A stretch of 64,000 nt of DNA, from NCBI RefSeq assembly GCF_026625885.1, contig NZ_CP113068.1:4154001-4218000 (forward strand), given 5' to 3'. How positions within the stretch are numbered: the stretch's first letter is position 1; every line of letters begins with the position of its first letter. A program made the translations under genes and the position numbers. Below, in pieces: positions 1 through 64,000 of this stretch. A model generated the notes under the pieces. That model did no database searches, was not told the DNA's origin, and saw only the letters and a list, made by a program, of their open reading frames with translations. The DNA comes from Roseateles sp. SL47 (GTDB lineage: Bacteria > Pseudomonadota > Gammaproteobacteria > Burkholderiales > Burkholderiaceae_C).

Positions 1-10
1 CCTATCAAAG

Positions 11-37
11 TAGAATTCGCGAAAGTTGTTCTACTAT
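11..37 (+). promoter_or_regulatory. hipBA promoter and palindromic operator candidate
   Basis: A TAGAA arm at 11-15 and a TTCTA arm at 29-33 flank an inner perfect palindrome TTCGCGAA at 16-23. A good -10 hexamer, TACTAT, lies at 32-37, so transcription should start at about 44-45, on the hipB start codon. HipB proteins autorepress at palindromes overlapping their own promoter, which fits. No convincing -35 hexamer is visible at the expected spacing, and the window begins only 10 bases upstream. Confidence 0.45.
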
Positions 38-44
38 AGAAGGT

Positions 45-359
45 ATGAACACCATCCCAGAAGTCTCTGCTGAGCTTCGGCGTGTGCTGAAGCAGAGCGG
101 TCGCACCGGCCAGTCCCTGCGCGAGGCGGCGGGATTGTCCCGGCAGACCTTTAGCAACGTCATGGGCGGCACCTCCGACTTCAAGCTCAGCACCTTGCTG
201 GCCTTGGCCGACCGGCTCGGGCTGGAACTCTTGTTGTTGCCCAAAGGCGCCGCAAGGGGCTTGCAGAGCAGCGATGCCACCCCCCCGGTGGTGGAAACCG
301 TGGTCGACCTGGCCCGCAAGCGTGCCGCGGGGCCGGGTGGACAAGGGCAGGAGCCATGA
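45..359 (+). CDS. hipB: HipB-like XRE-family antitoxin
   Basis: This 104-residue protein is a small Cro/C1-type helix-turn-helix regulator. The HTH covers roughly residues 18-60, with the run SLREAAGLSRQTFSNVM as the two recognition helices. It is followed by a short hydrophobic segment (ELLLLP) and a basic, flexible tail. In hip modules the antitoxin binds and neutralises the HipA kinase and represses the operon. Its stop codon overlaps the start of the kinase gene (ATGA at 356-359), so the pair should be translationally coupled. The ATG has no properly spaced ribosome binding site: GAAGG ends 1-2 bases before it. The -10 element suggests a leaderless message. The first in-frame alternative start lies inside the HTH and would break it. 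Confidence 0.85.
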   Translation: MNTIPEVSAELRRVLKQSGRTGQSLREAAGLSRQTFSNVMGGTSDFKLSTLLALADRLGLELLLLPKGAARGLQSSDATPPVVETVVDLARKRAAGPGGQGQEP

Positions 360-1714
360 ACGTCAAGGGCCTCACCATCTACCTGGGCCAGCGGCGCCTG
401 GGGGTGCTCTTCCAATATCCGCTCTCGCATGACCACACGGTGCATCGCTTTGTGGCGGATGACGATTTCCTGAGCGACCCACGGCAACCCATCCTGTCGC
501 TGTCCTTTCGAGCGGGTGATCCGCAGGCGCAGGCCGCCTTCTGGAAAGCCACTGCGGCAGCGCCCCTGAACGGCACGCTCTCCAAGGACCCGCAACGCGG
601 CTGGCTGCTGCCGGCCTTCTTCCAAAACCTTCTGCCGGAAGGGCCGCTTCGCAGCCGTATCGCCGACATGCGTGGCTGCAGCCCTGACGACCACTTTGAA
701 CTGCTCGCCGCCACCGGCAAGGACTTGCCCGGCGACGTCCACGCCATGCCGGCCGAACTGGACCGCAGCCAGTTGGAACGGCTGATCACTCAGAACAATG
801 ATGCGCTGGAAATGTCAGTGGTGGCCGCGCCGATGGACGACGCCATTTCCGTCTCCGGTGTGCAGGCCAAGCTCGCAGTGCTGCGGGACCAGGGCGGTCG
901 ATTTGTGGCCCGCACCAAGCTGGCCGATGACACCGGCGCCCGGCATGTGATTGCCAAGCTGCCAGTGGCCGAATTCCCGTCACTGCCGGAACTGGAGGAC
1001 CTGTCCCTGCGCATGGCCAACGCGGCCGGTGTGCAGGTGGTGGAAGCCGAACTGGCGCCACTGGCTCTGCTGGCGGAAGAGCATCACTACGACCTGGGCG
1101 ACGTGAATTCACGTACCCGCTTCCTCGCGGTCTACCGCTACGACCGCGATGCCGCCACGCCCACACGGCGGATCCACTGCGAGGACTTTGCCCAGATCCT
1201 CGGTGTGCAGCCGGAAGACAAGTACAGCCAGGACTACCTCACGATTGCCGCCGTGATGATGGCCACCCCCAGCCTGGGCGAAGCGGCCGTGCATGAACTG
1301 CTGCGGCGGATCCTGGTGAGCGACCTGATGGGCAACCCCGACATGCATCTGAAAAACATCGGGATTCGCTACACCGATCCGCAGGCGCCGGACCTTCCAC
1401 CCGCGTATGACCTGGTGGCCTATGCCGCCTATCCCATCGGCATCAAAGGCCGCGCGCTGCGCTTGATGCCAGCCAGAGCGGCGGCGGCGGGGGGCAGCTC
1501 GAAAAACGACGTCGACCCCAAGGCCGCGTTGAGCCCGGTGGTGGTGCGTGACTTCTGCGCCCGTCTGGGTCTGCCCGAGAAGCCGGCCTGGGCCACCCTG
1601 CGCCGCTGCGCACAACGGGCGTTTGACGCCTGGCCCGCCTTGATTCGCGACGCAGACATCACCAACAAGATGAAGCAACGTCTGCTGGCCCGGCTGGCCC
1701 TGTTCACGCCCTGA
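356..1714 (+). CDS. hipA: HipA-like serine/threonine kinase toxin
   Basis: This 452-residue protein has the length and layout of HipA toxins: an N-terminal subdomain 1 (residues 1-110), then a kinase core. Visible motifs are the regulatory and glycine-rich loop SVSGVQAKL (165-173), the ATP-anchoring lysine in IAKLP (K201), the catalytic loop GNPDMHLKN (D329, N334) and the metal-binding aspartate in AYDLVA (D352). E. coli HipA phosphorylates glutamyl-tRNA synthetase and causes growth arrest; the target here is unknown. All key kinase residues are present, so it looks active. The gene overlaps hipB by four bases. The next gene is convergent, so this is a two-gene operon. Confidence 0.9.
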   Translation: MNVKGLTIYLGQRRLGVLFQYPLSHDHTVHRFVADDDFLSDPRQPILSLSFRAGDPQAQAAFWKATAAAPLNGTLSKDPQRGWLLPAFFQNLLPEGPLRSRIADMRGCSPDDHFELLAATGKDLPGDVHAMPAELDRSQLERLITQNNDALEMSVVAAPMDDAISVSGVQAKLAVLRDQGGRFVARTKLADDTGARHVIAKLPVAEFPSLPELEDLSLRMANAAGVQVVEAELAPLALLAEEHHYDLGDVNSRTRFLAVYRYDRDAATPTRRIHCEDFAQILGVQPEDKYSQDYLTIAAVMMATPSLGEAAVHELLRRILVSDLMGNPDMHLKNIGIRYTDPQAPDLPPAYDLVAYAAYPIGIKGRALRLMPARAAAAGGSSKNDVDPKAALSPVVVRDFCARLGLPEKPAWATLRRCAQRAFDAWPALIRDADITNKMKQRLLARLALFTP

Positions 1715-1722
1715 CGGGCCGC

Positions 1723-1744
1723 CGGCGGCGATGCGACGCCGCCG
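1723..1744. terminator. Hairpin between convergent genes
   Basis: An 8-bp perfect stem CGGCGGCG/CGCCGCCG encloses a 6-base loop, nine bases after the hipA stop and before the convergent lipoprotein gene end at 1788. There is no U-tract. Its position suggests a bidirectional stop signal, but GC-rich hairpins also arise by chance in this genome. Confidence 0.4.
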
Positions 1745-1787
1745 ACAGGACCCGATCACAGTGCGGTCAGAACGGGAACCTCGCCGC

Positions 1788-3146
1788 TCAGCGCACCACC
1801 AGGGCCGTGGGCGTGGTGCCCGTGGTCACGGTGGACAGGAAGGTGAGGGCGCAGGCCGATCCGACGGTGTAGGCGGTGAGGGTGCCTTCGCCGCCGTTGG
1901 TGGCATAGACGTGGGTACCGTCCGGGGACACGGCCACTGCACTCACATTGGCACCCGCGCCGATGGTGGCGGCGGACAGCGGCGTCATCAGGCCGCTGGT
2001 GATGATGTACTGAGACAGCGTTGCATCCCCGGTGTTGGCCACATAAGCGCAGTTGCCAGCCGGTGTCAGGGCGATGGCCGAGGGCGACGTGCCGGCACTC
2101 ACGCTGGCCGGTGAAGACGCCGTCAACGCCCCGGTGCTGCCGATGGTGTACTGAGCCACCTTGCCGGTGCCCTTGAGCGTGACGTAGAGATATTTGCTGT
2201 CCGGGCTCACCGCCAGGGCCTGCGGTTGGGTGCCGCTGCCGGTGCTCACCGTGGCCGTGCTCAGCGCGGTGAGGGCGCCGCTGGAGCCGACCGAGAACTG
2301 GGAGAGGGTGTTGTCGCCCTGGTTGCTCACGTAGGCAAAGCTGCCGTTGGGCGTCACCACCACCGCCATCGGTGTGCTGCCGGTGCTGACCTTGGGCGTG
2401 CTCAGTGCCGACAAGGTGCCATTGCTGTTGATGGCGAACTGCGACACTGACTTGTCCGAATAGTTGGCCACGTAGACCGTGCTGTTGCCTGGGCTCACTG
2501 CAATACCCCGGCTGTCCGCCACGGCCGAGCCGGTGCCCAGGGACGTGAGGGCGCCGGTGCTGGAGACGCTGAAGGCGCTCACCGTGCCGTTCTCGCGATA
2601 GGACGCAAAGGCGTACTTGCCGTCTGAGGTGACCGCCAGGCCGGCGGGCTGCAGGCTGCCGGTGCTGGTGGTGGCGCTGCTGGTCAGTGCGCCGGTGCTG
2701 GCCACGGTGAAGGCGGTGACGTTGGCGCTGGAAGCATTGGCACTCAGGGCCAGGTAGTTGCGGCAGGTGGCCACCACGTTGGTGATGTTGCTGCTGGCCG
2801 TGCCGCTGGCATTGCTCAGCGAGCAGGTCTGGCCCACCGGCTGGGAGCTGATGGTGACCGTGTAGCTGCCGCTCACCGTGGTGGTGAAGGCAAAGCTGGA
2901 GGCATTGGCGGCCACGCTGATGGTTTCGCTGCCATTGGAGAGCACCAGACCGCTGGTGGTGAGGCCGCTGACCGACCCGCTCACCGTATAGGCCCCATCA
3001 TCGCCACCGCCACAAGCGCTCAGGGCGGCTGCGGCGGCGATGGCTGTCAGCGCCTTGACGGCCTTGGCGGCAGTGGTTGCCGACCGCCCCAAAGGCGCAC
3101 GGCGGGAAGCACAAGAAGCGGAGGCAGAGCGGATGGCAGTGGGCAT
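1788..3146 (-). CDS. Beta-propeller (lactonase/YVTN-like) lipoprotein
   Basis: This 452-residue protein starts with a basic N-region and a long alanine-rich hydrophobic stretch ending in the lipobox LSAC at about residues 42-45, then GGGDDG, so it should be a lipoprotein. Residues 50-135 form a Ser/Thr-rich Ig-like domain. From about 140 to the end there are repeated blades of the type V-x-Ser-Ser-T-G-ALT...DGKY, typical of 6-phosphogluconolactonase-like or YVTN seven-bladed propellers. Many such periplasmic propellers have no proven enzyme activity, so I make no substrate claim. It is monocistronic, convergent with hipA and divergent from the PHB depolymerase across 299 bp. Confidence 0.75.
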   Translation of the reverse strand: MPTAIRSASASCASRRAPLGRSATTAAKAVKALTAIAAAAALSACGGGDDGAYTVSGSVSGLTTSGLVLSNGSETISVAANASSFAFTTTVSGSYTVTISSQPVGQTCSLSNASGTASSNITNVVATCRNYLALSANASSANVTAFTVASTGALTSSATTSTGSLQPAGLAVTSDGKYAFASYRENGTVSAFSVSSTGALTSLGTGSAVADSRGIAVSPGNSTVYVANYSDKSVSQFAINSNGTLSALSTPKVSTGSTPMAVVVTPNGSFAYVSNQGDNTLSQFSVGSSGALTALSTATVSTGSGTQPQALAVSPDSKYLYVTLKGTGKVAQYTIGSTGALTASSPASVSAGTSPSAIALTPAGNCAYVANTGDATLSQYIITSGLMTPLSAATIGAGANVSAVAVSPDGTHVYATNGGEGTLTAYTVGSACALTFLSTVTTGTTPTALVVR

Positions 3147-3445
3147 GAGGCAGAAACCGGAAGAAGAATGGGTCGGAGTCTAGCCAGCACACACCTGCTG
3201 GATCCGCTTAACTGGGGTGTCATTTCAGTGGGATTTACATTGTGTCAGTGGGTGTGTCGTGTGTGTTGCCGTAGCGTTTCCGGATGACTTCGATCTTCAT
3301 TCCCTACTTCTTGGGATGCGGCGCCATCGAACCGTTCACTACAGTGCAAGGACCCATGGGAGATGCCCATCCACCCATGACGGTCCCGTCGCTCACCACC
3401 CCTCCGGGCCACCGCCGCCACCGCCGCCACCTCCAGGAGCTCCAC
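3147..3445. promoter_or_regulatory. Divergent intergenic region
   Basis: These 299 bases separate the minus-strand lipoprotein gene from the plus-strand PHB depolymerase. The part next to 3200-3300 is the least GC-rich and should hold both promoters. An open frame reads through from 3284 into the depolymerase, but it is Pro/His-rich and looks non-coding. I see no convincing operator or repeat. Confidence 0.3.
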
Positions 3446-4735
3446 ATGCCGCTGCAATCTTTGTGGTCCCGAACCCCTCATCGGACTTCGGCCCCACAGG
3501 CTCCTGCGAACGGGACCTTCGAGGCAAGGGCGCTGGCTGCAACGCCGACGCCCCATTCTTTTGCTGCGCTGGCACTGCCTCTATTCACCCTGTTCACCGT
3601 TTTGACTGCCACCCCGGGCCACGCCGCACAGCCCTTGCCGGCACTGCCACTGGAATCGGGCCTCACCGTCTCCGGCCTGTCCTCCGGCGCCTTCATGGCC
3701 GCGCAATATGCCGTGGCCTTCTCCCGGGACGTGACCGGCGTGGGCGTGGTCGCCGGTGGCCCATGGGATTGCGCCCAGGGGCGGATTGACCTGGCCACCA
3801 CCAATTGTTCCTGCGTGACGGACGTCTGTTTGCCGACCACCCCCTCGGTCCTGGCCACCCAGAGCGCATTGCGAGCGAGCGGAAGGGCCTCGATCGACCT
3901 CATCGACCCTTTGGACCAGTTGAAGAAGCAGCGCGTGTGGCTGTTCCGTGGCCAGAAGGACCACACCGTGCCGCCCGGCAATGTGCAGGCCGTGGGGCTG
4001 TTCTACAAGGACCACATGCACGTCAGTGCCGCGCAGATCAAAAGCATCGACAAACCCGGCGCGGGCCACGGCCTGCCCGTGGTGGATGTGCCGTCCGCCG
4101 TGGCCTGCGGCCTGTCCGAGCCTCCCTACCTGACCGACTGCCAACTGGATGCCGCCGGGGAACTGCTGACCTGGCTCTACCCAGGGCGCACCACACTGGG
4201 CACGGCCAGCGATGGCGAACTGCGCGAGTTTGACCAGCGTCCGTATCTGCAAGGGCTTCCCTACACCGGGCTGTCGGAAACCGGTTATGTCTACATCCCC
4301 AACGCCTGCCGCCCGCCTTCATCCGGGTCATCCGGGTCATCGGGAACATTGAGCACGTCGGGCGTGTCGTCATCAGCCCCAGCGTCAGCGTCAGCCTGCG
4401 CCGTCCATGTGGTCTTCCACGGCTGCCGCCAGTCCCGTGACAGCCTCACCCCGGAGGGGACACCAGTTGGCAGCAGCTTCGTCACCAACGCTGGCTACAA
4501 CCGCTGGGCGGCGGGCAGCCGTCTGGTGGTGCTGTATCCGCAGGTGCTTCCGCTGGACACTGGCAATCCACTGGTGGGTTACCGCTACAACCCTCGCGGC
4601 TGCTGGGATTTCTGGGGCTACACCCAGGTGTTCCCGTCCACCTCGCTGCAGACCACCAAGCATGCCCCGCAGATGCTCGCCGTGCGCGCCATGGTCGACG
4701 CGCTGCGTGGCCCGGAGGGGATGTCACGCAGGTAG
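3446..4735 (+). CDS. Extracellular PHB depolymerase, type II catalytic domain
   Basis: This 429-residue secreted esterase should hydrolyse poly(3-hydroxybutyrate) or a similar polyester. I chose the ATG at 3446 because AGGAG lies six bases upstream and a signal peptide follows (hydrophobic FAALALPLFTLFTVL, cleavage near HAAQP). The lipase box GLSSG gives the nucleophile at about Ser79; an Asp in GQKDHTVPPG and a His in GAGHGLPV complete a triad. The oxyanion motif HGCRQS comes after the triad near residue 365. That order, box first and oxyanion last, is the circularly permuted type II domain. A Ser-rich low-complexity insert built on repeats of TCATCCGGG sits just before HGCRQS. No C-terminal linker or substrate-binding domain is present, so attack on crystalline polymer may be weak. 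Confidence 0.75.
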   Translation: MPLQSLWSRTPHRTSAPQAPANGTFEARALAATPTPHSFAALALPLFTLFTVLTATPGHAAQPLPALPLESGLTVSGLSSGAFMAAQYAVAFSRDVTGVGVVAGGPWDCAQGRIDLATTNCSCVTDVCLPTTPSVLATQSALRASGRASIDLIDPLDQLKKQRVWLFRGQKDHTVPPGNVQAVGLFYKDHMHVSAAQIKSIDKPGAGHGLPVVDVPSAVACGLSEPPYLTDCQLDAAGELLTWLYPGRTTLGTASDGELREFDQRPYLQGLPYTGLSETGYVYIPNACRPPSSGSSGSSGTLSTSGVSSSAPASASACAVHVVFHGCRQSRDSLTPEGTPVGSSFVTNAGYNRWAAGSRLVVLYPQVLPLDTGNPLVGYRYNPRGCWDFWGYTQVFPSTSLQTTKHAPQMLAVRAMVDALRGPEGMSRR

Positions 4736-4785
4736 ACGGCGGCCGGCTCAACCCGCCAGACTTCAACTGCCCTAGAATCCGGCCC

Positions 4786-5130
4786 ATGCGTCGCTGGATC
4801 ACCTTGCTGCTGCTTGTCTTCCTGCCGCTCCAGCTGAGCTGGGCGGCGGTGGGCAATTATTGCCAGCATGAGACCGATGCCCGCGCCGCCCGTCACTTCG
4901 GGCACCACCAGCATGTGCATGCCGACGACGCCGGCCAGGCCGTGGCGGGCAAGAGCATGGTCGACAGTGACTGCCATGCCTGCCACGCCAGTGTGCCGCC
5001 GCTGAGGGCGCAAAGCCTCGCGCTGACCCCCATCCTGTCCTTGTCGTCCCTCACGGCCGACGTCTCTCCGGCGCCTTCGTCTGCGCCCACCCGTACCCCC
5101 GACCGGCCTCAGTGGCCGCGTTTCGCCTAG
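4786..5130 (+). CDS. czcI: CzcI-like periplasmic metal-responsive protein
   Basis: This 114-residue protein has a signal peptide (LLLLVFLPLQLSWAAVG) and then a His-rich segment HFGHHQHVH followed by the Cys/His pair DCHACH. This matches the small CzcI family found directly upstream of czcCBA operons in Cupriavidus and relatives, where it influences expression of the efflux system. The His and Cys residues could bind zinc, cobalt or cadmium. The C-terminal third is Ser/Pro-rich. It lies 288 bp before czcC, so it may have its own transcript or head the operon with a long spacer. No two-component regulator is in the window. Confidence 0.75.
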   Translation: MRRWITLLLLVFLPLQLSWAAVGNYCQHETDARAARHFGHHQHVHADDAGQAVAGKSMVDSDCHACHASVPPLRAQSLALTPILSLSSLTADVSPAPSSAPTRTPDRPQWPRFA

Positions 5131-5418
5131 GCCCCACGCTTCACCGTCCTGCATCTGCAGCGGCGACGAGGTGAACTGCGGGCCCCAGGGACCTCCTCGG
5201 AATCTCCTGTCGACCTCTGTTCTTCCGGCCGCTTTGTTTCAGGCAGCTGTTGCCGGACGTCCTTCGTTGGACGCCGTTGCCGGATGGGGGGATGCAAACC
5301 TCATGGGGCCTTTGCATCATTCCGACACACCGTTCTGACGAGGTCTTTCCCCGGCGAGACGCGCTTGTCCTTGTGCAAGGCCCGTCCCGCCGAATCCCGG
5401 TACGACCTGTGAGATTCG

Positions 5419-6717
5419 ATGAGAACACTGCTTTCCGCCGGGCTGATGGCGCTTGCCGTGCAAGCGGCCGCGCCCGTGCTCGCCCAGACGCCCCCCACCA
5501 GTCCCCAACCTGAACAGCACTCCGAACAGCACCCCAGCCACCACCGCAGTCAATACCCCAGTCAATACCCCGGCCCTTACTCCAGCCTCACTCTGGATCA
5601 AGCCCTCGACCGGGCCATCTCCCACAGCCCAGCCCTGGCTGCCGCCCAGAAAGAGGTCAGCGCCTCGGAGGGGGCGCTCCAGCAGGCGGGCCTTTGGCGC
5701 AACCCCACCCTCAGTGCCACGGTGGAAGACACCCGGGCATCCACCCGCACCACCACCACCACCCTGGACATCCCGTTGGAACTGGGGGGTAAACGCTCTG
5801 CGCGGCTGTCCGCAGCCGAGCAGGCCCGCGCGGTGGCTGTTGCCTCGGCGGCCCAAGCGCGTGCGCAGTTGCAGGCGCAGGTGGTGTCCGCCTTCTTCAA
5901 CGTCCTCGTGGCGCAGGAGCGGACCGGTCTGGCGACTGCGGCGGCGGAACTGTCCGCACGGGCCTTGGAGGCGGTGCAGCGGCGCGTCACCGCCGGCAAG
6001 GTGTCGCCGGTCGAAGCCAGCCGGGCCGGCGTCGACCGTGCCCAGGCGCTGCTGGAGCTGTCCGAAGCGCAAGCCGAGGAGCGCAGTACCCGCCATCGGC
6101 TGGCCACGCTTCTGGGGGAGGACCAGCCGTCCTTCTCCACGGTGGAGGCCGACACCACCGCGCCTCAACGCCCGGCATTTGCCGAGCTCGTGAGCCGGAT
6201 GGAGGTGGGGCCGGCGCTGCAACTGCACCAGGCCGAGCTTCAACGGCGACGGGCGCTGGTTGACATGGCACGGAGCCAGGCCGTGCCGGACATGACGCTG
6301 AGCATTGGCGCCAAACGGGACAACGACCTTGGACGCACCCAGGCCGTGGTGGGCCTTTCCGTGCCGCTCCCGCTGTTTGACCGCAACCAGGGCGGCATCA
6401 CCGAAGCCAACCGTCAGGCCGACAAGGCCGCCGACGACCTGCGGGCCAGCCGGCTGGAATTGCTGGCGGAACTGCAGGAGGCGTCCAACCGTCTGGCCGT
6501 GGGCGCCGCTTCCCTGCAGACCTTGAAGGACCTGGTGCTGCCCGCTGCGCAACAGGCCCATGACGTGGCCGGCAAAGGCTTTGAAGCCGGCAAGTTCGGC
6601 TTCCTGGAAGTGCTGGATGCCCAGCGAACGCTGCTTCAGGCACGCACCCGTTATCTCTCCACACTGGCTGCTGCCTGGCAGGCGGCGGCCGTCATCGACC
6701 GCATCGTCGGACGTTGA
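5419..6717 (+). CDS. czcC: CzcC-like outer-membrane efflux channel
   Basis: This 432-residue TolC-family protein is the outer-membrane exit duct of a tripartite metal efflux pump. It has a signal peptide ending at VLAQT. An unusual His/Gln/Pro-rich stretch of about 30 residues follows, from an imperfect DNA repeat at 5515-5580. After that come two OEP repeats: LTLDQALDRAISHSPALAAAQKEV near residue 55, and a second half starting near residue 240. The gene stops at 6717, immediately before czcB. The 288-bp gap upstream has a repeated GTTGCCGGA and probably the promoter, but I see no clear hexamers. Confidence 0.85.
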   Translation: MRTLLSAGLMALAVQAAAPVLAQTPPTSPQPEQHSEQHPSHHRSQYPSQYPGPYSSLTLDQALDRAISHSPALAAAQKEVSASEGALQQAGLWRNPTLSATVEDTRASTRTTTTTLDIPLELGGKRSARLSAAEQARAVAVASAAQARAQLQAQVVSAFFNVLVAQERTGLATAAAELSARALEAVQRRVTAGKVSPVEASRAGVDRAQALLELSEAQAEERSTRHRLATLLGEDQPSFSTVEADTTAPQRPAFAELVSRMEVGPALQLHQAELQRRRALVDMARSQAVPDMTLSIGAKRDNDLGRTQAVVGLSVPLPLFDRNQGGITEANRQADKAADDLRASRLELLAELQEASNRLAVGAASLQTLKDLVLPAAQQAHDVAGKGFEAGKFGFLEVLDAQRTLLQARTRYLSTLAAAWQAAAVIDRIVGR

Positions 6718-6728
6718 GAAAGCAATTC

Positions 6729-8012
6729 ATGGCAATCACTCAAAAACAGAAGGCGGCCATGGCCGTCATCCTCCTGGCCGGTCTGCTTGCCGGTGGCGCG
6801 GCCTTGATGAAGGACCGGTCTGCGGCACATGCGGACCATGACGGCCACGGGCATGACACCAGGCCCGCTCCGGCGCGCCCTGGGGCATCGACGGCAGCGC
6901 CCGCGCAGGAAGCCTCCCACCAGCATGGAAAAGAAGGGGGCCATGCTGAGGACCATGCTCACGCGGATGCCGCAGCGTCCGCGCGGTCCGTGCATCTGAG
7001 CGCCAGCCAGATCGCCACCGCCGGCATCACGGTCCAGCCCGCCGGCCCCGGCCGGCTCCAGAGCGCGGTGGCCTTCCAAGGCGAACTCCGGTTCAACGAG
7101 GACCGCACCGCCCACGTCGTGCCCAGGTTGGGGGGTGTGGTGGAGCAGGTGCCTGCCGTGCTCGGCCAGCAGGTGCGCCAGGGCCAGGTTCTGGCGGTCA
7201 TCACCAGCACCGCGCTGTCAGAACAGCGCAGCGAGTTGCTGACGGCCGAGCGCCGGCTTGAGTCGGCCCGCGCCACCTATGAACGCGAGAAGAAGCTCTG
7301 GGCCGACCGCATCTCTGCCGAGCAGGACCTGCAACAGGCGCGCACCGCCTGGCAGGAAGCCGACATTGCGGTGCAGAACGCACGCCAGAAGCTCGCCGCC
7401 GTGGGCGCTGCGGGTGCAGGGAAGGGCGCCTTGAACCGCTTTGAAGTGCGCGCGCCGTTTGACGGCACGCTGGTGGAGAAGCACATCGCCCTGGGCGAAG
7501 CGGTGAAAGAGGACAGCAGCATCTTCACCCTTTCGGACCTGCGCACCATCTGGGCCGAGTTCAATGTGGCCCCCAAGGACCTGGAAGCCGTGCGGGTGGG
7601 TCAACGGGTGATCGTGACGTCGACCGCCTCCCAGAGCCGCGTGGAGGGGAGCGTCTCTTATGTGGGCGCATTGCTGGGCGAGCAGACCCGCACCGCCAAG
7701 GCCCGCGTCACCCTGACCAATCCACAAGGCGCCTGGCGACCCGGGCTGTTTGTGACGGTCAGTGTGCTGGGCCCGGAGACGGAGGCCCCGCTCACCGTGG
7801 CTGCGGAGGCCGTCCAGACCCTCAATCAGGACACCGTGGTGTTCCGCGCCACGCCCGAAGGCTTCGACCTCGTGCCGGTCCGCCTGGGCCGGTCCGACGG
7901 CCGCCGCACGGAAGTGCTGTCCGGGCTCAAGTCCGGCGACCCGGTGGCCGTGGCCAATGCGTTTGTGCTGAAGTCCGAACTGGGCAAGGGGGAGGCCGGC
8001 CATGCGCACTGA
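6729..8012 (+). CDS. czcB: CzcB-like periplasmic adaptor
   Basis: This 427-residue membrane-fusion protein links the RND pump to the outer-membrane duct. I prefer ATG 6729, with GAGAAAG six bases upstream, over an in-frame TTG at 6714. An N-terminal membrane anchor (VILLAGLLAGGAALM) is followed by a His/Asp-rich stretch (HADHDGHGHD, then HQHGKEGGHAEDHAH) at about residues 35-90. Next come the barrel-sandwich/lipoyl halves around a coiled hairpin (residues 140-260) and beta-barrel domains. The protein ends in GHAH. His-rich N-termini are known in CzcB/ZneB-type adaptors and are thought to capture metal in the periplasm. It overlaps czcA by 11 bases. Confidence 0.9.
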   Translation: MAITQKQKAAMAVILLAGLLAGGAALMKDRSAAHADHDGHGHDTRPAPARPGASTAAPAQEASHQHGKEGGHAEDHAHADAAASARSVHLSASQIATAGITVQPAGPGRLQSAVAFQGELRFNEDRTAHVVPRLGGVVEQVPAVLGQQVRQGQVLAVITSTALSEQRSELLTAERRLESARATYEREKKLWADRISAEQDLQQARTAWQEADIAVQNARQKLAAVGAAGAGKGALNRFEVRAPFDGTLVEKHIALGEAVKEDSSIFTLSDLRTIWAEFNVAPKDLEAVRVGQRVIVTSTASQSRVEGSVSYVGALLGEQTRTAKARVTLTNPQGAWRPGLFVTVSVLGPETEAPLTVAAEAVQTLNQDTVVFRATPEGFDLVPVRLGRSDGRRTEVLSGLKSGDPVAVANAFVLKSELGKGEAGHAH

Positions 8013-11000
8013 GGAACACGGCTTGTTTGAACGCCTCATCCGGGGCTGCATCCAGCATCGCTGGCTGGTGTTGGTGGCAGTGCTGGTGATGGCCGGGCTG
8101 GGCTTGTACAGCTACAGCCGCCTGCCCATCGATGCTGTGGTGGACATCTCGAATGTGCAGGTGGTGGTCAACACCGAGGCCCCGGGTTATTCACCGCTGG
8201 AGACCGAGCAACGCGTCACTTATCCCGTGGAGGCCGTCATGGCGGGGCTGCCAGGGCTGGAGCAGACCCGGTCGCTGTCACGCTACGGGCTGTCGCAGGT
8301 CACCGTCATCTTCAAGGACGGCACCGACATCCACTTCGCCCGCCAATTGGTCAATCAGCGGCTGCAGGAGGCCCGTGACCGACTGCCCGCCGGTGTGTCC
8401 AGCAGCATGGGGCCCATCTCCACCGGCCTGGGCGAGATCTACCTCTGGACGGTGGAAGCCGACCCCGCCGCCCGCACCCCGCAGGGCCAACCCTACAGCC
8501 CATCCGATCTGCGGGAGATCCAGGACTGGGTCATCAAGCCACAACTGCGCAATGTGCCGGGGGTCACCGAGATCAACACCATCGGCGGCTTCGAGAAGCA
8601 GTATGTCGTGGCCCCCAGCCTGGAGCGCCTGGGCGCCCACGGCCTGAGCCTCACGGACATCGTCCAGGCGCTGGAGCGCAACAACATGAACCTCGGGGCC
8701 GGCTACATCGAGCGCCAGGGCGAGCAATACCTGGTGCGGGCGCCGGGGCAGGTGAAGTCACTGGAGGACATCGGCGAGATCATCGTCGGGACGGCGCAGG
8801 GCCAGCCCATCCGCATCCAGGACATCGCCAGCGTCGACATCGGCCGTGATCTGCGAACCGGTGCCGCGACCGACAACGGCCAGGAGGTGGTGCTGGGCAC
8901 CGTCTTCATGCTGATGGGTGAAAACAGCCGTGCGGTCTCGCGGGCGGTTGATGAGCGCATGGCTGCCATCAACCGCAGCCTGCCAGCCGGCGTGAAGGCG
9001 GTCACCGTCTACGACCGCACCGTGCTGGTGGACAAGGCCATCCGCACCGTGCAGAAGAACCTGGTCGAAGGGGCGCTCCTGGTGATGGCCGTGCTGCTGG
9101 TCTTCCTGGGCAACCTGCGGGCGGCGTTGATCACCGCCATGGTGATTCCCCTGTCCATGCTGTTCACCTTTACCGGCATGGTGCGTGGCGGCATCAGCGC
9201 CAACCTGATGAGCCTGGGGGCCCTGGACTTCGGCATCATCGTGGACGGCGCGGTGGTGATCATCGAAAACGCAGTGCGGCGCCTGGCGCAGGCGCAAGAG
9301 CACAAGGGCCGGGCGCTGACCCGCGACGAGCGCTTCGAGGAGGTGTTCGCCGCTGCCCGTGAAGCCCGCCGACCGTTGTTGTTCGGTCAACTGATCATCA
9401 TGGTGGTGTATGTGCCCATCCTGGCGCTGACCGGGGTGGAGGGCAAGATGTTCCACCCGATGGCCTGGACGGTGCTGTTGGCGCTGCTCGGCGCCATGGT
9501 GCTGTCGGTGACCTTTGTGCCGGCGGCGGTGGCGGTGTTCATGACCCGTCCGGTCCGGGAGAAGCACAACGGCCTGATGGACTGGGCACAGCGCCGTTAT
9601 GAGCCGGTGCTGCAGGCCACGCTGCGCAATGCGCCGGTGGTGGGCACCTTCGCCGTGGTGGCGGTGCTGGTCACCGCAGCCATCGCCACCCGCCTGGGCA
9701 GTGAATTCGTGCCCAACCTGAATGAAGGCGACCTGGCCGTGCAGGCCCTGCGGGTGCCCGGCACCAGCCTGAGTGAATCGGTGGCCATGCAGCGGCGCCT
9801 GGAGTCGCATCTCAAGGAGAGATTCCCGGAGATCGAGCGCATCTTCGCCCGCACCGGCACCGCAGAAATCGCGGCGGACCCGATGCCGCCCAACATCAGT
9901 GACGGCTACATCATGCTCAAGCCGATGGATCAGTGGCCGACGCCGCGACGCTCCCGGGACGAACTGCTGGCGGCCCTCCGGGAGGAAGCCGCCCAAGTCC
10001 CGGGCAGCAGCTACGAGTTCTCCCAGCCGATCCAGTTGCGGTTCAATGAACTGATCTCGGGCATCCGGTCCGATGTGGCGGTGAAGGTCTTCGGCGACGA
10101 TCACGATGTGCTCAACAACACGGCCGAACGTCTGGCAGCCGTCTTGCGCCAGGTCCCCGGCGCCACCGAGGTGAAGGTGGAGCAGACCACCGGTCTGCCG
10201 ACGCTGTCGATCCAGGTGGATCGAGCCAAGGCAGCCCGTTATGGACTGAACATGACCGACGTGCAAGAGACCGTGGCGATTGCCGTGGGTGGCCGCGAGG
10301 CCGGCACCTTCTTCCAGGGCGACCGGCGATTCGATCTGGTCGTTCGGTTGCCCGAGGCCCTGCGGCAGGACCTGGAAGCGCTGCGGCAACTGCCCATTCC
10401 GTTGCCCAAGGGGCCTGGCACGGATCGCGCGGCCTATGTGCCGCTTGCGGAAATCGCCACCCTGGAGGCCGCACCCGGTCCCAATCAGGTGTCGCGGGAG
10501 AACGGCAAACGGCGCGTGGTGGTGAGCGCCAATGTGTCCGGGCGGGACCTCGGCTCGTTTGTGGCGGATGCGCAGCGTGCGGTGGCCGGTGTGGAGATCC
10601 CCACCGGGTACTGGACGGCCTGGGGCGGCACCTTCGAACAGCTGCAATCAGCAACACAGCGGCTGCAGTGGGTGGTGCCGCTGGCGCTGGCCATGGTGCT
10701 GGGCTTGTTGTTCACCATGTTTGGCAACGTCAAGGATGGGTTGATCGTCTTCACCGGCATTCCCTTTGCGCTCACCGGCGGTGTGCTGGCGCTGTGGATG
10801 CGGGACATTCCCTTGTCGATCAGCGCCGCCGTCGGCTTCATCGCGCTCAGCGGCGTGGCCGTGCTGAACGGGCTGGTGATGTTGTCCTTCATCCGCGGGC
10901 TGCGTGAGCAAGGCCTGGCGCTGGAGGACGCAGTGCGGCAGGGGGCCTTGTCTCGACTGCGTCCGGTGCTGATGACGGCGCTGGTCGCTTCGCTGGGCTT

Positions 11001-11172
11001 TGTGCCGATGGCCCTGGCCACCGGCACCGGCGCCGAGGTGCAGCGCCCGCTGGCGACGGTGGTGATCGGCGGCATCTTGTCGTCCACCGCCTTGACCTTG
11101 CTGGTGCTGCCGCTGCTCTACCAGTGGGTGCATCGGCGCCTCACGCCATCGGCCGCGCGCCCAGCGCACTGA
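8002..11172 (+). CDS. czcA: CzcA-like heavy-metal RND efflux pump
   Basis: This 1056-residue inner-membrane protein is a proton-driven exporter of divalent cations. It has the RND plan: TM1 at about 13-35, a large periplasmic loop, TM2-6 at about 350-530, a second periplasmic loop, and TM8-12 at the C-terminus. The heavy-metal signature in TM4, DFGIIVDGAVVIIEN, gives D409, D415 and E422. These have the same spacing as the essential D402, D408 and E415 of Cupriavidus CzcA, so it belongs to the metal-exporting HME class rather than the drug class. Which of Zn, Co, Cd, Ni or Cu it exports cannot be decided from sequence alone; CzcI upstream favours Zn/Co/Cd. Confidence 0.92.
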   Translation: MRTEEHGLFERLIRGCIQHRWLVLVAVLVMAGLGLYSYSRLPIDAVVDISNVQVVVNTEAPGYSPLETEQRVTYPVEAVMAGLPGLEQTRSLSRYGLSQVTVIFKDGTDIHFARQLVNQRLQEARDRLPAGVSSSMGPISTGLGEIYLWTVEADPAARTPQGQPYSPSDLREIQDWVIKPQLRNVPGVTEINTIGGFEKQYVVAPSLERLGAHGLSLTDIVQALERNNMNLGAGYIERQGEQYLVRAPGQVKSLEDIGEIIVGTAQGQPIRIQDIASVDIGRDLRTGAATDNGQEVVLGTVFMLMGENSRAVSRAVDERMAAINRSLPAGVKAVTVYDRTVLVDKAIRTVQKNLVEGALLVMAVLLVFLGNLRAALITAMVIPLSMLFTFTGMVRGGISANLMSLGALDFGIIVDGAVVIIENAVRRLAQAQEHKGRALTRDERFEEVFAAAREARRPLLFGQLIIMVVYVPILALTGVEGKMFHPMAWTVLLALLGAMVLSVTFVPAAVAVFMTRPVREKHNGLMDWAQRRYEPVLQATLRNAPVVGTFAVVAVLVTAAIATRLGSEFVPNLNEGDLAVQALRVPGTSLSESVAMQRRLESHLKERFPEIERIFARTGTAEIAADPMPPNISDGYIMLKPMDQWPTPRRSRDELLAALREEAAQVPGSSYEFSQPIQLRFNELISGIRSDVAVKVFGDDHDVLNNTAERLAAVLRQVPGATEVKVEQTTGLPTLSIQVDRAKAARYGLNMTDVQETVAIAVGGREAGTFFQGDRRFDLVVRLPEALRQDLEALRQLPIPLPKGPGTDRAAYVPLAEIATLEAAPGPNQVSRENGKRRVVVSANVSGRDLGSFVADAQRAVAGVEIPTGYWTAWGGTFEQLQSATQRLQWVVPLALAMVLGLLFTMFGNVKDGLIVFTGIPFALTGGVLALWMRDIPLSISAAVGFIALSGVAVLNGLVMLSFIRGLREQGLALEDAVRQGALSRLRPVLMTALVASLGFVPMALATGTGAEVQRPLATVVIGGILSSTALTLLVLPLLYQWVHRRLTPSAARPAH

Positions 11173-11251
11173 GGGGCCGGATGGACACCGTCGAGGGGTC
11201 TGGCAATTGACCAATAATCGGTGGCCCCTTGGCCCGACCCTGGAGAAACCG

Positions 11252-12997
11252 ATGAGTCTTTTGTTCACTCCCTCCACGCAGCGATGGAGCGGCCTGCTGC
11301 TGGCCGGCCTGACGCTGACCTTCCTGCCCACGGCGCAGGGCGCTTCGGTAGCGCCGGTGGCCGCCGAGCACGGCATGGTCGTCACTGCGCAGCACCTGGC
11401 CAGCCAGGTCGGCGTGGATGTGCTGAAGCGTGGCGGTAATGCGGTGGATGCGGCCGTCGCAGTGGGGTATGCCCTGGCCGTGGTGTATCCCGCCGCCGGC
11501 AACCTGGGCGGCGGTGGCTTCATGACGGTGCAACTGGCTGATGGCCGCAAGACCTTCCTGGACTTCCGGGAAAAGGCCCCGCTGGCGGCCACCGCCAACA
11601 TGTACCTGGACCGCGACAACAACGTCATCAAGGGGCTCAGCACCCGAGGCCATCTGGCGGTGGGCGTGCCCGGCACGGTGTCCGGCCTGGAATTCGCCCG
11701 TCAGCACTACGGCACCATGAAGCGCCAGGTCTTGCTGGCGCCGGCAATTGCCTTGGCGGAGAAAGGGTTTGTCCTGGATCAGGGCGACATCGACATGCTG
11801 CACACCGCCACGGCGGATTTCCGCCAGGACCAGGCGTCCGGCGCCATCTTCCTGCGCAAGGGCGGTGTGCCCTATGAGGTGGGCGACACCCTGGTCCAGA
11901 AGGACCTGGCACGCACGCTGAAGGCGGTCAGCGACAAGGGATCGGCCGGCTTCTATCAAGGAGCGGTGGGGGCTGCGCTTGTGCAATCCAGCAAGGCCGG
12001 CGGCGGCATCATCACCCAGGCCGATCTGGATCAATACAGCACCCGCGAGCTGGCGCCGATTGAATGCGACTACCGCGGGTATCACGTGGTGTCCGCCCCG
12101 CCCCCCAGCAGCGGCGGCGTGATCATCTGCGAGATGCTCAACGTCCTGGAGGGGTATCCGATGAAGGCGCTGGGCTACCGATCCGCCCAGGCGGTGCACT
12201 ATCAGATCGAGGCCATGCGCCATGCCTATGCCGATCGCAACAGCTATCTCGGCGATCCGGACTTCGTGAAGAACCCGATCGCCCGGCTGACCGACAAGGC
12301 CTATGCCGAGCGCATCCGCGCCGTCATCAACCCGGACAAGGCAGGCGTCTCGCAAGACATCAAGCCCGGCGTGGAGCCGCATGAAGGCAGCAACACCACC
12401 CACTATTCCATTGCGGACCGCTGGGGCAATGCGGTGTCCGTCACCTACACCCTGAACGACTGGTTCGGTGCGAAAGTGACCGCAGCAGGCACCGGTGTGC
12501 TGCTGAACAATGAGATGGACGACTTCACGTCCAAGGTGGGTGTGCCCAACATGTATGGCCTGGTGCAGGGCGAGGCCAATGCCATTGCCCCAGGCAAGCG
12601 GCCGCTGTCTTCCATGAGCCCGACGATTGTGAGCAAGGACGGCAAGCCGGTGATGGTGGTGGGCACACCGGGCGGCAGCCGCATCATCACGGCCGTGCTG
12701 CACACCATGCTCAATGTCATCGACTACGGGATGACCGTTCAGGAGGCGGTGGACGCTCCCCGTTTCCACCAGCAATGGCTGCCGGATGTCACCAATGTGG
12801 AGCCGTTTGCGCTGTCGCCGGACACGCAGGCGCTGCTGGTGGCCAAGGGGCAGAAGTTCGGGCCGCCACAGCCGGCCAACCATGTGGCCGCGATTTTGAT
12901 CGGGGCGCCGTCATTGGGCGGCCAGCCGGTGGGCAAGAACCGGTTTTATGGCGCCAATGACCCGCGCCGCAACAGTGGCCTGGCTGTGGGGTACTGA
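11252..12997 (+). CDS. ggt: Gamma-glutamyltranspeptidase
   Basis: This 581-residue periplasmic proenzyme cleaves or transfers the gamma-glutamyl group of glutathione. An in-frame TTG at 11207 exists, but ATG 11252 has GGAGAAACC just upstream and begins a good signal peptide (LLLAGLTLTFLPTAQG). The precursor self-cleaves before a Thr: SNTTHYS is present, with T382 as the expected catalytic N-terminal Thr of the small subunit. The GGG-type glycine loop appears as GTPGGSRII near the C-terminus, and NLGGGGFM lies in the large subunit. It lies 79 bp after czcA on the same strand but probably has its own promoter. Glutathione turnover next to a metal pump may be coincidental. Confidence 0.93.
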   Translation: MSLLFTPSTQRWSGLLLAGLTLTFLPTAQGASVAPVAAEHGMVVTAQHLASQVGVDVLKRGGNAVDAAVAVGYALAVVYPAAGNLGGGGFMTVQLADGRKTFLDFREKAPLAATANMYLDRDNNVIKGLSTRGHLAVGVPGTVSGLEFARQHYGTMKRQVLLAPAIALAEKGFVLDQGDIDMLHTATADFRQDQASGAIFLRKGGVPYEVGDTLVQKDLARTLKAVSDKGSAGFYQGAVGAALVQSSKAGGGIITQADLDQYSTRELAPIECDYRGYHVVSAPPPSSGGVIICEMLNVLEGYPMKALGYRSAQAVHYQIEAMRHAYADRNSYLGDPDFVKNPIARLTDKAYAERIRAVINPDKAGVSQDIKPGVEPHEGSNTTHYSIADRWGNAVSVTYTLNDWFGAKVTAAGTGVLLNNEMDDFTSKVGVPNMYGLVQGEANAIAPGKRPLSSMSPTIVSKDGKPVMVVGTPGGSRIITAVLHTMLNVIDYGMTVQEAVDAPRFHQQWLPDVTNVEPFALSPDTQALLVAKGQKFGPPQPANHVAAILIGAPSLGGQPVGKNRFYGANDPRRNSGLAVGY

Positions 12998-13027
12998 CAC
13001 TCAAGCAGGCCGGGCGCGCCTGCATCA

Positions 13028-13044
13028 GGGCCTGCATCAGGCCC
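13028..13044. terminator. Hairpin at the ggt/araC convergence
   Basis: GGGCCTG (13028-13034) and CAGGCCC (13038-13044) form a perfect 7-bp stem around a 3-base loop. It is built on a tandem CCTGCATCAGG and overlaps the stop codon of the convergent AraC gene. It is likely a shared stop signal without a U-tract. Confidence 0.4.
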
Positions 13045-13930
13045 CCCTGGACAAAGCCGCCGCCAGACTGACCCGCTGGCGCCAGGCCTGGTCCAGCCCA
13101 CCGCCCTGGGTATGCCAGGGGCCGGTGAAGAACTTCGATGGGCAGACCCCATAACATCGCTGCCACACCTTCGCCAGATGGGCGGAGTCGGAGAAGCCGC
13201 ACAACTGGGCGATATCGGTCAGCGGCCGTCCACTGCCCAGGAACATGGCGGCACGGCGGATTTTTTCAGCCAGGGCATATTGACGCACGGTGAGGCCCAG
13301 TGCGGCCACAAACACCTGCGAGGCACGCCGTGCCGGCAATCCGGCGCGCTGGCCCAGCACTGACAGACCGGCCGTGGGGTCCATGCGCACAACGGCCATC
13401 ATCTGCAACACCGGAGACGCCACGGGCTGCGCTGGCCCGATGCTGTCCGCCACATCGGACACATGCAAAGCCACCGCAGCGCGCAGTTGCGAGCCACAGA
13501 GGCGTTGCTCGGCGAAGGCCTGCGCGCAACCCAGCAGCCCCGAGAACCGGACGGTGTCCAGCACCTGCACGGTCTCCGTGGGGGCCTGGCGGCTGAAGGT
13601 GTTGTAACGCGGGTGCGTGGGCTCCAGATCAATCATGGCAACCGGACCGCCCCCGGCGTTCACGGCACGCTTCAGGAACGGGCGGATGGCCAGCAAGCGC
13701 CCGGTCCAGCATCGGCCACCCGCGCTGATCTGCAACGGCTCCGGGCCGATGGCACATGCGAGGGTGACCGAATGGCGGCAGACATCCGTCTGGATGTTGG
13801 GGCCGGCGTAGATGAAGCTGTCTCCCAGGAGCCCCAGGCGGGGCGTGGCCAATGTCTTGAGCATCGTGTTGGCATGCTCGGCCACGCCGCCGCCAGCGTC
13901 AAGGCTGAACCCTGTTGCGCTCGATGTCAT
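13037..13930 (-). CDS. AraC-family transcriptional regulator
   Basis: This regulator of about 297 residues has a C-terminal AraC HTH pair. The first helix-turn-helix lies around GLPARRASQVFVAALGLTVRQYAL, and the second around LTDIAQLCGFSDSAHLAKVWQRCYG, followed by CPSKFF. The N-terminal 190 residues form an effector-sensing domain of unknown ligand. The start is uncertain: ATG 13930 (with AGG a few bases upstream), a GTG at 13945, or ATG 13864. The first two overlap the upstream chaperone-like gene. It is the last gene of a set reading hydrolase, chaperone-like, regulator, so it may control the polyester hydrolase upstream. That role is inferred from position only. Confidence 0.8.
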   Translation of the reverse strand: MTSSATGFSLDAGGGVAEHANTMLKTLATPRLGLLGDSFIYAGPNIQTDVCRHSVTLACAIGPEPLQISAGGRCWTGRLLAIRPFLKRAVNAGGGPVAMIDLEPTHPRYNTFSRQAPTETVQVLDTVRFSGLLGCAQAFAEQRLCGSQLRAAVALHVSDVADSIGPAQPVASPVLQMMAVVRMDPTAGLSVLGQRAGLPARRASQVFVAALGLTVRQYALAEKIRRAAMFLGSGRPLTDIAQLCGFSDSAHLAKVWQRCYGVCPSKFFTGPWHTQGGGLDQAWRQRVSLAAALSRGA

Positions 13931-14612
13931 ACCGTGCCTGGGCACGCACGGCTTTCTCGGCCATGGTCAGCGTGGTGGAACTGTCCTCACGCATCAGCTC
14001 CAGCAAGCGCTGCGCCACCGCGTCGTCCTGCGCAAACATGTCGCGTGCAGGCTCCGCCCCCAGGTAGGTGGCACGTAAGGCCTGCAGCGACTTGAGCTGC
14101 GCCAGTCCTTCCTCGGGCAGCAGGGGCGCCTGCCCGGGAGGAAAGGATTGACGCTGCGCTTCCTGATAGCTTTGATACTGGCCTATCAGTTCACGCGCAC
14201 GCGTGGCCGCCGCCGCAGGCAGGCCCGCGAGTTGCGCATCGAGGGCGGCAGCCTGCTCTGCGCCCTGATGCAGGGCCAGCAGGGACTCCAGTTCCAGTCG
14301 CATCGTCTGGTCGATCACCAGGCGGCCCTGGGCGTCGACCCGGAAGGGGCGTCCATGGCCCGGTGCGGCGGGTGGACCGCTGCCGCCCGCACCGGTCGGC
14401 GCTTCCAGCATGGGGTCGGTGCGGGACGGCACGGCCTCCGCCACTGCGGGTGAGCCAGGGGTACGGGCCCAGGGAAAGGTCTTGCTGGCTTGCACAGCCT
14501 CCGGCGAGCTTGCATCGTGCTGCCAGGCATACAGCCCGACGGCACCCAGCCCTGCAAGCAGGGCTGGGGCGACGATGCGCCAGCTCACCGTACGCGAACG
14601 TCGGTGCAGCAT
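13899..14612 (-). CDS. Lipase-chaperone (Lif)-like protein, short form
   Basis: This 237-residue protein has an N-terminal membrane anchor (VAPALLAGLGAVGLYAW), a Pro/Ala-rich spacer, then a helical region from about residue 95. It resembles lipase-specific foldases: DAQGRLVIDQTMRLELESLL, LPAAAATRARELIGQYQSYQEA, and YLGAEPARDMFAQDDAVAQRL near the C-terminus. Such foldases stay anchored in the inner membrane and fold secreted lipases in the periplasm. The strict family motif R-x-x-F-D-Y-[FC]-L-S-A is degenerate here, and the protein ends early, so the second mini-domain looks incomplete. It starts 12 bases after the PETase-like gene, which suggests co-transcription and that this hydrolase is the client. 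Assignment rests on pattern memory, not a search. Confidence 0.6.
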   Translation of the reverse strand: MLHRRSRTVSWRIVAPALLAGLGAVGLYAWQHDASSPEAVQASKTFPWARTPGSPAVAEAVPSRTDPMLEAPTGAGGSGPPAAPGHGRPFRVDAQGRLVIDQTMRLELESLLALHQGAEQAAALDAQLAGLPAAAATRARELIGQYQSYQEAQRQSFPPGQAPLLPEEGLAQLKSLQALRATYLGAEPARDMFAQDDAVAQRLLELMREDSSTTLTMAEKAVRAQARYDIERNRVQP

Positions 14613-14624
14613 GGCGGGCTCCCG

Positions 14625-15482
14625 TCAGTAAGGGCAGTTCTGGCTGTAACGGTCAAACACCAGTGCCGTGGCATAGGCCTGGTGATCAGCACCGCAGAGG
14701 AAGGACGAATACCGCGTGTCTGCGTCCACGAAGCGCTTCATCCAGGTGACCCCATAACGACCGATGGGTGTGTTGGTGCTGTTGGGCGTGAAGTGGGTGG
14801 CCAGGTTCAGCTCCGCATAGGCCTTGTACGTGGTGCCGGGCAGGCTGGCGTAGAACGGCCGCGCATGGACAGCCACAGGGGCGACGGCGTCGCCGTCAGA
14901 GCCAACGATCAGCGTCGGCACCCGCACCTGCGTGAAGCTGCTCGACAGATTCCAGGGCGTGAGCGGCAGTGAAGCCTTCAGGCTGGGGTTGTTCTCCGCT
15001 GCAATCAAGGCGCCGCCGCCGCCCATGGAATGGCCGGCCACCGCGCGTCTGTTGGGGTCGACGCGGCTGCGTACCGTGCTGCTGGCGCTGTTGACCACAT
15101 AGTTCAATGCTGCGATGAGCTGGGTGGCCCGGCTGGCGGGCTGGTCCAACGTGGTGTTGGTGTCGATGGTGATGACCACAAAGCCGTGGGTGGCCAAGCG
15201 CCGGCCGAGCCACGCCACGCTGGATTGCGTCGCGGTGAAGCCCGGGCTGATGGCAATCACGCCGTACTGGCCGGCGGTGCTGGGGTAATAGATGGTGCCG
15301 CCACCAAAGCCGGTGGCCACCGTCACCGTGCTGGTGCTGACCGCCAACGGGCCTGCGGTGGCATTGAGGCTGGCGGAGGTGGGGGCCGGACCGATCTGGG
15401 CCCAGCTGCTGCCGCCCATGACGGCCCCTGCTGCAACCAGGCCGGCGCACACCGTGCGGCGCAGAGTCTTCGAGAAGTTCAT
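14625..15482 (-). CDS. PETase-like cutinase (polyester hydrolase)
   Basis: This 285-residue secreted alpha/beta hydrolase has a signal peptide cleaved near SSWAQ. It aligns by eye along its whole length with Ideonella PETase and bacterial cutinases. The nucleophile box is GHSMGGGG (Ser152), with Asp198 in GSDGDAVAPV and His230 in NLATHF. The oxyanion position is Phe82 (PGFTATQSS) where PETase has Tyr. The substrate-clamping Trp is kept (Trp177, TPW). The C-terminal disulfide pair (Cys263/Cys283) is present, but the extra disulfide special to Ideonella PETase is absent. His and Phe replace its Ser214/Ile218 pair (VAVHARPF). It is therefore a type I-like homologue. It should cleave short esters and aliphatic polyesters; PET activity is possible but unproven. 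Two minus-strand genes follow it. Confidence 0.85.
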   Translation of the reverse strand: MNFSKTLRRTVCAGLVAAGAVMGGSSWAQIGPAPTSASLNATAGPLAVSTSTVTVATGFGGGTIYYPSTAGQYGVIAISPGFTATQSSVAWLGRRLATHGFVVITIDTNTTLDQPASRATQLIAALNYVVNSASSTVRSRVDPNRRAVAGHSMGGGGALIAAENNPSLKASLPLTPWNLSSSFTQVRVPTLIVGSDGDAVAPVAVHARPFYASLPGTTYKAYAELNLATHFTPNSTNTPIGRYGVTWMKRFVDADTRYSSFLCGADHQAYATALVFDRYSQNCPY

Positions 15483-15761
15483 GATGTCTCCCTGTTGTCA
15501 CGTGATGACTGAACCGCCGTGCAAGTGCCGAATGAATGCGGTCACTGAATCACACACTGCGGCCCATGCAGTCTAGGAATCACGCGGCCGGATGCCTTGT
15601 ATTGGGAAGACCTGGCCCCCCCTAGCTTGCATGCGGGGAAACCCACCCGCCCGGTGGAGTCATCCAGCCCGGTGCCGGTGAACCGGCGGCGTCCGCTGTA
15701 GAGTCGGGTGCATCTTTTCTACTACCTCGGCGGCTGCGAGCGCTGCCGCCGTTTGAGCACC

Positions 15762-17207
15762 ATGACGTCATCCAGCTATCCCCACACCCAACTGTTGATT
15801 GCCAATGAATGGGTGGACGCCACCAGTGGCCGCAAGATCGATGTGCGCAATCCGGCCACCGGCCAGGTGATCGGCACCGTGGCCCATGCCGGCAAGGAAG
15901 ACCTGGACCGTGCGCTGACCGCCGCACGCAAGGGTTTCGAGGCCTGGCGCGATGTGCCGGCCCATGAGCGTGCCGCCACCATGCGACGCGCCGCCGCCTT
16001 GCTGCGCGAACGTGCGCTGGAGATCGCGCGGCTGCTGACGCAGGAGCAGGGCAAGCCCTTGGCCGAAGCCAAGGTGGAAGTGCTGGCGGGGGCCGACATC
16101 ATTGAATGGTTTGCCGACGAAGGCCGCCGCGTTTATGGGCGCATCGTGCCGTCGCGCAATCTGGCGGCTCAGCAGCTGGTGATCAAGGAACCGGTCGGCC
16201 CGGTCGCGGCCTTCACGCCTTGGAATTTCCCGGTCAACCAGATTGTGCGCAAGCTGGGCGCGGCCTTGGCCACGGGGTGTTCCTTCCTGGTGAAGGCGCC
16301 CGAAGAAACACCGGCATCACCGGCCGCATTACTGAAGACCTTCGTCGACGCGGGTGTGCCCGCCGGCACGGTGGGCCTGGTGTTTGGCGATCCGGCCGAA
16401 ATCTCTGCCTATCTCATCCCGCATCCGATCATCCGCAAGGTGACTTTCACCGGCTCCACCCCGGTGGGCAAGCAACTGGCCTCGCTGGCTGGCGCCCACA
16501 TGAAACGCGTGACGATGGAGCTGGGCGGCCATGCCCCGGTGATCGTGGCGGAGGACGCCGATGTGGCGGTGGCGGTGAAGGCCGCAGGCGGGGCCAAGTT
16601 CCGCAATGCCGGTCAGGTCTGCATTTCGCCGACGCGATTCCTGGTGCACAACAGCATCAAGGCCCAATTCACGGAAGCCCTGGTGGCCCATGCGCAGGGG
16701 CTGAAGCTGGGGGACGGCCTGGCAGAAGGGACGACGCTGGGGCCCTTGGCCAATGAGCGTCGGCTGGCGGCGATGGCCAAGATCGTGGCGGATGCTCGCG
16801 AGCGTGGCGCCAAGGTGGCGGCCGGTGGTGAGCGGGTGGGCAGTGAAGGCAACTTCTTTGCACCCACCGTGCTGGCCGATGTGCCGCTGGACGCCTCGGT
16901 GTTTAATGACGAGCCCTTTGGCCCGGTGGCCGCCATCCGCGGCTTTGACACCTTGGAGGAGGCCATCGCCGAAGCCAACCGGCTGCCGTTTGGCCTGGCT
17001 GGGTATGCGTTCACGCGTTCCATCAAGAATGCCCATCTGCTGTCGCAGCGGGTGGAAGTGGGCATGCTTTGGATCAACCAGCCGGCCACACCTTCTGCAG
17101 AGATGCCGTTTGGTGGGGTGAAAGACTCCGGTTACGGCTCCGAGGGTGGGCCGGAAGCGCTGGAGGCCTATCTCAACACCAAGGCGGTGTCGATTCTGAG
17201 TGTTTGA
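15762..17207 (+). CDS. NAD(P)-dependent aldehyde (succinate-semialdehyde-type) dehydrogenase
   Basis: This 481-residue soluble enzyme oxidises an aldehyde to a carboxylate. I prefer ATG 15762 over an in-frame GTG at 15708 because it gives the usual family length. Visible are the cofactor motif [10 protein letters not shown], the second cofactor loop GSTPVGKQL, the general base Glu253 in ELGGHAP and the catalytic Cys287 in NAGQVCISP. The ending [17 protein letters not shown] is characteristic of succinate- or glutarate-semialdehyde dehydrogenases. The exact substrate is not decided by sequence. It appears to be a single-gene unit, divergent from the PETase-like gene across about 280 bp. Confidence 0.8.
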
Positions 17208-17398
17208 TCTGGACGCTTGATCTGGACGATGGAGCCAAGTGCCGGGTCTGCACGCTGGACCCGGCTGCGGGTTCTGCAAGGCGGAATGACGCCGGTATTT
17301 GCGCATTCATGAGTCGGAGCGGGCAGGGCAGGGAACCGCCTTGCCGCCTCCCACCGACTAGGAGTCGCCGCACCTTTGCGGCCTCCGTCGCGTGGACC

Positions 17399-17812
17399 AT
17401 GAATTTCCCTTGCACCTCCTGCGGCGCTTGCTGCCGCCACCTGCCCGCCGCATCCCCACTGAACGTCGGTGATGGCATTTGTCGACATCTCGATCCGCAT
17501 GACCAGCGCTGCGCCGTTTATGAACAGCGGCCGCTGATCTGCCGGGTGGATGAGCTCTACCGCGAGCGCTTGTCGACGCGCTTGTCTGCCCGTGTGTATT
17601 ACCTGGTGCAGGCGCAGGGCTGCGTCACGCTGGACGCCTCCAATGCGGATGTCCCGGCTGAGGTCATGCGTCGGCTGGCGCAGGACGAGGGCGGCCCAGC
17701 GCCGTTGCCCTTGTCAGACCAGGAACTGGAGGAGGGCTTGGTGGCGGTGATGACCGAAGCCGCGCCGCTCATTGCCAGCATGTTGGACGGCGGCGGCCCA
17801 GCCACCCCATAG
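17399..17812 (+). CDS. YkgJ-family cysteine-cluster protein
   Basis: This 137-residue protein has the zinc- or iron-binding cysteine pattern of the YkgJ/UPF0153 family: CTSCGACC near the N-terminus, then GICRHLD and RCAVYEQRPLICR. Family members are small cytoplasmic metal-binding proteins of uncertain role. I start it at ATG 17399, although the open frame extends upstream to 17069 within the aldehyde dehydrogenase gene, because the family begins just before the first cysteine motif. No strong ribosome binding site is visible. Its 3' end overlaps the convergent PEP-CTERM gene by 44 bases. Confidence 0.75.
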   Translation: MNFPCTSCGACCRHLPAASPLNVGDGICRHLDPHDQRCAVYEQRPLICRVDELYRERLSTRLSARVYYLVQAQGCVTLDASNADVPAEVMRRLAQDEGGPAPLPLSDQELEEGLVAVMTEAAPLIASMLDGGGPATP

Positions 17813-18371
17813 CGCCCAATCCACACAGCAGCAAGATCATCGAAGCAGGCTCAGGCACTGCAGAAACTGCTGACACGGCGGACAAACCGTTGAGCGTCAC
17901 CACGGCGGAACCGCCTTCGCTGTCCAGGGATTTCAGGGTCCAGCCAAAGGAACTGCCCGCCGACACCTGCACCGATACATGGCCCGTCTGGGTGTCGAGG
18001 AAACTCAATCCATCCTGGCTCAACTGCGTGAAGACGCCATTCACGGTGTAGCCGAACACGTCGTAGGTGCTGCTGACATCGTCGGTCCGATAAGCCCAGT
18101 CAAACGACAACTTGGTGTCATTCGACACGGTGAGCGAATAGCTCAGCCAGGATTCGGTCGGCGTGGCGTCGACCAGGCTGAAATCCGACGACGTCAGCAC
18201 CACCTGGTCCGCTGTGGCCTCTACCGATCCATTGCCACCATTCGTGTTGGCGGTGACCCATTGGCGGGTGCTGTAATCGCCGGTGAGCGCAGCAGAGGCC
18301 GGGCTGGCAAGCCCGGCGAGCAGCCCGAGGGCGGACAGCGTCTTGGCAGTGCGGGTGAACATCGGCTTCAT
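17769..18371 (-). CDS. PEP-CTERM sorting-domain exoprotein
   Basis: This 200-residue exported protein has a signal peptide (LSALGLLAGLASPASA). A beta-rich middle of about 130 residues contains Thr/Ser-rich strands. The C-terminal sorting tag has VPEPAS, a hydrophobic helix (MILLLCGLGAMGWL) and basic RRR. PEP-CTERM tags are recognised by exosortase, processed, and the protein is displayed or released with exopolysaccharide. No exosortase is in this window. Its start overlaps the stop of the upstream phytase-like gene by four bases, so the two are translationally coupled. Its last 15 codons overlap the convergent YkgJ gene. Confidence 0.85.
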   Translation of the reverse strand: MKPMFTRTAKTLSALGLLAGLASPASAALTGDYSTRQWVTANTNGGNGSVEATADQVVLTSSDFSLVDATPTESWLSYSLTVSNDTKLSFDWAYRTDDVSSTYDVFGYTVNGVFTQLSQDGLSFLDTQTGHVSVQVSAGSSFGWTLKSLDSEGGSAVVTLNGLSAVSAVSAVPEPASMILLLCGLGAMGWLGRRRPTCWQ

Positions 18372-19738
18372 TGCGGCAGCGTCTGGTTGGTGAAGAGGGA
18401 CCCACCGAGGTCAGCATCGGTGAAGGAAAAAACAAACCATTGATTCGGATTGGCCAATCCATCGGCCGTCACCGGCAGAAAATCATTGTCATTGGCGATG
18501 TAGAGCGTGTGACGCACCACACCATCCACCACGATGTCCGGGCCAAACGCCATGCCTTCGAGCTTGGCGGGAATCTGCTTGGCTGCCCAGCCGTGGCCGG
18601 TGAGGCTGCTCACGATGTCCAGGAAGAGCGTCTTTTTCACAGCCAGCGGCAGCAACTGGGTTTCGCCGCGCAGGCCGGTGATGTCGCTCGCACCGGCCAG
18701 ATCCACCTTGTAGACCCGCTTGACCACCGCCTTGGACCCATCCCCCCGGCCTTTGCCGTCCCGCTCCAGCACCAGTAATTCATGGCTGTTCAACGCCAGC
18801 ACCTCGCTGCTGCCGTAGGTCTTGGCGGTGTCAGCCAGGTAGTTGTCGTATGCAAACTGCTTGACCTTGCCCGTCGCCAGTTCCACCTGGATGATCCGGT
18901 TCACCCGGGCGCCGTCGCCGCCGTCCTGGGCCAGCGCGCTTTGCATGAAGCCCCACAGCACCGTGCCGTCTGGCGAGATGGCCAGGCCTTCCATGCCTTT
19001 GTTGGCCACGCGGCCCACGGTATTGCCGGAGATCTCCACACTCCCTTGGGCCGATTTCACTGCAGCCGCCAGCTCGGCCGGCAAACTGATGGTGCGAACC
19101 CGCTGCCCGGTCGCGCGATTGAAGATGTAGACATACGGGCCGTATTCGTCCGACACGTAGACATTCAGCCCATTCGCTGACAGTCGAATGCCTTCGGGGT
19201 CGAAACGAGCGTCATTGATGTCGGCCGAGGTGGACGCGGGTGAAAAATTGTCGGACCGGCCGCTGAAATAAAAGCGATTGGCGGCGTTGAGCGCCGGCAC
19301 GGCCGCATATCCGCCCACCGTGGCACCATAGGTGAGCGGCGTGCGGGAATAGAGCAGGGTGGTGGACACCAGGCTGGGCGTCAGGGTGAAGGGCAGGCCG
19401 GTGCTGCTGTCCGGCAGGGCCTTCAAGGCGAGGTTCAGGGCGTGAAACCGCGGGATGTAACTGGTGGTGTCGTCCACCGCGCTGTTCCATGCCACGGCGT
19501 TCGGGCCACGGTCCGGCACCGACAGAAAGGTGCTGCCGCCAGCCCAGGCCAGCCCGGACCCCAGGCCCCCGAGCAGGTCCCCACGCGCACCGTTTTCCAG
19601 CGCACCGGATTGGCCTGAGAAATCGGCCCCGGCACCCTCCAGCGAGCCGATGGCAATCAACTGGGGCGCCGCTTGAGCGGTCAGGGCCGAGCAGGCCAGG
19701 GCCAGGGCTGCACACAAGGGGCGAAAGGTGATCGTCAT
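18368..19738 (-). CDS. Phytase-like esterase family protein, secreted
   Basis: This 456-residue secreted protein has a clear signal peptide (ALALACSALTAQA). It matches the esterase-like activity of phytase family: LSVPDRGPNAV near residue 72, DPEGIRLS near 180, NKGMEGLAISPDG near 240, and EGMAFGPDIVVDG near 410. These acidic beta-propeller motifs bind calcium and phosphate esters in relatives. It is the first gene of a two-gene unit with the PEP-CTERM protein, so both probably act in or near the extracellular matrix. True phytase activity is not assured. Confidence 0.75.
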   Translation of the reverse strand: MTITFRPLCAALALACSALTAQAAPQLIAIGSLEGAGADFSGQSGALENGARGDLLGGLGSGLAWAGGSTFLSVPDRGPNAVAWNSAVDDTTSYIPRFHALNLALKALPDSSTGLPFTLTPSLVSTTLLYSRTPLTYGATVGGYAAVPALNAANRFYFSGRSDNFSPASTSADINDARFDPEGIRLSANGLNVYVSDEYGPYVYIFNRATGQRVRTISLPAELAAAVKSAQGSVEISGNTVGRVANKGMEGLAISPDGTVLWGFMQSALAQDGGDGARVNRIIQVELATGKVKQFAYDNYLADTAKTYGSSEVLALNSHELLVLERDGKGRGDGSKAVVKRVYKVDLAGASDITGLRGETQLLPLAVKKTLFLDIVSSLTGHGWAAKQIPAKLEGMAFGPDIVVDGVVRHTLYIANDNDFLPVTADGLANPNQWFVFSFTDADLGGSLFTNQTLPQ

Positions 19739-20045
19739 GAGGTGGATGAGGCAGCGGTTGAGAGTCCCGGATGTTCCTCAGCGCCCATGACGGTTCCGTG
19801 ACGGCATGCCCCCGGTTTCGGGGGCCGGGCTTTGGGCGTGGCGCGTCCATTGGCCTTTGGTCACATTGCTGGCGCCGGCCTGCCCACTATCATCCACGCA
19901 GGTCCGGCCGGCTGGGCGCAGCAGCAAGCCCAGCGCAGTTGGATACAAGCATTGCCGATGGTTGCCAGCCCGACACGGGTTGCCGCTAACCTGTGCCCCG
20001 TCCCATTCCTGTCCGACCGAGCCGCCAGCCGCAGCAGCCACCCCG
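19739..20045. promoter_or_regulatory. Divergent intergenic region with a strong hairpin
   Basis: These 307 bases separate the minus-strand phytase-like gene from a plus-strand unknown gene. At 19808-19825 a perfect 7-bp hairpin, GCCCCCG/CGGGGGC with loop GTTT, is visible. It could be a leader or stop structure. An open frame starting at 19806 continues into the next gene but has no protein-like character before 20046. No operator is recognised. Confidence 0.35.
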
Positions 20046-20804
20046 ATGCTTCACACACCGCCCTGGGTGCGCTTTCACGATGCGGGCCGACTTCACTTCC
20101 GCTGGGACGATGCCGTGCTCAGCGCCAGGCACCTGGGCAGCGACACCCAGGCCAATGCCGTATTTCGCGCGGCTCAGCGCCTTGAACCGCGTGCAAGGCT
20201 GGCCCTGGCGATTGCGCTGACGGAATGGATCGTCTGGCGTTTTGAAGGCCTGCACAGCCGCCGCGAACCCGGTGCATTCCTGGAAGCGGCCTGGTGCGCC
20301 ACGGCGGACCCCCGTTATCTACGCTCTTTTGAACTGCTGCGTGCCGAGTGGCGCGGGCCGGTGGAGGGGCCGCTTTGGTGCGCCTTGACGCACCTGGGCC
20401 ATGCGATGTCCCGGGGTGTCGACTTTCCCCGGCATCTGTTTGATGCACTGGTCTACCTCACCGGTCTGGCGATGCATGTGCAGCCCAGTGCCGGGCCGCT
20501 GATGGCCTGGCTGCCGCTGGTGTTGGACCGGCTGGTGCTGGTGTATCCGGTAACCCCGGAAGATCCGTTGGTGGCCGACCTGTTTGCCAGCGACTCGGCC
20601 GCCCGGCTGGGCCCCTGGGTACCCCGGGAGGTGTTTGACCTCGCGATTCCGTTTGATGGCAATACCGGCCGCGCCTTTCTCGAAGGGGTCCTGGCGACAG
20701 CACGCTGGGAAGACAACCCGTTCCTGGCAACGCCCGCAGAGCTTCGAGCCGCACGATTTGCCGGCAAGCCCTATGAGTTGGTGCGGCTGACGACGAGCCG
20801 CTGA
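20046..20804 (+). CDS. Conserved-looking protein of unknown function
   Basis: This protein of 252 residues is soluble and Trp/Arg-rich, without a signal peptide or clear membrane segments. It looks mostly helical, with runs such as ARLALAIALTEWIVWRFEGLH and HLFDALVYLTGLAMHV. I do not recognise a family. The ATG at 20046 is chosen because the sequence becomes protein-like there; no good ribosome binding site is seen. It lies 96 bases before the DUF2946 gene on the same strand. Codon use looks like its neighbours. Confidence 0.65.
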   Translation: MLHTPPWVRFHDAGRLHFRWDDAVLSARHLGSDTQANAVFRAAQRLEPRARLALAIALTEWIVWRFEGLHSRREPGAFLEAAWCATADPRYLRSFELLRAEWRGPVEGPLWCALTHLGHAMSRGVDFPRHLFDALVYLTGLAMHVQPSAGPLMAWLPLVLDRLVLVYPVTPEDPLVADLFASDSAARLGPWVPREVFDLAIPFDGNTGRAFLEGVLATARWEDNPFLATPAELRAARFAGKPYELVRLTTSR

Positions 20805-20900
20805 GCCGGAATTCGCCCTGGGGCGGCTGAACTTCAGCGAGAATGCCCGGCGATCTGGTCCGAACATCTGGCTGAGCGCCGGTCTGTCCTCCTCCCTTCC

Positions 20901-21338
20901 ATGCATCTTCCACGTCGTTTGCCACGTCGCTTCGTCTCCGCCTGGTTGCTGACCCTGATGGTGGTCAGCTGCCTGTTCGCGCGGCCGTTGCACGAGGCAC
21001 TGGACGTCTGGCAGGCCACCCACCGGCTCCCGGCCGCAGGCGTCGGTCGGGACACACTGCCGCCCGTGGCGGTGGCCGCGCAGCCACAAGACGAGCGCAC
21101 GGGAGACCTAGGTTCCACTCCAGACGACGCGTCCGACAACGGGTCTTCCGAAGAGGGCGGTCAACCCGCCACCTGCGCATGGTGTCTGATGCTGGCGCAC
21201 GCCCAGGCCCCCGCGACCGTACCTGCATTGCTTTTGCAGCATGCCGAAGCATCGCCGCCTCCCATCGAGCCGCCGCAAGGGCTGCCCGCTGGTCGATGTG
21301 CCCTGGCGGCCGAGCCGCGTGGCCCTCCGCAGGCCTGA
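20901..21338 (+). CDS. DUF2946-like small exported protein
   Basis: This 145-residue protein has an N-terminal hydrophobic anchor (FVSAWLLTLMVVSCLFA) and a central CAWC motif in the context ATCAWCLMLAHAQ, with Pro-rich flanks. Proteins of this type (DUF2946) are often found just upstream of TonB-dependent receptors or copper genes, and their two cysteines may bind a metal. Its place 140 bp before a TonB-dependent receptor fits that. No enzymatic role is known. Confidence 0.6.
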   Translation: MHLPRRLPRRFVSAWLLTLMVVSCLFARPLHEALDVWQATHRLPAAGVGRDTLPPVAVAAQPQDERTGDLGSTPDDASDNGSSEEGGQPATCAWCLMLAHAQAPATVPALLLQHAEASPPPIEPPQGLPAGRCALAAEPRGPPQA

Positions 21339-21477
21339 TCGAGTCCGTCCTTTCGCGCGTCCTGAATCCCTGAGCCCTGGCTGCCTGTTGCGCCACGGGG
21401 CTTCGTACGCTTGCCAGTCTGTCGCCCGCTGAGTGCTGCTGTCTCTGCAGCCGCGTGCGCCCTTGCTCGATCATTCC

Positions 21478-23694
21478 ATGCGTCCCTTCCTGTTGTCGCG
21501 CCCTCTGGCGCCCGCTCATTCCCTGTTCCTCCACCGCGCCTTCAGTCCTGGCACGGCGCCGGGGAGCTTTGCCAACCGTCCCCTGGTGTCTACGGCCACG
21601 CTGATGGCGCTGCTGTGCCTGCCCCTTCCAACGCTGGCGCAAGACGCCCCGGCGGCCGAGCGTCCCACCGCCGACAGCCTGCCGGCCGTTGAGGTCGTGG
21701 GGCGTTCCGATTCCGGTCGTTACCAGTCCGGCTTGGCGGCTGGGTCCAAGTCCGACCTGCCGCTGCGCGAGCTGCCGCAATCCGTCCGTGTCATGACCCG
21801 ACAGGCCATGGACGACCTGGGCGCCGTCAAGCTGGACGACCTGCTCGACTACGTCGGCGGTGTCTCCCGGCAGAACAGCTTCGGTGGCCTCTGGGATAAC
21901 CTGGCCATCCGCGGCCTGGCCGGCAACGAAAACACGGGCATGGCCACCCTGCTCAACGGCTTCGGCTCCAACCGGGGCTTCAATGCCCCGCGCGACCTGG
22001 CCGCCGTGGAGCGCATTGAATTCCTCAAGGGTCCGGCGGCAGCGCTGTACGGCAACAGCGAGCCCGGTGGCACGCTCAATGTGGTGAGCAAGTCGCCGCT
22101 GTGGAACAGCGGTCATTCGCTGGAAGGCTACGTCGGCAGCGACGGGCTGCGTCGAGTGGCGCTGGACAGCACCGGGCCGGTGTCCGACCGTCTGGCCTAC
22201 CGGCTCAACGTGGCGGCGGAAGAACGCGACAGCTTCCGGGATGTGGTGACGTCCAGCCGCCGGCTGGTGGCACCGGCCTTCACCTGGCGGCTGAGCCCGG
22301 ACACCACGGTGGACTATCGCGGCGAATGGTTGCGCCATGCCACACCGCTGGATCGAGGCGTGGTGGCGGTCAACAACCAGCTGGATGTGATTCCGCGCGA
22401 GCGCTTCCTCGGTGAACCTGCGGATGGAGACGTGGTGGTGACCAATAGCAACCACCAGCTCTCTCTGCGCCATGAGTGGAACGAATCCTGGCAGGCGAGG
22501 GTGGCGCTGTCGCGGCGCGACACCGGTATCAAGGGCTTCTCCACCGAAGCCAGCGCCTTGCTGGCCGACGGCACCTTGCGACGCCAGCGGCGCTATCGGG
22601 ATTACGACTCCGGCGACACCGCCATTCAGGCCGAGTTGCAGCATGTGCGGCAATTCGGCGGCGCCCGCCATGAGTTGCTGCTGGGGGTGGAACATTACCA
22701 GTTCCGCATGGAGTCGCTGATGCTGCGGGTGAATCCAACCGCGACCGCTCCCTACGCCATCAGCATCTACAACCCGGTCTATGGCCAGGCCCAGCCAACG
22801 CCGACGGCCAATACCGACACCGATGAGCGCCAGCGCAATACCGCCGTGTATCTGCAAGATGCCGTCAGCATGGGTAAATACTGGCGGGTGTTGGCGGGCC
22901 TGCGCTGGGAGCAGCCGCATCAATCGCTGCTGAATCGCCGTACCGGTGTCACGACCAGCCAGCAGCCCAGCGAGTTGTCGCCGCGTGTTGGTGTGTCCTG
23001 GCTGCCGGACGCGCAATGGACGGTCTATGCCAACGCCGGCCGCTCCTTCCGACCCAACCCGGGCAGCGACTTCAACGGCAACGCCTTCGCGCCGGAGCAT
23101 AGTTCCGCTCTGGAAGCCGGGCTTAAATGGCAGACGGCGGACCAGCGGCTGGGGGCGACGGCTGCCATCTTCGATATCCGCAAGCGCGACGTGCTCACCA
23201 CCGACCCCGATGAGACGCACAGCGGCTATTCGGTCACCGCCGGAGAGGTCCGCAGCCGCGGCATTGAGCTTGAAGCCTCGGGACAGCTGACACCAGCATG
23301 GCGCATCAACAGCAGCTTGACCTGGCTGGATGCCGAGGTCACCCAAGACACGACCTTGGCCGTGGGCAGCCGCCTGTTGAACGTGCCTCGCCTCAATGCC
23401 AGCCTGCTGGCGGTGCGCGAGGGCGCGACCTCGGCAGGCCAGCGATATGGCGTGGGCGGCGGTGTGAGCTACACCGCGCACCGTCTGGGCCAAAACGGCG
23501 CACCGGAGTTCCAGCTGCCTTCTTATGCGGTGGCCAAACTGACTGCCTACTGGCGGGCCACCTCCGCGTTGCGCCTCAGTCTGGACGTCGACAACCTGTT
23601 TGATCGTAGCTACTACACCAGCAGCTACAGCCGGTTGTGGGTGGCGCCGGGCAACGCGCGCAGTGTGAGCGTGGGTGCGCAGTACAAGTTCTGA
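21478..23694 (+). CDS. TonB-dependent siderophore/metallophore receptor
   Basis: This 738-residue outer-membrane receptor has an unusually long N-terminal leader of about 50 residues before the cleavage region PTLAQDAP. The plug domain follows, with ELPQSVRVMTRQAMDD, IRGLAGNENTG, VERIEFLKGPAAALYG and GGTLNVVSK. A 22-strand barrel then ends in the classic terminal Phe (VGAQYKF). No N-terminal signalling domain is present, so it is a plain transporter. An in-frame GTG at 21433 is rejected in favour of ATG 21478. It is followed directly by a peptide/nickel-type ABC importer, which predicts a shared substrate. The ligand is unknown. Confidence 0.9.
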   Translation: MRPFLLSRPLAPAHSLFLHRAFSPGTAPGSFANRPLVSTATLMALLCLPLPTLAQDAPAAERPTADSLPAVEVVGRSDSGRYQSGLAAGSKSDLPLRELPQSVRVMTRQAMDDLGAVKLDDLLDYVGGVSRQNSFGGLWDNLAIRGLAGNENTGMATLLNGFGSNRGFNAPRDLAAVERIEFLKGPAAALYGNSEPGGTLNVVSKSPLWNSGHSLEGYVGSDGLRRVALDSTGPVSDRLAYRLNVAAEERDSFRDVVTSSRRLVAPAFTWRLSPDTTVDYRGEWLRHATPLDRGVVAVNNQLDVIPRERFLGEPADGDVVVTNSNHQLSLRHEWNESWQARVALSRRDTGIKGFSTEASALLADGTLRRQRRYRDYDSGDTAIQAELQHVRQFGGARHELLLGVEHYQFRMESLMLRVNPTATAPYAISIYNPVYGQAQPTPTANTDTDERQRNTAVYLQDAVSMGKYWRVLAGLRWEQPHQSLLNRRTGVTTSQQPSELSPRVGVSWLPDAQWTVYANAGRSFRPNPGSDFNGNAFAPEHSSALEAGLKWQTADQRLGATAAIFDIRKRDVLTTDPDETHSGYSVTAGEVRSRGIELEASGQLTPAWRINSSLTWLDAEVTQDTTLAVGSRLLNVPRLNASLLAVREGATSAGQRYGVGGGVSYTAHRLGQNGAPEFQLPSYAVAKLTAYWRATSALRLSLDVDNLFDRSYYTSSYSRLWVAPGNARSVSVGAQYKF

Positions 23695-23722
23695 AGGAAC
23701 AGCAGATGAGGAACAGCAGATG
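23695..23722 (+). repeat. 14-bp tandem duplication of a ribosome binding site and start codon
   Basis: AGGAACAGCAGATG is repeated perfectly at 23695-23708 and 23709-23722. Each copy holds a Shine-Dalgarno-like AGGA and an ATG. The second ATG starts the substrate-binding protein. The first ATG opens a five-codon frame (M-R-N-S-R) whose TGA overlaps the second ATG. This makes a minimal leader peptide translationally coupled to the real gene. Confidence 0.8.
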
Positions 23723-25456
23723 ACGTTCAAGTGGTCCCGTCGTCGGTGGATGTCGGGGGTCGGCCTGGGCCTGGGTGGCGTGGTGTTCCCGCCCTGGGTC
23801 GAAGCCGCCCAGTCGCATGGACCTCGCGTCGCCAGCCCGAGTGGGCCGCCCGGGCCAGGCACCCCCGAGCCTGAAGCGGCTCGCGGCAGCCTTGCCCGGC
23901 CACAGCGATGGCTGGAGATCGCCGGCCCGTGGGAGCTGTCCGGATTGGCGCTGGTCCAGTCTGGCCATCTCTACCAGAAGATGCAGGTGGTGGAGACGCT
24001 GCTCGATGCCTCGGGGGTGGGGCATCCCGAGCCCGCACTCGCCAGCGCATGGACCTGTTCCGACGACGGCCTGCGTTGGCAATTCGTGTTGCGGGCCGGA
24101 GCGCGCTTTCATGACGGCACAGCGGTGCGGGCGGAAGACGTCGTGGCAAGCCTTCAGGCCGCGCGTCGCCCGCCCGGCCTGCTGAGCCAGGCGCCGATCC
24201 ACACCATCCATGCCCTGGACCCGGTCGCCAGCCCCTGCCACGGCTCCGGCGGCGCCCAGGCCTGCACCGCGCAGGCGCTGGAGATCCAGTTGAACCAGCC
24301 CCACGCCACCTTGCCGAGCCTGCTGGCGCACTTCAGCGCCGCCGTGCTGGCACCGGGCAGCTTCGGGCCGGATGGGCGGACCGTCACGCAGATCATCGGC
24401 AGCGGCCCTTACCGCATCACGCGCTTGCAACCGCCGCAGCTGCTGGAGACCGCCTGGTACGACGGCTACGGCGGCCCACCTCCAGAGGTGCGGCGGGCGC
24501 GCTACCTGGCGGTGGGCCGGGCGGAAACGCGCGCCTTGATGGCCGCTTCCGGACAGGCCGATCTCGTCTTCGCGCTGGATCCGGCGAGCGTGGCCAAGTG
24601 GAAACGCCGCGAACCCCATCGTGCACGGGTGAACGGGCAGCAGGCCCGTCTGGCCAGCGTGACCGTGCCGCGTGTGATGGCGCTCAAGGTCAATGCCGGG
24701 AGCGGGCCTTTATCCGACCTGCGGGTCCGTCAGGCGTTGAGTCTGGCCGTCGACCGGGAAGGCATCGCCCTGGCGGTACTGCGTGAACCGGATCTGGCCG
24801 CCACCCAGCTGCTGCCGCCCACCTTGCCGGATTGGCATTCCTCAGCGCTCCCGCCGCTGCGCTTTGACCTGACGCAGGCCCGCCGCCTGCTACACGCTGC
24901 GGGCTGGCAGGCGGGCGCCGATGGGCGCAGCTGGATGGATGCGGCGGGGCATCCGGTCACCCTGACCCTGCGGACCTTCCCGGACCGCCCGGAGCTTCCC
25001 ATCGTTGCAACAGCGCTGCAGGAGCAGTGGCGGCAACTGGGCATTCCGGTGCGTGTGGCCATCGGCAATTCAGGCGACATTCCCCTGGGCCACCGTGACG
25101 GCAGCCTGCAGATGGCGCTGATGGCGCGCAACTACGCCAGCGCGCCCGATGTGACGGCCTCCCTCTGGCAGGACTTCCGCCCCGAAGGCAGTGATTGGGG
25201 TGCGATGGGATGGCGCTCTCCCGAAGTGGCGCAGGCGCTGGCCCGGCTCAATGGCGGTGAGGGGGCTGCAGACACTGCCGCCGATCGGCGCCGCGTGGTG
25301 CAGCGGCTCCAGCAGGAGTTGCCGGTGATCCCCATCGCCTGGTACCGGCAGCACGTGGCCGTGAGCGGACGGCTGGCCGATCCGCCCTTGGATCCGCTGG
25401 AGCGGAGCTATCGGCTCACAAGCCTGCGATGGGCAGACAGCAAGGACACAACATGA
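23720..25456 (+). CDS. Peptide/nickel-type ABC transporter substrate-binding protein
   Basis: This 578-residue periplasmic solute-binding protein belongs to the SBP family 5 (Opp/Dpp/Nik/Sgr type). The signal sequence carries a Tat-like SRRRWM, then GVGLGLGGVVF, so folded export is possible. Family features include WTCSDDGLRWQFVLRAGARFHDGTAVRAEDV near residue 115 and LRVRQALSLAVDREGI near residue 340. A Pro/Gly-rich stretch separates the signal from the mature fold. The gene follows the TonB receptor by 25 bases and overlaps the first permease (ATGA). The ligand could be an oligopeptide, nickel chelate or metallophore; the receptor context favours a metal chelate. Confidence 0.85.
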   Translation: MTFKWSRRRWMSGVGLGLGGVVFPPWVEAAQSHGPRVASPSGPPGPGTPEPEAARGSLARPQRWLEIAGPWELSGLALVQSGHLYQKMQVVETLLDASGVGHPEPALASAWTCSDDGLRWQFVLRAGARFHDGTAVRAEDVVASLQAARRPPGLLSQAPIHTIHALDPVASPCHGSGGAQACTAQALEIQLNQPHATLPSLLAHFSAAVLAPGSFGPDGRTVTQIIGSGPYRITRLQPPQLLETAWYDGYGGPPPEVRRARYLAVGRAETRALMAASGQADLVFALDPASVAKWKRREPHRARVNGQQARLASVTVPRVMALKVNAGSGPLSDLRVRQALSLAVDREGIALAVLREPDLAATQLLPPTLPDWHSSALPPLRFDLTQARRLLHAAGWQAGADGRSWMDAAGHPVTLTLRTFPDRPELPIVATALQEQWRQLGIPVRVAIGNSGDIPLGHRDGSLQMALMARNYASAPDVTASLWQDFRPEGSDWGAMGWRSPEVAQALARLNGGEGAADTAADRRRVVQRLQQELPVIPIAWYRQHVAVSGRLADPPLDPLERSYRLTSLRWADSKDTT

Positions 25457-26457
25457 TGAACAAACAACCCAGCTGGTGGCCGCTGCTGCTGCGTCGCGGC
25501 GGTCAGGCGGTGGCACTGGCGCTGATGGTGGGCTCGCTCAGTTTTGCCCTGATGCGGTCGCTGCCCGGCGACATGGCCACCCGGGTGGCCGCCGGCCGTT
25601 ACGGTTATGACCTGGTGAGCGCCGCCGCCGCCGCACAGGTACGGCAGGAACTGCACCTGGACGAGGATTGGCCGCAAGCCCTGATGGGTTGGTGGAGGCA
25701 GTTGCTGAGCCTGGATCTGGGCCGCTCGCTGGTGACCGGCGAGCCGGTCTGGGAGGAACTGGCCAGCCACCTGGGCGCCACCCTGCAGCTGACCGGCGCA
25801 GCGGTCTTGCTGGCCCTGCTGATGGGGCTGCCGGCCGCATGGTGGAGCGCGCGCCACCCTGGCGGATGGGCCGACCGCAGCCTGACGGCAGTCACCGTGT
25901 TGCTGCGCGCCACCCCGTCCTTCCTGCTGGCCGTGCTGCTGATGCTGGCGGTTGCGGTGCACCTGGGCATGCTGCCTGCGGCGGGTCATCATCAGGACGG
26001 CGGCTGGCTGCTGCCGGCCCTGACCCTGGCCTTGCCCCTGGCGGCCGGTTGCGCACGGGTGGGTGCCCAGGCTTTGCGGGATGCCCGCAGCCTGCCGTCC
26101 CATCGGTTTGCCCGGACCAAGGGCCTGAGCGACACGCAAGCCGATCTCCGCCATGCCGCCCGCCATGCGGCGCTGCCGTTGCTGGCCTACATGGGCGTGC
26201 AGGCGGTGGTCCTGGCCGAAGGTGCGGTGGTAGTGGAGTCGCTGTTTGCCTGGCCCGGCATCGGCCATGCACTGGTGCATGGCGTCTTTGGCCGGGATGT
26301 GCCGGTGGTGCAGGGGGCGGCTTTGTGCATGGGACTGCTCTTCATCGGCTTCAACCTGGTCGTGGATGCCTTGCAGACCTTCCTCGATCCACGCCTGACA
26401 CAAGCGGAGGAACACCTCGGAACGCACGGACACGAGACGCAGGAGGGACGGGCATGA
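25453..26457 (+). CDS. ABC permease, DppB/NikB type
   Basis: This 334-residue inner-membrane permease has about six membrane segments. The first is VALALMVGSLSFALMRSLPGDMA, where the early LPGDMA motif is typical of DppB/NikB. The EAA-like loop lies around FARTKGLSDTQADLRHAARHAALP, and the C-terminus carries EGAVVVESLFAWPGIGHALVHGV, characteristic of the family. It begins within the stop of the binding-protein gene and its own stop overlaps the second permease start. It should form the heterodimeric channel with that permease. Confidence 0.9.
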   Translation: MMNKQPSWWPLLLRRGGQAVALALMVGSLSFALMRSLPGDMATRVAAGRYGYDLVSAAAAAQVRQELHLDEDWPQALMGWWRQLLSLDLGRSLVTGEPVWEELASHLGATLQLTGAAVLLALLMGLPAAWWSARHPGGWADRSLTAVTVLLRATPSFLLAVLLMLAVAVHLGMLPAAGHHQDGGWLLPALTLALPLAAGCARVGAQALRDARSLPSHRFARTKGLSDTQADLRHAARHAALPLLAYMGVQAVVLAEGAVVVESLFAWPGIGHALVHGVFGRDVPVVQGAALCMGLLFIGFNLVVDALQTFLDPRLTQAEEHLGTHGHETQEGRA

Positions 26458-27326
26458 AGGGCGCTTCGATGAGCGGGGATGCGCCGATGGGACGGCGTTG
26501 GGCGGTGCAGCGGCGCACAGCGGGCCTCGGGCTGCTGGGACTGATGCTTCTGTTCGCGGTGCTCGTGCCCGGCTGCAGCAGCGTGGACCCGGCGGTGCAG
26601 GACCTCCGCAACAGTCTGGCGGCGCCTTCCTGGACGCATCCGCTGGGCACCGATCTGCTGGGACGGGATGTGCTGACCCGCCTGGGCCATGCGGCACGGC
26701 TGTCGCTGTTCACCGGTCTGCTGGCCACGTTCACCGCAGCCGTCCCGGGCGCATTGCTGGGATTGCTCGCTGCATGGCGCGGGGGGCGGCTGGACCGTCT
26801 GCTGGTGATGGCGGGCGATGCAACGCTGGCCCTCCCGGGACTGCTGCTGGTGCTGTTGGTGGCTGCGCTCGCCCCGGGCCAGTTGTGGGCGCTGTATCTG
26901 GGCTTGTCCGTGTCGATGTGGGTGGAGTACTTCCGGGTCTGCCGGGCCACCGCGCGCCCGGTGCTGGCGGGTCCGGCAGTGGAAGCGGCACGCCTGCTGG
27001 GTCTGCCGCCCCGATCGATCCTGCGGCGGCATCTCTGGCCGGCCGTGGGGCCGACCCTGGGCAGTCTGCTGCCGCTGACTGCGGCCCAGGCGGTGTTGTC
27101 GCTCTCGGCGCTGGGATTCATCGGCGTCGGGCTGCAGCCGCCGCAGGCCGAGCTGGGGCTGATGCTGACCGAATATCTGCCCCATTACGACGAGGCCCCA
27201 TGGCTCATTGCCAGCCCGGTGGGGCTGCTCATGGCGCTGGTGCTGGCCCTGCTGCTGGCCACGGATCGTCGATCACGGGGCGGCACCGGAGGCGCTTCCT
27301 TGTATTGCGCCCAGGAGACGGCATGA
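26454..27326 (+). CDS. ABC permease, DppC/NikC type
   Basis: This 290-residue permease has AGGAGGG upstream and an ATGA overlap with the preceding gene. Family marks are the first membrane helix (GLGLLGLMLLFAVLVPGCS), HPLGTDLLGRDVLTRLGHAARLSL and the EAA loop EAARLLGLPPRSILRRHLWP. The C-terminal part contains LSLSALGFIGVGLQPPQAELGLM, typical of DppC/NikC. It pairs with the upstream permease. Its stop overlaps the start of the fused ATPase gene. Confidence 0.9.
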   Translation: MKGASMSGDAPMGRRWAVQRRTAGLGLLGLMLLFAVLVPGCSSVDPAVQDLRNSLAAPSWTHPLGTDLLGRDVLTRLGHAARLSLFTGLLATFTAAVPGALLGLLAAWRGGRLDRLLVMAGDATLALPGLLLVLLVAALAPGQLWALYLGLSVSMWVEYFRVCRATARPVLAGPAVEAARLLGLPPRSILRRHLWPAVGPTLGSLLPLTAAQAVLSLSALGFIGVGLQPPQAELGLMLTEYLPHYDEAPWLIASPVGLLMALVLALLLATDRRSRGGTGGASLYCAQETA

Positions 27327-28837
27327 CGCTCATCCCTTCCTCTCCCGCCCCGAGCGGCGACCTGCTGTTGCGGGCGGACGGCCTGTCCATCCGCACCGGC
27401 GCACGGCAGTTGCTGGCGCCGCTCAGCATCGAGCTGCGCAGCGGTGACCGCCTGGTGATTCTTGGCGAAAGCGGCGCGGGCAAATCGCTGCTGCTGCGGT
27501 GCTTGTTGGGCGATCTCCCTGCTGAACTGACGGCGGAAGGCAGCATCGAAATCGCCGGTCAGCGGAGCCCGGCGCAGCACGGCCACCGGCGTCGTCCCTT
27601 CTGGGGCCGCAATCTGGCCTTGCTGCCGCAAGAGCCTTCGGTAGCGCTCGACCCCTTGCGGACCTTGGCGCCCCAATTGGCTGAAGTGCATCGTCACGTG
27701 GGGGGGCGTTCATCGGCGGAGTCCAAAGCGCGCACGGCCGACACCTTACGGACACACGGCCTGGCAGGTGCGGCGGGTCGTCATGCATGGCAACTCTCCG
27801 GTGGCATGGCTCAACGTGCGGCGGCTGCCATGGCCCTCGCGGGCGGCGCCCGGCTGATCCTGGCGGACGAGCCCACCAAGGGCTTGGATCCGCACTGGCG
27901 GGACGAAGCCATCCGCGGATTTCTGCAGGTGGCCGACCAGGGCGGTGCTGTGGTGGTGGTGACCCACGATCTGGCGGTGGCTCGGCAGGTGGGAGGGCGC
28001 ATCGTGGTGCTGCGCGAAGGCGAAGTGCTGGAGCAGGGCGCCACGACGGAGGTGCTGGCCCACCCGGCGCATGTGTTCACACAGCAATTGGTGGATGCTG
28101 ATCCGGCCCGTTGGCCAGCCGCCCGGCCACCGCAGGCCAACGGAGACGGGACCGGCAACGGCCCCCCTTTGCTGCGCGCTCAAGCCCTGGGGCACTACCT
28201 GGGCGGCCGGTGGCTGTTCCGCGGGCTGGACCTGGAGGTGCATGGCGGCAGCAGTACCGCGCTGTTGGGCAGCAGCGGCAGTGGCAAGAGTACGCTGGGC
28301 AACCTCCTGCTCGGTCTCCGCCGTCCGACCGAGGGCGCAGTGGTGCGTAGCGCCGGCCTGGCGCCCCAGGCGCTTCAGAAGCTCTATCAAGACCCGCTGG
28401 CCACCTTCGCCCCGACGCAGCAACTTCGTGAGGCGCTGATCGACGTGGCAAAGCAGCATGGTCAGGCCTGGCCGGCGGTGCAGGCCTTGTTGGAGCGGTT
28501 TCACCTGTCCCCCGGCCTGATGGAACGTCTGCCGCATCAGCTGTCCGGCGGACAGTTGCAGCGGGTGGCGATTGCGCGCATGCTGTTGGTGCGGCCCCGA
28601 TTTGTGTTCGCGGACGAACCAACGTCACGGTTGGATGCGGTCTCCCAGCGGCGGACCGCCGAGGTTCTGCTTCAAGCGGTGCGGGATCTGGGCGCGGCGC
28701 TGTGGCTGGTGACCCATGATGCGGATCTGGCGCAGGCCATGACCTTGGTGCAGCGAGATGTCCGTGAATGGCAAGGCGCGGAGCCCCCACCTGAACCGTC
28801 AGAAGCGCCGGTACCGGCGGAGGCCTCGGCCGGATGA
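27323..28837 (+). CDS. Fused dual-domain ABC ATPase of the peptide/nickel importer
   Basis: This 504-residue cytoplasmic protein joins both ATPases that are separate in Dpp/Nik systems. Domain 1 (about 8-260) has Walker A GESGAGKS, signature LSGGMAQRAA and Walker B LILADEPT. Domain 2 (about 280-490) has Walker A GSSGSGKST, signature LSGGQLQRVA and Walker B FVFADEPT, each followed by THD. All catalytic motifs look intact. The fusion resembles YejF/GsiA-type ATPases. It completes a four-gene transporter whose genes all overlap by four bases, which predicts tight stoichiometric expression. Confidence 0.9.
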   Translation: MTLIPSSPAPSGDLLLRADGLSIRTGARQLLAPLSIELRSGDRLVILGESGAGKSLLLRCLLGDLPAELTAEGSIEIAGQRSPAQHGHRRRPFWGRNLALLPQEPSVALDPLRTLAPQLAEVHRHVGGRSSAESKARTADTLRTHGLAGAAGRHAWQLSGGMAQRAAAAMALAGGARLILADEPTKGLDPHWRDEAIRGFLQVADQGGAVVVVTHDLAVARQVGGRIVVLREGEVLEQGATTEVLAHPAHVFTQQLVDADPARWPAARPPQANGDGTGNGPPLLRAQALGHYLGGRWLFRGLDLEVHGGSSTALLGSSGSGKSTLGNLLLGLRRPTEGAVVRSAGLAPQALQKLYQDPLATFAPTQQLREALIDVAKQHGQAWPAVQALLERFHLSPGLMERLPHQLSGGQLQRVAIARMLLVRPRFVFADEPTSRLDAVSQRRTAEVLLQAVRDLGAALWLVTHDADLAQAMTLVQRDVREWQGAEPPPEPSEAPVPAEASAG

Positions 28838-28912
28838 AGCCAAGCCCGCGCCACCCGGACCACCCGGGAGCGCCGATTGCTGCGAACCCGTTCGTCATGC
28901 CAAGGAGGGGCC

Positions 28913-29299
28913 ATGAAACACCTCAGCATTGCTTTGATCGCACTGTCTGTGGCTGCCGTCGCCGCCGCCGCCGCCGCGATTGCACAGACCAAACCGGCGG
29001 AAGGTCCGGCCACCTCCAGCGCCAGCCGACGGCAATCCGGTACGGTGGGCACCAGCCCGAATGCGGCGCAGGTGCCCAATCCGGAAGCATCCCAGGTGGA
29101 GGCTTCTCCGCTGGCGCCGTCTTCTCCAGTGGTGACCACCCCGCTGCCTCAGGGACCGGCCACAGCGCCGCCGGGCCGCCAGGCCGGCAGCGAGGTGCAG
29201 CCCTCGGCGCGGACCGAAGGCGGGGATGCCGGGCGGGAGAGGGCGCGGGACGAGGCGGCGCTCACGCCCAGGCGCGCGAAGCGGCATGATCGAAACTGA
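28913..29299 (+). CDS. Small exported low-complexity protein
   Basis: This 128-residue protein starts at an ATG with a strong AAGGAGGGG site. It has a signal peptide of Ala/Val repeats (LIALSVAAVAAAAAAIAQT). The mature part is Pro/Ser/Ala-rich and likely disordered, ending in basic residues (RRAKRHDR). I recognise no domain. It lies 75 bp after the ABC ATPase on the same strand but shows no functional link to it. A competing frame starting at 28834 lacks a signal and is rejected. Confidence 0.6.
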   Translation: MKHLSIALIALSVAAVAAAAAAIAQTKPAEGPATSSASRRQSGTVGTSPNAAQVPNPEASQVEASPLAPSSPVVTTPLPQGPATAPPGRQAGSEVQPSARTEGGDAGRERARDEAALTPRRAKRHDRN

Positions 29300-29430
29300 G
29301 TCATGGGCTTGGGACCGGTGCGCCTGCGAGCGCAGCTCACAGCTCGCATCTTGCGGCAGAGCATGGGCAGCGAACCGGTGAGCAGCCCCGGCAAGTATTG
29401 ACCCCTTCATCAGGGCCCATGCAGCAGTGT

Positions 29431-29988
29431 CTACGCGCCGCCGTCCTGCTCCGCCTTCATCCCGCAATCTCGAATCATCAACTGCACCAGCAGGTCCACC
29501 TGGGTGGCGTGTGTCCACGAGTTGCTGCGCATCAGCATGCCCAGGCGCCGTGCGTCGGGGCCAACACCGTCCACCAGATGCACTTCAAAGCGGCCCTCGG
29601 CCGCGTTGTGGGACACCACCGCATCCATGCCCCGGCGCAAGGTGTGCTGCTGGACGGTGGCGGACCGACCGTCCCGTTGATGCTGGATGCTCAGCAGGCA
29701 GGGCACGCCTTTGCGGACTTTGGTTGACCCCTCCGCGCCGGAGGAACCCTCAGAGCCCATCAGGTCCACCAGCTTGAACTGCGTCCGCTCGCGTCGATTC
29801 GCGTGAGCGGACACGGCGTTGAGCGCCCGCACCCGCTGGGCGTTGGTCATGTCGAAGGGGCTGGTCTGGTCCAGGTCCTCGGCCGGGTAGCCGTCCGAAC
29901 AGCCGCCCAGCAACACCAGGGCCAGCCCCAGTGCGCACCCGTGGGCCAGCACCCGCGCCGGGCGCCCATGCTTTCGATTCTTCATCAC
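29431..29988 (-). CDS. Putative lipoprotein of unknown function
   Basis: This 185-residue protein has a basic start, a hydrophobic stretch (ALGLALVLLGGC) with lipobox LGGC, and a mature domain of about 150 residues. An N-terminal double methionine leaves the start as 29988 or 29985. The mature part includes VPCLLSIQHQRDGRSATVQQHTL and a C-terminal block MIRDCGMK. I do not recognise the family. Its start overlaps the end of a decayed transporter fragment, which may be chance. The 130 bp after its stop, up to the facing gene, hold nothing I recognise. Confidence 0.6.
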   Translation of the reverse strand: MMKNRKHGRPARVLAHGCALGLALVLLGGCSDGYPAEDLDQTSPFDMTNAQRVRALNAVSAHANRRERTQFKLVDLMGSEGSSGAEGSTKVRKGVPCLLSIQHQRDGRSATVQQHTLRRGMDAVVSHNAAEGRFEVHLVDGVGPDARRLGMLMRSNSWTHATQVDLLVQLMIRDCGMKAEQDGGA

Positions 29989-30323
29989 TCACGATCCTTC
30001 TTGCCAGCACCTTGTTGATGGTTTTGCTGTCCATGTCGACAATCTCGAAGCAGCCAGTGCTGCCCATCCACCACCTCGGCCACACGGGGGAGCTTGCCGG
30101 TCAGCAGCATCATCAATGCCGCTGAGTGTGTGATAGCGGCCCCGTTGTCCTTCACGCCGAGCAGGCGTAGCAAAGCCTTGGTGGAACCGGACAGCAGCAC
30201 CACAAACGGTTGGGTGGCAATGGCCAGTCCCGCAAGCGGCTTGGCCACCCGTCGGGCCACCGCCTCAGGGTTGGACTGGCCCAGGCGCTTGGGCACGAGC
30301 AGAGGACCAACAGGCGAATCCAA
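29985..30323 (-). pseudogene. Remnant of a CNNM/CorC-type (DUF21) transporter gene
   Basis: A 112-codon frame encodes LVPKRLGQSNPEAVARRVAKP followed by PFVVLLSGSTKALLRLLGV. This matches the third part of the DUF21 membrane domain of HlyC/CorC-family transporters. The preceding membrane helices and the following CBS and CorC_HlyC domains are missing. A neighbouring frame (FEIVDMDSKTINKVL) near 30010-30060 seems to carry a frameshifted continuation. It therefore looks like a gene broken at both ends and frameshifted. Full relatives are about 430 residues long. Confidence 0.55.
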
Positions 30324-30449
30324 CGGGGCAGGGACAGCACGGAACGGTTGTAGCGAGGCCCTGAATGCCTTCGAGGGCAGCCGTTATAGTCGCGCCCCTT
30401 GTTCTTCGACCGATTGAATGTTCAGCGCCCTGTTGAGCGTTCTTGTGCC

Positions 30450-32480
30450 ATGTCCCTCGCCGACATCCGCGCGGCCCTGAGTGCCGAACTTTCGGCCACG
30501 CCCGAGTATTACGACTTCAAGGTGCTGCACACCGAGCGGGACGGTGCGCTCTGGCGCGTCACCCTGGAGCCGGGTTACGTCTTTGCGGAAGGCCAGCGCC
30601 CCGGCCAGCGTTCAGCCCAGGCGCTGCTGGACGACAGCCTGGATGGCGCCTCTGCCTGGTGGGGGGCTCCCGCCAAGGGCGGTGCCAGCGTGCTGGCGGT
30701 GGTGGCGGAAGAGGATCAACTGGTGTTGCAGAACGCCAGCGCCCCGCCGCCCGGACCCGATCATTTGATCCGGCTGTATCCCACCCGGTTCCTGAATGCC
30801 GTCTCCGACGCCTGGGCGGATACCGCCTGGGGCGAACAAGCCATGGCATTGCTGCCGGACCTGGCGCATCCGCAGCAGGCCGCACCGGGTGAAGCGCTGA
30901 CCGGCGCGCCGTTCCGATGGTTGCGACCGGCCCAGCGCCAGGCATTGAGCCTGGTCCAGCACACCAGCGCATTTCTTTGGGGGCCGCCCGGCACCGGCAA
31001 GACCACGACACTGGGGGTGCTGCTGGCGGAATATCTGGACCGGCGTCCACACGCTCGCGTGCTGCTGCTCTCGACGACGAATCAAGCGGTGGATGTGGCG
31101 ACCGTGGCCGTCGACAAGGCGCTGCACAAGGGCCGCCGTGAGCCCTTGCGAAGTTCGGTGCAGCGCCTGGGCACGCGGTTCGACGCCGCCGCGTACGCCG
31201 GCCGTGAGCATCTGATCCCCACCGGCGATCATGACCTGATTGCCCGGCTGGCGCGGGCGGAGGCGGCGCGTCCGGCCTCGCGGGATGCGGCGGCGCTCAA
31301 GGCCTGGGCGGACCGGGTGGCCGATCTGCGGGACGATCTGCGCGCATCGTCATTGAAGGTGCTGCAGCGCTGCCGGCTGGCCAGCATGACCACCACCCGC
31401 GCCGCCTTCACATTGAAGACGCTGCGCGAGCTGAGCCCCGACGGGGAGCCGCCATTTGATCTGGTGGTGTTCGATGAAGCCAGTCAGGTGAGCCTGGCGC
31501 ATGCGCTGGTGCTGATGCCGCTGGGGCGGGCGCGGCTGTTTGCCGGGGACCCCCAGCAGCTGTCGCCCGTGCTGCGCAGCTCCGACCGGGGGGCGCGCCG
31601 ATGGCTGGGCCGTTCCGCATTTGGCGAGATGCCGGGGCGGGGGGCTTCCGTGGCGATGCTGGACGAGCAGTCCCGCATGGCACCGCCGATCGGGGATTTG
31701 GTCAGCCAGATGTTCTATGACGGCGTGCTCCGGGTGGCCGAAGCTGCGGCCCGGTCCGCAGAATGGCGGGCACAACGGGAGCGGCACTTTGGCGCCATTG
31801 CGGCAGACCAGCACGTGCATGTGCATACGGTGCGCAGCGACGGGGGCTGGTCGGCGGATGCGCGTGGGCCGGTGCGTCGGGAATCCGCCGACGCGGTGGC
31901 CGAGGCGGTCGCCAAGGCCCTGGCGACGGGAGACTGGACGCCGCAGGAGATGATCGTACTCACCCCGTTCCGGGCCCAGCGTGCGTTGATCCGCGCACGG
32001 CTGCAGGCCCGGGGCGTGCCGGAAGCGGTGCGGGTCAGCACCGTCCACCGGGCCCAGGGGAGCGAGGCCCCGGTGGTGCTGTTTGACCCGGCCGATGGTC
32101 GGCAGCCGTTCCTGCAGACCGAAGAAGCACAGCGGCTGATCAACGTGGCCTTGAGCCGGGCTCAGGCCAAGGTGGTGCTCTACCTGTCCGCCGGGGACCT
32201 GGGCAATCCGCTGCTGGCGCCGATCGTGCAGCGGCAGCGGCTGGCGAATGATGGCCGGCCGGTGATCCCGCTGATCAGCCTCGCGGCGACCGCTGATTTC
32301 CCGGCCAATGCACTCGGCCTCCGGGTGGCGGCGGGGCGTCATGTGGGGGAGGTGTCCCGGGTGAGCCCGGACGGACGGCAGTTGTGGCTGATCAATGAGC
32401 GCACCGGCGCCAGCCAGGTGATCGATGCGGAATTCTGGCGGCAGCGGGCCCGGGCCTCCGGCGCGCCTGTGGCACAGTAG
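30450..32480 (+). CDS. Superfamily 1B (Upf1/DNA2-like) helicase
   Basis: This 676-residue protein has an N-terminal beta-rich domain (about 1-150), then a two-part helicase core. Motif I is GPPGTGKTTT, motif Ia STTNQAVD, motif II FDEASQ, motif III GDPQQLSP, motif IV/V around LTPFRAQRALI and STVHRAQGSEA, and motif VI NVALSRAQAKVV. All catalytic residues look present. The family unwinds DNA or RNA 5' to 3'; a role in repair or RNA turnover is likely but not specified. I chose ATG 30450 over the TTG at 30399. It stands alone, with the decayed CNNM fragment upstream on the other strand. Confidence 0.85.
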   Translation: MSLADIRAALSAELSATPEYYDFKVLHTERDGALWRVTLEPGYVFAEGQRPGQRSAQALLDDSLDGASAWWGAPAKGGASVLAVVAEEDQLVLQNASAPPPGPDHLIRLYPTRFLNAVSDAWADTAWGEQAMALLPDLAHPQQAAPGEALTGAPFRWLRPAQRQALSLVQHTSAFLWGPPGTGKTTTLGVLLAEYLDRRPHARVLLLSTTNQAVDVATVAVDKALHKGRREPLRSSVQRLGTRFDAAAYAGREHLIPTGDHDLIARLARAEAARPASRDAAALKAWADRVADLRDDLRASSLKVLQRCRLASMTTTRAAFTLKTLRELSPDGEPPFDLVVFDEASQVSLAHALVLMPLGRARLFAGDPQQLSPVLRSSDRGARRWLGRSAFGEMPGRGASVAMLDEQSRMAPPIGDLVSQMFYDGVLRVAEAAARSAEWRAQRERHFGAIAADQHVHVHTVRSDGGWSADARGPVRRESADAVAEAVAKALATGDWTPQEMIVLTPFRAQRALIRARLQARGVPEAVRVSTVHRAQGSEAPVVLFDPADGRQPFLQTEEAQRLINVALSRAQAKVVLYLSAGDLGNPLLAPIVQRQRLANDGRPVIPLISLAATADFPANALGLRVAAGRHVGEVSRVSPDGRQLWLINERTGASQVIDAEFWRQRARASGAPVAQ

Positions 32481-32518
32481 CCATTCCCGGGCCGGAGGGT
32501 CCGTTGCCATCGAATCGG

Positions 32519-33148
32519 ATGCCCATGGCCCTGCACACCTGGCTGATCTATTTCGTCACTGTCATTGGACTGTCGCTGACCCCGGGACCCAACAGCCTGC
32601 TGGTGCTCAGTCACGGCGCGCTGTACGGCCATCGCCGCGCCAGCTTCACCGTGCTGGGCGGGGCAGCAGGGTTTATTGCGCTGATCGGGCTGTCGATGCT
32701 GGGCATCAGCGCCTTGCTGCAGACGGTCGCGGGTGCGCTGACCGCCCTGAAGATCGTGGGTGGGGCGTATCTGTGTTGGCTGGGCTACAAGTTGTGGCGC
32801 GCACCTGGGATCGAGCTGAACCCGGTGAACCTCTCGGTGCCGACACAGGCCTCGCGACGGTCGTTGTTCCGCCAGGGCCTGCTGGCGGCGGTGTCCAACC
32901 CCAAGGTTCTGCTGTTCTACGGGGCCTTCCTGCCGCAGTTCATCGACCCGGCTCGCAGCCTGCTGCTGCAGTTTGCGCTGATGGCCGGCACCTTCGCCTT
33001 GGTGGAGGGCCTGGTGGAGTATGGGCTGGTGCGCCTGGCCTATCGCATCCGCCCCTGGCTGCACAAGACCGGCCGGCAGTTCAACCGCGCCTGCGGGGGC
33101 ATGTTTGGTGTGCTGGGCGTGGCCCTTCCGTTCACGCGATCTCACTGA
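32519..33148 (+). CDS. LysE/RhtB-family amino-acid exporter
   Basis: This membrane protein of about 209 residues has the family start WLIYFVTVIGLSLTPGPNSLLVLSHGA and about six membrane helices. NPKVLLFYGAFLPQFI near the middle is the second signature. Such proteins export amino acids or homoserine lactones by proton exchange. The start is uncertain: ATG 32519 and ATG 32525 have no good ribosome site, while TTG 32504 has GGAGGG four bases upstream and may be the true start. Confidence 0.85.
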   Translation: MPMALHTWLIYFVTVIGLSLTPGPNSLLVLSHGALYGHRRASFTVLGGAAGFIALIGLSMLGISALLQTVAGALTALKIVGGAYLCWLGYKLWRAPGIELNPVNLSVPTQASRRSLFRQGLLAAVSNPKVLLFYGAFLPQFIDPARSLLLQFALMAGTFALVEGLVEYGLVRLAYRIRPWLHKTGRQFNRACGGMFGVLGVALPFTRSH

Positions 33149-33256
33149 AAGGCTCGCAAGAAATCGCCCGGGTGGGAAATCCTGCCGCGCACACGCGCGC
33201 GGTCTCGGACTAGTGGGGTTAATACTGGTCGGGGGGGCTTGCTCCCCGGACCTACG

Positions 33257-33775
33257 ATGTCAGCAATGAGCTATCCCGTTGAAGGCGGTTGCGACTGCCG
33301 CCACATTCGGTATCGGCTGACGTCGGCCCCGATGATCGTGCACTGCTGCCACTGCCGGTGGTGCCAGCGAGAGACGGGCGCGTCCTTCGCCTTGAATGCC
33401 CTGTATGAGTCGGACCGCGTGCTGCTCCTCGGCGGCGAACCGACGCTGGTGAACACACCGTCCGAGAGCGGCGCCGGCCAGCAGATGGCCCGCTGCCCGC
33501 AGTGCCAGGTGGCGGTCTGGAGCCACTATGCGGGCTCTGGGCCGGTGACCCGGTTTGTGCGGGTGGGGACGCTGGACACGCCCGACCTGCTGGCGCCAGA
33601 CGTCCATATCTTCACCGGCTCCAAGCAGCCCTGGGTGGTGCTGCCCAGCGGCCCGCCCGCCTTCGATCAGTATTACGCCCGCAATGACGTCTGGTCGCCC
33701 GAAGCGCTGGCGAGGTGGGCCGCACTCCAGCCGCAGATCCAGGCCTATCGGGCCTCCAGAACATCCTCTTCCTGA
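33257..33775 (+). CDS. GFA/CENP-V domain zinc protein
   Basis: This 172-residue protein shows the zinc-binding pattern of glutathione-dependent formaldehyde-activating (GFA) domain proteins: GGCDCRHIRY, HCCHCRWCQRETG and ARCPQCQ. The fold binds two zinc ions and sometimes glutathione. Most members are not true formaldehyde-activating enzymes, so substrate is unknown. Start at 33257 or 33266; neither has a strong ribosome site. It lies 108 bp after the exporter gene, probably as a single unit. Confidence 0.85.
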   Translation: MSAMSYPVEGGCDCRHIRYRLTSAPMIVHCCHCRWCQRETGASFALNALYESDRVLLLGGEPTLVNTPSESGAGQQMARCPQCQVAVWSHYAGSGPVTRFVRVGTLDTPDLLAPDVHIFTGSKQPWVVLPSGPPAFDQYYARNDVWSPEALARWAALQPQIQAYRASRTSSS

Positions 33776-33814
33776 CTGAGCGCCCGTCCTCGACGAGCCA
33801 CTGAAAGCTGTTCC

Positions 33815-34813
33815 ATGACCTCTGATTCCCTTCGCCGCCGCCAGTTGCTGGCTCAACTCACCGGGGCCGGCGCTGCCCTCGCATTGCCCTCCCTGGTCTC
33901 CGCGCAGAGCGGCACCTGGCCGACCAAGCCGGTGCGTTTCATCGTGCCCTTTGCCCCTGGCGGAAGTTCAGAAATCGTGGCGCGGTCGACGGCCGCCGAG
34001 CTGTCCAAACTGCTGGGGCAGAGTGTGTTTGTCGACAACAAGCCGGGCGGTGCCGGCAACGTCGCCATGCAGGAAGCGGCCCGTGCGGAAGACCAGCACA
34101 CCGTCATCCTGGGTCATATCGGTACCCTGGCGGTGAACCCGTTCATCTTCCCGAAGCTGCCCTATGACCCGATCAAGGATTTCCGCCCGATCTCCTTGCT
34201 GGCCAAGGTGCCGTCCTTGTATCTGGTCCATCCGGATGTGCCAGCGCGCAACCTGACCGAATTCGTGGCGCTGGCGCGCAAGAAGCCGGGCCAGCTGAAC
34301 TACGGGTCCGCCGGCAATGGCAGCGCGGGGCATCTGGCGTTTGAATATCTGAAGATGGCCGCCAACATCTTCGTCACCCATGTGCCGTATCGCGGCACGG
34401 GCCCGCAACTGACCGATCTGCTGGCCGGGCGGCTGGATGCGGCTTCGGTGGGCGCACCCGCCGTGTTGCAGTTCATCAAGGCCGGCAAGCTGCGCTGCAT
34501 TGCCACCGGCACTACGGAGCGGCTGCCGCAGTTGCCGGACGTGCCCACCGTGGCCGAACAAGGCTTCCCGAACTTTGAAATGACGCAGTGGTACGGGCTG
34601 CTGGCGCCCTCCAGCCTGCCCGCGCGTGCGGCGGAGGTGCTGGCCAGTGCGGCGGCGAAGGCGGTCAAGATGCCGTCGGCCGTGGAGCATTTGAGCAAGG
34701 AAGCGGCCCTGGCCGTAGGCAGCACGCCCGCGCAGTTTGCGCAGTTCATTGCTGTGGAGCAGAAGCGGTGGAAGCCGGTGCTGGAGCGGGCGAAGGTGAA
34801 GCCGGATAACTGA
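33815..34813 (+). CDS. Bug-family (TctC-like) tripartite tricarboxylate transporter substrate-binding protein
   Basis: This 332-residue periplasmic protein has a signal with twin arginines (LRRRQLLAQLTGAGAALALPS). It then shows the Bug hallmarks WPTKPVRFIVPFAPGGSSEIVAR, VDNKPGGAGNVAMQEAA and YGSAGNGSAGHLAFEYLK. The family binds carboxylates with help from ordered waters. No TctA/TctB membrane partner is nearby, which is normal for the large Bug sets of Burkholderiales. Its 3' end overlaps the convergent MerR-type gene by 68 bases. Confidence 0.92.
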   Translation: MTSDSLRRRQLLAQLTGAGAALALPSLVSAQSGTWPTKPVRFIVPFAPGGSSEIVARSTAAELSKLLGQSVFVDNKPGGAGNVAMQEAARAEDQHTVILGHIGTLAVNPFIFPKLPYDPIKDFRPISLLAKVPSLYLVHPDVPARNLTEFVALARKKPGQLNYGSAGNGSAGHLAFEYLKMAANIFVTHVPYRGTGPQLTDLLAGRLDAASVGAPAVLQFIKAGKLRCIATGTTERLPQLPDVPTVAEQGFPNFEMTQWYGLLAPSSLPARAAEVLASAAAKAVKMPSAVEHLSKEAALAVGSTPAQFAQFIAVEQKRWKPVLERAKVKPDN

Positions 34814-35882
34814 TGGCAGGGGCCGCTGCTGCAGGGGGGGACAGTTCCCAGCCCTCGTGCTGGGCCACCCGCTCCAAGGCGGCTTCAAAGCGCGACCGCG
34901 ATTCCGCCGCAACCTGTCCGAGGTAGGCGTGCAGGGCCGCATCGGCGGGGCTGCGGTTCTGGCAGGCTTTGCTGTAGCGCTCGAAATGCGACAACTGCAT
35001 CAGCAGCTCCGTCACATGGCGCGGGCATTCGCAGGCCACGGTGGACGAGCGGCTGGCAAAGGCCACCAGGGTCTCATCGTCCCAGCGGCGCGTGGGTGGC
35101 AGCGGCGCTGCCGCCGGTGCTGCGACGGCGGTTGTGGTCATCTCCAGGTCTGCACCCGACTCGGCCGCAAACTGCCGCAGCCATTGGCCAATCACCACAT
35201 CGGGCTGCGGTTCACGCAGCAGCGTGGTGCCCACGGCGGCCAGTGATTCACACACGGCATCGGCCGCAAAGACATACAGCACCGCCAGCGGCGTGCCCAT
35301 GAGGTGCGGGGCGGCCGCCTCCTGTTCCGCCAGCCAGCCTGCATGCAGATGCGGCTGGTGGATGAGCAACGCGTCTACATCGTCCCGCTGCAAGGCACGG
35401 GCCGCTTCCGCCATCGATTCAAACGGGCCGAGCACCTGCATCGCCCTCCCGAGCCGGCGATGCAGGGCAGGGCGCTGCAGTCGGGCTGCCAACGCGGCAC
35501 CAATCACCGCGACGCGCCAGGGTGCCGGCGCATACGTGCTGGCAGGTGCATGCTCCCGCCGCGTGGCCACGGACAGCGCCCCTGCGTGGGTGGCCGCGAC
35601 CGCCTGTAGCTGGGTCATGTCCAGCGGCGCGAGGCTGCCGATGGCATGGCCCAGTTCGGTGAGCTGCTTGATCAGTGCCAGCCGCCGCACATCCTCCGCC
35701 GCATACAAGCGCTGCCCACCTGCCGACCAGCGCGGCGGGGTCAGTGCATACCGCCGCTCCCACACCCGCAGCGTGGCCACCGGCATCCGGAGCATGCGTG
35801 CCACAGCGCCGCTGCGGCGCAGGGAAGGGTCGTCTTCCGTCCCGGTGGTGAACGCCGGGGAGGATGGGGTCGAGTTGGACAA
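34746..35882 (-). CDS. MerR/LitR-like regulator of a light-response cluster
   Basis: This 378-residue regulator begins with a MerR HTH (residues 23-85; ATLRVWERRYALTPPRWSAGGQRLY). A Rossmann-like domain (about 120-235) follows in the place where CarH/LitR proteins bind cobalamin. The cobalamin motif D-x-H-x-x-G is not visible. The C-terminal helical part contains ACECPRH (283-289), which could bind a metal or cofactor, and a Pro/Ala tail. The start is a TTG with a strong GGAGGG site upstream. It is divergent from an oxidoreductase, a photolyase homologue and an SDR, the typical LitR regulon, so light- or redox-controlled repression is a reasonable inference. Confidence 0.75.
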   Translation of the reverse strand: MSNSTPSSPAFTTGTEDDPSLRRSGAVARMLRMPVATLRVWERRYALTPPRWSAGGQRLYAAEDVRRLALIKQLTELGHAIGSLAPLDMTQLQAVAATHAGALSVATRREHAPASTYAPAPWRVAVIGAALAARLQRPALHRRLGRAMQVLGPFESMAEAARALQRDDVDALLIHQPHLHAGWLAEQEAAAPHLMGTPLAVLYVFAADAVCESLAAVGTTLLREPQPDVVIGQWLRQFAAESGADLEMTTTAVAAPAAAPLPPTRRWDDETLVAFASRSSTVACECPRHVTELLMQLSHFERYSKACQNRSPADAALHAYLGQVAAESRSRFEAALERVAQHEGWELSPPAAAAPAISYPASPSPAPAPASTASAPQQ

Positions 35883-35977
35883 GGCGCCCTCCAGATGAAG
35901 CGTATTTGAATCAGTCTATGCGTGGATTATCACGTGAGTGAAGCCATCTTGAGCCGTAAAACCCTTAGGATGACCCG
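35883..35977. promoter_or_regulatory. Divergent control region of the light cluster
   Basis: This 95-bp region between the MerR-type gene and the FAD oxidoreductase must carry both promoters. It is AT-richer than the flanks. A TTGAAT at 35906-35911 could be a -35 box for the plus strand, and a perfect 8-bp palindrome, TCACGTGA, lies at 35930-35937, near the centre. The palindrome is a candidate operator for the regulator. The regulator's own ribosome site, GGAGGG on the minus strand, is within this region next to 35883. Confidence 0.45.
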
Positions 35978-37069
35978 ATGTTGAAACATAAACAAGCGTC
36001 AGTCGCGGTGATCGGTGCCGGTATGGCGGGTGCTGTTTGCGCGCAAGTGCTGAGGCGTGCCGGTCATCGGGTGCAGGTCTTTGACAAGGCGCGCGGCGCC
36101 GGTGGACGCCTGGCCACTCGCCGCTTGGAATGGCTGCAGGAGGACGGCAGCCCGGGTCGGGCGCGGATGGATCACGGCGCGCTGGCCTTCACCGCGCACA
36201 CGGCGGCGTTTCAGCAATGGGTGATGCAAGCCGAGGTCAACGGGCTGGTGGCGCCTTGGTGTCCGCCTCTGGCTGACCACAGCCTGCCGTTGGAACATGA
36301 AGGGCCGCTCTACGTGGCCACGCCGGAAATGACGTCGCTGTGCAAGCACCTGCTGGCGGGCGTGGATCCGCATTGGACGATGGCCGTCAACCGGTTGACG
36401 CGAGTAGCCGACGGCTGGCATCTGGAGGCCGGCGATCAGGTCCACCCGGACCGATTTGATGCGGTGGTGCTGGCGATTCCGCCCGCCCAGGCGGCGCCCT
36501 TGCTGAACGACCATCGGGACGATTGGGCCCGCTATGCGTCCCTGGTGCCGATGCAGCCCTGTTGGACCTTGATGGGTGTGGCGCAGATCGACGCCACATC
36601 CCCGGAAAACAACTGGGCACTTGCCAGGCCGGAACTGGGGCCGCTCGCCTGGGTGATCCGCAATGACCGCCGACCTGGCCGGACTGCCGACCCGGGAGCG
36701 GCGCACTGGGTGGTGCACGCGCGGGCGGGATGGAGCCGATTGCATCTCGAGCAGGAGCCAGGTTGGGTGAAACATCAGTTGAGTACCGCCCTGGAGGTCT
36801 ACCTGGGCCACGCCGTTCACTGGACCCATGCGGTGGTGCACCGCTGGCGGTATGCGTTGCCGCCCATGGGGCGCACCGGCACGAGCCACTCCGCACTGCA
36901 CTGGTGGGATGACCGGCTGGGCCTGGGGGTGTGTGGTGACCTGTTCACCAGCCACGGCGTTGACGGGGTGGAAGCTGCGTTTCTGTCGGCCCAATCGTTG
37001 GCGCAAGCCATGGGTGGACCGGATGCGGCGGCCGCCGTGACCTTCGGGAGCCCAGCCATCCATGCGTAG
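35978..37069 (+). CDS. FAD-dependent oxidoreductase (renalase-like)
   Basis: This 363-residue soluble flavoprotein starts with a dinucleotide-binding motif VAVIGAGMAGAVCAQVL and the GG doublet KARGAGGRLATRR. Near the C-terminus VCGDLFTSHGVDGVEAAFLS is the usual FAD-contacting end. It resembles bacterial renalase-like NAD(P)/FAD oxidoreductases that commonly neighbour photolyases. The substrate is unknown. It is the first gene of the presumed light-induced unit and overlaps the photolyase homologue by eight bases. Confidence 0.8.
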   Translation: MLKHKQASVAVIGAGMAGAVCAQVLRRAGHRVQVFDKARGAGGRLATRRLEWLQEDGSPGRARMDHGALAFTAHTAAFQQWVMQAEVNGLVAPWCPPLADHSLPLEHEGPLYVATPEMTSLCKHLLAGVDPHWTMAVNRLTRVADGWHLEAGDQVHPDRFDAVVLAIPPAQAAPLLNDHRDDWARYASLVPMQPCWTLMGVAQIDATSPENNWALARPELGPLAWVIRNDRRPGRTADPGAAHWVVHARAGWSRLHLEQEPGWVKHQLSTALEVYLGHAVHWTHAVVHRWRYALPPMGRTGTSHSALHWWDDRLGLGVCGDLFTSHGVDGVEAAFLSAQSLAQAMGGPDAAAAVTFGSPAIHA

Positions 37070-38414
37070 GCGTCATCAGCCCGAACCGTTGCTGGACGGC
37101 CCGGAGGACAGCGACCACGCCGCAGGTGACGCCGTCGACGGCAGGTCGGCGCAGAGGAGCCTGATTCCAACGGTGCCAACGATGGAGGCTGCGCGCGCTC
37201 GGCTGTCGGCCGTACGCCCGTCGGCCTATGCACGTACGCGCAATGCCTTGGACGGTGCGGTCACCGGGCTTTCGCCCTACATCACCCATGGGCTGTTATC
37301 CCTGACCGAGGTCCTCACGGCGGTGAATGCACGGCACCCCTTGGATGTGCAGCACAAGTGGGTCTATGAACTGGGCTGGCGGGCCTTTTTCCGTCACGTC
37401 TGGCAGCACCGAGGAGAGAGCATCCTGAGGTCGCTGCATGAAGGCCCCTTGCCCGAGGATGCTTATGACAACGACTTGCCGGCTGACATCCGACAGGCGC
37501 GTACCGGCGTGCCGGTGATTGATCAAGCCGTGCGTACGCTGTATGCAAGCGGGACGCTGCACAACCATGCCCGCATGTGGCTGGCCAGCTATGTCGTGCA
37601 CCTGCGCAAGGTGCATTGGCGCGCAGGGGCGGACTGGATGTACGGGCACTTGCTGGACGGTGACCTCGCCAGCAATCACCTCAGTTGGCAATGGGTGGCT
37701 GGCACGGGAAGCCGCAAGCCTTATCTCTTCAATGCGGAGAATGTGGCCCGTTATGCGCCGGCAGACTGGCATAGCCCAGGGACCGCGGTGGATGCCTCGT
37801 ATGAGGTGCTGGACCGCTGGGCGCGGACACCCGGAACGGTGGGCGGCCCTGACACGACCATGAATGCGGAGGACGCCCTGCCGGATGCAGCGACGGGGAA
37901 CGTTGGTGATGGCAGGGGGCGGGAAGGGGACGAGCCAGGGCTGCGGGGCTCTCCTGCAGAGACCCTGGGCCTTAAGCAACCGAATGCCGCCGCAGTCACA
38001 GGTCGAGACGTCTGGCTGGTGCACCCTTGGGCGCTGGGGGATCTGCCACCGGGCCTGCCAGCGGAGACGGTGGTGGTGGGGATCTACCTGAGTGAGTTTC
38101 ATCAGGCGTGGCCATGGAACGAGCGACGTTGGCAGTTTGTGGATCAGCGAATGGCGGCCCTGACGCCGCAGCGATGGTGGGGGCCTGCCCGCGCGTTTCG
38201 TGATGCGCTGGCGCAGGCGGCCCGTGTGCGCGGACAACTGGACCCGCACTTGGCGTCGTGGGTGCTGCCCTGGGCGGAATGGCTGGCGCCGCCGATGCTG
38301 TTTCCGCCGGTGGCACAGCGTTGCGACAGCTTTTCACAATGGTGGCGCCACGCAGTCCGCGGCATGGGGACTGCGTCCGAACTATTGGCGGTCAACGAGG
38401 TGGCCGCGCGTTGA
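37062..38414 (+). CDS. Photolyase/cryptochrome homologue with permuted domain order
   Basis: This 450-residue protein carries the helical FAD-binding domain of photolyases at its N-terminal half: ELGWRAFFRHVW (103-114), GTLHNHARMWLASYVVHLR (164-182), DGDLASNHLSWQWVAGTG (199-216). The normal preceding alpha/beta antenna domain is absent; only a disordered segment of about 40 residues lies before it. After a Gly/Asp-rich linker (about 255-310) a different segment follows, DVWLVHPWALGDLPPG (316-331) and AWPWNERRWQFV (349-360), which could be a relocated alpha/beta domain. FAD- and Trp-rich cores look intact, so photoreduction is plausible. Whether it repairs DNA or senses light is open. An 8-base overlap links it to the oxidoreductase. 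Confidence 0.75.
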   Translation: MRRRHQPEPLLDGPEDSDHAAGDAVDGRSAQRSLIPTVPTMEAARARLSAVRPSAYARTRNALDGAVTGLSPYITHGLLSLTEVLTAVNARHPLDVQHKWVYELGWRAFFRHVWQHRGESILRSLHEGPLPEDAYDNDLPADIRQARTGVPVIDQAVRTLYASGTLHNHARMWLASYVVHLRKVHWRAGADWMYGHLLDGDLASNHLSWQWVAGTGSRKPYLFNAENVARYAPADWHSPGTAVDASYEVLDRWARTPGTVGGPDTTMNAEDALPDAATGNVGDGRGREGDEPGLRGSPAETLGLKQPNAAAVTGRDVWLVHPWALGDLPPGLPAETVVVGIYLSEFHQAWPWNERRWQFVDQRMAALTPQRWWGPARAFRDALAQAARVRGQLDPHLASWVLPWAEWLAPPMLFPPVAQRCDSFSQWWRHAVRGMGTASELLAVNEVAAR

Positions 38415-38540
38415 AACGCCTGGGGTCATCGGCGGCCAGCGGTTCTCAGTTGGAACAGGCGCCATGCGGCGCAATATCGACCCCGGAACGGTGATGTGGA
38501 CGACCGCTGATGTCCCAACCTGACCTTCACGATTGAGCGA

Positions 38541-38553
38541 TTGAGTCACTCAA
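38541..38553. promoter_or_regulatory. Palindrome upstream of the SDR gene
   Basis: TTGAGT-C-ACTCAA is a perfect 13-base palindrome ending 21 bases before the SDR start, preceded by a partial copy (GATTGAGC). The 160-bp gap between the photolyase homologue and the SDR leaves room for a separate promoter. It could be an operator or a short RNA hairpin. It does not match the TCACGTGA palindrome of the divergent region. Confidence 0.35.
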
Positions 38554-38574
38554 CCACCATTGGACAAAGACACC

Positions 38575-39306
38575 ATGACTTCCATTGTTCTGATCACCGG
38601 CGCCTCGGGGGGGATTGGCCGCGCGCTGGCGCGGCAGTTGACCGCACAGGGGCTCTCCGTCGCCGCCGTCGGGCGGGATGCCGCGCGACTGGCGGATGTC
38701 GAGGCGTCGGTCCACATCGTCGCCGACACCACCACGGCAGAGGGCGCCGCACAAGCCATTGCGGCCTGTGTGCAGGCACTGGGGGCGGCCCCGGGGCAAT
38801 TGGCGCACTGCGTGGGGAGCACACTGATTGCTCCCTTGCATCGCACCAAGCCGGAGGTCTACCGGGAATTGATGCGCGTGAACCTGGACAGCGCTTTCTA
38901 CATGCTGCAGGCCTGGATGGCCGGCTTGAAGGGCGCCCCGGGCGCCGCTGTGTTCGCCAGTTCGGTGGTGGCCCGCATCGGGGTGGCCAATCATGAGGCG
39001 ATTGCCGCCGCCAAGGCCGGTGTGGAAGGGCTGGTGCGCAGTGCCGCCGCGACTTATGCCGCCCAGGGACTGCGCATCAATGCGGTGGCCCCCGGCATGA
39101 CGGACACCCCCATGACCGCTGGGCTTCTGAACCTTCCGGCCGTGCGGGAAGGCGCAGCGCGGCAGTATCCGCTGGGGGGTGTTCAGACAGCGGACCAGGT
39201 GGCCGGCGTACTGCAGTGGCTGCTGAGTGACGGGGCGGCGCGAATCACTGGACAAGTGATCGCGGTGGACGGCGGCTTCACGACGGTGCGCCCGCTGGTG
39301 AAATGA
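38575..39306 (+). CDS. Short-chain dehydrogenase/reductase lacking the catalytic Tyr
   Basis: This 243-residue protein has the SDR cofactor motif TGASGGIG (8-15), VNLDSAFYM and the C-terminal AVDGG. The active-site serine (FASSVV, 129-130) and lysine (K147) are present. At the Tyr position of Y-x-x-x-K there is Ile143 (EAIAAAK). Relatives in LitR clusters seem to share this feature, so it may be a non-redox or atypical SDR. ATG 38575 is preferred over TTG 38560; neither has a strong ribosome site. It closes the light-response set, followed by a strong hairpin. Confidence 0.8.
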   Translation: MTSIVLITGASGGIGRALARQLTAQGLSVAAVGRDAARLADVEASVHIVADTTTAEGAAQAIAACVQALGAAPGQLAHCVGSTLIAPLHRTKPEVYRELMRVNLDSAFYMLQAWMAGLKGAPGAAVFASSVVARIGVANHEAIAAAKAGVEGLVRSAAATYAAQGLRINAVAPGMTDTPMTAGLLNLPAVREGAARQYPLGGVQTADQVAGVLQWLLSDGAARITGQVIAVDGGFTTVRPLVK

Positions 39307-39322
39307 CCGCCATCTTGTGAGC

Positions 39323-39352
39323 GCTCGCCGGGCAGAGCCCCGCCCGGCGAGC
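39323..39352 (+). terminator. Strong hairpin after the SDR gene
   Basis: GCTCGCCGGGC (39323-39333) and GCCCGGCGAGC (39342-39352) make a perfect 11-bp stem with an 8-base loop, 16 bases after the SDR stop. No U-run follows directly, although TTTTT occurs near 39387. It is the best-supported transcription terminator in the window and marks the end of the light cluster. Confidence 0.6.
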
Positions 39353-39483
39353 GGTGCGACGCTCAGCGTTGGCCCAGTATCAGCGTTTTTACTGAGCTTG
39401 AATCGGCTGGAACGGTAGAACCGCGCCAGGAAGCCCACGACTAATCCGGAACTTCAAGCGGATGAGCGAGCAGGGAGGCGGCT

Positions 39484-41349
39484 ATGCTGGGTATACCAGG
39501 CGTTGGAGGTCGGGGGCATTCCATCCCGGAGGTGGAGGCGTCCACCGCTTCATTCACCGGATCGGCAGACAACGCCGGCTTCGTTCGGGACGACATGCTC
39601 GCGCAGGTGCAGCAGTCGGCAGAAGACGTGCTGAGTCTATTGCAGCCGGGGCGGCCCAGCAGGGCAGCGACGCAGACGCTTCAGCACGCCCTGGCCGACG
39701 CGGCTGAAGACATCTTGAATGCGCGGGTGGATGAGGCAGTGAGAGACATCGCCATCATGAGCGGGCAGCCGGAGGCAGTGCTGCGAACGCGCATGTTGGA
39801 AGCGGTTGCTGAACTGGCGGCGGTGCCCAAGGAAGATGAAACGCGCCAACGCCTCACCGAGAGTCTCTGCCTCAATGCGAATGCGCTGCGCGGATCGATC
39901 TCCCGCACGCGACCCGAAGCGCTTCGGCGCACAGAGGCTGGCGGTGTTGATCCGTTGCTGAACGATAAAGACCACCTCAAACAGTTTGAACTGCTGGTCG
40001 ACGATGTTCGCCGCGGCTATCCCCATCGACCCAGCGGCGCGCTGCTAACGGCTGCCGCCATTCAGGCGTCGGTGGATGGACTGACGCGCACACTCATGCC
40101 GCGCCTGGATGACGCCTGCAAGCAGTTCGGACTTGATCCGACGGAACACCGGGAAGACGCCGTGGCCACACTGCGACGGGCGTCGGTGGCGCTGGTGGAT
40201 CATGGTTTGGACACCTTGGAGAAGGTCGACCGGTTTCTGAGCCAGGCACGTCGTCATGACGACAAGCTCGCATGGGTCACCGGTGCGCTTGCGCAGCTTG
40301 GGTATCCGGTGGGCATGGCGGGCTTCCTCTATGCGTTGGCGCCGCAGATCGCGCCATCCCTGTTGACTCAGGCCAATGGTTTTGGCGGCGCACTGGCCTT
40401 CGGTGCCATTGCCGGCGCCATGATTGGCTACTTCGACTGCCTGGCGAGCAGCGGCGCTGGCATGCTGCGCAATGCGCTCTCTTACGCCGATCCCGCCCAG
40501 CTGACCGGCCCGGTGGCGCCTCGACTCACGATGAGCCAGGCGCGCGACATCGCTCTGCGCGCAGGCATTTCCTGCGGCGCGACGTTCACCAAAAATGCCC
40601 TGCTGCGTGCGGTGGTGCCTTCCGTTGTGTATGCGACGGCTTTTCCATCCGGCATCAGCCGAACGGTCAGAGACAACGTGGACTTTGCGGGCGATGCGGG
40701 TGGTGGTCTGGTGTCGGGGGGGGTGATGAACCTGCTGATTCGCAAGGCGCTGGACAATCCGCAGTCGAGTGATTTCAAGCTGCTGTCGCAAGCCAATCTC
40801 CCGGCCATCATTCAGCAGGTGCAGGGCGGTGCGCCGCTTGGCCTGGATGCGCGTTCGATGATGGCCTATGCCCAAGGTGTGGGCATGGGGGCGCTTGCCC
40901 CCTCCACGCTGGCAGTGACCGGGGGGGTGATGACACCGCTTGTGGCGCTGCTGATGGGCATCAACCTGGGGGTGGTTCCGGGGCTTGGACTTTCCCCCAC
41001 TGGCGAGGGCGCGAGTGAGAACGGCACCACCCAAGTGCCTTCACCCGGGGTGGAAGCGCCCATCCTCGCGGCCGAACATGCACTCAAGGCCACGGTCAGC
41101 ACCTTGCTGATGGCCGGACTGGCGGCGGCTGCCACAGGCATTGGGCAGTTGGTGGGCCGCCATGCGGACGCGGATTGCCTGGGCGCCGTGTTCGGCGCGG
41201 TCCGCCAAGCCGCAGGAGCGCTTTGCCGTCGGGCCGGCGCGGCGTCGGACAGCGGTGGCGTGGAAATGGTGGGCGTGCGACGGAGGTCGAGCCATCGGGG
41301 CGATGGGAGAAGGTTCGATCTGGAGGCCGGCGGCTCGCTTCCGGAATGA
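39484..41349 (+). CDS. Large unknown protein with membrane-active helices
   Basis: This 621-residue protein has GGGAGG five bases before its ATG and no signal peptide. The first 260 residues are acidic and helical, polar and Ser/Thr-rich at the very start. From about 270 there are Gly/Ala-rich hydrophobic helices (ALAFGAIAGAMIGYF, LVALLMGINLGVVPG, LLMAGLAAAATGIGQL). The C-terminal 60 residues are basic and likely disordered. A polar, signal-less N-terminus followed by membrane-inserting helices is a layout seen in some secreted effectors or toxins, but I recognise no family. It stands alone between a terminator and the LpxO-like gene. Confidence 0.6.
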   Translation: MLGIPGVGGRGHSIPEVEASTASFTGSADNAGFVRDDMLAQVQQSAEDVLSLLQPGRPSRAATQTLQHALADAAEDILNARVDEAVRDIAIMSGQPEAVLRTRMLEAVAELAAVPKEDETRQRLTESLCLNANALRGSISRTRPEALRRTEAGGVDPLLNDKDHLKQFELLVDDVRRGYPHRPSGALLTAAAIQASVDGLTRTLMPRLDDACKQFGLDPTEHREDAVATLRRASVALVDHGLDTLEKVDRFLSQARRHDDKLAWVTGALAQLGYPVGMAGFLYALAPQIAPSLLTQANGFGGALAFGAIAGAMIGYFDCLASSGAGMLRNALSYADPAQLTGPVAPRLTMSQARDIALRAGISCGATFTKNALLRAVVPSVVYATAFPSGISRTVRDNVDFAGDAGGGLVSGGVMNLLIRKALDNPQSSDFKLLSQANLPAIIQQVQGGAPLGLDARSMMAYAQGVGMGALAPSTLAVTGGVMTPLVALLMGINLGVVPGLGLSPTGEGASENGTTQVPSPGVEAPILAAEHALKATVSTLLMAGLAAAATGIGQLVGRHADADCLGAVFGAVRQAAGALCRRAGAASDSGGVEMVGVRRRSSHRGDGRRFDLEAGGSLPE

Positions 41350-41411
41350 ATCACGGTGCCGCGTGAGGCATAGGCATCCTCTCCCTTGTGGATTCACCCG
41401 CATTTCTTGGT

Positions 41412-41456
41412 GTCTACGATCCAATGAAAACGTTTGAAGTTTTCAAAGGTGTAGAC
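41412..41456 (+). promoter_or_regulatory. Nested inverted repeats around the ribosome site of the LpxO-like gene
   Basis: Outer arms GTCTAC (41412-41417) and GTAGAC (41451-41456) enclose inner arms GAAAAC (41426-41431) and GTTTTC (41439-41444). The likely Shine-Dalgarno AAAGG (41445-41449) lies in the internal loop between the right-hand arms, and the ATG is at 41459. Folding would place the ribosome site in a partly closed structure. It could be a translational control element or a protein-binding dyad. Confidence 0.45.
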
Positions 41457-41458
41457 GA

Positions 41459-42229
41459 ATGCACTCTGAACTCATTCATCTGAAATACAGATGTTTGTCC
41501 ACGTTTCATTGGGCACGCAAGAACATTGCGCTCTATAACGCGGCGATGCTGTTCATTCCCTTCTTTGATCTCTTTTGTGGAGGTCGACGGCGCCCGGTGT
41601 TTTTCGATATCGACAAGACCTGCCCCGAGCTGCGGCGCCTGGATGAGCACCGTGAGGACATCCGCCGGGAACTGGAAGGCTTGTTGCCCTGCCAGGACCA
41701 GATGCCGATGTACCACCAGCTGGACACAGACCTGATCCATGCCTCCGGACGCTTCCACCGGGACAAGCGCTGGAATGTCTTCATGCTGTTCAGCTACGGC
41801 GTCAAGCCGGAGCACAACCGCATGCTGGCCCCTCGCACTACCGCCTTGCTGGACGGCATTCCCGGCCTCGCGCAAGCCTTTTTCTCGATCCTGGATCCAG
41901 GTAAATCCATCCCGGCCCATTGCGCGCCCACGCGGTCCTACATTCGATATCACCTCGCCCTGCGGGTGCCTCAGACCAACCCGCCCTCCATTCGCGTGAA
42001 GGATCAGGTCTACACCTGGAAGCTGGGCGAAAGCGTGATGTTCGATGACAGTTGGGAACACGAGGTCATCAACCACAGCGATGGAATTCGTGCCGTCCTG
42101 CTGGTGGACATCCTGCGCCCGATGCGCTGGCCTGCGTCATGGGTCAACCGATTTTTCTACTATCTGGGGTGCCGCTGGTACGGCCCACGAATCGGCAGAA
42201 ATGCCAATAACTTCCAGATCAAGCTCTAG
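41459..42229 (+). CDS. Aspartyl/asparaginyl beta-hydroxylase family protein (LpxO-like)
   Basis: This 256-residue protein belongs to the Fe(II)/2-oxoglutarate-dependent AspH/LpxO family. An N-terminal hydrophobic segment (NAAMLFIPFFDLF) may anchor it to the membrane. Metal and co-substrate residues are visible as IPAHCAPTRSYIRYHLAL (His, Arg, His) and FDDSWEHEVINHSDGIRAVLLVD (His and Arg). In LpxO this chemistry hydroxylates the secondary acyl chain of lipid A. The protein could equally act on another substrate. No lipid A gene is nearby. Confidence 0.75.
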   Translation: MHSELIHLKYRCLSTFHWARKNIALYNAAMLFIPFFDLFCGGRRRPVFFDIDKTCPELRRLDEHREDIRRELEGLLPCQDQMPMYHQLDTDLIHASGRFHRDKRWNVFMLFSYGVKPEHNRMLAPRTTALLDGIPGLAQAFFSILDPGKSIPAHCAPTRSYIRYHLALRVPQTNPPSIRVKDQVYTWKLGESVMFDDSWEHEVINHSDGIRAVLLVDILRPMRWPASWVNRFFYYLGCRWYGPRIGRNANNFQIKL

Positions 42230-42661
42230 CTGTCGCCGTACCGAACCCTGCGAGACGCTGGAATCGATTCGAAAGCGGCTCCACACCATCATTAAATGAT
42301 GAATGGAATTCTGATCCGTTCCATTTTCTGATTCAAACAGCGCCCGATGAATGTGATTTTCATGTTCTCCTGCGCACGATCGAATTCAGGCAGGTGCCAT
42401 CAATCTTGTGGATGTCATCCAAAGATTCAAAACACAGAATCGATTCAAACACCTGAATTCATTTCCTATTCCTCAATGCATGTAATTGAATGCATAGGAT
42501 CAATCGTTGACCCCTCAACGATTCATTGCGTTCTGCCGGCGGCTGGCGATTGATGGCTGGAAAAGCGCGGGCGCGACTGCGGCGCTCGCGGCCGCTGGCC
42601 CATCCCCGGTGGCCCCTCGAAAGCGGGCCACTGCTCATTTGTTCCTCCCGAGGAGAACCCG
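42230..42661. promoter_or_regulatory. AT-rich control region of the giant-protein operon
   Basis: These 432 bases contain no gene. From about 42255 to 42530 the sequence is visibly AT-rich against GC-rich flanks. It holds GATTCAAA three times (42330, 42424, 42442) plus a related GATTCGAAA at 42266. Two copies of the palindrome GAATCGATTC-type core occur (42261-42270 and near 42438), as does a small dyad ATCATT-A-AATGAT (42288-42300). Two ATGCAT motifs lie near 42477-42496. Nearer the first gene, GTGGCCC/GGGCCAC (42609-42631) is a perfect 7-bp hairpin and the ribosome site GAGGAG (42650-42655) faces TCCTC. This looks like a tightly regulated, possibly H-NS-silenced, promoter. Confidence 0.5.
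42502..42523. terminator. Hairpin in the AT-rich control region
   Basis: AATCGTTGA and TCAACGATT form a perfect 9-bp stem around the loop CCCC. It lies 270 bases after the LpxO-like gene and 139 bases before the first operon gene. It may end transcription from upstream or serve as an operator or leader structure. There is no U-tract. Confidence 0.4.
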
Positions 42662-43303
42662 ATGGTGACGTTGAACAATACCGAGGCCGAGATTCTGCAA
42701 GCGCGGCTGAAGCTGTATGGCAAGACCCTGGCTGACCTTCAAGGCAAGTCGCTCAACACCGGGCAATATGCCAAGGGCAAGGCAGGCCAGGCGGTGCTGA
42801 CGGGCCATCCGGATGGCGGTGCGGACATCCCCGGAGAAGTTCGCACGGTGAAGGACATCGCGGAGATGAAGTACCTCGGAGGCGTGCCTGACTACCACTA
42901 CACCCAGGAGAAACTGGGCGACTCCCACATTGACTATCCACCGCCACCGCCCAAGGCGGCACTGGCCGCCGTGCAGGCCCATGCGGGTGACGTCTGCAAA
43001 CTGCAGGATGCGCTGGATCCGGCCACCTTGGCCTTGGTGCCCAAGGCCTCGCGCGCCTATCTCACCGGCAACTCGCAAAAGGTGAAGGACTGGGAGCCGA
43101 TCATCAATGCGCTGTCCTTCCCTCAGGACGGCACCGTGGTGAACGCCGGGGACGTGGTGGTGAGCCCCGGTAATCCCCTCATCATCAATGGCCCGGGGGC
43201 TGTGGCCTACAACGCCACCTCCATCACGGTCGAGGTGGGGGGGCAGATTCTGGTGAACACGGAAGTCACGTTCAACGTGGGTGTTTTCAACGTTCTGTCC
43301 TGA
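42662..43303 (+). CDS. First operon gene: small beta-rich protein of unknown function
   Basis: This 213-residue protein has no signal peptide. Its first 130 residues are mixed polar/helical with a PPPPP run at about 97-101. The last 60 residues form short alternating beta strands (GTVVNAGDVVVSPGNPLIIN, ITVEVGGQILVN), which look like turns of a beta-helix or a lectin-like cap. It has a good GAGGAG ribosome site and is 13 bases before the next gene. A comparable beta-strand run, (IRVRSGHVLRM, LVVGRLMLEAGAVVEI), precedes the collagen-like tail of the lipase-like protein downstream, so these may be equivalent modules. I recognise no family. Confidence 0.65.
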   Translation: MVTLNNTEAEILQARLKLYGKTLADLQGKSLNTGQYAKGKAGQAVLTGHPDGGADIPGEVRTVKDIAEMKYLGGVPDYHYTQEKLGDSHIDYPPPPPKAALAAVQAHAGDVCKLQDALDPATLALVPKASRAYLTGNSQKVKDWEPIINALSFPQDGTVVNAGDVVVSPGNPLIINGPGAVAYNATSITVEVGGQILVNTEVTFNVGVFNVLS

Positions 43304-43316
43304 GGGGAGCACCGAC

Positions 43317-44024
43317 ATGGGCAATTCCATCACGACCATCGGGTCGGTCTCGGCTGCGGGCAATGCCGGGCAGGGCGGGGCCGTCGGAACGGCAGGCGGC
43401 GGCGGCGGCAATGGCGCTTCCGGCTCGGTCAACAGCAAGAACCAGTGCACGGCCAGCGGCACGCCAGGCGGCTCCGGCGGCAATGGCACCTTCGGTGGCA
43501 ACGGCGGGGACGGTGGCAAGGGATCACCCGCCATTGGCATCACCTTCACGGCCGCCACCATCACCGGCACCTTGTCCATTCTGACCTCGGCCGGTGCCGG
43601 GGGCAGCGGGGGCGCCGGAGGAACCGGGGGGGCCGGTGGAACAGGCGGCAATGGAGCGGGCGCCAACGGCGATTGCAGCGCCACGGCCAGTGGCAAAGGG
43701 GGGAATGGTGGCAATGGGGGCAATGGCGGGAATGGTGGCTCCGGCGGCGACGGCACCACCGTGACCGTGGTGTACGGAACGCTCAACGGGAACGTGGTGT
43801 GGGGGACTGGGTCTGCACCCACCGGGGCCCCCGGTGGGGCCGGTGGGCCCGCCGGGCAAGGCGGCGCCGCAGGGGTGGGTGGCAGCGGCGGCACCGGTGC
43901 CGGAGGCAGCGGCTCGCCCGGTTCCCCCGGCTCCCCGGGTGCGCCCGGCCAGCCCGGGTCGCCCTGCCAACTGAGCCTGATCCAAAAGAAGTTGTCATCC
44001 GTCCAACAATGGGAGGCGCAATGA
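43317..44024 (+). CDS. Polyglycine/collagen-like repeat protein 1
   Basis: This 235-residue protein is nearly half glycine. Blocks of (Gly-Gly-X)n, with X mostly Asn, Ala, Ser or Thr, for example around residues 125-143, alternate with short beta strands such as ITGTLSILTSAGAGG and VVYGTLNGNVVWG. Near the C-terminus a true collagen-type run of Gly-Ser/Ala-Pro triplets occurs, then PCQLSLIQKKLSSV. (GGX)n tracts can form polyglycine II bundles, as in some phage tail adhesins and springtail antifreeze proteins. It has no signal peptide. GAGGGGAG precedes the ATG and its stop overlaps the next gene. Scattered cysteines could cross-link chains. Confidence 0.7.
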   Translation: MGNSITTIGSVSAAGNAGQGGAVGTAGGGGGNGASGSVNSKNQCTASGTPGGSGGNGTFGGNGGDGGKGSPAIGITFTAATITGTLSILTSAGAGGSGGAGGTGGAGGTGGNGAGANGDCSATASGKGGNGGNGGNGGNGGSGGDGTTVTVVYGTLNGNVVWGTGSAPTGAPGGAGGPAGQGGAAGVGGSGGTGAGGSGSPGSPGSPGAPGQPGSPCQLSLIQKKLSSVQQWEAQ

Positions 44025-44737
44025 CCACCTATGTCATTACCGTCGCCGCAGCCTCCGCTGGCCCGGGCAGGCCCGGATCGGATGGAGAACCGGGGGCCAA
44101 TGGATCGGCCGGCAAGAACGGCAGCTATTCCAAGTCCACGTGTTATCCCTCCGGGAATGGCGCTCCCGGACAGCCCGGTGGGACGGCAGGTGCCGGCTCG
44201 GCCGGCATGACCGGCGTGAATGCCCCGCAGGTGGTCATCTACCTGGGCGGGCTCAGCGGCACGCTCACCATCCTGAGCCAGGGCGGCACAGGCGGCAATG
44301 GCGGAAACGGCGGCCAGGGCGGTGCCGGTGGCAATGGTGGCAATGCGGGCCAGAACCCGCAGGCCTCCTGCCTGAGCCAGGGCTGCACTCAGGCCGCAAG
44401 TGGTGGCGCGGGCGGCAATGGCGGGGCAGGGGGGAACGGCGGCCCGGGCGCCTCGGGGGGCAACGGCGGCGACATCCAGATCTACTACAGCAGCGACGTG
44501 CAGATCAGCAGCATCGCCGCATCCACCATCGGCGGCGCGGGGGGACAGGGAGGCTCTGGTGGTGCCGGTGGTGTCGGCGGCACCGGGGGGATGAGCGAAC
44601 TGGTGCAGGGCTCGCCGCAGCAGACCGCCCCCCCGGGTACCAGCGGCTCGGGCGGATTGCCAGGCCAGAACGGCGCACCTGGCGGTAACGGCCAGGTCCA
44701 CATCACTGCCAAGCCGACGCAAGTGCTTGCAGCGTGA
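44021..44737 (+). CDS. Polyglycine/collagen-like repeat protein 2
   Basis: This 238-residue sister of the preceding protein starts with MTTYVITVAAASAGPG and has a collagen-like GRPGSDGEPGANGSAGKNG at about 15-33. It then has a beta strand unit VVIYLGGLSGTLTILSQ, and three (GGX)n blocks separated by strands (DIQIYYSSDVQISSI). Cysteines occur at STCYPS and ASCLSQGC. The strand-then-Gly architecture LSGTL-x-I-x-x-GG is shared with the previous gene and with the tail of the next. ATGA overlap with the upstream gene implies coupled translation. There is no signal peptide. Confidence 0.7.
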   Translation: MTTYVITVAAASAGPGRPGSDGEPGANGSAGKNGSYSKSTCYPSGNGAPGQPGGTAGAGSAGMTGVNAPQVVIYLGGLSGTLTILSQGGTGGNGGNGGQGGAGGNGGNAGQNPQASCLSQGCTQAASGGAGGNGGAGGNGGPGASGGNGGDIQIYYSSDVQISSIAASTIGGAGGQGGSGGAGGVGGTGGMSELVQGSPQQTAPPGTSGSGGLPGQNGAPGGNGQVHITAKPTQVLAA

Positions 44738-44761
44738 TCGCAAACCCAAGAGGGCGCGGCG

Positions 44762-47659
44762 ATGAGCATCTTTTCCTATAGCGCGCAGGACGCTGCGCTG
44801 TTGGCGGGCATGGCGGAACAGGCGGGTTCGGATCTGGACATCTTGAACCTGCCTCCGGGCTGGAGCGTGGCGCGGACCTTCCGGGACTTCATGTACGGGG
44901 GGCAAGGCTATATCGCGGTGGGGACGCTGCCGTCGAATGGCGCCACCGTGGCGGTCGCTGCGCTGGGCAGTTCCTGGGACGATTTCACCCAATCGTTCAC
45001 GCCCTCCGGCTTCAGCCTGATTCCCACCACCCTGGGCTTGCCGGCCAGTACGGTGCCCGCCTTGGCCAGGCACACGCTTGCCCTCCATCAACAGTTGGCC
45101 GCGTTGGACCGTCCGCTGCCGGACCTCGGCAACGGCGTGCAGCAAAGCCGTGCCATGGCGCTACCGGGCGTCATGTACCGCAACAGCGAAACGTTCAAGC
45201 GCTCGCTCGACGGCTGGTTGGCCAGCAGCCCCGCCACCGGGCACGCCAACAGCGATCTCCGTCTGGCAGGGCAGAACCTGCTGGACACGGTCAAACAGAC
45301 CTTGGCGGCAAGTCGGCCTGCCGACCAGGCTCAGACCCTTCATCACGCCGTATCGCGGGTCCATGAGACGCTGAACGTGGCACTGGCGAGCGTCGATGGC
45401 CGGGTCCAGGCGGGCTACCTGCAGCAATGGAACGGCGTCCAGAGCGGCTTCATGGCAGCACTGCAGCAGGTGGCGCTGATGCAGGTGTTCGCCAAGTCGT
45501 TTCCTGTGGTGTTCGCCGGCATCACCGTGGGCGGGCCGCTGGCCCAACTGGCTGCCGCGTTCTCCCAACCTCAATCGAGCTGGGGCAACGGGACGATGTC
45601 GCCGGTGACCGAACTGGCGGTCTATGCGTTCTCGTCGCCGATGTATGCGGACGGCCTCTTTGCCGGGTCATTCAATGCGGCGCTGCCCACCGCTTTCACG
45701 GTCAACGCCGACGGCGTGGATTTCTTCCCGTCCTCACCGGTGAACAGCGGCACCACCGCGCTGGCACCCACCGGCCAGGCCTACCCCCTGCAGGCGGCGC
45801 TACCGCTGGTCGCCGCGCCCTGGGCCGAGAGGACGGCGAATTTCTACAGTCAGGCGCTGGGATTCCATCTGGCCCGTGCGCCCGCATGCTGTGCCGATTG
45901 CGATGCCACCGATGCGCATCGTGATTTCGCCAGTTTCGCCGTGCAGGCCACACCCAGCACCTACGTGGCCACCACCGCCGCGCAGCTGTCCGTGCTCTGT
46001 TCGCTGGCCTATCAGCGCTTCCAGCATCCGTCCCAAGCCACGACTCCGCCGTCCCCGTGGGTCTTTGCCGCTGACATCGCGGCGGGCGGCGTGACCTGGG
46101 GAGCCGTGTTTGCGAACCCTGCCAGTGGCAGTGTGGCCCTGGCGTTCCGGGGAACGGTGACGGAACAGGAACTGGTCGAACGTGTGGCCGATACGCTGGT
46201 CTATTACCCCTCATGGTTGGGGGCGGGGGCGCCCTCGGATGCCGGCGTGGGCCATGGCATTGGTGTGCTCTACGACAGCCTGCGGGGCACGCTGGCCAGT
46301 GCCATCCAGGTTGGCCGCACCAAAGCGGGCAGTACGGTCGGGCCGCTGTTGTTGTGTGGGCACGATGCCGGCGGAAATCTCGCCAGCCTGGCCATGCTCG
46401 ACCTGACGCTGAACCGCATCCAGGGGCAGCCCGCGCCGTCCCAGACCTATGCCTTCGGTCCTCCGCCATTCGCGCTGATCAGCTTCATGGGGTATTTCAC
46501 CCGGCAGGTGCCGGCCCATTCTGTTTTCCTGATCGCGCGGACAGCGGATGTGGTGCCGCAATTCCTGCTCAACGGCACGGTCTACGGGGTCGGTGATGCA
46601 GTGACGCTCACCGGGGGGGATGACAATCCTTACAACGGCAACAGCTTCCACGCGATCAGCAGCTATATCGACCTGCTGAATCCCCAGTCCACCGAGGTAC
46701 GCCGTCCCAAGGCAACGTTGGCGGACCTGTCCTCGGTCGCGGGCCTGCCGGCCCCGGCGCATACGCTGTTCAGTCGCGCCCTGGCGCAACGCGGTCTGAC
46801 GCCGACCCAGGTCGTCCGCGGGGTGCTCGACAGCGCCTCCACGGAGGACGGTGTGTTGTCGGTCGCCTGGGCTGCCCGAGCGCGGGTCGCCTCCAGCCTG
46901 CCCTCCGTGGGCATGGATGCGCGCCGGATGAACGCCTATTTTGCGGTGGAGGGCATCCGGGTCCGATCGGGCCATGTTCTGCGTATGCAATCCGAGGAGG
47001 GCCATGCACTCCATCTGGTGGTGGGCCGTCTGATGCTGGAGGCCGGTGCCGTGGTTGAAATCAAGAGCAAGCTGGTGGCCCATGTCGGTCAGTTGGAGGG
47101 GGCTCCGCCCGGACAACACGAAACCATCATCGCCTTCATCGGGCAGGACGGAACGCCCGGCGCTGCCGGAGGTCCCGGACTCCCCGGCGCCAACGGGAAC
47201 GTCGGCGCACCGGGCGGCTCGGGGGGCATCGGCGCTGCTGGCGGGGCCGGGTCGAAGGCCGAGGACAGTGTGGTCAACATCGGCGTATTGAGTGGCAGCC
47301 TCCTGGTGGTGGCCCGCGGCGGGCTGGGTGGGCAGGGCGGTCGAGGTGGCGCCGGTGGCCATGGTGGCGCCAGCCTGGGCGGGGGACGGGGCGGCTCGGC
47401 CGGGGCCGGTGGCGCTGGCGGCGCCGGTGGCGCGGGAGGGCAGGGGGCCGCTGTTGCCATTGTTTTTGACCAGATGGGTCCCGACGCGGAAGTGCAGGTG
47501 CAAGCGGCCCCGGCGACCGGGGGGCTCGGTGGTGCCGGCGGCCAGGCGGGTGCCCCGGGCGCCGGCCACCCGGACGGGGGCAGCGCACAGCCGGGCCCGA
47601 GCGGGGCGGTCGGACCTCCGGGCACCCCCAGCACGGTGACGGTCCGGCAGCGCGCCTGA
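44762..47659 (+). CDS. Tandem degenerate class 3 lipase domains fused to a collagen-like tail
   Basis: This 965-residue protein has no signal peptide. Domain 1 (about 1-360) and domain 2 (about 390-650) both resemble class 3 lipases. Domain 2 shows VALAFRGTVTEQELV, the nucleophile elbow CGHDAGGNLASLAM and YAFGPPPF. The catalytic serine is replaced by Asp535. Domain 1 has VFAGITVGGPLAQLAA, with Thr255 at the serine position, and VYAFSSP. Both are therefore probably inactive. After a beta-strand segment (about 700-795) the last 170 residues are collagen-like and (GGX)n-rich, with LSGSLLVVARGG. It may bind a lipid or glycan and tether it to the polyglycine fibre. A GAGGG site precedes the ATG. 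Confidence 0.75.
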   Translation: MSIFSYSAQDAALLAGMAEQAGSDLDILNLPPGWSVARTFRDFMYGGQGYIAVGTLPSNGATVAVAALGSSWDDFTQSFTPSGFSLIPTTLGLPASTVPALARHTLALHQQLAALDRPLPDLGNGVQQSRAMALPGVMYRNSETFKRSLDGWLASSPATGHANSDLRLAGQNLLDTVKQTLAASRPADQAQTLHHAVSRVHETLNVALASVDGRVQAGYLQQWNGVQSGFMAALQQVALMQVFAKSFPVVFAGITVGGPLAQLAAAFSQPQSSWGNGTMSPVTELAVYAFSSPMYADGLFAGSFNAALPTAFTVNADGVDFFPSSPVNSGTTALAPTGQAYPLQAALPLVAAPWAERTANFYSQALGFHLARAPACCADCDATDAHRDFASFAVQATPSTYVATTAAQLSVLCSLAYQRFQHPSQATTPPSPWVFAADIAAGGVTWGAVFANPASGSVALAFRGTVTEQELVERVADTLVYYPSWLGAGAPSDAGVGHGIGVLYDSLRGTLASAIQVGRTKAGSTVGPLLLCGHDAGGNLASLAMLDLTLNRIQGQPAPSQTYAFGPPPFALISFMGYFTRQVPAHSVFLIARTADVVPQFLLNGTVYGVGDAVTLTGGDDNPYNGNSFHAISSYIDLLNPQSTEVRRPKATLADLSSVAGLPAPAHTLFSRALAQRGLTPTQVVRGVLDSASTEDGVLSVAWAARARVASSLPSVGMDARRMNAYFAVEGIRVRSGHVLRMQSEEGHALHLVVGRLMLEAGAVVEIKSKLVAHVGQLEGAPPGQHETIIAFIGQDGTPGAAGGPGLPGANGNVGAPGGSGGIGAAGGAGSKAEDSVVNIGVLSGSLLVVARGGLGGQGGRGGAGGHGGASLGGGRGGSAGAGGAGGAGGAGGQGAAVAIVFDQMGPDAEVQVQAAPATGGLGGAGGQAGAPGAGHPDGGSAQPGPSGAVGPPGTPSTVTVRQRA

Positions 47660-47696
47660 CACGGCCCACAACCCTTTTGCACAGGAATACGCAGCC

Positions 47697-50600
47697 ATGA
47701 ACCAGGCCACCCGTCCGGAGCACTTGGGTCGCTCTTCTGCGCCCATCCTGATCAATGGCGCGAGCCTCGATCCGACCGTGGCCGCGCTGGGCCTCGCGGT
47801 AGGGCTGCTCCAGCCCGCCGGGGCAGGGCCGGTCTATGCGCTGAATACGGCCTGGTTCGCCGATCCGGTCGGCAACATCGGACAGGCATTCAAGAGCAAC
47901 GGCGCCGAACTGGCCAACCTGCTGGCGCAATTGCTGGGGCAGGTGGGGGGGCATGCCTTGGGCATTCCGGTACGAAACCCGGGCAGCCTGGGACAGTGGA
48001 TGCCCATCAACAACCCCGCCACCAGCCAGCCGACCGGGCTCTATCTGGTCAGCGACACCGACCCCAAGGGGAACCAGGTGTTCGGCCTGGGGGTGATGTA
48101 CCTGAGCACCTTCACCAGCACCGGGCTGGCCAGCGGCCCGGCGAGCATCGAGGTGTCCCTGTGGGGCTTGATGCCGCTGGTCACGCTCGGCCAGGGCAAT
48201 TTTGGCCTCGCATTGGGGCAGGCCGGCTATCCGCTGCAGGTGGGCATTGCGGTTGCGGCGGCGGATGGCGCGCCGATCGTGGACCAGGACGGACTCTCCT
48301 TCAACGGCGGCAAGATCACCGGCAGCCTCGATCTCGCCGCGCCCTCGGTCGACATCTCGGTGCTGGTGCAGCAATTGATGTTGCCCACGGCCACCACCCC
48401 ACGCGACTACACGCTGGCAGACCTGGCGGCGATGTCGTCCATGGAGCTGATCAGCACCATCGCCACGCTCGGGGTGATTGCGCTGACCGACCTGGTGGGG
48501 GATGCGCCGCAAGCCCAGTACCTGCTGCCGGTCCTGGGCCTGTCGCCGAAGGTGCCCGGCAGCCCGACCCTGCTGCCACTGCTGCGCTGGGACACGGTCG
48601 TGGCCCAGGCGGTCTCCGGCGGTGATGCTGCGCAGCCGTTCATGAGCTGGTTTGCCTCGCTGTTCTCCGACCCCACCCTGGCCAGCAACTGGCTGGGCTG
48701 TATGGCCGGGTTGATCGGCGGGCAGCCCAGCCAGGTGGGTGGCCAAGGCTCGCGTGAAGATCCATTCACCCTGCCGCTGCTGGACCTCCCGGGCATTGGC
48801 AGCCTGGATTTCAGCGCTGCGACCACCGTTGATGCGGCCGGGCTGCGCACGTTCTTTCCCGGCTTGGGAGTGCAGGCCGATCCGGTGGCGCTGGGCGGTG
48901 CGGCGTTGCTGCACTTTGGCGGGGCACTGGAGTTGGGCGCCTTCAAGCTCTCGTCCACCCAGCCGGCCATTGCCCCTCAGATCCGCTTTGAGGCCGGGCT
49001 GAGCCTGACGGGACCGAAGGCCGATACGCCGCTGTTCTCCGGCAGCATCGGGAGTGATACCTACGTGTTCGGCTCACTGGTCGCTGGGCTGGGCATCGGC
49101 GTGGATGTCGGTGGCACGGTGGTCCTGCCTCGATTCCAGCTGCGCAAGGTCACCACCCCGAATGGCAGTTTCGCCAGTCTGGACCTGCTTCAGCCCGGTT
49201 CCTTGGTCAACCAGGCCCTGACCGAGGTCTACTCGCTGATTGCAGCGGCATTTACCGAACTGTTCGGCAGCACCGCCGCCAGCTTTGGCGGTTATGCCGC
49301 CGCCTTGGTCGGTGTGGCCGCGCCTCCCACTCAGGCGGCTCAGTGGCCGAGCAGCCTGTCGCCGCCCTTCAGCGCTGCGGGCATCACCACGTCTTATGCC
49401 GATCCCGTAGGCGCCTTGGGCGCCTACTATGCCAAGCTGCTGTTCGGCGGTGTGCAGGTCAACGGCCAGCCGGCGTTCCAGCCGCTGCTGCAGGCCGCTG
49501 CCAGCCTGCTGGCGCAGTCAGGCCCTGCCACGGTGAGCGGGAGCGGCACTCAAGAAGATCCCTGGCTGGCGCCGCTCTCCACCACGCCGGTCTCATTGCT
49601 GGCCTATGTCCTGCCCTCGTCCGACAGCACGGGGGAGGGCTCGCTGGTGATGGGTCTGGCGTTGGCACCTTCACTCGACATCGTCGGTGGACCGACCGTG
49701 TCGATGGCCGTATCCCTGGAATTGCTTCGGCTGGACATTGCTGCAGGCGGGCAAGGCATTGCCTCCGCGCAGGTGTTGCCCGCCCTCGGCTGCGCCTTCC
49801 TCCTTCCGAAGGGCTACACCACACCCGCCGTGGCCGGTGCCCAGCTGAGTGTGGCCAGCAGCGGCTTTTCGACCCGGTGGGTACGGGGCCAGGGTTGGAT
49901 CTGGGACATGCATGTGGGCCAGCCAGCAGTGGTGGTGAACGGCGCCTCCATGCCGGTGGGCAGCGACATGCTGTTCACCGATGCCAGCGGGCTTGAAGAC
50001 CTTGTCACACAAACCGCGGCGACCTTTGCACCGCTGTTGACCCGTCTGCTCGGCGTGGCGGCCTACCGCAGCGGGACACGCGCCGGACTGGCGCTGACCG
50101 GTGTGCTGGGTTTGCTGCCGAATCTGGAAGGGCAGATGCCCCAGGGGTTGACATGGCCGGCGACCATGCCAACGCTGACGCCCGCGAATTTCAACGATCC
50201 GCTGGGCGACATCCAAGCGCAGTTGGCCGCAGTGTTCAGCACGCCCCAGCAGGCCCAGGCGGCGCTGGGCTTGCTGGGGTGGGCGGCGTCCACCGCCGCG
50301 CAGGCCCCGGCGATTGCCGGCGCCGGGATTTTTGCCGACCCGTTCCGTGTTCCGATCGGACTACCGCTGCCCTTCGACCTGGGCGTGTGGATCGATCCGG
50401 CGGCTTCCTCGGTTGGGCTGGGATTGGCGCGGGGGCTGTCCACCACGGTGGGGACCACGGTCTGCGATGTCGCGCTGGCCGCCAATCTGGCCGAGTATGC
50501 GCTCGGTGCAACGCCCGCACCGACCCGCTCGATGCTGCCAGCAGCCGTGCTGTCGGCCACCTTCAGCGGGGTGGATGGGGCGCCGTTGATTGATGCGCCT

Positions 50601-53600
50601 TCCGGCATCGGCACCCTGGGGAGCCTCACCCTTGGCGTTACCGTGGGCTGGACTCAGAGCGGTTTCATGCTGCAGCCGCTGGCGACGCTGCAGGACGTGA
50701 ACTTCACCGGATATCTGCCTGCCAGCCTGTTGGCCCTGCCATCCACGAGTGATGCGCCGGCCGTGATCGATATCTTCAACAGTCAGCTCAACCTAGCGTT
50801 CGGGGCCGTACTGGAGCAGTTCGGCAGCAACGCGACGTTCAAGACTGTGCTGGACCTGATGGCGCGTCTCGGACTGGTGCAGGTCGACAGCAGCACGGGC
50901 GTGGTCACCGGACTGAATGCAGGCGGCTTCAATGCGCTGCTGTCCAGCCCGCTGGACTTCGTCTGCAACGGGCTGCTTCGGCTGCTGGCCAATGATGCAG
51001 GCCCCGGCCTGCCGAACCAGCCGCCGCCCCAGCAGGAACTGTTTGACCTGCTCTGGCAACTGCTGGGTGTGACACCACCGGCAGCGCCGGTTTCGCTGCT
51101 GGCTTTGGGCGAAGCCCTGGGCCTGCTCACCGATGCGGACACCGGTTGGGCGCCCATTCCCTCGGCCTGGATGCAGTTGCTCGCGCATCCGGCCCAAGCG
51201 CTGCCGCAGATGTTCAACGCCTTGTGGACCGACAAGACCACATTGGCCGCCTTGTTGACCCAGTGGCAAAGCAACCTGGATGGCCTGGCCTACGGCCCCT
51301 TCGTGCTGTCGGTGAAAAACGGCAACCTGCTCAGCCTGGGGGTGCCGGAAACCGCACCGGTGGTGGTGGGCGGCATCGTGGCGCTGTCGGGCGCTGCCAG
51401 TTTCAATCTTCAGACCGGCGACCTGGAGACCGTATTCAGTGCCCGGCTGACGCCGGTCGGGATCGGGCTGTCCACCCAACTGGGCTACCCCCTGGGCAAG
51501 GGCGCGACGTCCCCGCGCTTCACGGCCTTTGCCACCTTTGGCGGCACGGGGCTGCCGGCGCCGCTGCCCGTGCAGTTCTGGCCCTTCGACACCAGCACCT
51601 TCGTCTCGCAGCTGTCCAAAGTGGCACCGGCCTACGCGCTGGGCACCTTCGTCACCGGTGTGGTGGAGCCGCTGCTGCTCAATCCCTACCCACTGGCCCA
51701 GGCCGTGGCCACTGCCTTCGGGCTGGCCTGGCAGGACAACAACAAGACCTGGTACCTCAAGTCCCCGCTGGGCCTGTTTGAACAGCCGCTGCAGTGGTTG
51801 CTCAATGATGCGGTGGTGGGCCTCAACGGGCAGCTCAACATTGCGCAACTGTCCAAGGTGCTGAGCCTGATCCCCGCAGCCACATCGGGCTCGGGCATCA
51901 GCGTGTCCCCGGTGCCCAATGGGGTGCGGGTGGCGGGTCTGCCCTACGGTCTGGCGGTCGACTTCCTGGCCGATACCGGCCTGCAACGCTTTTCCGTCAC
52001 CCCGCAACTGACGGCTCCGCTGGCACTGAGCGTGGACCAGGCACGCATTGACAGCCTCCAGTTCTCGCTGTCACTGGATCCGTCCTTCCAGCCGGGGTTC
52101 AACGCCCAGCTGACGGTATCCGGGCAGGTGGACAACAGCCGCCTGTCCGTCACCACCGGGTACGACCGCGGATTCACCCTGGCCCTTGGCACCACCGTTG
52201 GACAGCCGGCCTTTGTGATCCTGCCGTTCCCCGGGTGGCAGACGCTGGTGATGCAGGCCTTGCAGGCCGCCGTCCCGGTGCTGACCCAGCAATTGACCAG
52301 TGCCTTGCTCGATGCCTTGTCCAAGGGCGGTGCGGCCGATTTCGCCCAGCGCCTGCGGACCGCCGGCACGGCGCTGCAGGTGCAGGCGCTGGTGCAGCAG
52401 TTGGCGGCCGTTTCCAAGCCCGGCGATGTGCCCACCCAGGCCCTGAGCTGGCTCGGAAGCCGACTGTCGACCACCAACGCCCCTCAGACCATCAGCGCGG
52501 TGGTCACCCTGCTGGCGGGCCTGATCAACGGTGTGACCCAGCAAGGCAGCCTGCTGGCTTACCAGCCTTCCACCCGGCTGCCGGTGACCCTGCTGGCCGG
52601 ACTGGACACCACCACCACGCCCGGGCAACTCGGACTGTGGGTGACGCTCAGCCCGCCCACGCTGCCACTGGTGCAACTGCGCTTGAACCGCAGCGGCCTG
52701 AGTCTGCCGTTCAATCCGGACGGCACGCCCACGGGCGGCGCTCCGGTGTTCAGCCTGCAGGCCTCGGTGTGTACACCGATCGAAGGCGACCAGGGACCCG
52801 CGCTGAGCATCGGCTTCGACTCCGCAGCGACGCGCTTCACCCTGGCCGTCGACCCCTTGGGCGGAGGTGCACAGCCGAGCCCGCTGTCGCGGGCGTTGTT
52901 ACCGCGTCCCTTCGGGCTGACCGATGCCAAGGCGATCGGCGACGCCGCCGCGCAATGGGCTCTGGCCATCCTGATCAATGTGGTACCCCGTTACGTGTCT
53001 CTGGTGGTGCTCAACACCCCGGTGGTCTCGAAATGGCTGACGACACCGCTGTTCCCCGGTCAGCAGGGCCCGAGCGCGGGGCAGGTGCTGGTGGGGAGCC
53101 AGGTCTTGCTGTTGCAGAACAACAAGTACCTGCTCAACAGTTTCGAGGCCCTGTCGCACCTGTCGATCCAGCAGTTCCTGGCCGGGCTGCTCAGCAGCCT
53201 GCTGTCGACCCGAATCAAGGTGCTGACGCTCAACAAGACTGGCGGGCTGTGGATCGGCCCGCAGCCGGGCACCAGCGGCAATTACGGTCTGGTGCTTCAG
53301 CTGCCGGATCTGGTGCTGAAGTCCAGCGTGCCCACCTTCACCCTGCAGCTAGGGGCCAATGACGCCGCCTGGATCAAGAGCACCGGCCTCGATGCCGACC
53401 AGCTCCAGCCCGGCATCGGCGTGTTTGTGCCGGTGGACGCCACCACCCCGCATTTCGATCAACTGCGCCTGCTGCTGGTCAATGTGGGCGTGGATTTCGC
53501 CGGCAGCGAGGCCAATCCGCTGGTCAACCTGTCGCGTTTCAAGATGCAGTCGGTCGGGCCGCGCGGACTGGTGACCTTCGACTTCGCCCAGCCGGGCGTG

Positions 53601-56600
53601 GTCACCAACTATGGCGGCGCCATCCTGCTCAAGGGCATCGCCCCTTCACTGGTACCGAATGCTGGCGGGGCCGGCGCCAACCCGGTGGCTCAGAATCTGC
53701 TGGGCAGCGGTAGCGACCAATCGACGGATGCCTCCAACCCGCCGGTGAGCCCCACGTTCTCGGCCACAGCCGCCTATGGGCACCAGGTCTCACCGTCGAC
53801 GGGAGGGCTGTGGGTCCAGCTCTACGACGCACAGGGCCAGCCCTCCGAGCAGGTGGTGGTTCCGGTGCAACGAAGCTTCGGGCCGCTGTATGTCAATTCG
53901 ATTGGCGCGGGCTGGCAGCAGGCCAACGAGATCCTGGACCTGCTGTTCGACGGATCGGTCTCCCTGGCGGGCCTGAAACTGGATGTGATTGGCCTGGATG
54001 TTGGCATGCCGGTCACAGATCCCACCAACTTCGATGCCTACCAGCTGGATCTGCGCGGCCTGGACGTCAGCTTCAACGGCGGCGGCGTGGACATCGGCGG
54101 CGGCCTGTTGAAGACCACCGATGCCATCCCGAGCTACACCGGGCAATTGGTGGTCAAGACCTCCGGGTTCTCGCTGGTGGCCCTCGGTTCGTATGCGGAG
54201 CTGACCACCCCGCAAGGCACCACGCCTTCGCTGTTTGCCTTTGTTAATCTCAACATCCCACTGGGCGGGCCACCGCCGTTTTTTGTGGAAGGCCTGGCAT
54301 TCGGGTTTGGCTACAACCGCGACATCACCATTCCGCCGATCGGCGGGATCCAGCAGTTTCCGTTGGTGCAAGGGGCATTGAGCAGCGACACCTTTGGCCG
54401 TGATCCCACACCCGACAGCGCCTTGCAGGTGCTGGACAGCGTCGTGGCGCCGGCCTTGGGCCGCTACTGGGTCGCTGCGGGCCTGCGCTTCAGTTCCTTC
54501 CAGTTGCTGGACACCTTCGCCTTGCTGCTGGTGAAGTTCGGCCGCAGCTTCGAGATTGATCTGGTCGGTGTCACGGCGGCGTCCTTGCCCCCGAAGGTGC
54601 CCCGGTCGTCCGCCATCGCCTACATGGAGCTCGGGCTGATCGTATCGTTCAAGCCCGACGACGGGGTGTTCTACGCCGAGGCACAGCTCACGCCCAACTC
54701 CTTCCTCTTTGCGCCTGCCTGCCGACTCACCGGAGGCTTTGCCACCTACCTCTGGTTCAACCCACCACCGAGTGCCGACGGCCCCTCGGCAGGCGACTTT
54801 GTGGTGACCTTGGGCGGCTACAACCCGGTGTTCTCACCACCGTCGTGGTATCCCAATCCACCGCGTCTGGGTTTTAACTGGCCGGTGACCGGCAGCGTCA
54901 GCATCTCCGGCGGGGCCTACTTCGCTTTGACCCCGTCGTCGGTGATGGCGGGGGGCTCGCTCAGCGTGCAGTTCCACTCCGGCCCGCTGCGTGCCTGGCT
55001 GAATGCCGGTGCGGACTTCCTGATCGCCTGGAAACCCTTCTGGTTCTCGGCCGATATGTATGTGGATGTGGGCGCAGCGTTCCAGACCTCGCTGCTGGGG
55101 ATCTCGATCACCTTGTCGATCGACCTGGGCTGCACCTTGCATCTCGAAGGACCACCGGTACACGGCTATTGCAAGGTGCACTGGTTCGTCATCTCCTTCA
55201 CCATCCCGATCGGCGACGACGGCAGCCAGGACCGCGCCACGCTGGCTTGGGATCAGTTCGCCAAGTCCTTCCTGCCGCCCGCCCAGTCGCCCACGATGGC
55301 CGGTAGCCAGGCCCCGGTCGGGGCGCTGGCCGCCGATGTCGACCCGACGCCGTCGCCCATCAAGCCACAGGCCTTGACCGGGCTGCTCTCCACCTTGCCC
55401 GACGGGACCTGGGTGATCCAGTCGCTGCCGTTTGTGCTGAGTGTGGAAACCGCCATTCCGGCCACCGCCACCACCGTCGATCAATGGGGCGGGGATGCGC
55501 TGCCCAGCGGCCCGCTGATGGGGGTGCAGCCCTGTTCGCGCCTGAACGTGGACACGCCATTGCAAGTGAGCGTGCTCGATGCCAATGCCAAGCCGGTAGC
55601 GCTGCCGACGGCGACCTTCAACGTGCAGGCGCTGCAAGGCAGCGCGCCTGCGGCCCTGTGGGGCAACGTCCCGTTTGACCCGGCCGCCCCGACCGCGTCC
55701 GCCGGGCAGTTGTTGCCCAACACCATCAATGGGGTGCAGGTGTCCGCCGTGGCCGATGTGACGACCAACGTCATCGGTCCCATGGACCTGCAACAGGTGT
55801 TTGGCTTCACCTTGCTGCCCCCGGACTGGTTGCCTTTCGGTAGCGGGCCGCGCTACAGCCCGGCGGCCCCCATGGACCAGTCGAATGCGCTGGCGAAACT
55901 GATGAACAGCATCATGTTGCCGTCGGTGATCTCGGCCCGGGAGGCCATCCTCGCGGCCTTGCAGGCGGAGGGCCTCCCCGTGGTGGCGGAGCCGGATCTG
56001 TCCATGGTCGCCGCGCTTGGCTGGGCCGTCTATCAGGCACCGCCCACGCTGGCACAGCTCACCGAAACCCTGGCCGCTCTGCCGGGATGGAATCTGCCGG
56101 CGGCCTCGGCGCCGTCCGCCCCACCGGCCCTGACCGAAGCGCCCTCGCTGGCCCCGCCGACATTGCTGGGCGGCTTGCGTCGCTACCGGATGCCGACAGC
56201 AGATGCGGGCAGGGCCACGGCAGGTGGCGCCTCGGGGGCGGTTTCGCCCGGGGCGTTCCGAGTGGTGCGGGCCTTGGTCGGCGGACGTCGGTGGGACCCG
56301 CTGGCGCCTTCCCCGGAGGCCCATCAGTCCGCCAAGGACTTTGGCCTGGCTGCGGTGCCAGCGCCGATGGGGCAGGCGAGTGAGCTGCAGGTGGTCTTGC
56401 AGGAAGGCACCTTGCTGGCCTGCTCCATGGATGCCCGAGGGCGCTGCAAGCTGGGCAATGACGGACCTCTGCCGGTGCTGGCACTGTGCCTGGGCGACAA
56501 CGATGCCTATCTGGGCAGCATGCGTCTGGACAGCCAGTCCGCCCAGACCGCCCCCGCCGGTACCGCCACCCTGGTGTTGCAGGGCCTTCCCTATCAGGCG

Positions 56601-57203
56601 GGCGATATCCACGGGTGGGACCGGGATGTGCAAGTGGTGCGCGCAGGTTTTGATAGCTTCCTCGGCGATGGCTACCTGCTCCATCCACAAGCCGCGCCGC
56701 GTTATGACCTGGCCCGTTCGTTGCGGCCGCGCCTGACGGAGCTCAGCCTGGCGGAGCTGATCCAGCACAACCGGTTGGACGCACTCGCCGGCATCGTGCC
56801 CGGCTGGCTGGACACGGTGTTCTCTGCGGACGTTCGGAGTGTCCTGATTCAAGTCGGCGGCGTTGCCGCCACCCCTGATGCGGCAAAGGCCGTCGTGCTG
56901 TCGATCGGCGCCAAGCCAGCCTTGCCGGTGGAGGCGCGGACACTCCCGCACGGGGTCCTTCTGGTCTATGCCGTGGACCCTGCGGCAGTGCCGCCGTCTT
57001 CCGAGCTGGCGGTACGAACGCGCGATGCTGCGGGGCTGCAGGTGCTGTCGGTGTTGGGCTTGACGCAAGCACCCGCGACCGCAGGCATCGGGACGGTCCA
57101 GGTCTCCAATTTCGGGGTACGTCTGGGCAGCAGCACCACGCTGTCCAGTCGGGTGACGATGCACACCCGGCCGGTGGCCGACATGGAAAAGGCGTTGACA
57201 TGA
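47697..57203 (+). CDS. 3168-residue modular giant protein (DUF6603-like)
   Basis: This 9.5-kb gene encodes a very long, uncharged-looking protein rich in Gly, Ala, Leu and Val, lacking a signal peptide. Residues 300-1200 contain recurring units of about 260-265 residues. Each has an amphipathic helical part beginning DP[VL]G (D569, D834; also D56) and, about 50 residues later, a GxG...DP[FW] turn (D355, D621, D881), then beta strands. Further less regular units continue to about 2100. Residues 2300-2510 match my memory of DUF6603: FVVTLGGYNPVFSPPSWYP and RLGFNWPVTGSVSISGGAYF. The last 600 residues are Pro/Ala-linked beta domains. Its function is unknown. It may be a filament, lipid-shielding or scaffold protein. 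It ends overlapping the next gene (ATGA). Confidence 0.7.
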   Translation: MNQATRPEHLGRSSAPILINGASLDPTVAALGLAVGLLQPAGAGPVYALNTAWFADPVGNIGQAFKSNGAELANLLAQLLGQVGGHALGIPVRNPGSLGQWMPINNPATSQPTGLYLVSDTDPKGNQVFGLGVMYLSTFTSTGLASGPASIEVSLWGLMPLVTLGQGNFGLALGQAGYPLQVGIAVAAADGAPIVDQDGLSFNGGKITGSLDLAAPSVDISVLVQQLMLPTATTPRDYTLADLAAMSSMELISTIATLGVIALTDLVGDAPQAQYLLPVLGLSPKVPGSPTLLPLLRWDTVVAQAVSGGDAAQPFMSWFASLFSDPTLASNWLGCMAGLIGGQPSQVGGQGSREDPFTLPLLDLPGIGSLDFSAATTVDAAGLRTFFPGLGVQADPVALGGAALLHFGGALELGAFKLSSTQPAIAPQIRFEAGLSLTGPKADTPLFSGSIGSDTYVFGSLVAGLGIGVDVGGTVVLPRFQLRKVTTPNGSFASLDLLQPGSLVNQALTEVYSLIAAAFTELFGSTAASFGGYAAALVGVAAPPTQAAQWPSSLSPPFSAAGITTSYADPVGALGAYYAKLLFGGVQVNGQPAFQPLLQAAASLLAQSGPATVSGSGTQEDPWLAPLSTTPVSLLAYVLPSSDSTGEGSLVMGLALAPSLDIVGGPTVSMAVSLELLRLDIAAGGQGIASAQVLPALGCAFLLPKGYTTPAVAGAQLSVASSGFSTRWVRGQGWIWDMHVGQPAVVVNGASMPVGSDMLFTDASGLEDLVTQTAATFAPLLTRLLGVAAYRSGTRAGLALTGVLGLLPNLEGQMPQGLTWPATMPTLTPANFNDPLGDIQAQLAAVFSTPQQAQAALGLLGWAASTAAQAPAIAGAGIFADPFRVPIGLPLPFDLGVWIDPAASSVGLGLARGLSTTVGTTVCDVALAANLAEYALGATPAPTRSMLPAAVLSATFSGVDGAPLIDAPSGIGTLGSLTLGVTVGWTQSGFMLQPLATLQDVNFTGYLPASLLALPSTSDAPAVIDIFNSQLNLAFGAVLEQFGSNATFKTVLDLMARLGLVQVDSSTGVVTGLNAGGFNALLSSPLDFVCNGLLRLLANDAGPGLPNQPPPQQELFDLLWQLLGVTPPAAPVSLLALGEALGLLTDADTGWAPIPSAWMQLLAHPAQALPQMFNALWTDKTTLAALLTQWQSNLDGLAYGPFVLSVKNGNLLSLGVPETAPVVVGGIVALSGAASFNLQTGDLETVFSARLTPVGIGLSTQLGYPLGKGATSPRFTAFATFGGTGLPAPLPVQFWPFDTSTFVSQLSKVAPAYALGTFVTGVVEPLLLNPYPLAQAVATAFGLAWQDNNKTWYLKSPLGLFEQPLQWLLNDAVVGLNGQLNIAQLSKVLSLIPAATSGSGISVSPVPNGVRVAGLPYGLAVDFLADTGLQRFSVTPQLTAPLALSVDQARIDSLQFSLSLDPSFQPGFNAQLTVSGQVDNSRLSVTTGYDRGFTLALGTTVGQPAFVILPFPGWQTLVMQALQAAVPVLTQQLTSALLDALSKGGAADFAQRLRTAGTALQVQALVQQLAAVSKPGDVPTQALSWLGSRLSTTNAPQTISAVVTLLAGLINGVTQQGSLLAYQPSTRLPVTLLAGLDTTTTPGQLGLWVTLSPPTLPLVQLRLNRSGLSLPFNPDGTPTGGAPVFSLQASVCTPIEGDQGPALSIGFDSAATRFTLAVDPLGGGAQPSPLSRALLPRPFGLTDAKAIGDAAAQWALAILINVVPRYVSLVVLNTPVVSKWLTTPLFPGQQGPSAGQVLVGSQVLLLQNNKYLLNSFEALSHLSIQQFLAGLLSSLLSTRIKVLTLNKTGGLWIGPQPGTSGNYGLVLQLPDLVLKSSVPTFTLQLGANDAAWIKSTGLDADQLQPGIGVFVPVDATTPHFDQLRLLLVNVGVDFAGSEANPLVNLSRFKMQSVGPRGLVTFDFAQPGVVTNYGGAILLKGIAPSLVPNAGGAGANPVAQNLLGSGSDQSTDASNPPVSPTFSATAAYGHQVSPSTGGLWVQLYDAQGQPSEQVVVPVQRSFGPLYVNSIGAGWQQANEILDLLFDGSVSLAGLKLDVIGLDVGMPVTDPTNFDAYQLDLRGLDVSFNGGGVDIGGGLLKTTDAIPSYTGQLVVKTSGFSLVALGSYAELTTPQGTTPSLFAFVNLNIPLGGPPPFFVEGLAFGFGYNRDITIPPIGGIQQFPLVQGALSSDTFGRDPTPDSALQVLDSVVAPALGRYWVAAGLRFSSFQLLDTFALLLVKFGRSFEIDLVGVTAASLPPKVPRSSAIAYMELGLIVSFKPDDGVFYAEAQLTPNSFLFAPACRLTGGFATYLWFNPPPSADGPSAGDFVVTLGGYNPVFSPPSWYPNPPRLGFNWPVTGSVSISGGAYFALTPSSVMAGGSLSVQFHSGPLRAWLNAGADFLIAWKPFWFSADMYVDVGAAFQTSLLGISITLSIDLGCTLHLEGPPVHGYCKVHWFVISFTIPIGDDGSQDRATLAWDQFAKSFLPPAQSPTMAGSQAPVGALAADVDPTPSPIKPQALTGLLSTLPDGTWVIQSLPFVLSVETAIPATATTVDQWGGDALPSGPLMGVQPCSRLNVDTPLQVSVLDANAKPVALPTATFNVQALQGSAPAALWGNVPFDPAAPTASAGQLLPNTINGVQVSAVADVTTNVIGPMDLQQVFGFTLLPPDWLPFGSGPRYSPAAPMDQSNALAKLMNSIMLPSVISAREAILAALQAEGLPVVAEPDLSMVAALGWAVYQAPPTLAQLTETLAALPGWNLPAASAPSAPPALTEAPSLAPPTLLGGLRRYRMPTADAGRATAGGASGAVSPGAFRVVRALVGGRRWDPLAPSPEAHQSAKDFGLAAVPAPMGQASELQVVLQEGTLLACSMDARGRCKLGNDGPLPVLALCLGDNDAYLGSMRLDSQSAQTAPAGTATLVLQGLPYQAGDIHGWDRDVQVVRAGFDSFLGDGYLLHPQAAPRYDLARSLRPRLTELSLAELIQHNRLDALAGIVPGWLDTVFSADVRSVLIQVGGVAATPDAAKAVVLSIGAKPALPVEARTLPHGVLLVYAVDPAAVPPSSELAVRTRDAAGLQVLSVLGLTQAPATAGIGTVQVSNFGVRLGSSTTLSSRVTMHTRPVADMEKALT

Positions 57204-58732
57204 GCCAGGATCAAGACATTCCGGTGGCCACCGGTACCGATCTGCAGCCGGGGCAAATCGAGTTCATCGAGTCCTGCGAGCCTCCGCTCGTGGCCGGGAC
57301 CTATCAGCTGAGCTGGACGCAGCAGGTCCTGAACGTGACGGCGGACCCGGCGCCGAGCTATAGCGGCACCCAGGCTTTCCAGGTGTCGGGCCCGCGCTTC
57401 ACGCTGCCGGCCGACAGCGTGCAGTCGGTCTATCCACCAGCCTCGCAGAAGGGCAATTTTGCAGACGTCATGCCGCACATCGTCCTGAACCGGTCGACGC
57501 TGCCCTGGGAGCGTCCGCTTCAGGGCAATACGCCCTGGCTGGCGCTGCTGTTACTCACCGATGAAGAACTGCAGGGCGCTCCGATTCTCTCGATTCCGGT
57601 GTCTGAACTGCTTGCACCGCCCTCCGGCACCACGGGCCCTGCCATCCCGGCCAGCGCCGTGACCCCGCAAGAGGCACAGAGCCTGTGTAACGCCATTGAT
57701 GTGTCGGCTGCAGTGTTCACCGGCCTGGCGCCCACGCTGCAGGAGGTGGCGCTGCTATGCCATGCCCGCCGGGTCAACACCGACAACAAGGAGGAACTGG
57801 GCATCCAGGCCAACGGTACGTTTTCGGTGGTGATCGGCAACCGGCTGGTGCCTGCGCACGTGACCAGTGACACCGCCTACACCGCCTTGCTGGTGTCTTT
57901 GGAAGGTTGGACGGCCCAGTTGCCGGGGTATGCGAGCGACGGCACCACACCCACCAGCAATACCGGCACGTCAGCCCGACTGCGGCTGTGCGTGCTGGCG
58001 AGCTGGGGGTTTCGCGCCAGTGCGGGTGTGGGCAGCTTCAGCGGCCTGATGCGAAATCTCTCCCAGCCGGGAGGCATCGGCATGCTGCAATATTCGCACG
58101 GCACAGATGTGGGCAATGCCGTGGCGCAGACCGCGCTGGACATCGGCTTCGTGCCGCTGGTCAACAACACCCGCTTCGGAGAACAGACCTCTTCCTGGTA
58201 TCGCGGCCCGCTGTCTGCTGCGCCGACCAATCCATCGGCCGTGCCGGCGGCAAGCTTCAGCGACACCCTGACCCGTTACGACCCGGCGACAGGGCTGTTG
58301 GACCAGAGTTATGCCGTGGCGTGGCAGATCGGCCGATTGCTGGGGCTGGCCGATGCGGCCTTTGCGCGGTCGATCTTTGATTGGCGCCGCACGGTGATGC
58401 AAGGCCAGCTGGCTCTCCAATCACAGAGCGCCCGCCGGGCCACTCTGCCCGACGACCCCGCCATGGCCCGTTTGACGGCCACTCGACCCGCCGATGTGTC
58501 ACCGGCCTTGCAGGCCCAGGCCACCGTGTTCGACGTAGCGCGCCATTACTTGTTGACCCCCGACAAAACGGCTCCGACCTTGCCCAAGGTCACCCCCCAT
58601 GCGCGCCGCGGTGATGCCTTGCGGTCACAGCAGCTGAAGGCCCCGGCAGTACGGCCCGGCAACGCCCCGGCCAATGCTTCCAGCGACCCGCTGTTGCGTC
58701 TGATCGACCATGTGCTGGGGGGGCAGTCGTGA
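57200..58732 (+). CDS. Unknown operon protein, 510 residues
   Basis: The protein is soluble, beta-rich in its first half (GTYQLSWTQQVLNVTADPAPSY, FTLPADSVQSVYPP) and helical in the second. A C-terminal tail is basic and Pro/Ala-rich, ending LLRLIDHVLGGQ. There is no signal peptide or membrane helix. Notable segments are PHIVLNRSTLPWERPL and NTPWLALLLLTDEEL. It is translationally coupled to the giant gene and 31 bases before the next one. No family is recognised; the order suggests it works with the giant protein. Confidence 0.65.
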   Translation: MSQDQDIPVATGTDLQPGQIEFIESCEPPLVAGTYQLSWTQQVLNVTADPAPSYSGTQAFQVSGPRFTLPADSVQSVYPPASQKGNFADVMPHIVLNRSTLPWERPLQGNTPWLALLLLTDEELQGAPILSIPVSELLAPPSGTTGPAIPASAVTPQEAQSLCNAIDVSAAVFTGLAPTLQEVALLCHARRVNTDNKEELGIQANGTFSVVIGNRLVPAHVTSDTAYTALLVSLEGWTAQLPGYASDGTTPTSNTGTSARLRLCVLASWGFRASAGVGSFSGLMRNLSQPGGIGMLQYSHGTDVGNAVAQTALDIGFVPLVNNTRFGEQTSSWYRGPLSAAPTNPSAVPAASFSDTLTRYDPATGLLDQSYAVAWQIGRLLGLADAAFARSIFDWRRTVMQGQLALQSQSARRATLPDDPAMARLTATRPADVSPALQAQATVFDVARHYLLTPDKTAPTLPKVTPHARRGDALRSQQLKAPAVRPGNAPANASSDPLLRLIDHVLGGQS

Positions 58733-58763
58733 TCCTCCCCTTCAGCCACTTCCGGAGAGCCGC

Positions 58764-59699
58764 ATGAAATCTGCCATTGACCGCACTCGGCAACTGGCCG
58801 ATCTGGCCGGCGTCGCTCTGCTCCAGGCTTCACGGGCGGTGCCGGGGGTGAGTGCGGCCCTCGAGACCCATCCGCAGGCCCGCCAACTGGCGCAGTCCGT
58901 CCAGCAGCCCCCGCCCGCGTTGCCCCAGAACTGCGTGAACTGGTTGGCCCAACTCGTGCTGCTGTATGGCGTCCCGTTCGACTATCTGGTGCCGGTGGCG
59001 AGCATGCTGCCGCCGGAGTCCATCCGCTACTTCTACCTGGACCAGAACTACACGAATCGCCTGATTGATGGTGCGGTGAGCATCGGGGTGAGCTCCAGCG
59101 TCGAGTCGCTGGCCTTGCTCGGCCAGATCGAAAACATCGTGAATCAGACCCTGCAGAATCTGACCGCAGTGCGAGCAGGCCTGACCGGCGCGGTGGCGGC
59201 TGCACCCGCCGGCCCGCCGTCCGGCTTTCTGCTGCGGTCCGCAGCGGTGTCCGGGTGGCCCGGCATCGAGGTCACCGCCACCGATGCCAAAGGCGGCAAG
59301 GTCGGCCTGCTGCGACTGGATCGACTCGCCACGGATGTGCTGCTGTGCCTGTTCAACGGCACCCCCGCCGAGGTGCGCATCCATCAGCCCTCGGAAAGCC
59401 TGCATTTCGGTGTCATCGACGACGGCCAGGGGCACTATTCATCGACCTTGCGATATGTGAGCGGTTCGCAGGCGGGCCAGCAAATCGGCACCCAGACCGT
59501 TCCCGTCACCATGCGGAGCGGCACGATGAGTGACGTCGTGGACGTCACCAAGACGGTCAGCTCGATCACGACCGCCTTGACGGCGGCCAAGGCGCTTCCT
59601 CCGCAAGGGGTGACCAGCGCCGAATTCGCCATTGAAATGGTGCAAAGCGCGGGCGTCCAGCCGTTCACGCCTCAGGCGTCCAAAGGGGAGGGCGCATGA
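58764..59699 (+). CDS. Unknown operon protein, 311 residues
   Basis: This 311-residue protein starts at an ATG with CGGAGAG upstream, preferred over an earlier in-frame codon at 58710 inside the previous gene. Residues 50-115 include VNWLAQLVLLYGVPFDYLVP and IRYFYLDQNYTNRLIDGAVSIG, then a helical stretch of hydrophobic and polar residues. The second half is beta-rich with WPGIEVTATDAKGGKVGLLRLD and ends in a Ser/Thr/Pro tail. I do not recognise the family. Its stop overlaps the start of the 1249-residue protein. Confidence 0.65.
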   Translation: MKSAIDRTRQLADLAGVALLQASRAVPGVSAALETHPQARQLAQSVQQPPPALPQNCVNWLAQLVLLYGVPFDYLVPVASMLPPESIRYFYLDQNYTNRLIDGAVSIGVSSSVESLALLGQIENIVNQTLQNLTAVRAGLTGAVAAAPAGPPSGFLLRSAAVSGWPGIEVTATDAKGGKVGLLRLDRLATDVLLCLFNGTPAEVRIHQPSESLHFGVIDDGQGHYSSTLRYVSGSQAGQQIGTQTVPVTMRSGTMSDVVDVTKTVSSITTALTAAKALPPQGVTSAEFAIEMVQSAGVQPFTPQASKGEGA

Positions 59700-62600
59700 C
59701 CGCCATCGTCAATCCAATCTGGGCAGGGCCTTGTTTGTGGGTCCCGATGTATCCCGAGGCTCTGTTGATCGGTACCCCGAATCAGACCGGGGCCACCTGG
59801 GCCAACACCAGCATGGACTACTCGGCACTGCCGTATGGCACCCCGGCGGCCGGACCGTTCACCACCAACGGCGGGACGCCCTTGACCGGGCTGCATCTCA
59901 CCTGGACGTTGCCTTCGGCCTTGCGCAGCGGCCTGCAACCCGATGCAGAGGGCGCGGTGGAGTTCCCTCCGGCGCCCAACCGCTGGCTGATCACCCGATC
60001 TTTTGTCGCCCAGGACGGTGATGCGCCGACCTTGACGGCCTGGGTCCTGCAGAGCGACTACACCGGTGCCGACGGCACGACCTCCTGGCCGGACCCGACC
60101 GGCGAGGTCAACTACACCGGTCTGGGCAAGGTGTTCACGCTGGCGAGCTGGCAGGCCCTGCCGGGGGCCCAGCCGGCGTTTCTGCAGGCCATTGCCCCGG
60201 GCAACGTGGCCTTTGCCGCGGTGTATGCGAATGTGGGCAATGTGTTTGCTTTTTATGATCCGTTGCCCGATTCGGCGCAGGGCACGTATGCCTACAGCGT
60301 GCTGGGCTGGTTTGCGACACCCTCGGACGATCCGCTGTTCGGTGCGGGCAGTGGCTTCACCGACGGCACGCAGTGGCAGGCCTTGATGGACGGACTGGAC
60401 TGGACGACGCTCACCAGCGTGACCGCCGCCCAGGCCGCCTGGCAGGACTGGCTGCAGTCCAACCCCATCACCGGCGGGCCGCCTCTGACGCCCGCGCAAG
60501 GCCAGTGGGCCTCCCAGACCTTGTGCCAGGCGTTTTTGCACAGCATCGAGTGGAAGGGCAACAACTACGCTTACCCGCTCTACACCGACGTAGCGCATTC
60601 TCCCAATCCACCCGCCGTCGCCATCGGCAGCAATGCGGCGGAGGCACTGGCCGCGTGGATTGCGAGCACCATGCCTGCAGCGGTTCAGGAGGAGGTCGAG
60701 ACCATGCTGCTCGCCTTCCAGAACTCGCTGATCTTCGATTACGCAACCGACCGGGCCAAGTTCGAAATGGTCACCCAGGCGGCCCGGTTCGGCTCCTTGC
60801 CGACCGGCGATGTGTGGGTGGTGTCCCGGCCGGGCGATGCCAATGTGTCCTTGAATGCCCAGGGAGGAAACAGCACATTGCCGCTGACCTCGCCGCAGAC
60901 CCAGCTGCTCGTGTCGATCAACGCGACGCAGCAGCAGCTGGATCAGGCGCAGGCAGAGCTGTTGTCGCTGCAGCAGGCGCTGTATGCCGCGCTGTGGAAG
61001 CAGATCAACTGGGCGCCGCGGACCGGCATCCCGAAGAGCCAGATCACCGCGTATGTGCAGCAGCTGACCGCCCCCGGCACCGGCAGCATCCCGACCAAGC
61101 AGACGGAGATCGACGGCCTGAAGGCCCAGCTGGCAAGCGATCGCAGCACCCTGGGCACCTTGCTGGGTAAGGACTATGAACTGAGCAGCATCAAGGCACC
61201 GCGCAGCTTTGCACCGATGGATCCGGTCGTGCTGGTGGCCGGTGCAGGCACCGACAGCAAACTCGCACAGCCGGGGGCATTTGCGGGTGATCCCGGCGCA
61301 GCCGGCCGTTTCACCGGCCAGACCTTGACATCGCTCACGGTGGCCGTTCCTCCGGGGTCGTCCACGCTGGTGACCTTGGATGGAAGCGACTTGCAGCCGG
61401 TGCTGTTGGCCGGCAGCGGCATCCCGAAAGAATGCCCTCAGTTCTGGGTGGAAACCCTGCTGCTGGACCCTGCCAATGCGCGCTGGCTGGCGCGGCTGGC
61501 CTACGGCAAGGCGGGTGTATCAGACCCTTCCGAGGACCAATTGCAAGCGCTGACCACCGTCATCCAGGCGCAGCAAGCCTTGCCCTTCAGCGGAGAAGGG
61601 CTGGCCCTGGCGGATGGCCGGCTGCTGGCGGCAGCGGTCGGCTTCCAGGGCGTGCCTCCCTCGGCAATTGCGGTGGATCCCTGGGTCACCCCGTGGACCC
61701 CGGTTTACCTGGATTGGCAGGTGGGGTGGTCCCCCAGCGCCGCCGGGGACAATCCTTCCGGCATGCTGAAGGACTGGTCCCTGGACGATGTGGACTACGT
61801 GTGGACCGGATCCACCATTGGCACGCCCACCGATGTCTACACCGGCCGCACAACGCTCACGCCCAACCAGGCCATTGGCCTGAACGTCTCCATAGAAAAA
61901 TTTCTTGCTGTGCCGGCGAATGTGCAGCAACTGCTGCAATTTGATGTGACGGCGCTTCAGCAGACAGCAACGGCGCTCACCAATCTGGATGTGCTCGCGC
62001 AGTCGCTCAGCGGCCTGAATGATCAATTCGGCATGCGCCTGGCCCAGCCCACCTCCATCATCGATTCGCCGCAGGCGGCCATGACCGGGGGCGTGAGCGG
62101 CTATATCCCCGCAGCCACTGGCAAGCAGTTCTATCCCTTGCGCGCCGGCCATTTCACTGTCCAGAAACTGTGGGTGGTGGATGCCTTCGGACAGGTGCTC
62201 AAGGCCATCGACACCAATATCAATGTCCGGCCGGTGGTCTCGCAATCCATGAAAACGGCGAGTGTGCCCGGCACCGCGCAACTGGTGCCCCGGATCACGC
62301 AGTCCAGTCAATTGGCGGCCTGGCTGGTGGATGCCACCAACGATGCCCTTCCGAGCAACTCGTCGGACGCCACCAGCCCCTTGTGCGGCTGGCTGTTGCC
62401 CAACCACCTGGACAGCAGCCTCACCGTGTTCGATGCGGCGGGGAACAACCTGGGCGCCTTGATCCAGATTGAGAATGACCAGGGGCAGGCGGTGCGTTGG
62501 GATGCCGCGCCAGGCAGCGGCGCCGCACTCGGTGCGCCTCCTGCGATCCACAACACCCATCTGGCGGGCTTGGTCAACGGCATCCTCGCCCAGGGGATCA

Positions 62601-63445
62601 ACCAGGTGGCGGCGCTGCAGGCGCTGCTGGATGCCATCGACGTCACCTTGTGGAAGACCGACCCGCTGGGTCAGCCCAACAGCGGCAATCTGTCGGTGCT
62701 GGTGGGCCGACCGCTGGCGGTGGTGCGGATGGCTACCTCGCTGGGCGTGGCCGGCGACCCCTGGGTGCGCCAGGATTGGGCCAGCACCGGCCTCAATAAC
62801 GATAACGGCCTGACCCAGACTTCGCCGCAGGTGAGGGTGGGGGACCACGGTCTCGATTCCAACGGCACCACCGGCTATTACCTGGGTGACGACTACAGCT
62901 GTTTTTTCGCCTCACGTGGTTACACGCCCAGCCTGGGAACCTTGCGCCGACTCATCTCCAGCGGTGTTGGCAGCACGGCTGAACGCCTGGCCCATGCGGT
63001 ACGGACCTTGCCACAACTGACCACGCCGGGAACGTCCAATCCCTATGTGGTGACCGACGCGACCTATCCGCTGCAGGCCGACGGCAACACGCGACAGTAC
63101 CTCACGGCGCTGGTGGACCCGCGCGGCCAGATTCCGGTCGTCTCGGGCATCCAGCCCGTCGAGTACCTGGCCTTGCCCGCCGGACCCGTCAGCGCTGCCC
63201 TGCAAAGCATGTTCGTCACCTTCCGCATGGGCCCGCTGTTGACCGACCCGGTGAAGCTCACGATGCCGCTGCCCGGCGCGGTCGGCGGCACCTGGACCTG
63301 GATCGAACGCACCGGCGTCTCCGTCTGGCGCGAGGACGGCAACATCGTGCAGCCCGGCGGTGGTGCCACCCTGCCGGACACGCCGCCGACACTGCGCGAA
63401 GGCTGGCTCAAGCTCGGCGGCGCCTTTGCGAGCAAAGGAAACTGA
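59696..63445 (+). CDS. Unknown operon protein, 1249 residues
   Basis: This large protein has no signal peptide and is Trp/Pro/Thr-rich with many predicted beta strands. Early motifs are LHLTWTLPSALRSG and EFPPAPNRWLITRSFV. A coiled coil spans about residues 400-495, (INATQQQLDQAQAELLSLQQA and TEIDGLKAQLASDRSTLGTLL). The C-terminal part has KLWVVDAFGQVLKAID and NRTGVSVWRED-like beta structures, with SNGTTGYYLGDDYSCFFA near 1060. A scaffold or fibre-base role is possible but speculative. Its ATG overlaps the previous stop (ATGA), and the next gene starts two bases after its own stop. Confidence 0.65.
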   Translation: MTAIVNPIWAGPCLWVPMYPEALLIGTPNQTGATWANTSMDYSALPYGTPAAGPFTTNGGTPLTGLHLTWTLPSALRSGLQPDAEGAVEFPPAPNRWLITRSFVAQDGDAPTLTAWVLQSDYTGADGTTSWPDPTGEVNYTGLGKVFTLASWQALPGAQPAFLQAIAPGNVAFAAVYANVGNVFAFYDPLPDSAQGTYAYSVLGWFATPSDDPLFGAGSGFTDGTQWQALMDGLDWTTLTSVTAAQAAWQDWLQSNPITGGPPLTPAQGQWASQTLCQAFLHSIEWKGNNYAYPLYTDVAHSPNPPAVAIGSNAAEALAAWIASTMPAAVQEEVETMLLAFQNSLIFDYATDRAKFEMVTQAARFGSLPTGDVWVVSRPGDANVSLNAQGGNSTLPLTSPQTQLLVSINATQQQLDQAQAELLSLQQALYAALWKQINWAPRTGIPKSQITAYVQQLTAPGTGSIPTKQTEIDGLKAQLASDRSTLGTLLGKDYELSSIKAPRSFAPMDPVVLVAGAGTDSKLAQPGAFAGDPGAAGRFTGQTLTSLTVAVPPGSSTLVTLDGSDLQPVLLAGSGIPKECPQFWVETLLLDPANARWLARLAYGKAGVSDPSEDQLQALTTVIQAQQALPFSGEGLALADGRLLAAAVGFQGVPPSAIAVDPWVTPWTPVYLDWQVGWSPSAAGDNPSGMLKDWSLDDVDYVWTGSTIGTPTDVYTGRTTLTPNQAIGLNVSIEKFLAVPANVQQLLQFDVTALQQTATALTNLDVLAQSLSGLNDQFGMRLAQPTSIIDSPQAAMTGGVSGYIPAATGKQFYPLRAGHFTVQKLWVVDAFGQVLKAIDTNINVRPVVSQSMKTASVPGTAQLVPRITQSSQLAAWLVDATNDALPSNSSDATSPLCGWLLPNHLDSSLTVFDAAGNNLGALIQIENDQGQAVRWDAAPGSGAALGAPPAIHNTHLAGLVNGILAQGINQVAALQALLDAIDVTLWKTDPLGQPNSGNLSVLVGRPLAVVRMATSLGVAGDPWVRQDWASTGLNNDNGLTQTSPQVRVGDHGLDSNGTTGYYLGDDYSCFFASRGYTPSLGTLRRLISSGVGSTAERLAHAVRTLPQLTTPGTSNPYVVTDATYPLQADGNTRQYLTALVDPRGQIPVVSGIQPVEYLALPAGPVSAALQSMFVTFRMGPLLTDPVKLTMPLPGAVGGTWTWIERTGVSVWREDGNIVQPGGGATLPDTPPTLREGWLKLGGAFASKGN

Positions 63446-63446
63446 G

Positions 63447-64000
63447 ATGTCCAAGCTGCTGATTCACCGGGCGTTGGTCGAAACATCCAACACGCTGCTG
63501 AGCTACTCGGTGGCGCCGGACTCCCTGCCGTCCGGCGCCGTTGGCATGCTGGCCTTTGGCGCGATGAACAACGGGACGGACAACGTGGTCTTTTCCCGCG
63601 CGAACAACGACAGCATCACCATCACCTTGCCTTCGAACCTGACCACTGCGCTGTCGGCCGTTGGCTACCGGTCCCTGGATCCTTCCACCTGGAGTATCAA
63701 TCCTCTGGCGGGATCTCCCGGTTCGTTCATCGTTCGGCCCCTGCCTGCCAGCGTCACGCTCAAGGCGGGGGAGGGGCTCGCGGTGCAGCTCACACAGATC
63801 CAGGTCGACGGGACGCAGGGAAGCACCTGCCAGGTGGAGATTGACGAAAGCATTGGTGACGACTACGGCAGCATCGAACTGCCGGTTGAGATCACGGGCC
63901 CCCAACTGGAAATTTCCGCACTGGCCAGCCCGGCCACCGTGACACTGGGCCAGCCCTCGACCATCAGCTTCACAGCGACCGGTGGAAGCCGTGTGGAACT
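63447..64000 (+). CDS. Unknown operon protein, truncated by the window end
   Basis: The frame is open from ATG 63447 to the window edge, giving at least 184 residues. AAAGGAAACTGAG supplies the ribosome site. The protein starts MSKLLIHRALVETSNTLL without a signal peptide. The first 120 residues are beta-rich (TITLPSNLTTALSAVGYRSL, PASVTLKAGEGLAVQLTQ). A second beta domain of Ig-like look begins at ISALASPATVTLGQPSTISF and runs off the end. It continues the operon, so more genes probably lie beyond 64000. Confidence 0.6.
   Translation, partial: MSKLLIHRALVETSNTLLSYSVAPDSLPSGAVGMLAFGAMNNGTDNVVFSRANNDSITITLPSNLTTALSAVGYRSLDPSTWSINPLAGSPGSFIVRPLPASVTLKAGEGLAVQLTQIQVDGTQGSTCQVEIDESIGDDYGSIELPVEITGPQLEISALASPATVTLGQPSTISFTATGGSRVE

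Follow-up and report, generated by a model that had tools for sequence, protein, structure and literature searches.

A conserved and apparently undescribed modular gene system around a DUF6603 giant protein in Roseateles sp. SL47 and other bacteria

Layout of the gene cluster

Nine tightly packed co-directional genes with spacings of -23 to +37 nt were verified on the (+) strand of the window, the 64,000-nucleotide stretch of the Roseateles sp. SL47 genome analysed here, in agreement with a first-pass annotation that had reported nine such genes with overlaps or short gaps (Table 1). No terminator-like site was found in any intergenic gap when positions 44100-64000 were scanned, and such sites were not enriched over this region (13 found, 10.4 expected). 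Genome G253 repeats the gene order of the window. Seven of its genes were compared by tblastn and share 59-77% protein identity with their window counterparts, and its two polyglycine genes align with those of the window. Since both gene order and protein identity recur in G253, the window ORFs are not chance products. Gene 3 was masked in the ORF list by a longer ORF beginning at GTG 43445.

Table 1. Genes of the cluster and its flanks, in window coordinates unless L002 is given.
Feature	Position	Strand	Remarks
Asp/Asn beta-hydroxylase family protein, LpxO/OlsC-like	41459..42229	+	Pfam PF05118, E 3.8e-41; type Ia accessory
Gene 1, 213 aa	42662..43303	+	No family match; type Ia accessory
Gene 2, polyglycine protein 1, 235 aa, 36% Gly	43317..44024	+	ATG start 43317
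Gene 3, polyglycine protein 2, 238 aa, 32% Gly	44021..44737	+	ATG 44021; overlaps gene 2 stop
Gene 4, two alpha/beta-hydrolase modules (Lipase_3) and C-terminal polyglycine module	44762..47659	+	
Gene 5, giant, 3168 aa, DUF6603	47697..57203	+	
Gene 6, core protein, P0007 family	57200..58732	+	
Gene 7, core protein, P0008 family	58710..59699	+	Alternative start ATG 58764
Gene 8, core protein, P0009 family, 1249 aa	59696..63445	+	
Gene 9, Ig-like, variable binding slot	63447..64841	+	Window ends at 64000; remainder from L002:1447-2841
ACP after gene 9	L002, about 2897-3214	same strand	Outside window
Ketoacyl synthase after ACP	L002:3211-4431	same strand	Outside window

The absence of evident signal peptides noted in the first-pass annotation was confirmed, as no start was signal-peptide-like and an N-terminal hydrophobic segment appeared in a single borderline case among 284 proteins. 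By eye, a signal-like N-terminal segment was seen in flanking proteins of other families at some Nitrospira and Syntrophobacteraceae loci.

The giant and the other core proteins

The giant contains DUF6603 (PF20248) at residues 2057-2548 with an E-value of 9e-144 and 480 bits against a gathering cut-off of 27, and related repeats occupy residues 319-969 approximately. PF20248 is itself only a domain of unknown function, and a PMC literature search by the name DUF6603 found no paper. The structural model of an 872 aa homologous DUF6603 protein shows a large antiparallel beta sheet. Its top Foldseek match was the SlpA outer-membrane protein, with TM-scores of at most 0.30 among the matches listed. 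Apart from DUF6603, no credible Pfam match was obtained for the core proteins scanned. Many genomes have genes 6 and 7 as a fusion, and one such fused homologue was predicted at pLDDT 86.8 with no clear match in the PDB. Relatives of genes 6 and 7 include proteins listed with CBM2 or DNRLRE/CBM96 domains, which are domain types that are usually extracellular. A precomputed PAS_4 domain, of sensor type, was present on 1 of 120 listed relatives (P0074).

Lipase modules of gene 4

The protein encoded by gene 4 matches the Lipase_3 family (4e-17, 62.9 bits against a cut-off of 22). In an alignment of ten sequences the catalytic Ser of the nucleophile elbow was absent from both modules. The nucleophile of module 1 is plainly lost, Thr or Gly being found at the Ser position in 10/10 sequences. 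Module 2 retains Asp and His in all ten, and its elbow reads GHDxG[GA] in nine and GHCGGG in one. Gene 4 thus resembles class 3 lipases in family match and in the Asp and His positions of module 2, but has Asp (9/10) or Cys (1/10) where these enzymes have a Ser nucleophile. The lipase had previously been described as doubly degenerate, a description that holds for module 1 but goes too far for module 2. Similarly, the statement that the cluster lacks catalytic motifs was incomplete, both with respect to the Asp/Cys-Asp-His set of module 2 and for the flanks of the cluster, where an ACP, a Cys-His-His ketoacyl synthase and an Asp/Asn-hydroxylase-family gene are located.

Genes 1-4 and the linked lipid genes

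Only a single clade, which spans three phyla, was found to carry genes 1-4; they are usually accompanied by an acyl carrier protein, a ketoacyl synthase and a hydroxylase-like gene. Among the 11 clade members with the upstream side read, all but one (L144) have a gene 1 relative (26-74% identity among those compared), and 8 of the 12 members have a hydroxylase relative close to the cluster. The hydroxylase of the window reached only the wider Pfam family, and scored below the NCBIfam equivalog cut-offs for LpxO and OlsC (99/500 and 151/450 bits). The ketoacyl synthase agrees with a beta-ketoacyl-ACP synthase II and carries the Cys-His-His motifs TGCASSNHA, NAHGTGT and KSMHGHALGA; it scored 409 bits against 387 for the PRK07314 subfamily, but 424 of the 494 bits for the fabF equivalog.

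An alignment could be made of polyglycine protein 1 of the window and 12 further polyglycine modules from the clade. These modules contain Gly-Gly-X runs of 4-8 repeats and are conserved across the three phyla. They are similar by repeat type to the PGII sandwich described in PMC12892980. The polyglycine-II adhesin of phage T2-type gp38 / S16 likewise has Gly-Gly-X blocks between short strands, but is a phage tail-fibre protein whereas the modules here belong to a bacterial operon, and no sequence match between the two was found. Against PDB sequences, polyglycine protein 1 gave no match below E 0.038.

Distribution of the core system

The DUF6603 giant, gene 6, gene 7 and gene 8 constitute four core families, which are co-encoded and mostly arranged in one fixed order. 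Among the best 80 of the 123 loci found using gene 8 alone, the complete core was present in 65; order and strand were identical to the window in 60 and the genes were permuted on one strand in 5. Truncation or permuted order may explain 13 of the 15 incomplete loci, the exceptions being L031 and L071. The latter has DUF6603 and gene 8 with no recognisable gene 6 or 7 within the following 3.6 kb. The loci represent 14 named bacterial phyla. A search begun from DUF6603 recovered the full core in 12 of 20 genomes, and 6 of the remaining 8 kept a gene-6 relative. In type II loci, DUF6603 occurs together with a large third protein and a relative of gene 6 (profile-profile E 1.5e-9).

The neighbourhood survey thus found gene order kept across phyla, which the first-pass annotation had itself named as support for a multi-gene system. 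Of the nine-gene unit which it proposed, the four-family core proved conserved, whereas genes 1-4 were found in a single clade and gene 9 is variable but common (49/80 loci, best 80 of 123). We assign the locus to type Ia of a widespread modular system for which we coin the name "DUF6603 system" and which, centred on the giant, is apparently undescribed.

The spread of the system is patchy. It was detected in 9 of 397 genomes of the phylum, the window's own included, and in 10 of 296 genomes, the centre genome included, and was absent from all 59 other relatives examined, of which 15 were of the same genus. Some loci are plasmid-borne and some lie at chromosome ends, and certain genomes hold several copies.

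Exchangeable enzymes and binding-type proteins

The place directly 5' of the DUF6603 gene often holds an exchangeable enzyme gene, in the window the lipase-polyglycine fusion of gene 4. Twenty-four proteins from this slot were scanned, short upstream ORFs of other loci being left out, and all but one overlap the DUF6603 gene or sit within 70 nt of it. Eight matched a hydrolase family above the Pfam cut-off (5 EEP, 2 M64 and 1 trypsin) and four appeared MBL-fold, with best NCBIfam E-values of 4e-12 to 1e-13 that all fell below model cut-offs; the MBL proteins also matched the Avs1a and 6A-MBL models below cut-off. A further three gave weak hydrolase or nuclease matches, one was a WD40 protein and eight had no credible match. 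Hydrolase matches, either strong or at the level of the fold, accordingly amount to a raw count of 12/24 slots.

Exchangeable Ig-like or tail-collar proteins often adjoin the core, mostly after gene 8. Gene 9 has Ig-like matches to MG2 (7.5e-4) and Big_7 (0.098), both below cut-off, and tail-collar-type ORFs occurred in 13/80 loci (best 80 of 123). At L019, a beta-propeller match below cut-off was found beside the core.

Possible function

We tentatively infer that the system encodes a modular, probably extracellular assembly that carries a hydrolase, and favour this reading because hydrolases and binding-type domains are interchangeable between loci. The core proteins would come together as a large particle or surface complex, which would be released from the cell independently of the Sec pathway, through lysis or by some other route. 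The assembly would carry the slot enzyme, in the window the two-module lipase-fold protein, and the variable proteins would aim it at a target. The polyglycine tail of gene 4 and the two free polyglycine proteins may form polyglycine-II bundles as in phage gp38 adhesins, and the beta sheet of the giant could hold lipid from the linked ACP, ketoacyl synthase and hydroxylase. The 9 of 24 slot proteins without a hydrolase match and the restriction of the lipid link to one clade speak against an enzyme-carrying assembly, as do the PAS_4 annotation, L071 and the signal-like flanking proteins.

It is more doubtful that the system represents a new class of bacterial protein assembly with no relation to contractile systems. 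In such an assembly the DUF6603 giant and the unplaced core families would form a particle that carries exchangeable hydrolases and is aimed by exchangeable adhesins, and the type Ia giant would in addition hold a dedicated acyl lipid produced by the linked ACP and synthase. Gene order conserved over so many phyla, yet lacking a functional account, is rare. Several protein families are unplaced, one with a confident predicted structure matching nothing clear among solved structures, and the division into a fixed core, an enzyme slot and a binding slot makes function testable. Should the enzymes be exported, a new kind of delivery particle would be present in Streptomyces, Azospirillum, cyanobacteria and other environmental bacteria.

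Rather unlikely, in our judgement, is a lipid-carrying system in which an ApoB- or bridge-like beta-sheet giant collects a special hydroxylated acyl lipid, the product of the linked ACP, ketoacyl synthase and hydroxylase, and the other core proteins serve as container or docking parts. Apolipoprotein B and large lipid-transfer proteins do have a long antiparallel beta sheet, as in the DUF6603 model, but that model is of the 872 aa homologue, there is no sequence match, the listed TM-scores are low and large sheets are a common arrangement. Outside the clade few synthase matches lie near the core (L061, L063, L066, L119 and L120), and other loci have proteases, nuclease-type and MBL proteins as slot enzymes.

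The first-pass annotation had suggested a possible scaffold or fibre system that builds a large assembly, either inside the cell or exported by an unconventional route. A structural scaffold or matrix (fibre, sheath or surface layer) without a carried enzyme would suit the very large beta-rich proteins, the polyglycine/collagen-like modules, the Ig-like proteins and the top SlpA match, but we regard it as unlikely given the hydrolase matches in half of the scanned upstream slots.

Trypsin, MBL and EEP enzymes also occur in intracellular conflict systems. A conflict or defence system, with the slot hydrolase as effector and the large proteins sensing invaders or keeping the effector inactive, would fit the exchange of trypsin, MBL, EEP and HNH-type enzymes, the patchy spread, the plasmid and chromosome-end sites, the multiple copies and the one PAS_4 annotation. 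It is nonetheless quite improbable, as PADLOC matched 0/8 proteins scanned, no credible Pfam match besides DUF6603 was found in the scanned core proteins, and tail-collar and carbohydrate-binding modules suit the cell interior poorly.

A contractile injection system, phage tail or prophage remnant is highly improbable despite the tail-collar-type proteins, one Paenibacillus plasmid with phage-baseplate-like genes some 9 kb upstream and a sheath match somewhere in 22/40 carrier genomes, since the other 18 of these 40, a set that excludes the window's own genome, had no sheath match (PF04984, E<=1e-3), PHROG matched 0/8 proteins, and at the sensitivity used IMG/VR gave no relative (query A1) and INPHARED no match for a gene-6/7 protein. 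Extracellular contractile injection systems likewise pair a conserved core with collar or fibre proteins and enzymes that can be exchanged, but the sheath and PHROG results set the DUF6603 system apart from them. In the four genomes that allow positions to be compared (G335, G337, G340 and G372), the sheath gene was on a different contig or at a distance of more than 240 kb.

The window operon

Nine genes follow one another on the + strand of the window, which lies in a single-contig genome of 6.39 Mb; the window end cuts the ninth. They are spaced by −23 to +37 nt, and the starts of genes 3, 6 and 8 overlap the preceding stop, as does that of gene 7 when its first ATG is used. The co-directional genes with overlaps or very short gaps reported by the first-pass annotation are thus present. 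A scan of positions 44100-64000 gave 13 terminator-like sites against 10.4 in shuffles, which is no excess, and none in the intergenic gaps. Among the operon proteins scanned with Pfam (all except gene 3; gene 9 complete), clear matches were obtained for the 3168-aa giant encoded by gene 5 (DUF6603, E 9e-144) and for gene 4 (Lipase_3, 4e-17), and for no other. None of eight operon proteins matched PHROG (gene 3 outside the scan; gene 9 as cut by the window).

A conserved core of four genes

A gene-8 profile made from 22 proteins and run against 84,980 species genomes identified 123 loci. The best 80 of these were analysed, and the remaining families were looked for in their ORFs by iterated profile searches. 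The DUF6603, gene-6, gene-7 and gene-8 families were all present in 65 of the 80, always on one strand: 60 loci follow the order 5-6-7-8 and five a different one. The 80 loci span 14 named bacterial phyla, with four loci lacking a phylum; the single locus labelled archaeal is a 12.7-kb contig that groups among bacterial rows. The survey of gene order called for by the first-pass annotation therefore found an arrangement conserved across phyla. The 15 incomplete loci contained gene 8 alone (n = 6) or together with DUF6603 (n = 4), gene 7 (n = 3) or DUF6603 and gene 6 (n = 2); on a recheck at relaxed thresholds, 13 of them are explicable by where the retrieved DNA stops or by a permuted order. 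In L071, an alpha/beta-hydrolase-like ORF comes next after DUF6603, and neither gene 6 nor gene 7 was recognisable at relaxed thresholds in the following 3.6 kb. In L031, two unrecognised ORFs occupy the expected place of genes 6 and 7. These two genes are fused into one in many loci, and the gene-9 family (Ig-like) was found in 49 of the 80, in up to five adjacent ORFs.

With DUF6603 as the entry, matches were found in 6 of 300 genomes of the window's order (own genome included, one below the family cut-off), 9 of 397 of its phylum (own included) and 10 of 296 from the phylum to which a Streptomyces genome belongs (that genome included), and in none of 59 other relatives searched first, 15 of the same genus. 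The resulting set of 20 distinct genomes excludes the window's genome, G372 (found via gene 8) and the sub-cut-off G201, whose locus L127 had no core. The complete core was present in 12 (G253, G298, G403, G442, G462, G534, G558, G572, G581, G932, G962 and G974). The other eight (G204, G320, G790, G845, G922, G924, G989 and G1001) look like a second type, with DUF6603 proteins of ~670-1160 aa followed in six genomes by a gene-6 relative, three of the six found by HMM. An alignment of these six matched the gene-6/7 profile over ~200 columns (E 1.5e-9). In five genomes the next protein is ~1560-1940 aa long and not relatable to gene 8; a contig end cuts the G924 locus, and in G204 the gene in between could not be assigned. 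With a full core in 12 of 20 and a gene-6 relative in six of the other eight, relatives of the giant do not as a rule stand alone. Equally, the nine genes do not form a universal set. In G372, four of the five DUF6603 matches form two equal-score pairs near opposite chromosome ends, an arrangement as in terminal inverted repeats.

Exchangeable neighbours of the core

The gene directly 5′ of the DUF6603 gene was listed wherever visible, and 24 such proteins were scanned, mainly long, plausible ORFs chosen non-randomly and with no random-neighbour control set. Matches above the Pfam cut-off were to EEP (L040, L043, L064, L074, L082), M64 (L131, L132) and trypsin (L021). Four proteins (L027, L072, L120, L128) matched the MBL fold below the cut-offs (best NCBIfam E 4e-12 to 1e-13), and weak matches were to HNH (L070), PhoD (L133) and alpha/beta hydrolase (L079). 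L134 encodes a WD40 protein, and eight had no credible match (L020, L038, L050, L068, L073, L081, L086, L129). In 23 of 24 cases the slot gene overlapped the DUF6603 gene or lay <70 nt from it.

Tail-collar-type ORFs numbered 27 in 13 of the 80 loci, some upstream of the core; one member checked in Pfam gave 4e-15. Among the 120 of 390 gene-6/7 relatives listed, P0045 is annotated with CBM2, which on reading of the sequence is inserted where the gene-6 part meets the gene-7 part, P0083, P0089, P0100 and P0119 with DNRLRE/CBM96, and P0074 with PAS_4. Other genomes argue that the phage baseplate V-like genes of L005 lie near the core by coincidence.

The system may tentatively be read as an enzyme-carrying, probably extracellular assembly. 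Its fixed core, exchangeable enzyme and exchangeable binding-type proteins follow a logic similar to that of toxin and enzyme delivery systems, whereas sheath, phage and defence tests separate it from contractile injection, phage and known defence systems. No description of a DUF6603 system was found in the open PMC literature, whose coverage leaves out most subscription journals.

The window's branch and its accessory genes

DNA upstream of the giant was obtained for 17 further genomes. Relatives of genes 1 and 4 were present there in eight (Janthinobacterium, two Azospirillum, Acidobacteriaceae ZG23-2, Niveispirillum, Neorhizobium, a Rhodospirillum MAG and an Eremiobacterota MAG), which with the window and G253 makes 10 genomes; in 8 of these 10, polyglycine ORFs could be identified. 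Nine of the 17, among them the genomes of the Aquimarina, Taibaiella and Azospirillum agricola (L144) giants, had no recognised genes 1 and 4, so the giant alone does not guarantee the set. In a gene-8 tree (FastTree; long branches elsewhere) the 10 fall within a branch of 12 rows (local support 100%), which also holds L013 (upstream DNA unread) and L015 (the A. agricola locus, with the set absent or changed).

Nine of the 12 branch members have a ketoacyl-synthase gene after the core, and ACP ORFs and a nearby hydroxylase relative were each found in eight. All three motifs are present in the window's ketoacyl synthase; simple patterns missed at least one in some relatives. That the whole is a lipid-carrier system is improbable in our view, though it is the foremost of the alternatives. 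For the 621-aa protein encoded just upstream of the window's hydroxylase gene, Pfam gave no match, NCBIfam no credible one, and tblastn none in the G253, G298 and G320 stretches.

Both polyglycine proteins (genes 2 and 3), the gene-4 tail and relatives (13 sequences) share a layout of a Gly-X-Y block and Gly-Gly-X blocks, separated by short hydrophobic stretches. A polyglycine-II sandwich is described for phage gp38 adhesins (PMC12892980), and the window's modules resemble it by repeat type, with no demonstrated sequence relation. A structural system ranks behind the lipid-carrier alternative and is likewise unlikely.

Epoxide hydrolases and haloalkane dehalogenases typically have Asp elbows of the GHDxG[GA] form. 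The fusion encoded by gene 4 had been called a doubly degenerate lipase. This fits module 1, which lacks the Ser nucleophile in all 10 sequences, but less plainly module 2, where Asp and His are conserved in 10 of 10 and the elbow is GHDxG[GA] in nine and GHCGGG in one. Because of this elbow form, module 2 may be active via an unusual nucleophile.

Protein location

Strongly hydrophobic N-termini (threshold 2.3 over 15 residues, within the first 60) were found in 0/66 gene-6, 0/24 gene-7, 1/69 gene-8 (borderline), 0/52 DUF6603 and 0/73 gene-9 proteins, counted from mechanical ORF starts and excluding ORFs with long N-terminal extensions except for DUF6603. Save for the borderline case, this agrees with the earlier remark that no signal peptide is evident. 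The highest 19-residue hydropathy among the window's proteins was 1.91 in the giant, followed by 1.70 in gene 4, and isolated membrane segments may occur. An intracellular conflict system is the least probable of the three alternatives to the enzyme-carrying assembly.

Coordinates of the operon and of individual features in the window and related loci
Locus	Position	Feature	Remark
Window (C1:4154001-4218000)	42662-64841 (+)	nine-gene operon	
Window	8002-11172 (+)	AcrB-type efflux pump gene	unrelated to operon
Window	38560-39306 (+)	short-chain dehydrogenase (Pfam adh_short_C2)	clusters with a related gene of L008, there adjoining ACP/synthase genes
Window	39484-41349 (+)	621-aa protein	
L005, Paenibacillus polymyxa plasmid	1156-6151	two phage baseplate V-like genes, DUF4280 gene	~9 kb upstream of core
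L008, Janthinobacterium	15244-20359	ACP, two ketoacyl synthases, LpxO-like hydroxylase, dehydrogenase, second hydroxylase-like gene	consecutive genes following gene 9
L010, Azospirillum	16826-18514	AMP-dependent ligase-like gene (family by eye)	next after synthase
L014, Neorhizobium	16774-18402	AMP-dependent ligase-like gene (family by eye)	next after synthase
L071, Saprospiraceae MAG	9211-10053	alpha/beta-hydrolase-like ORF (by eye)	immediately 3′ of DUF6603
L083, Streptomyces	19485-21650	sub-cut-off Peptidase_M91 match (4.1e-5), weak XopG-family NCBIfam match	few genes downstream of core
L148, Eremiobacterota MAG	2-5995 (−)	1998-aa open frame, weak ketoacyl-synthase match	cut by contig end; divergent from gene-1 relative
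G372 C1, Streptomyces olivoreticuli	~74, 92, 8305, 8717, 8734 kb	five DUF6603 matches
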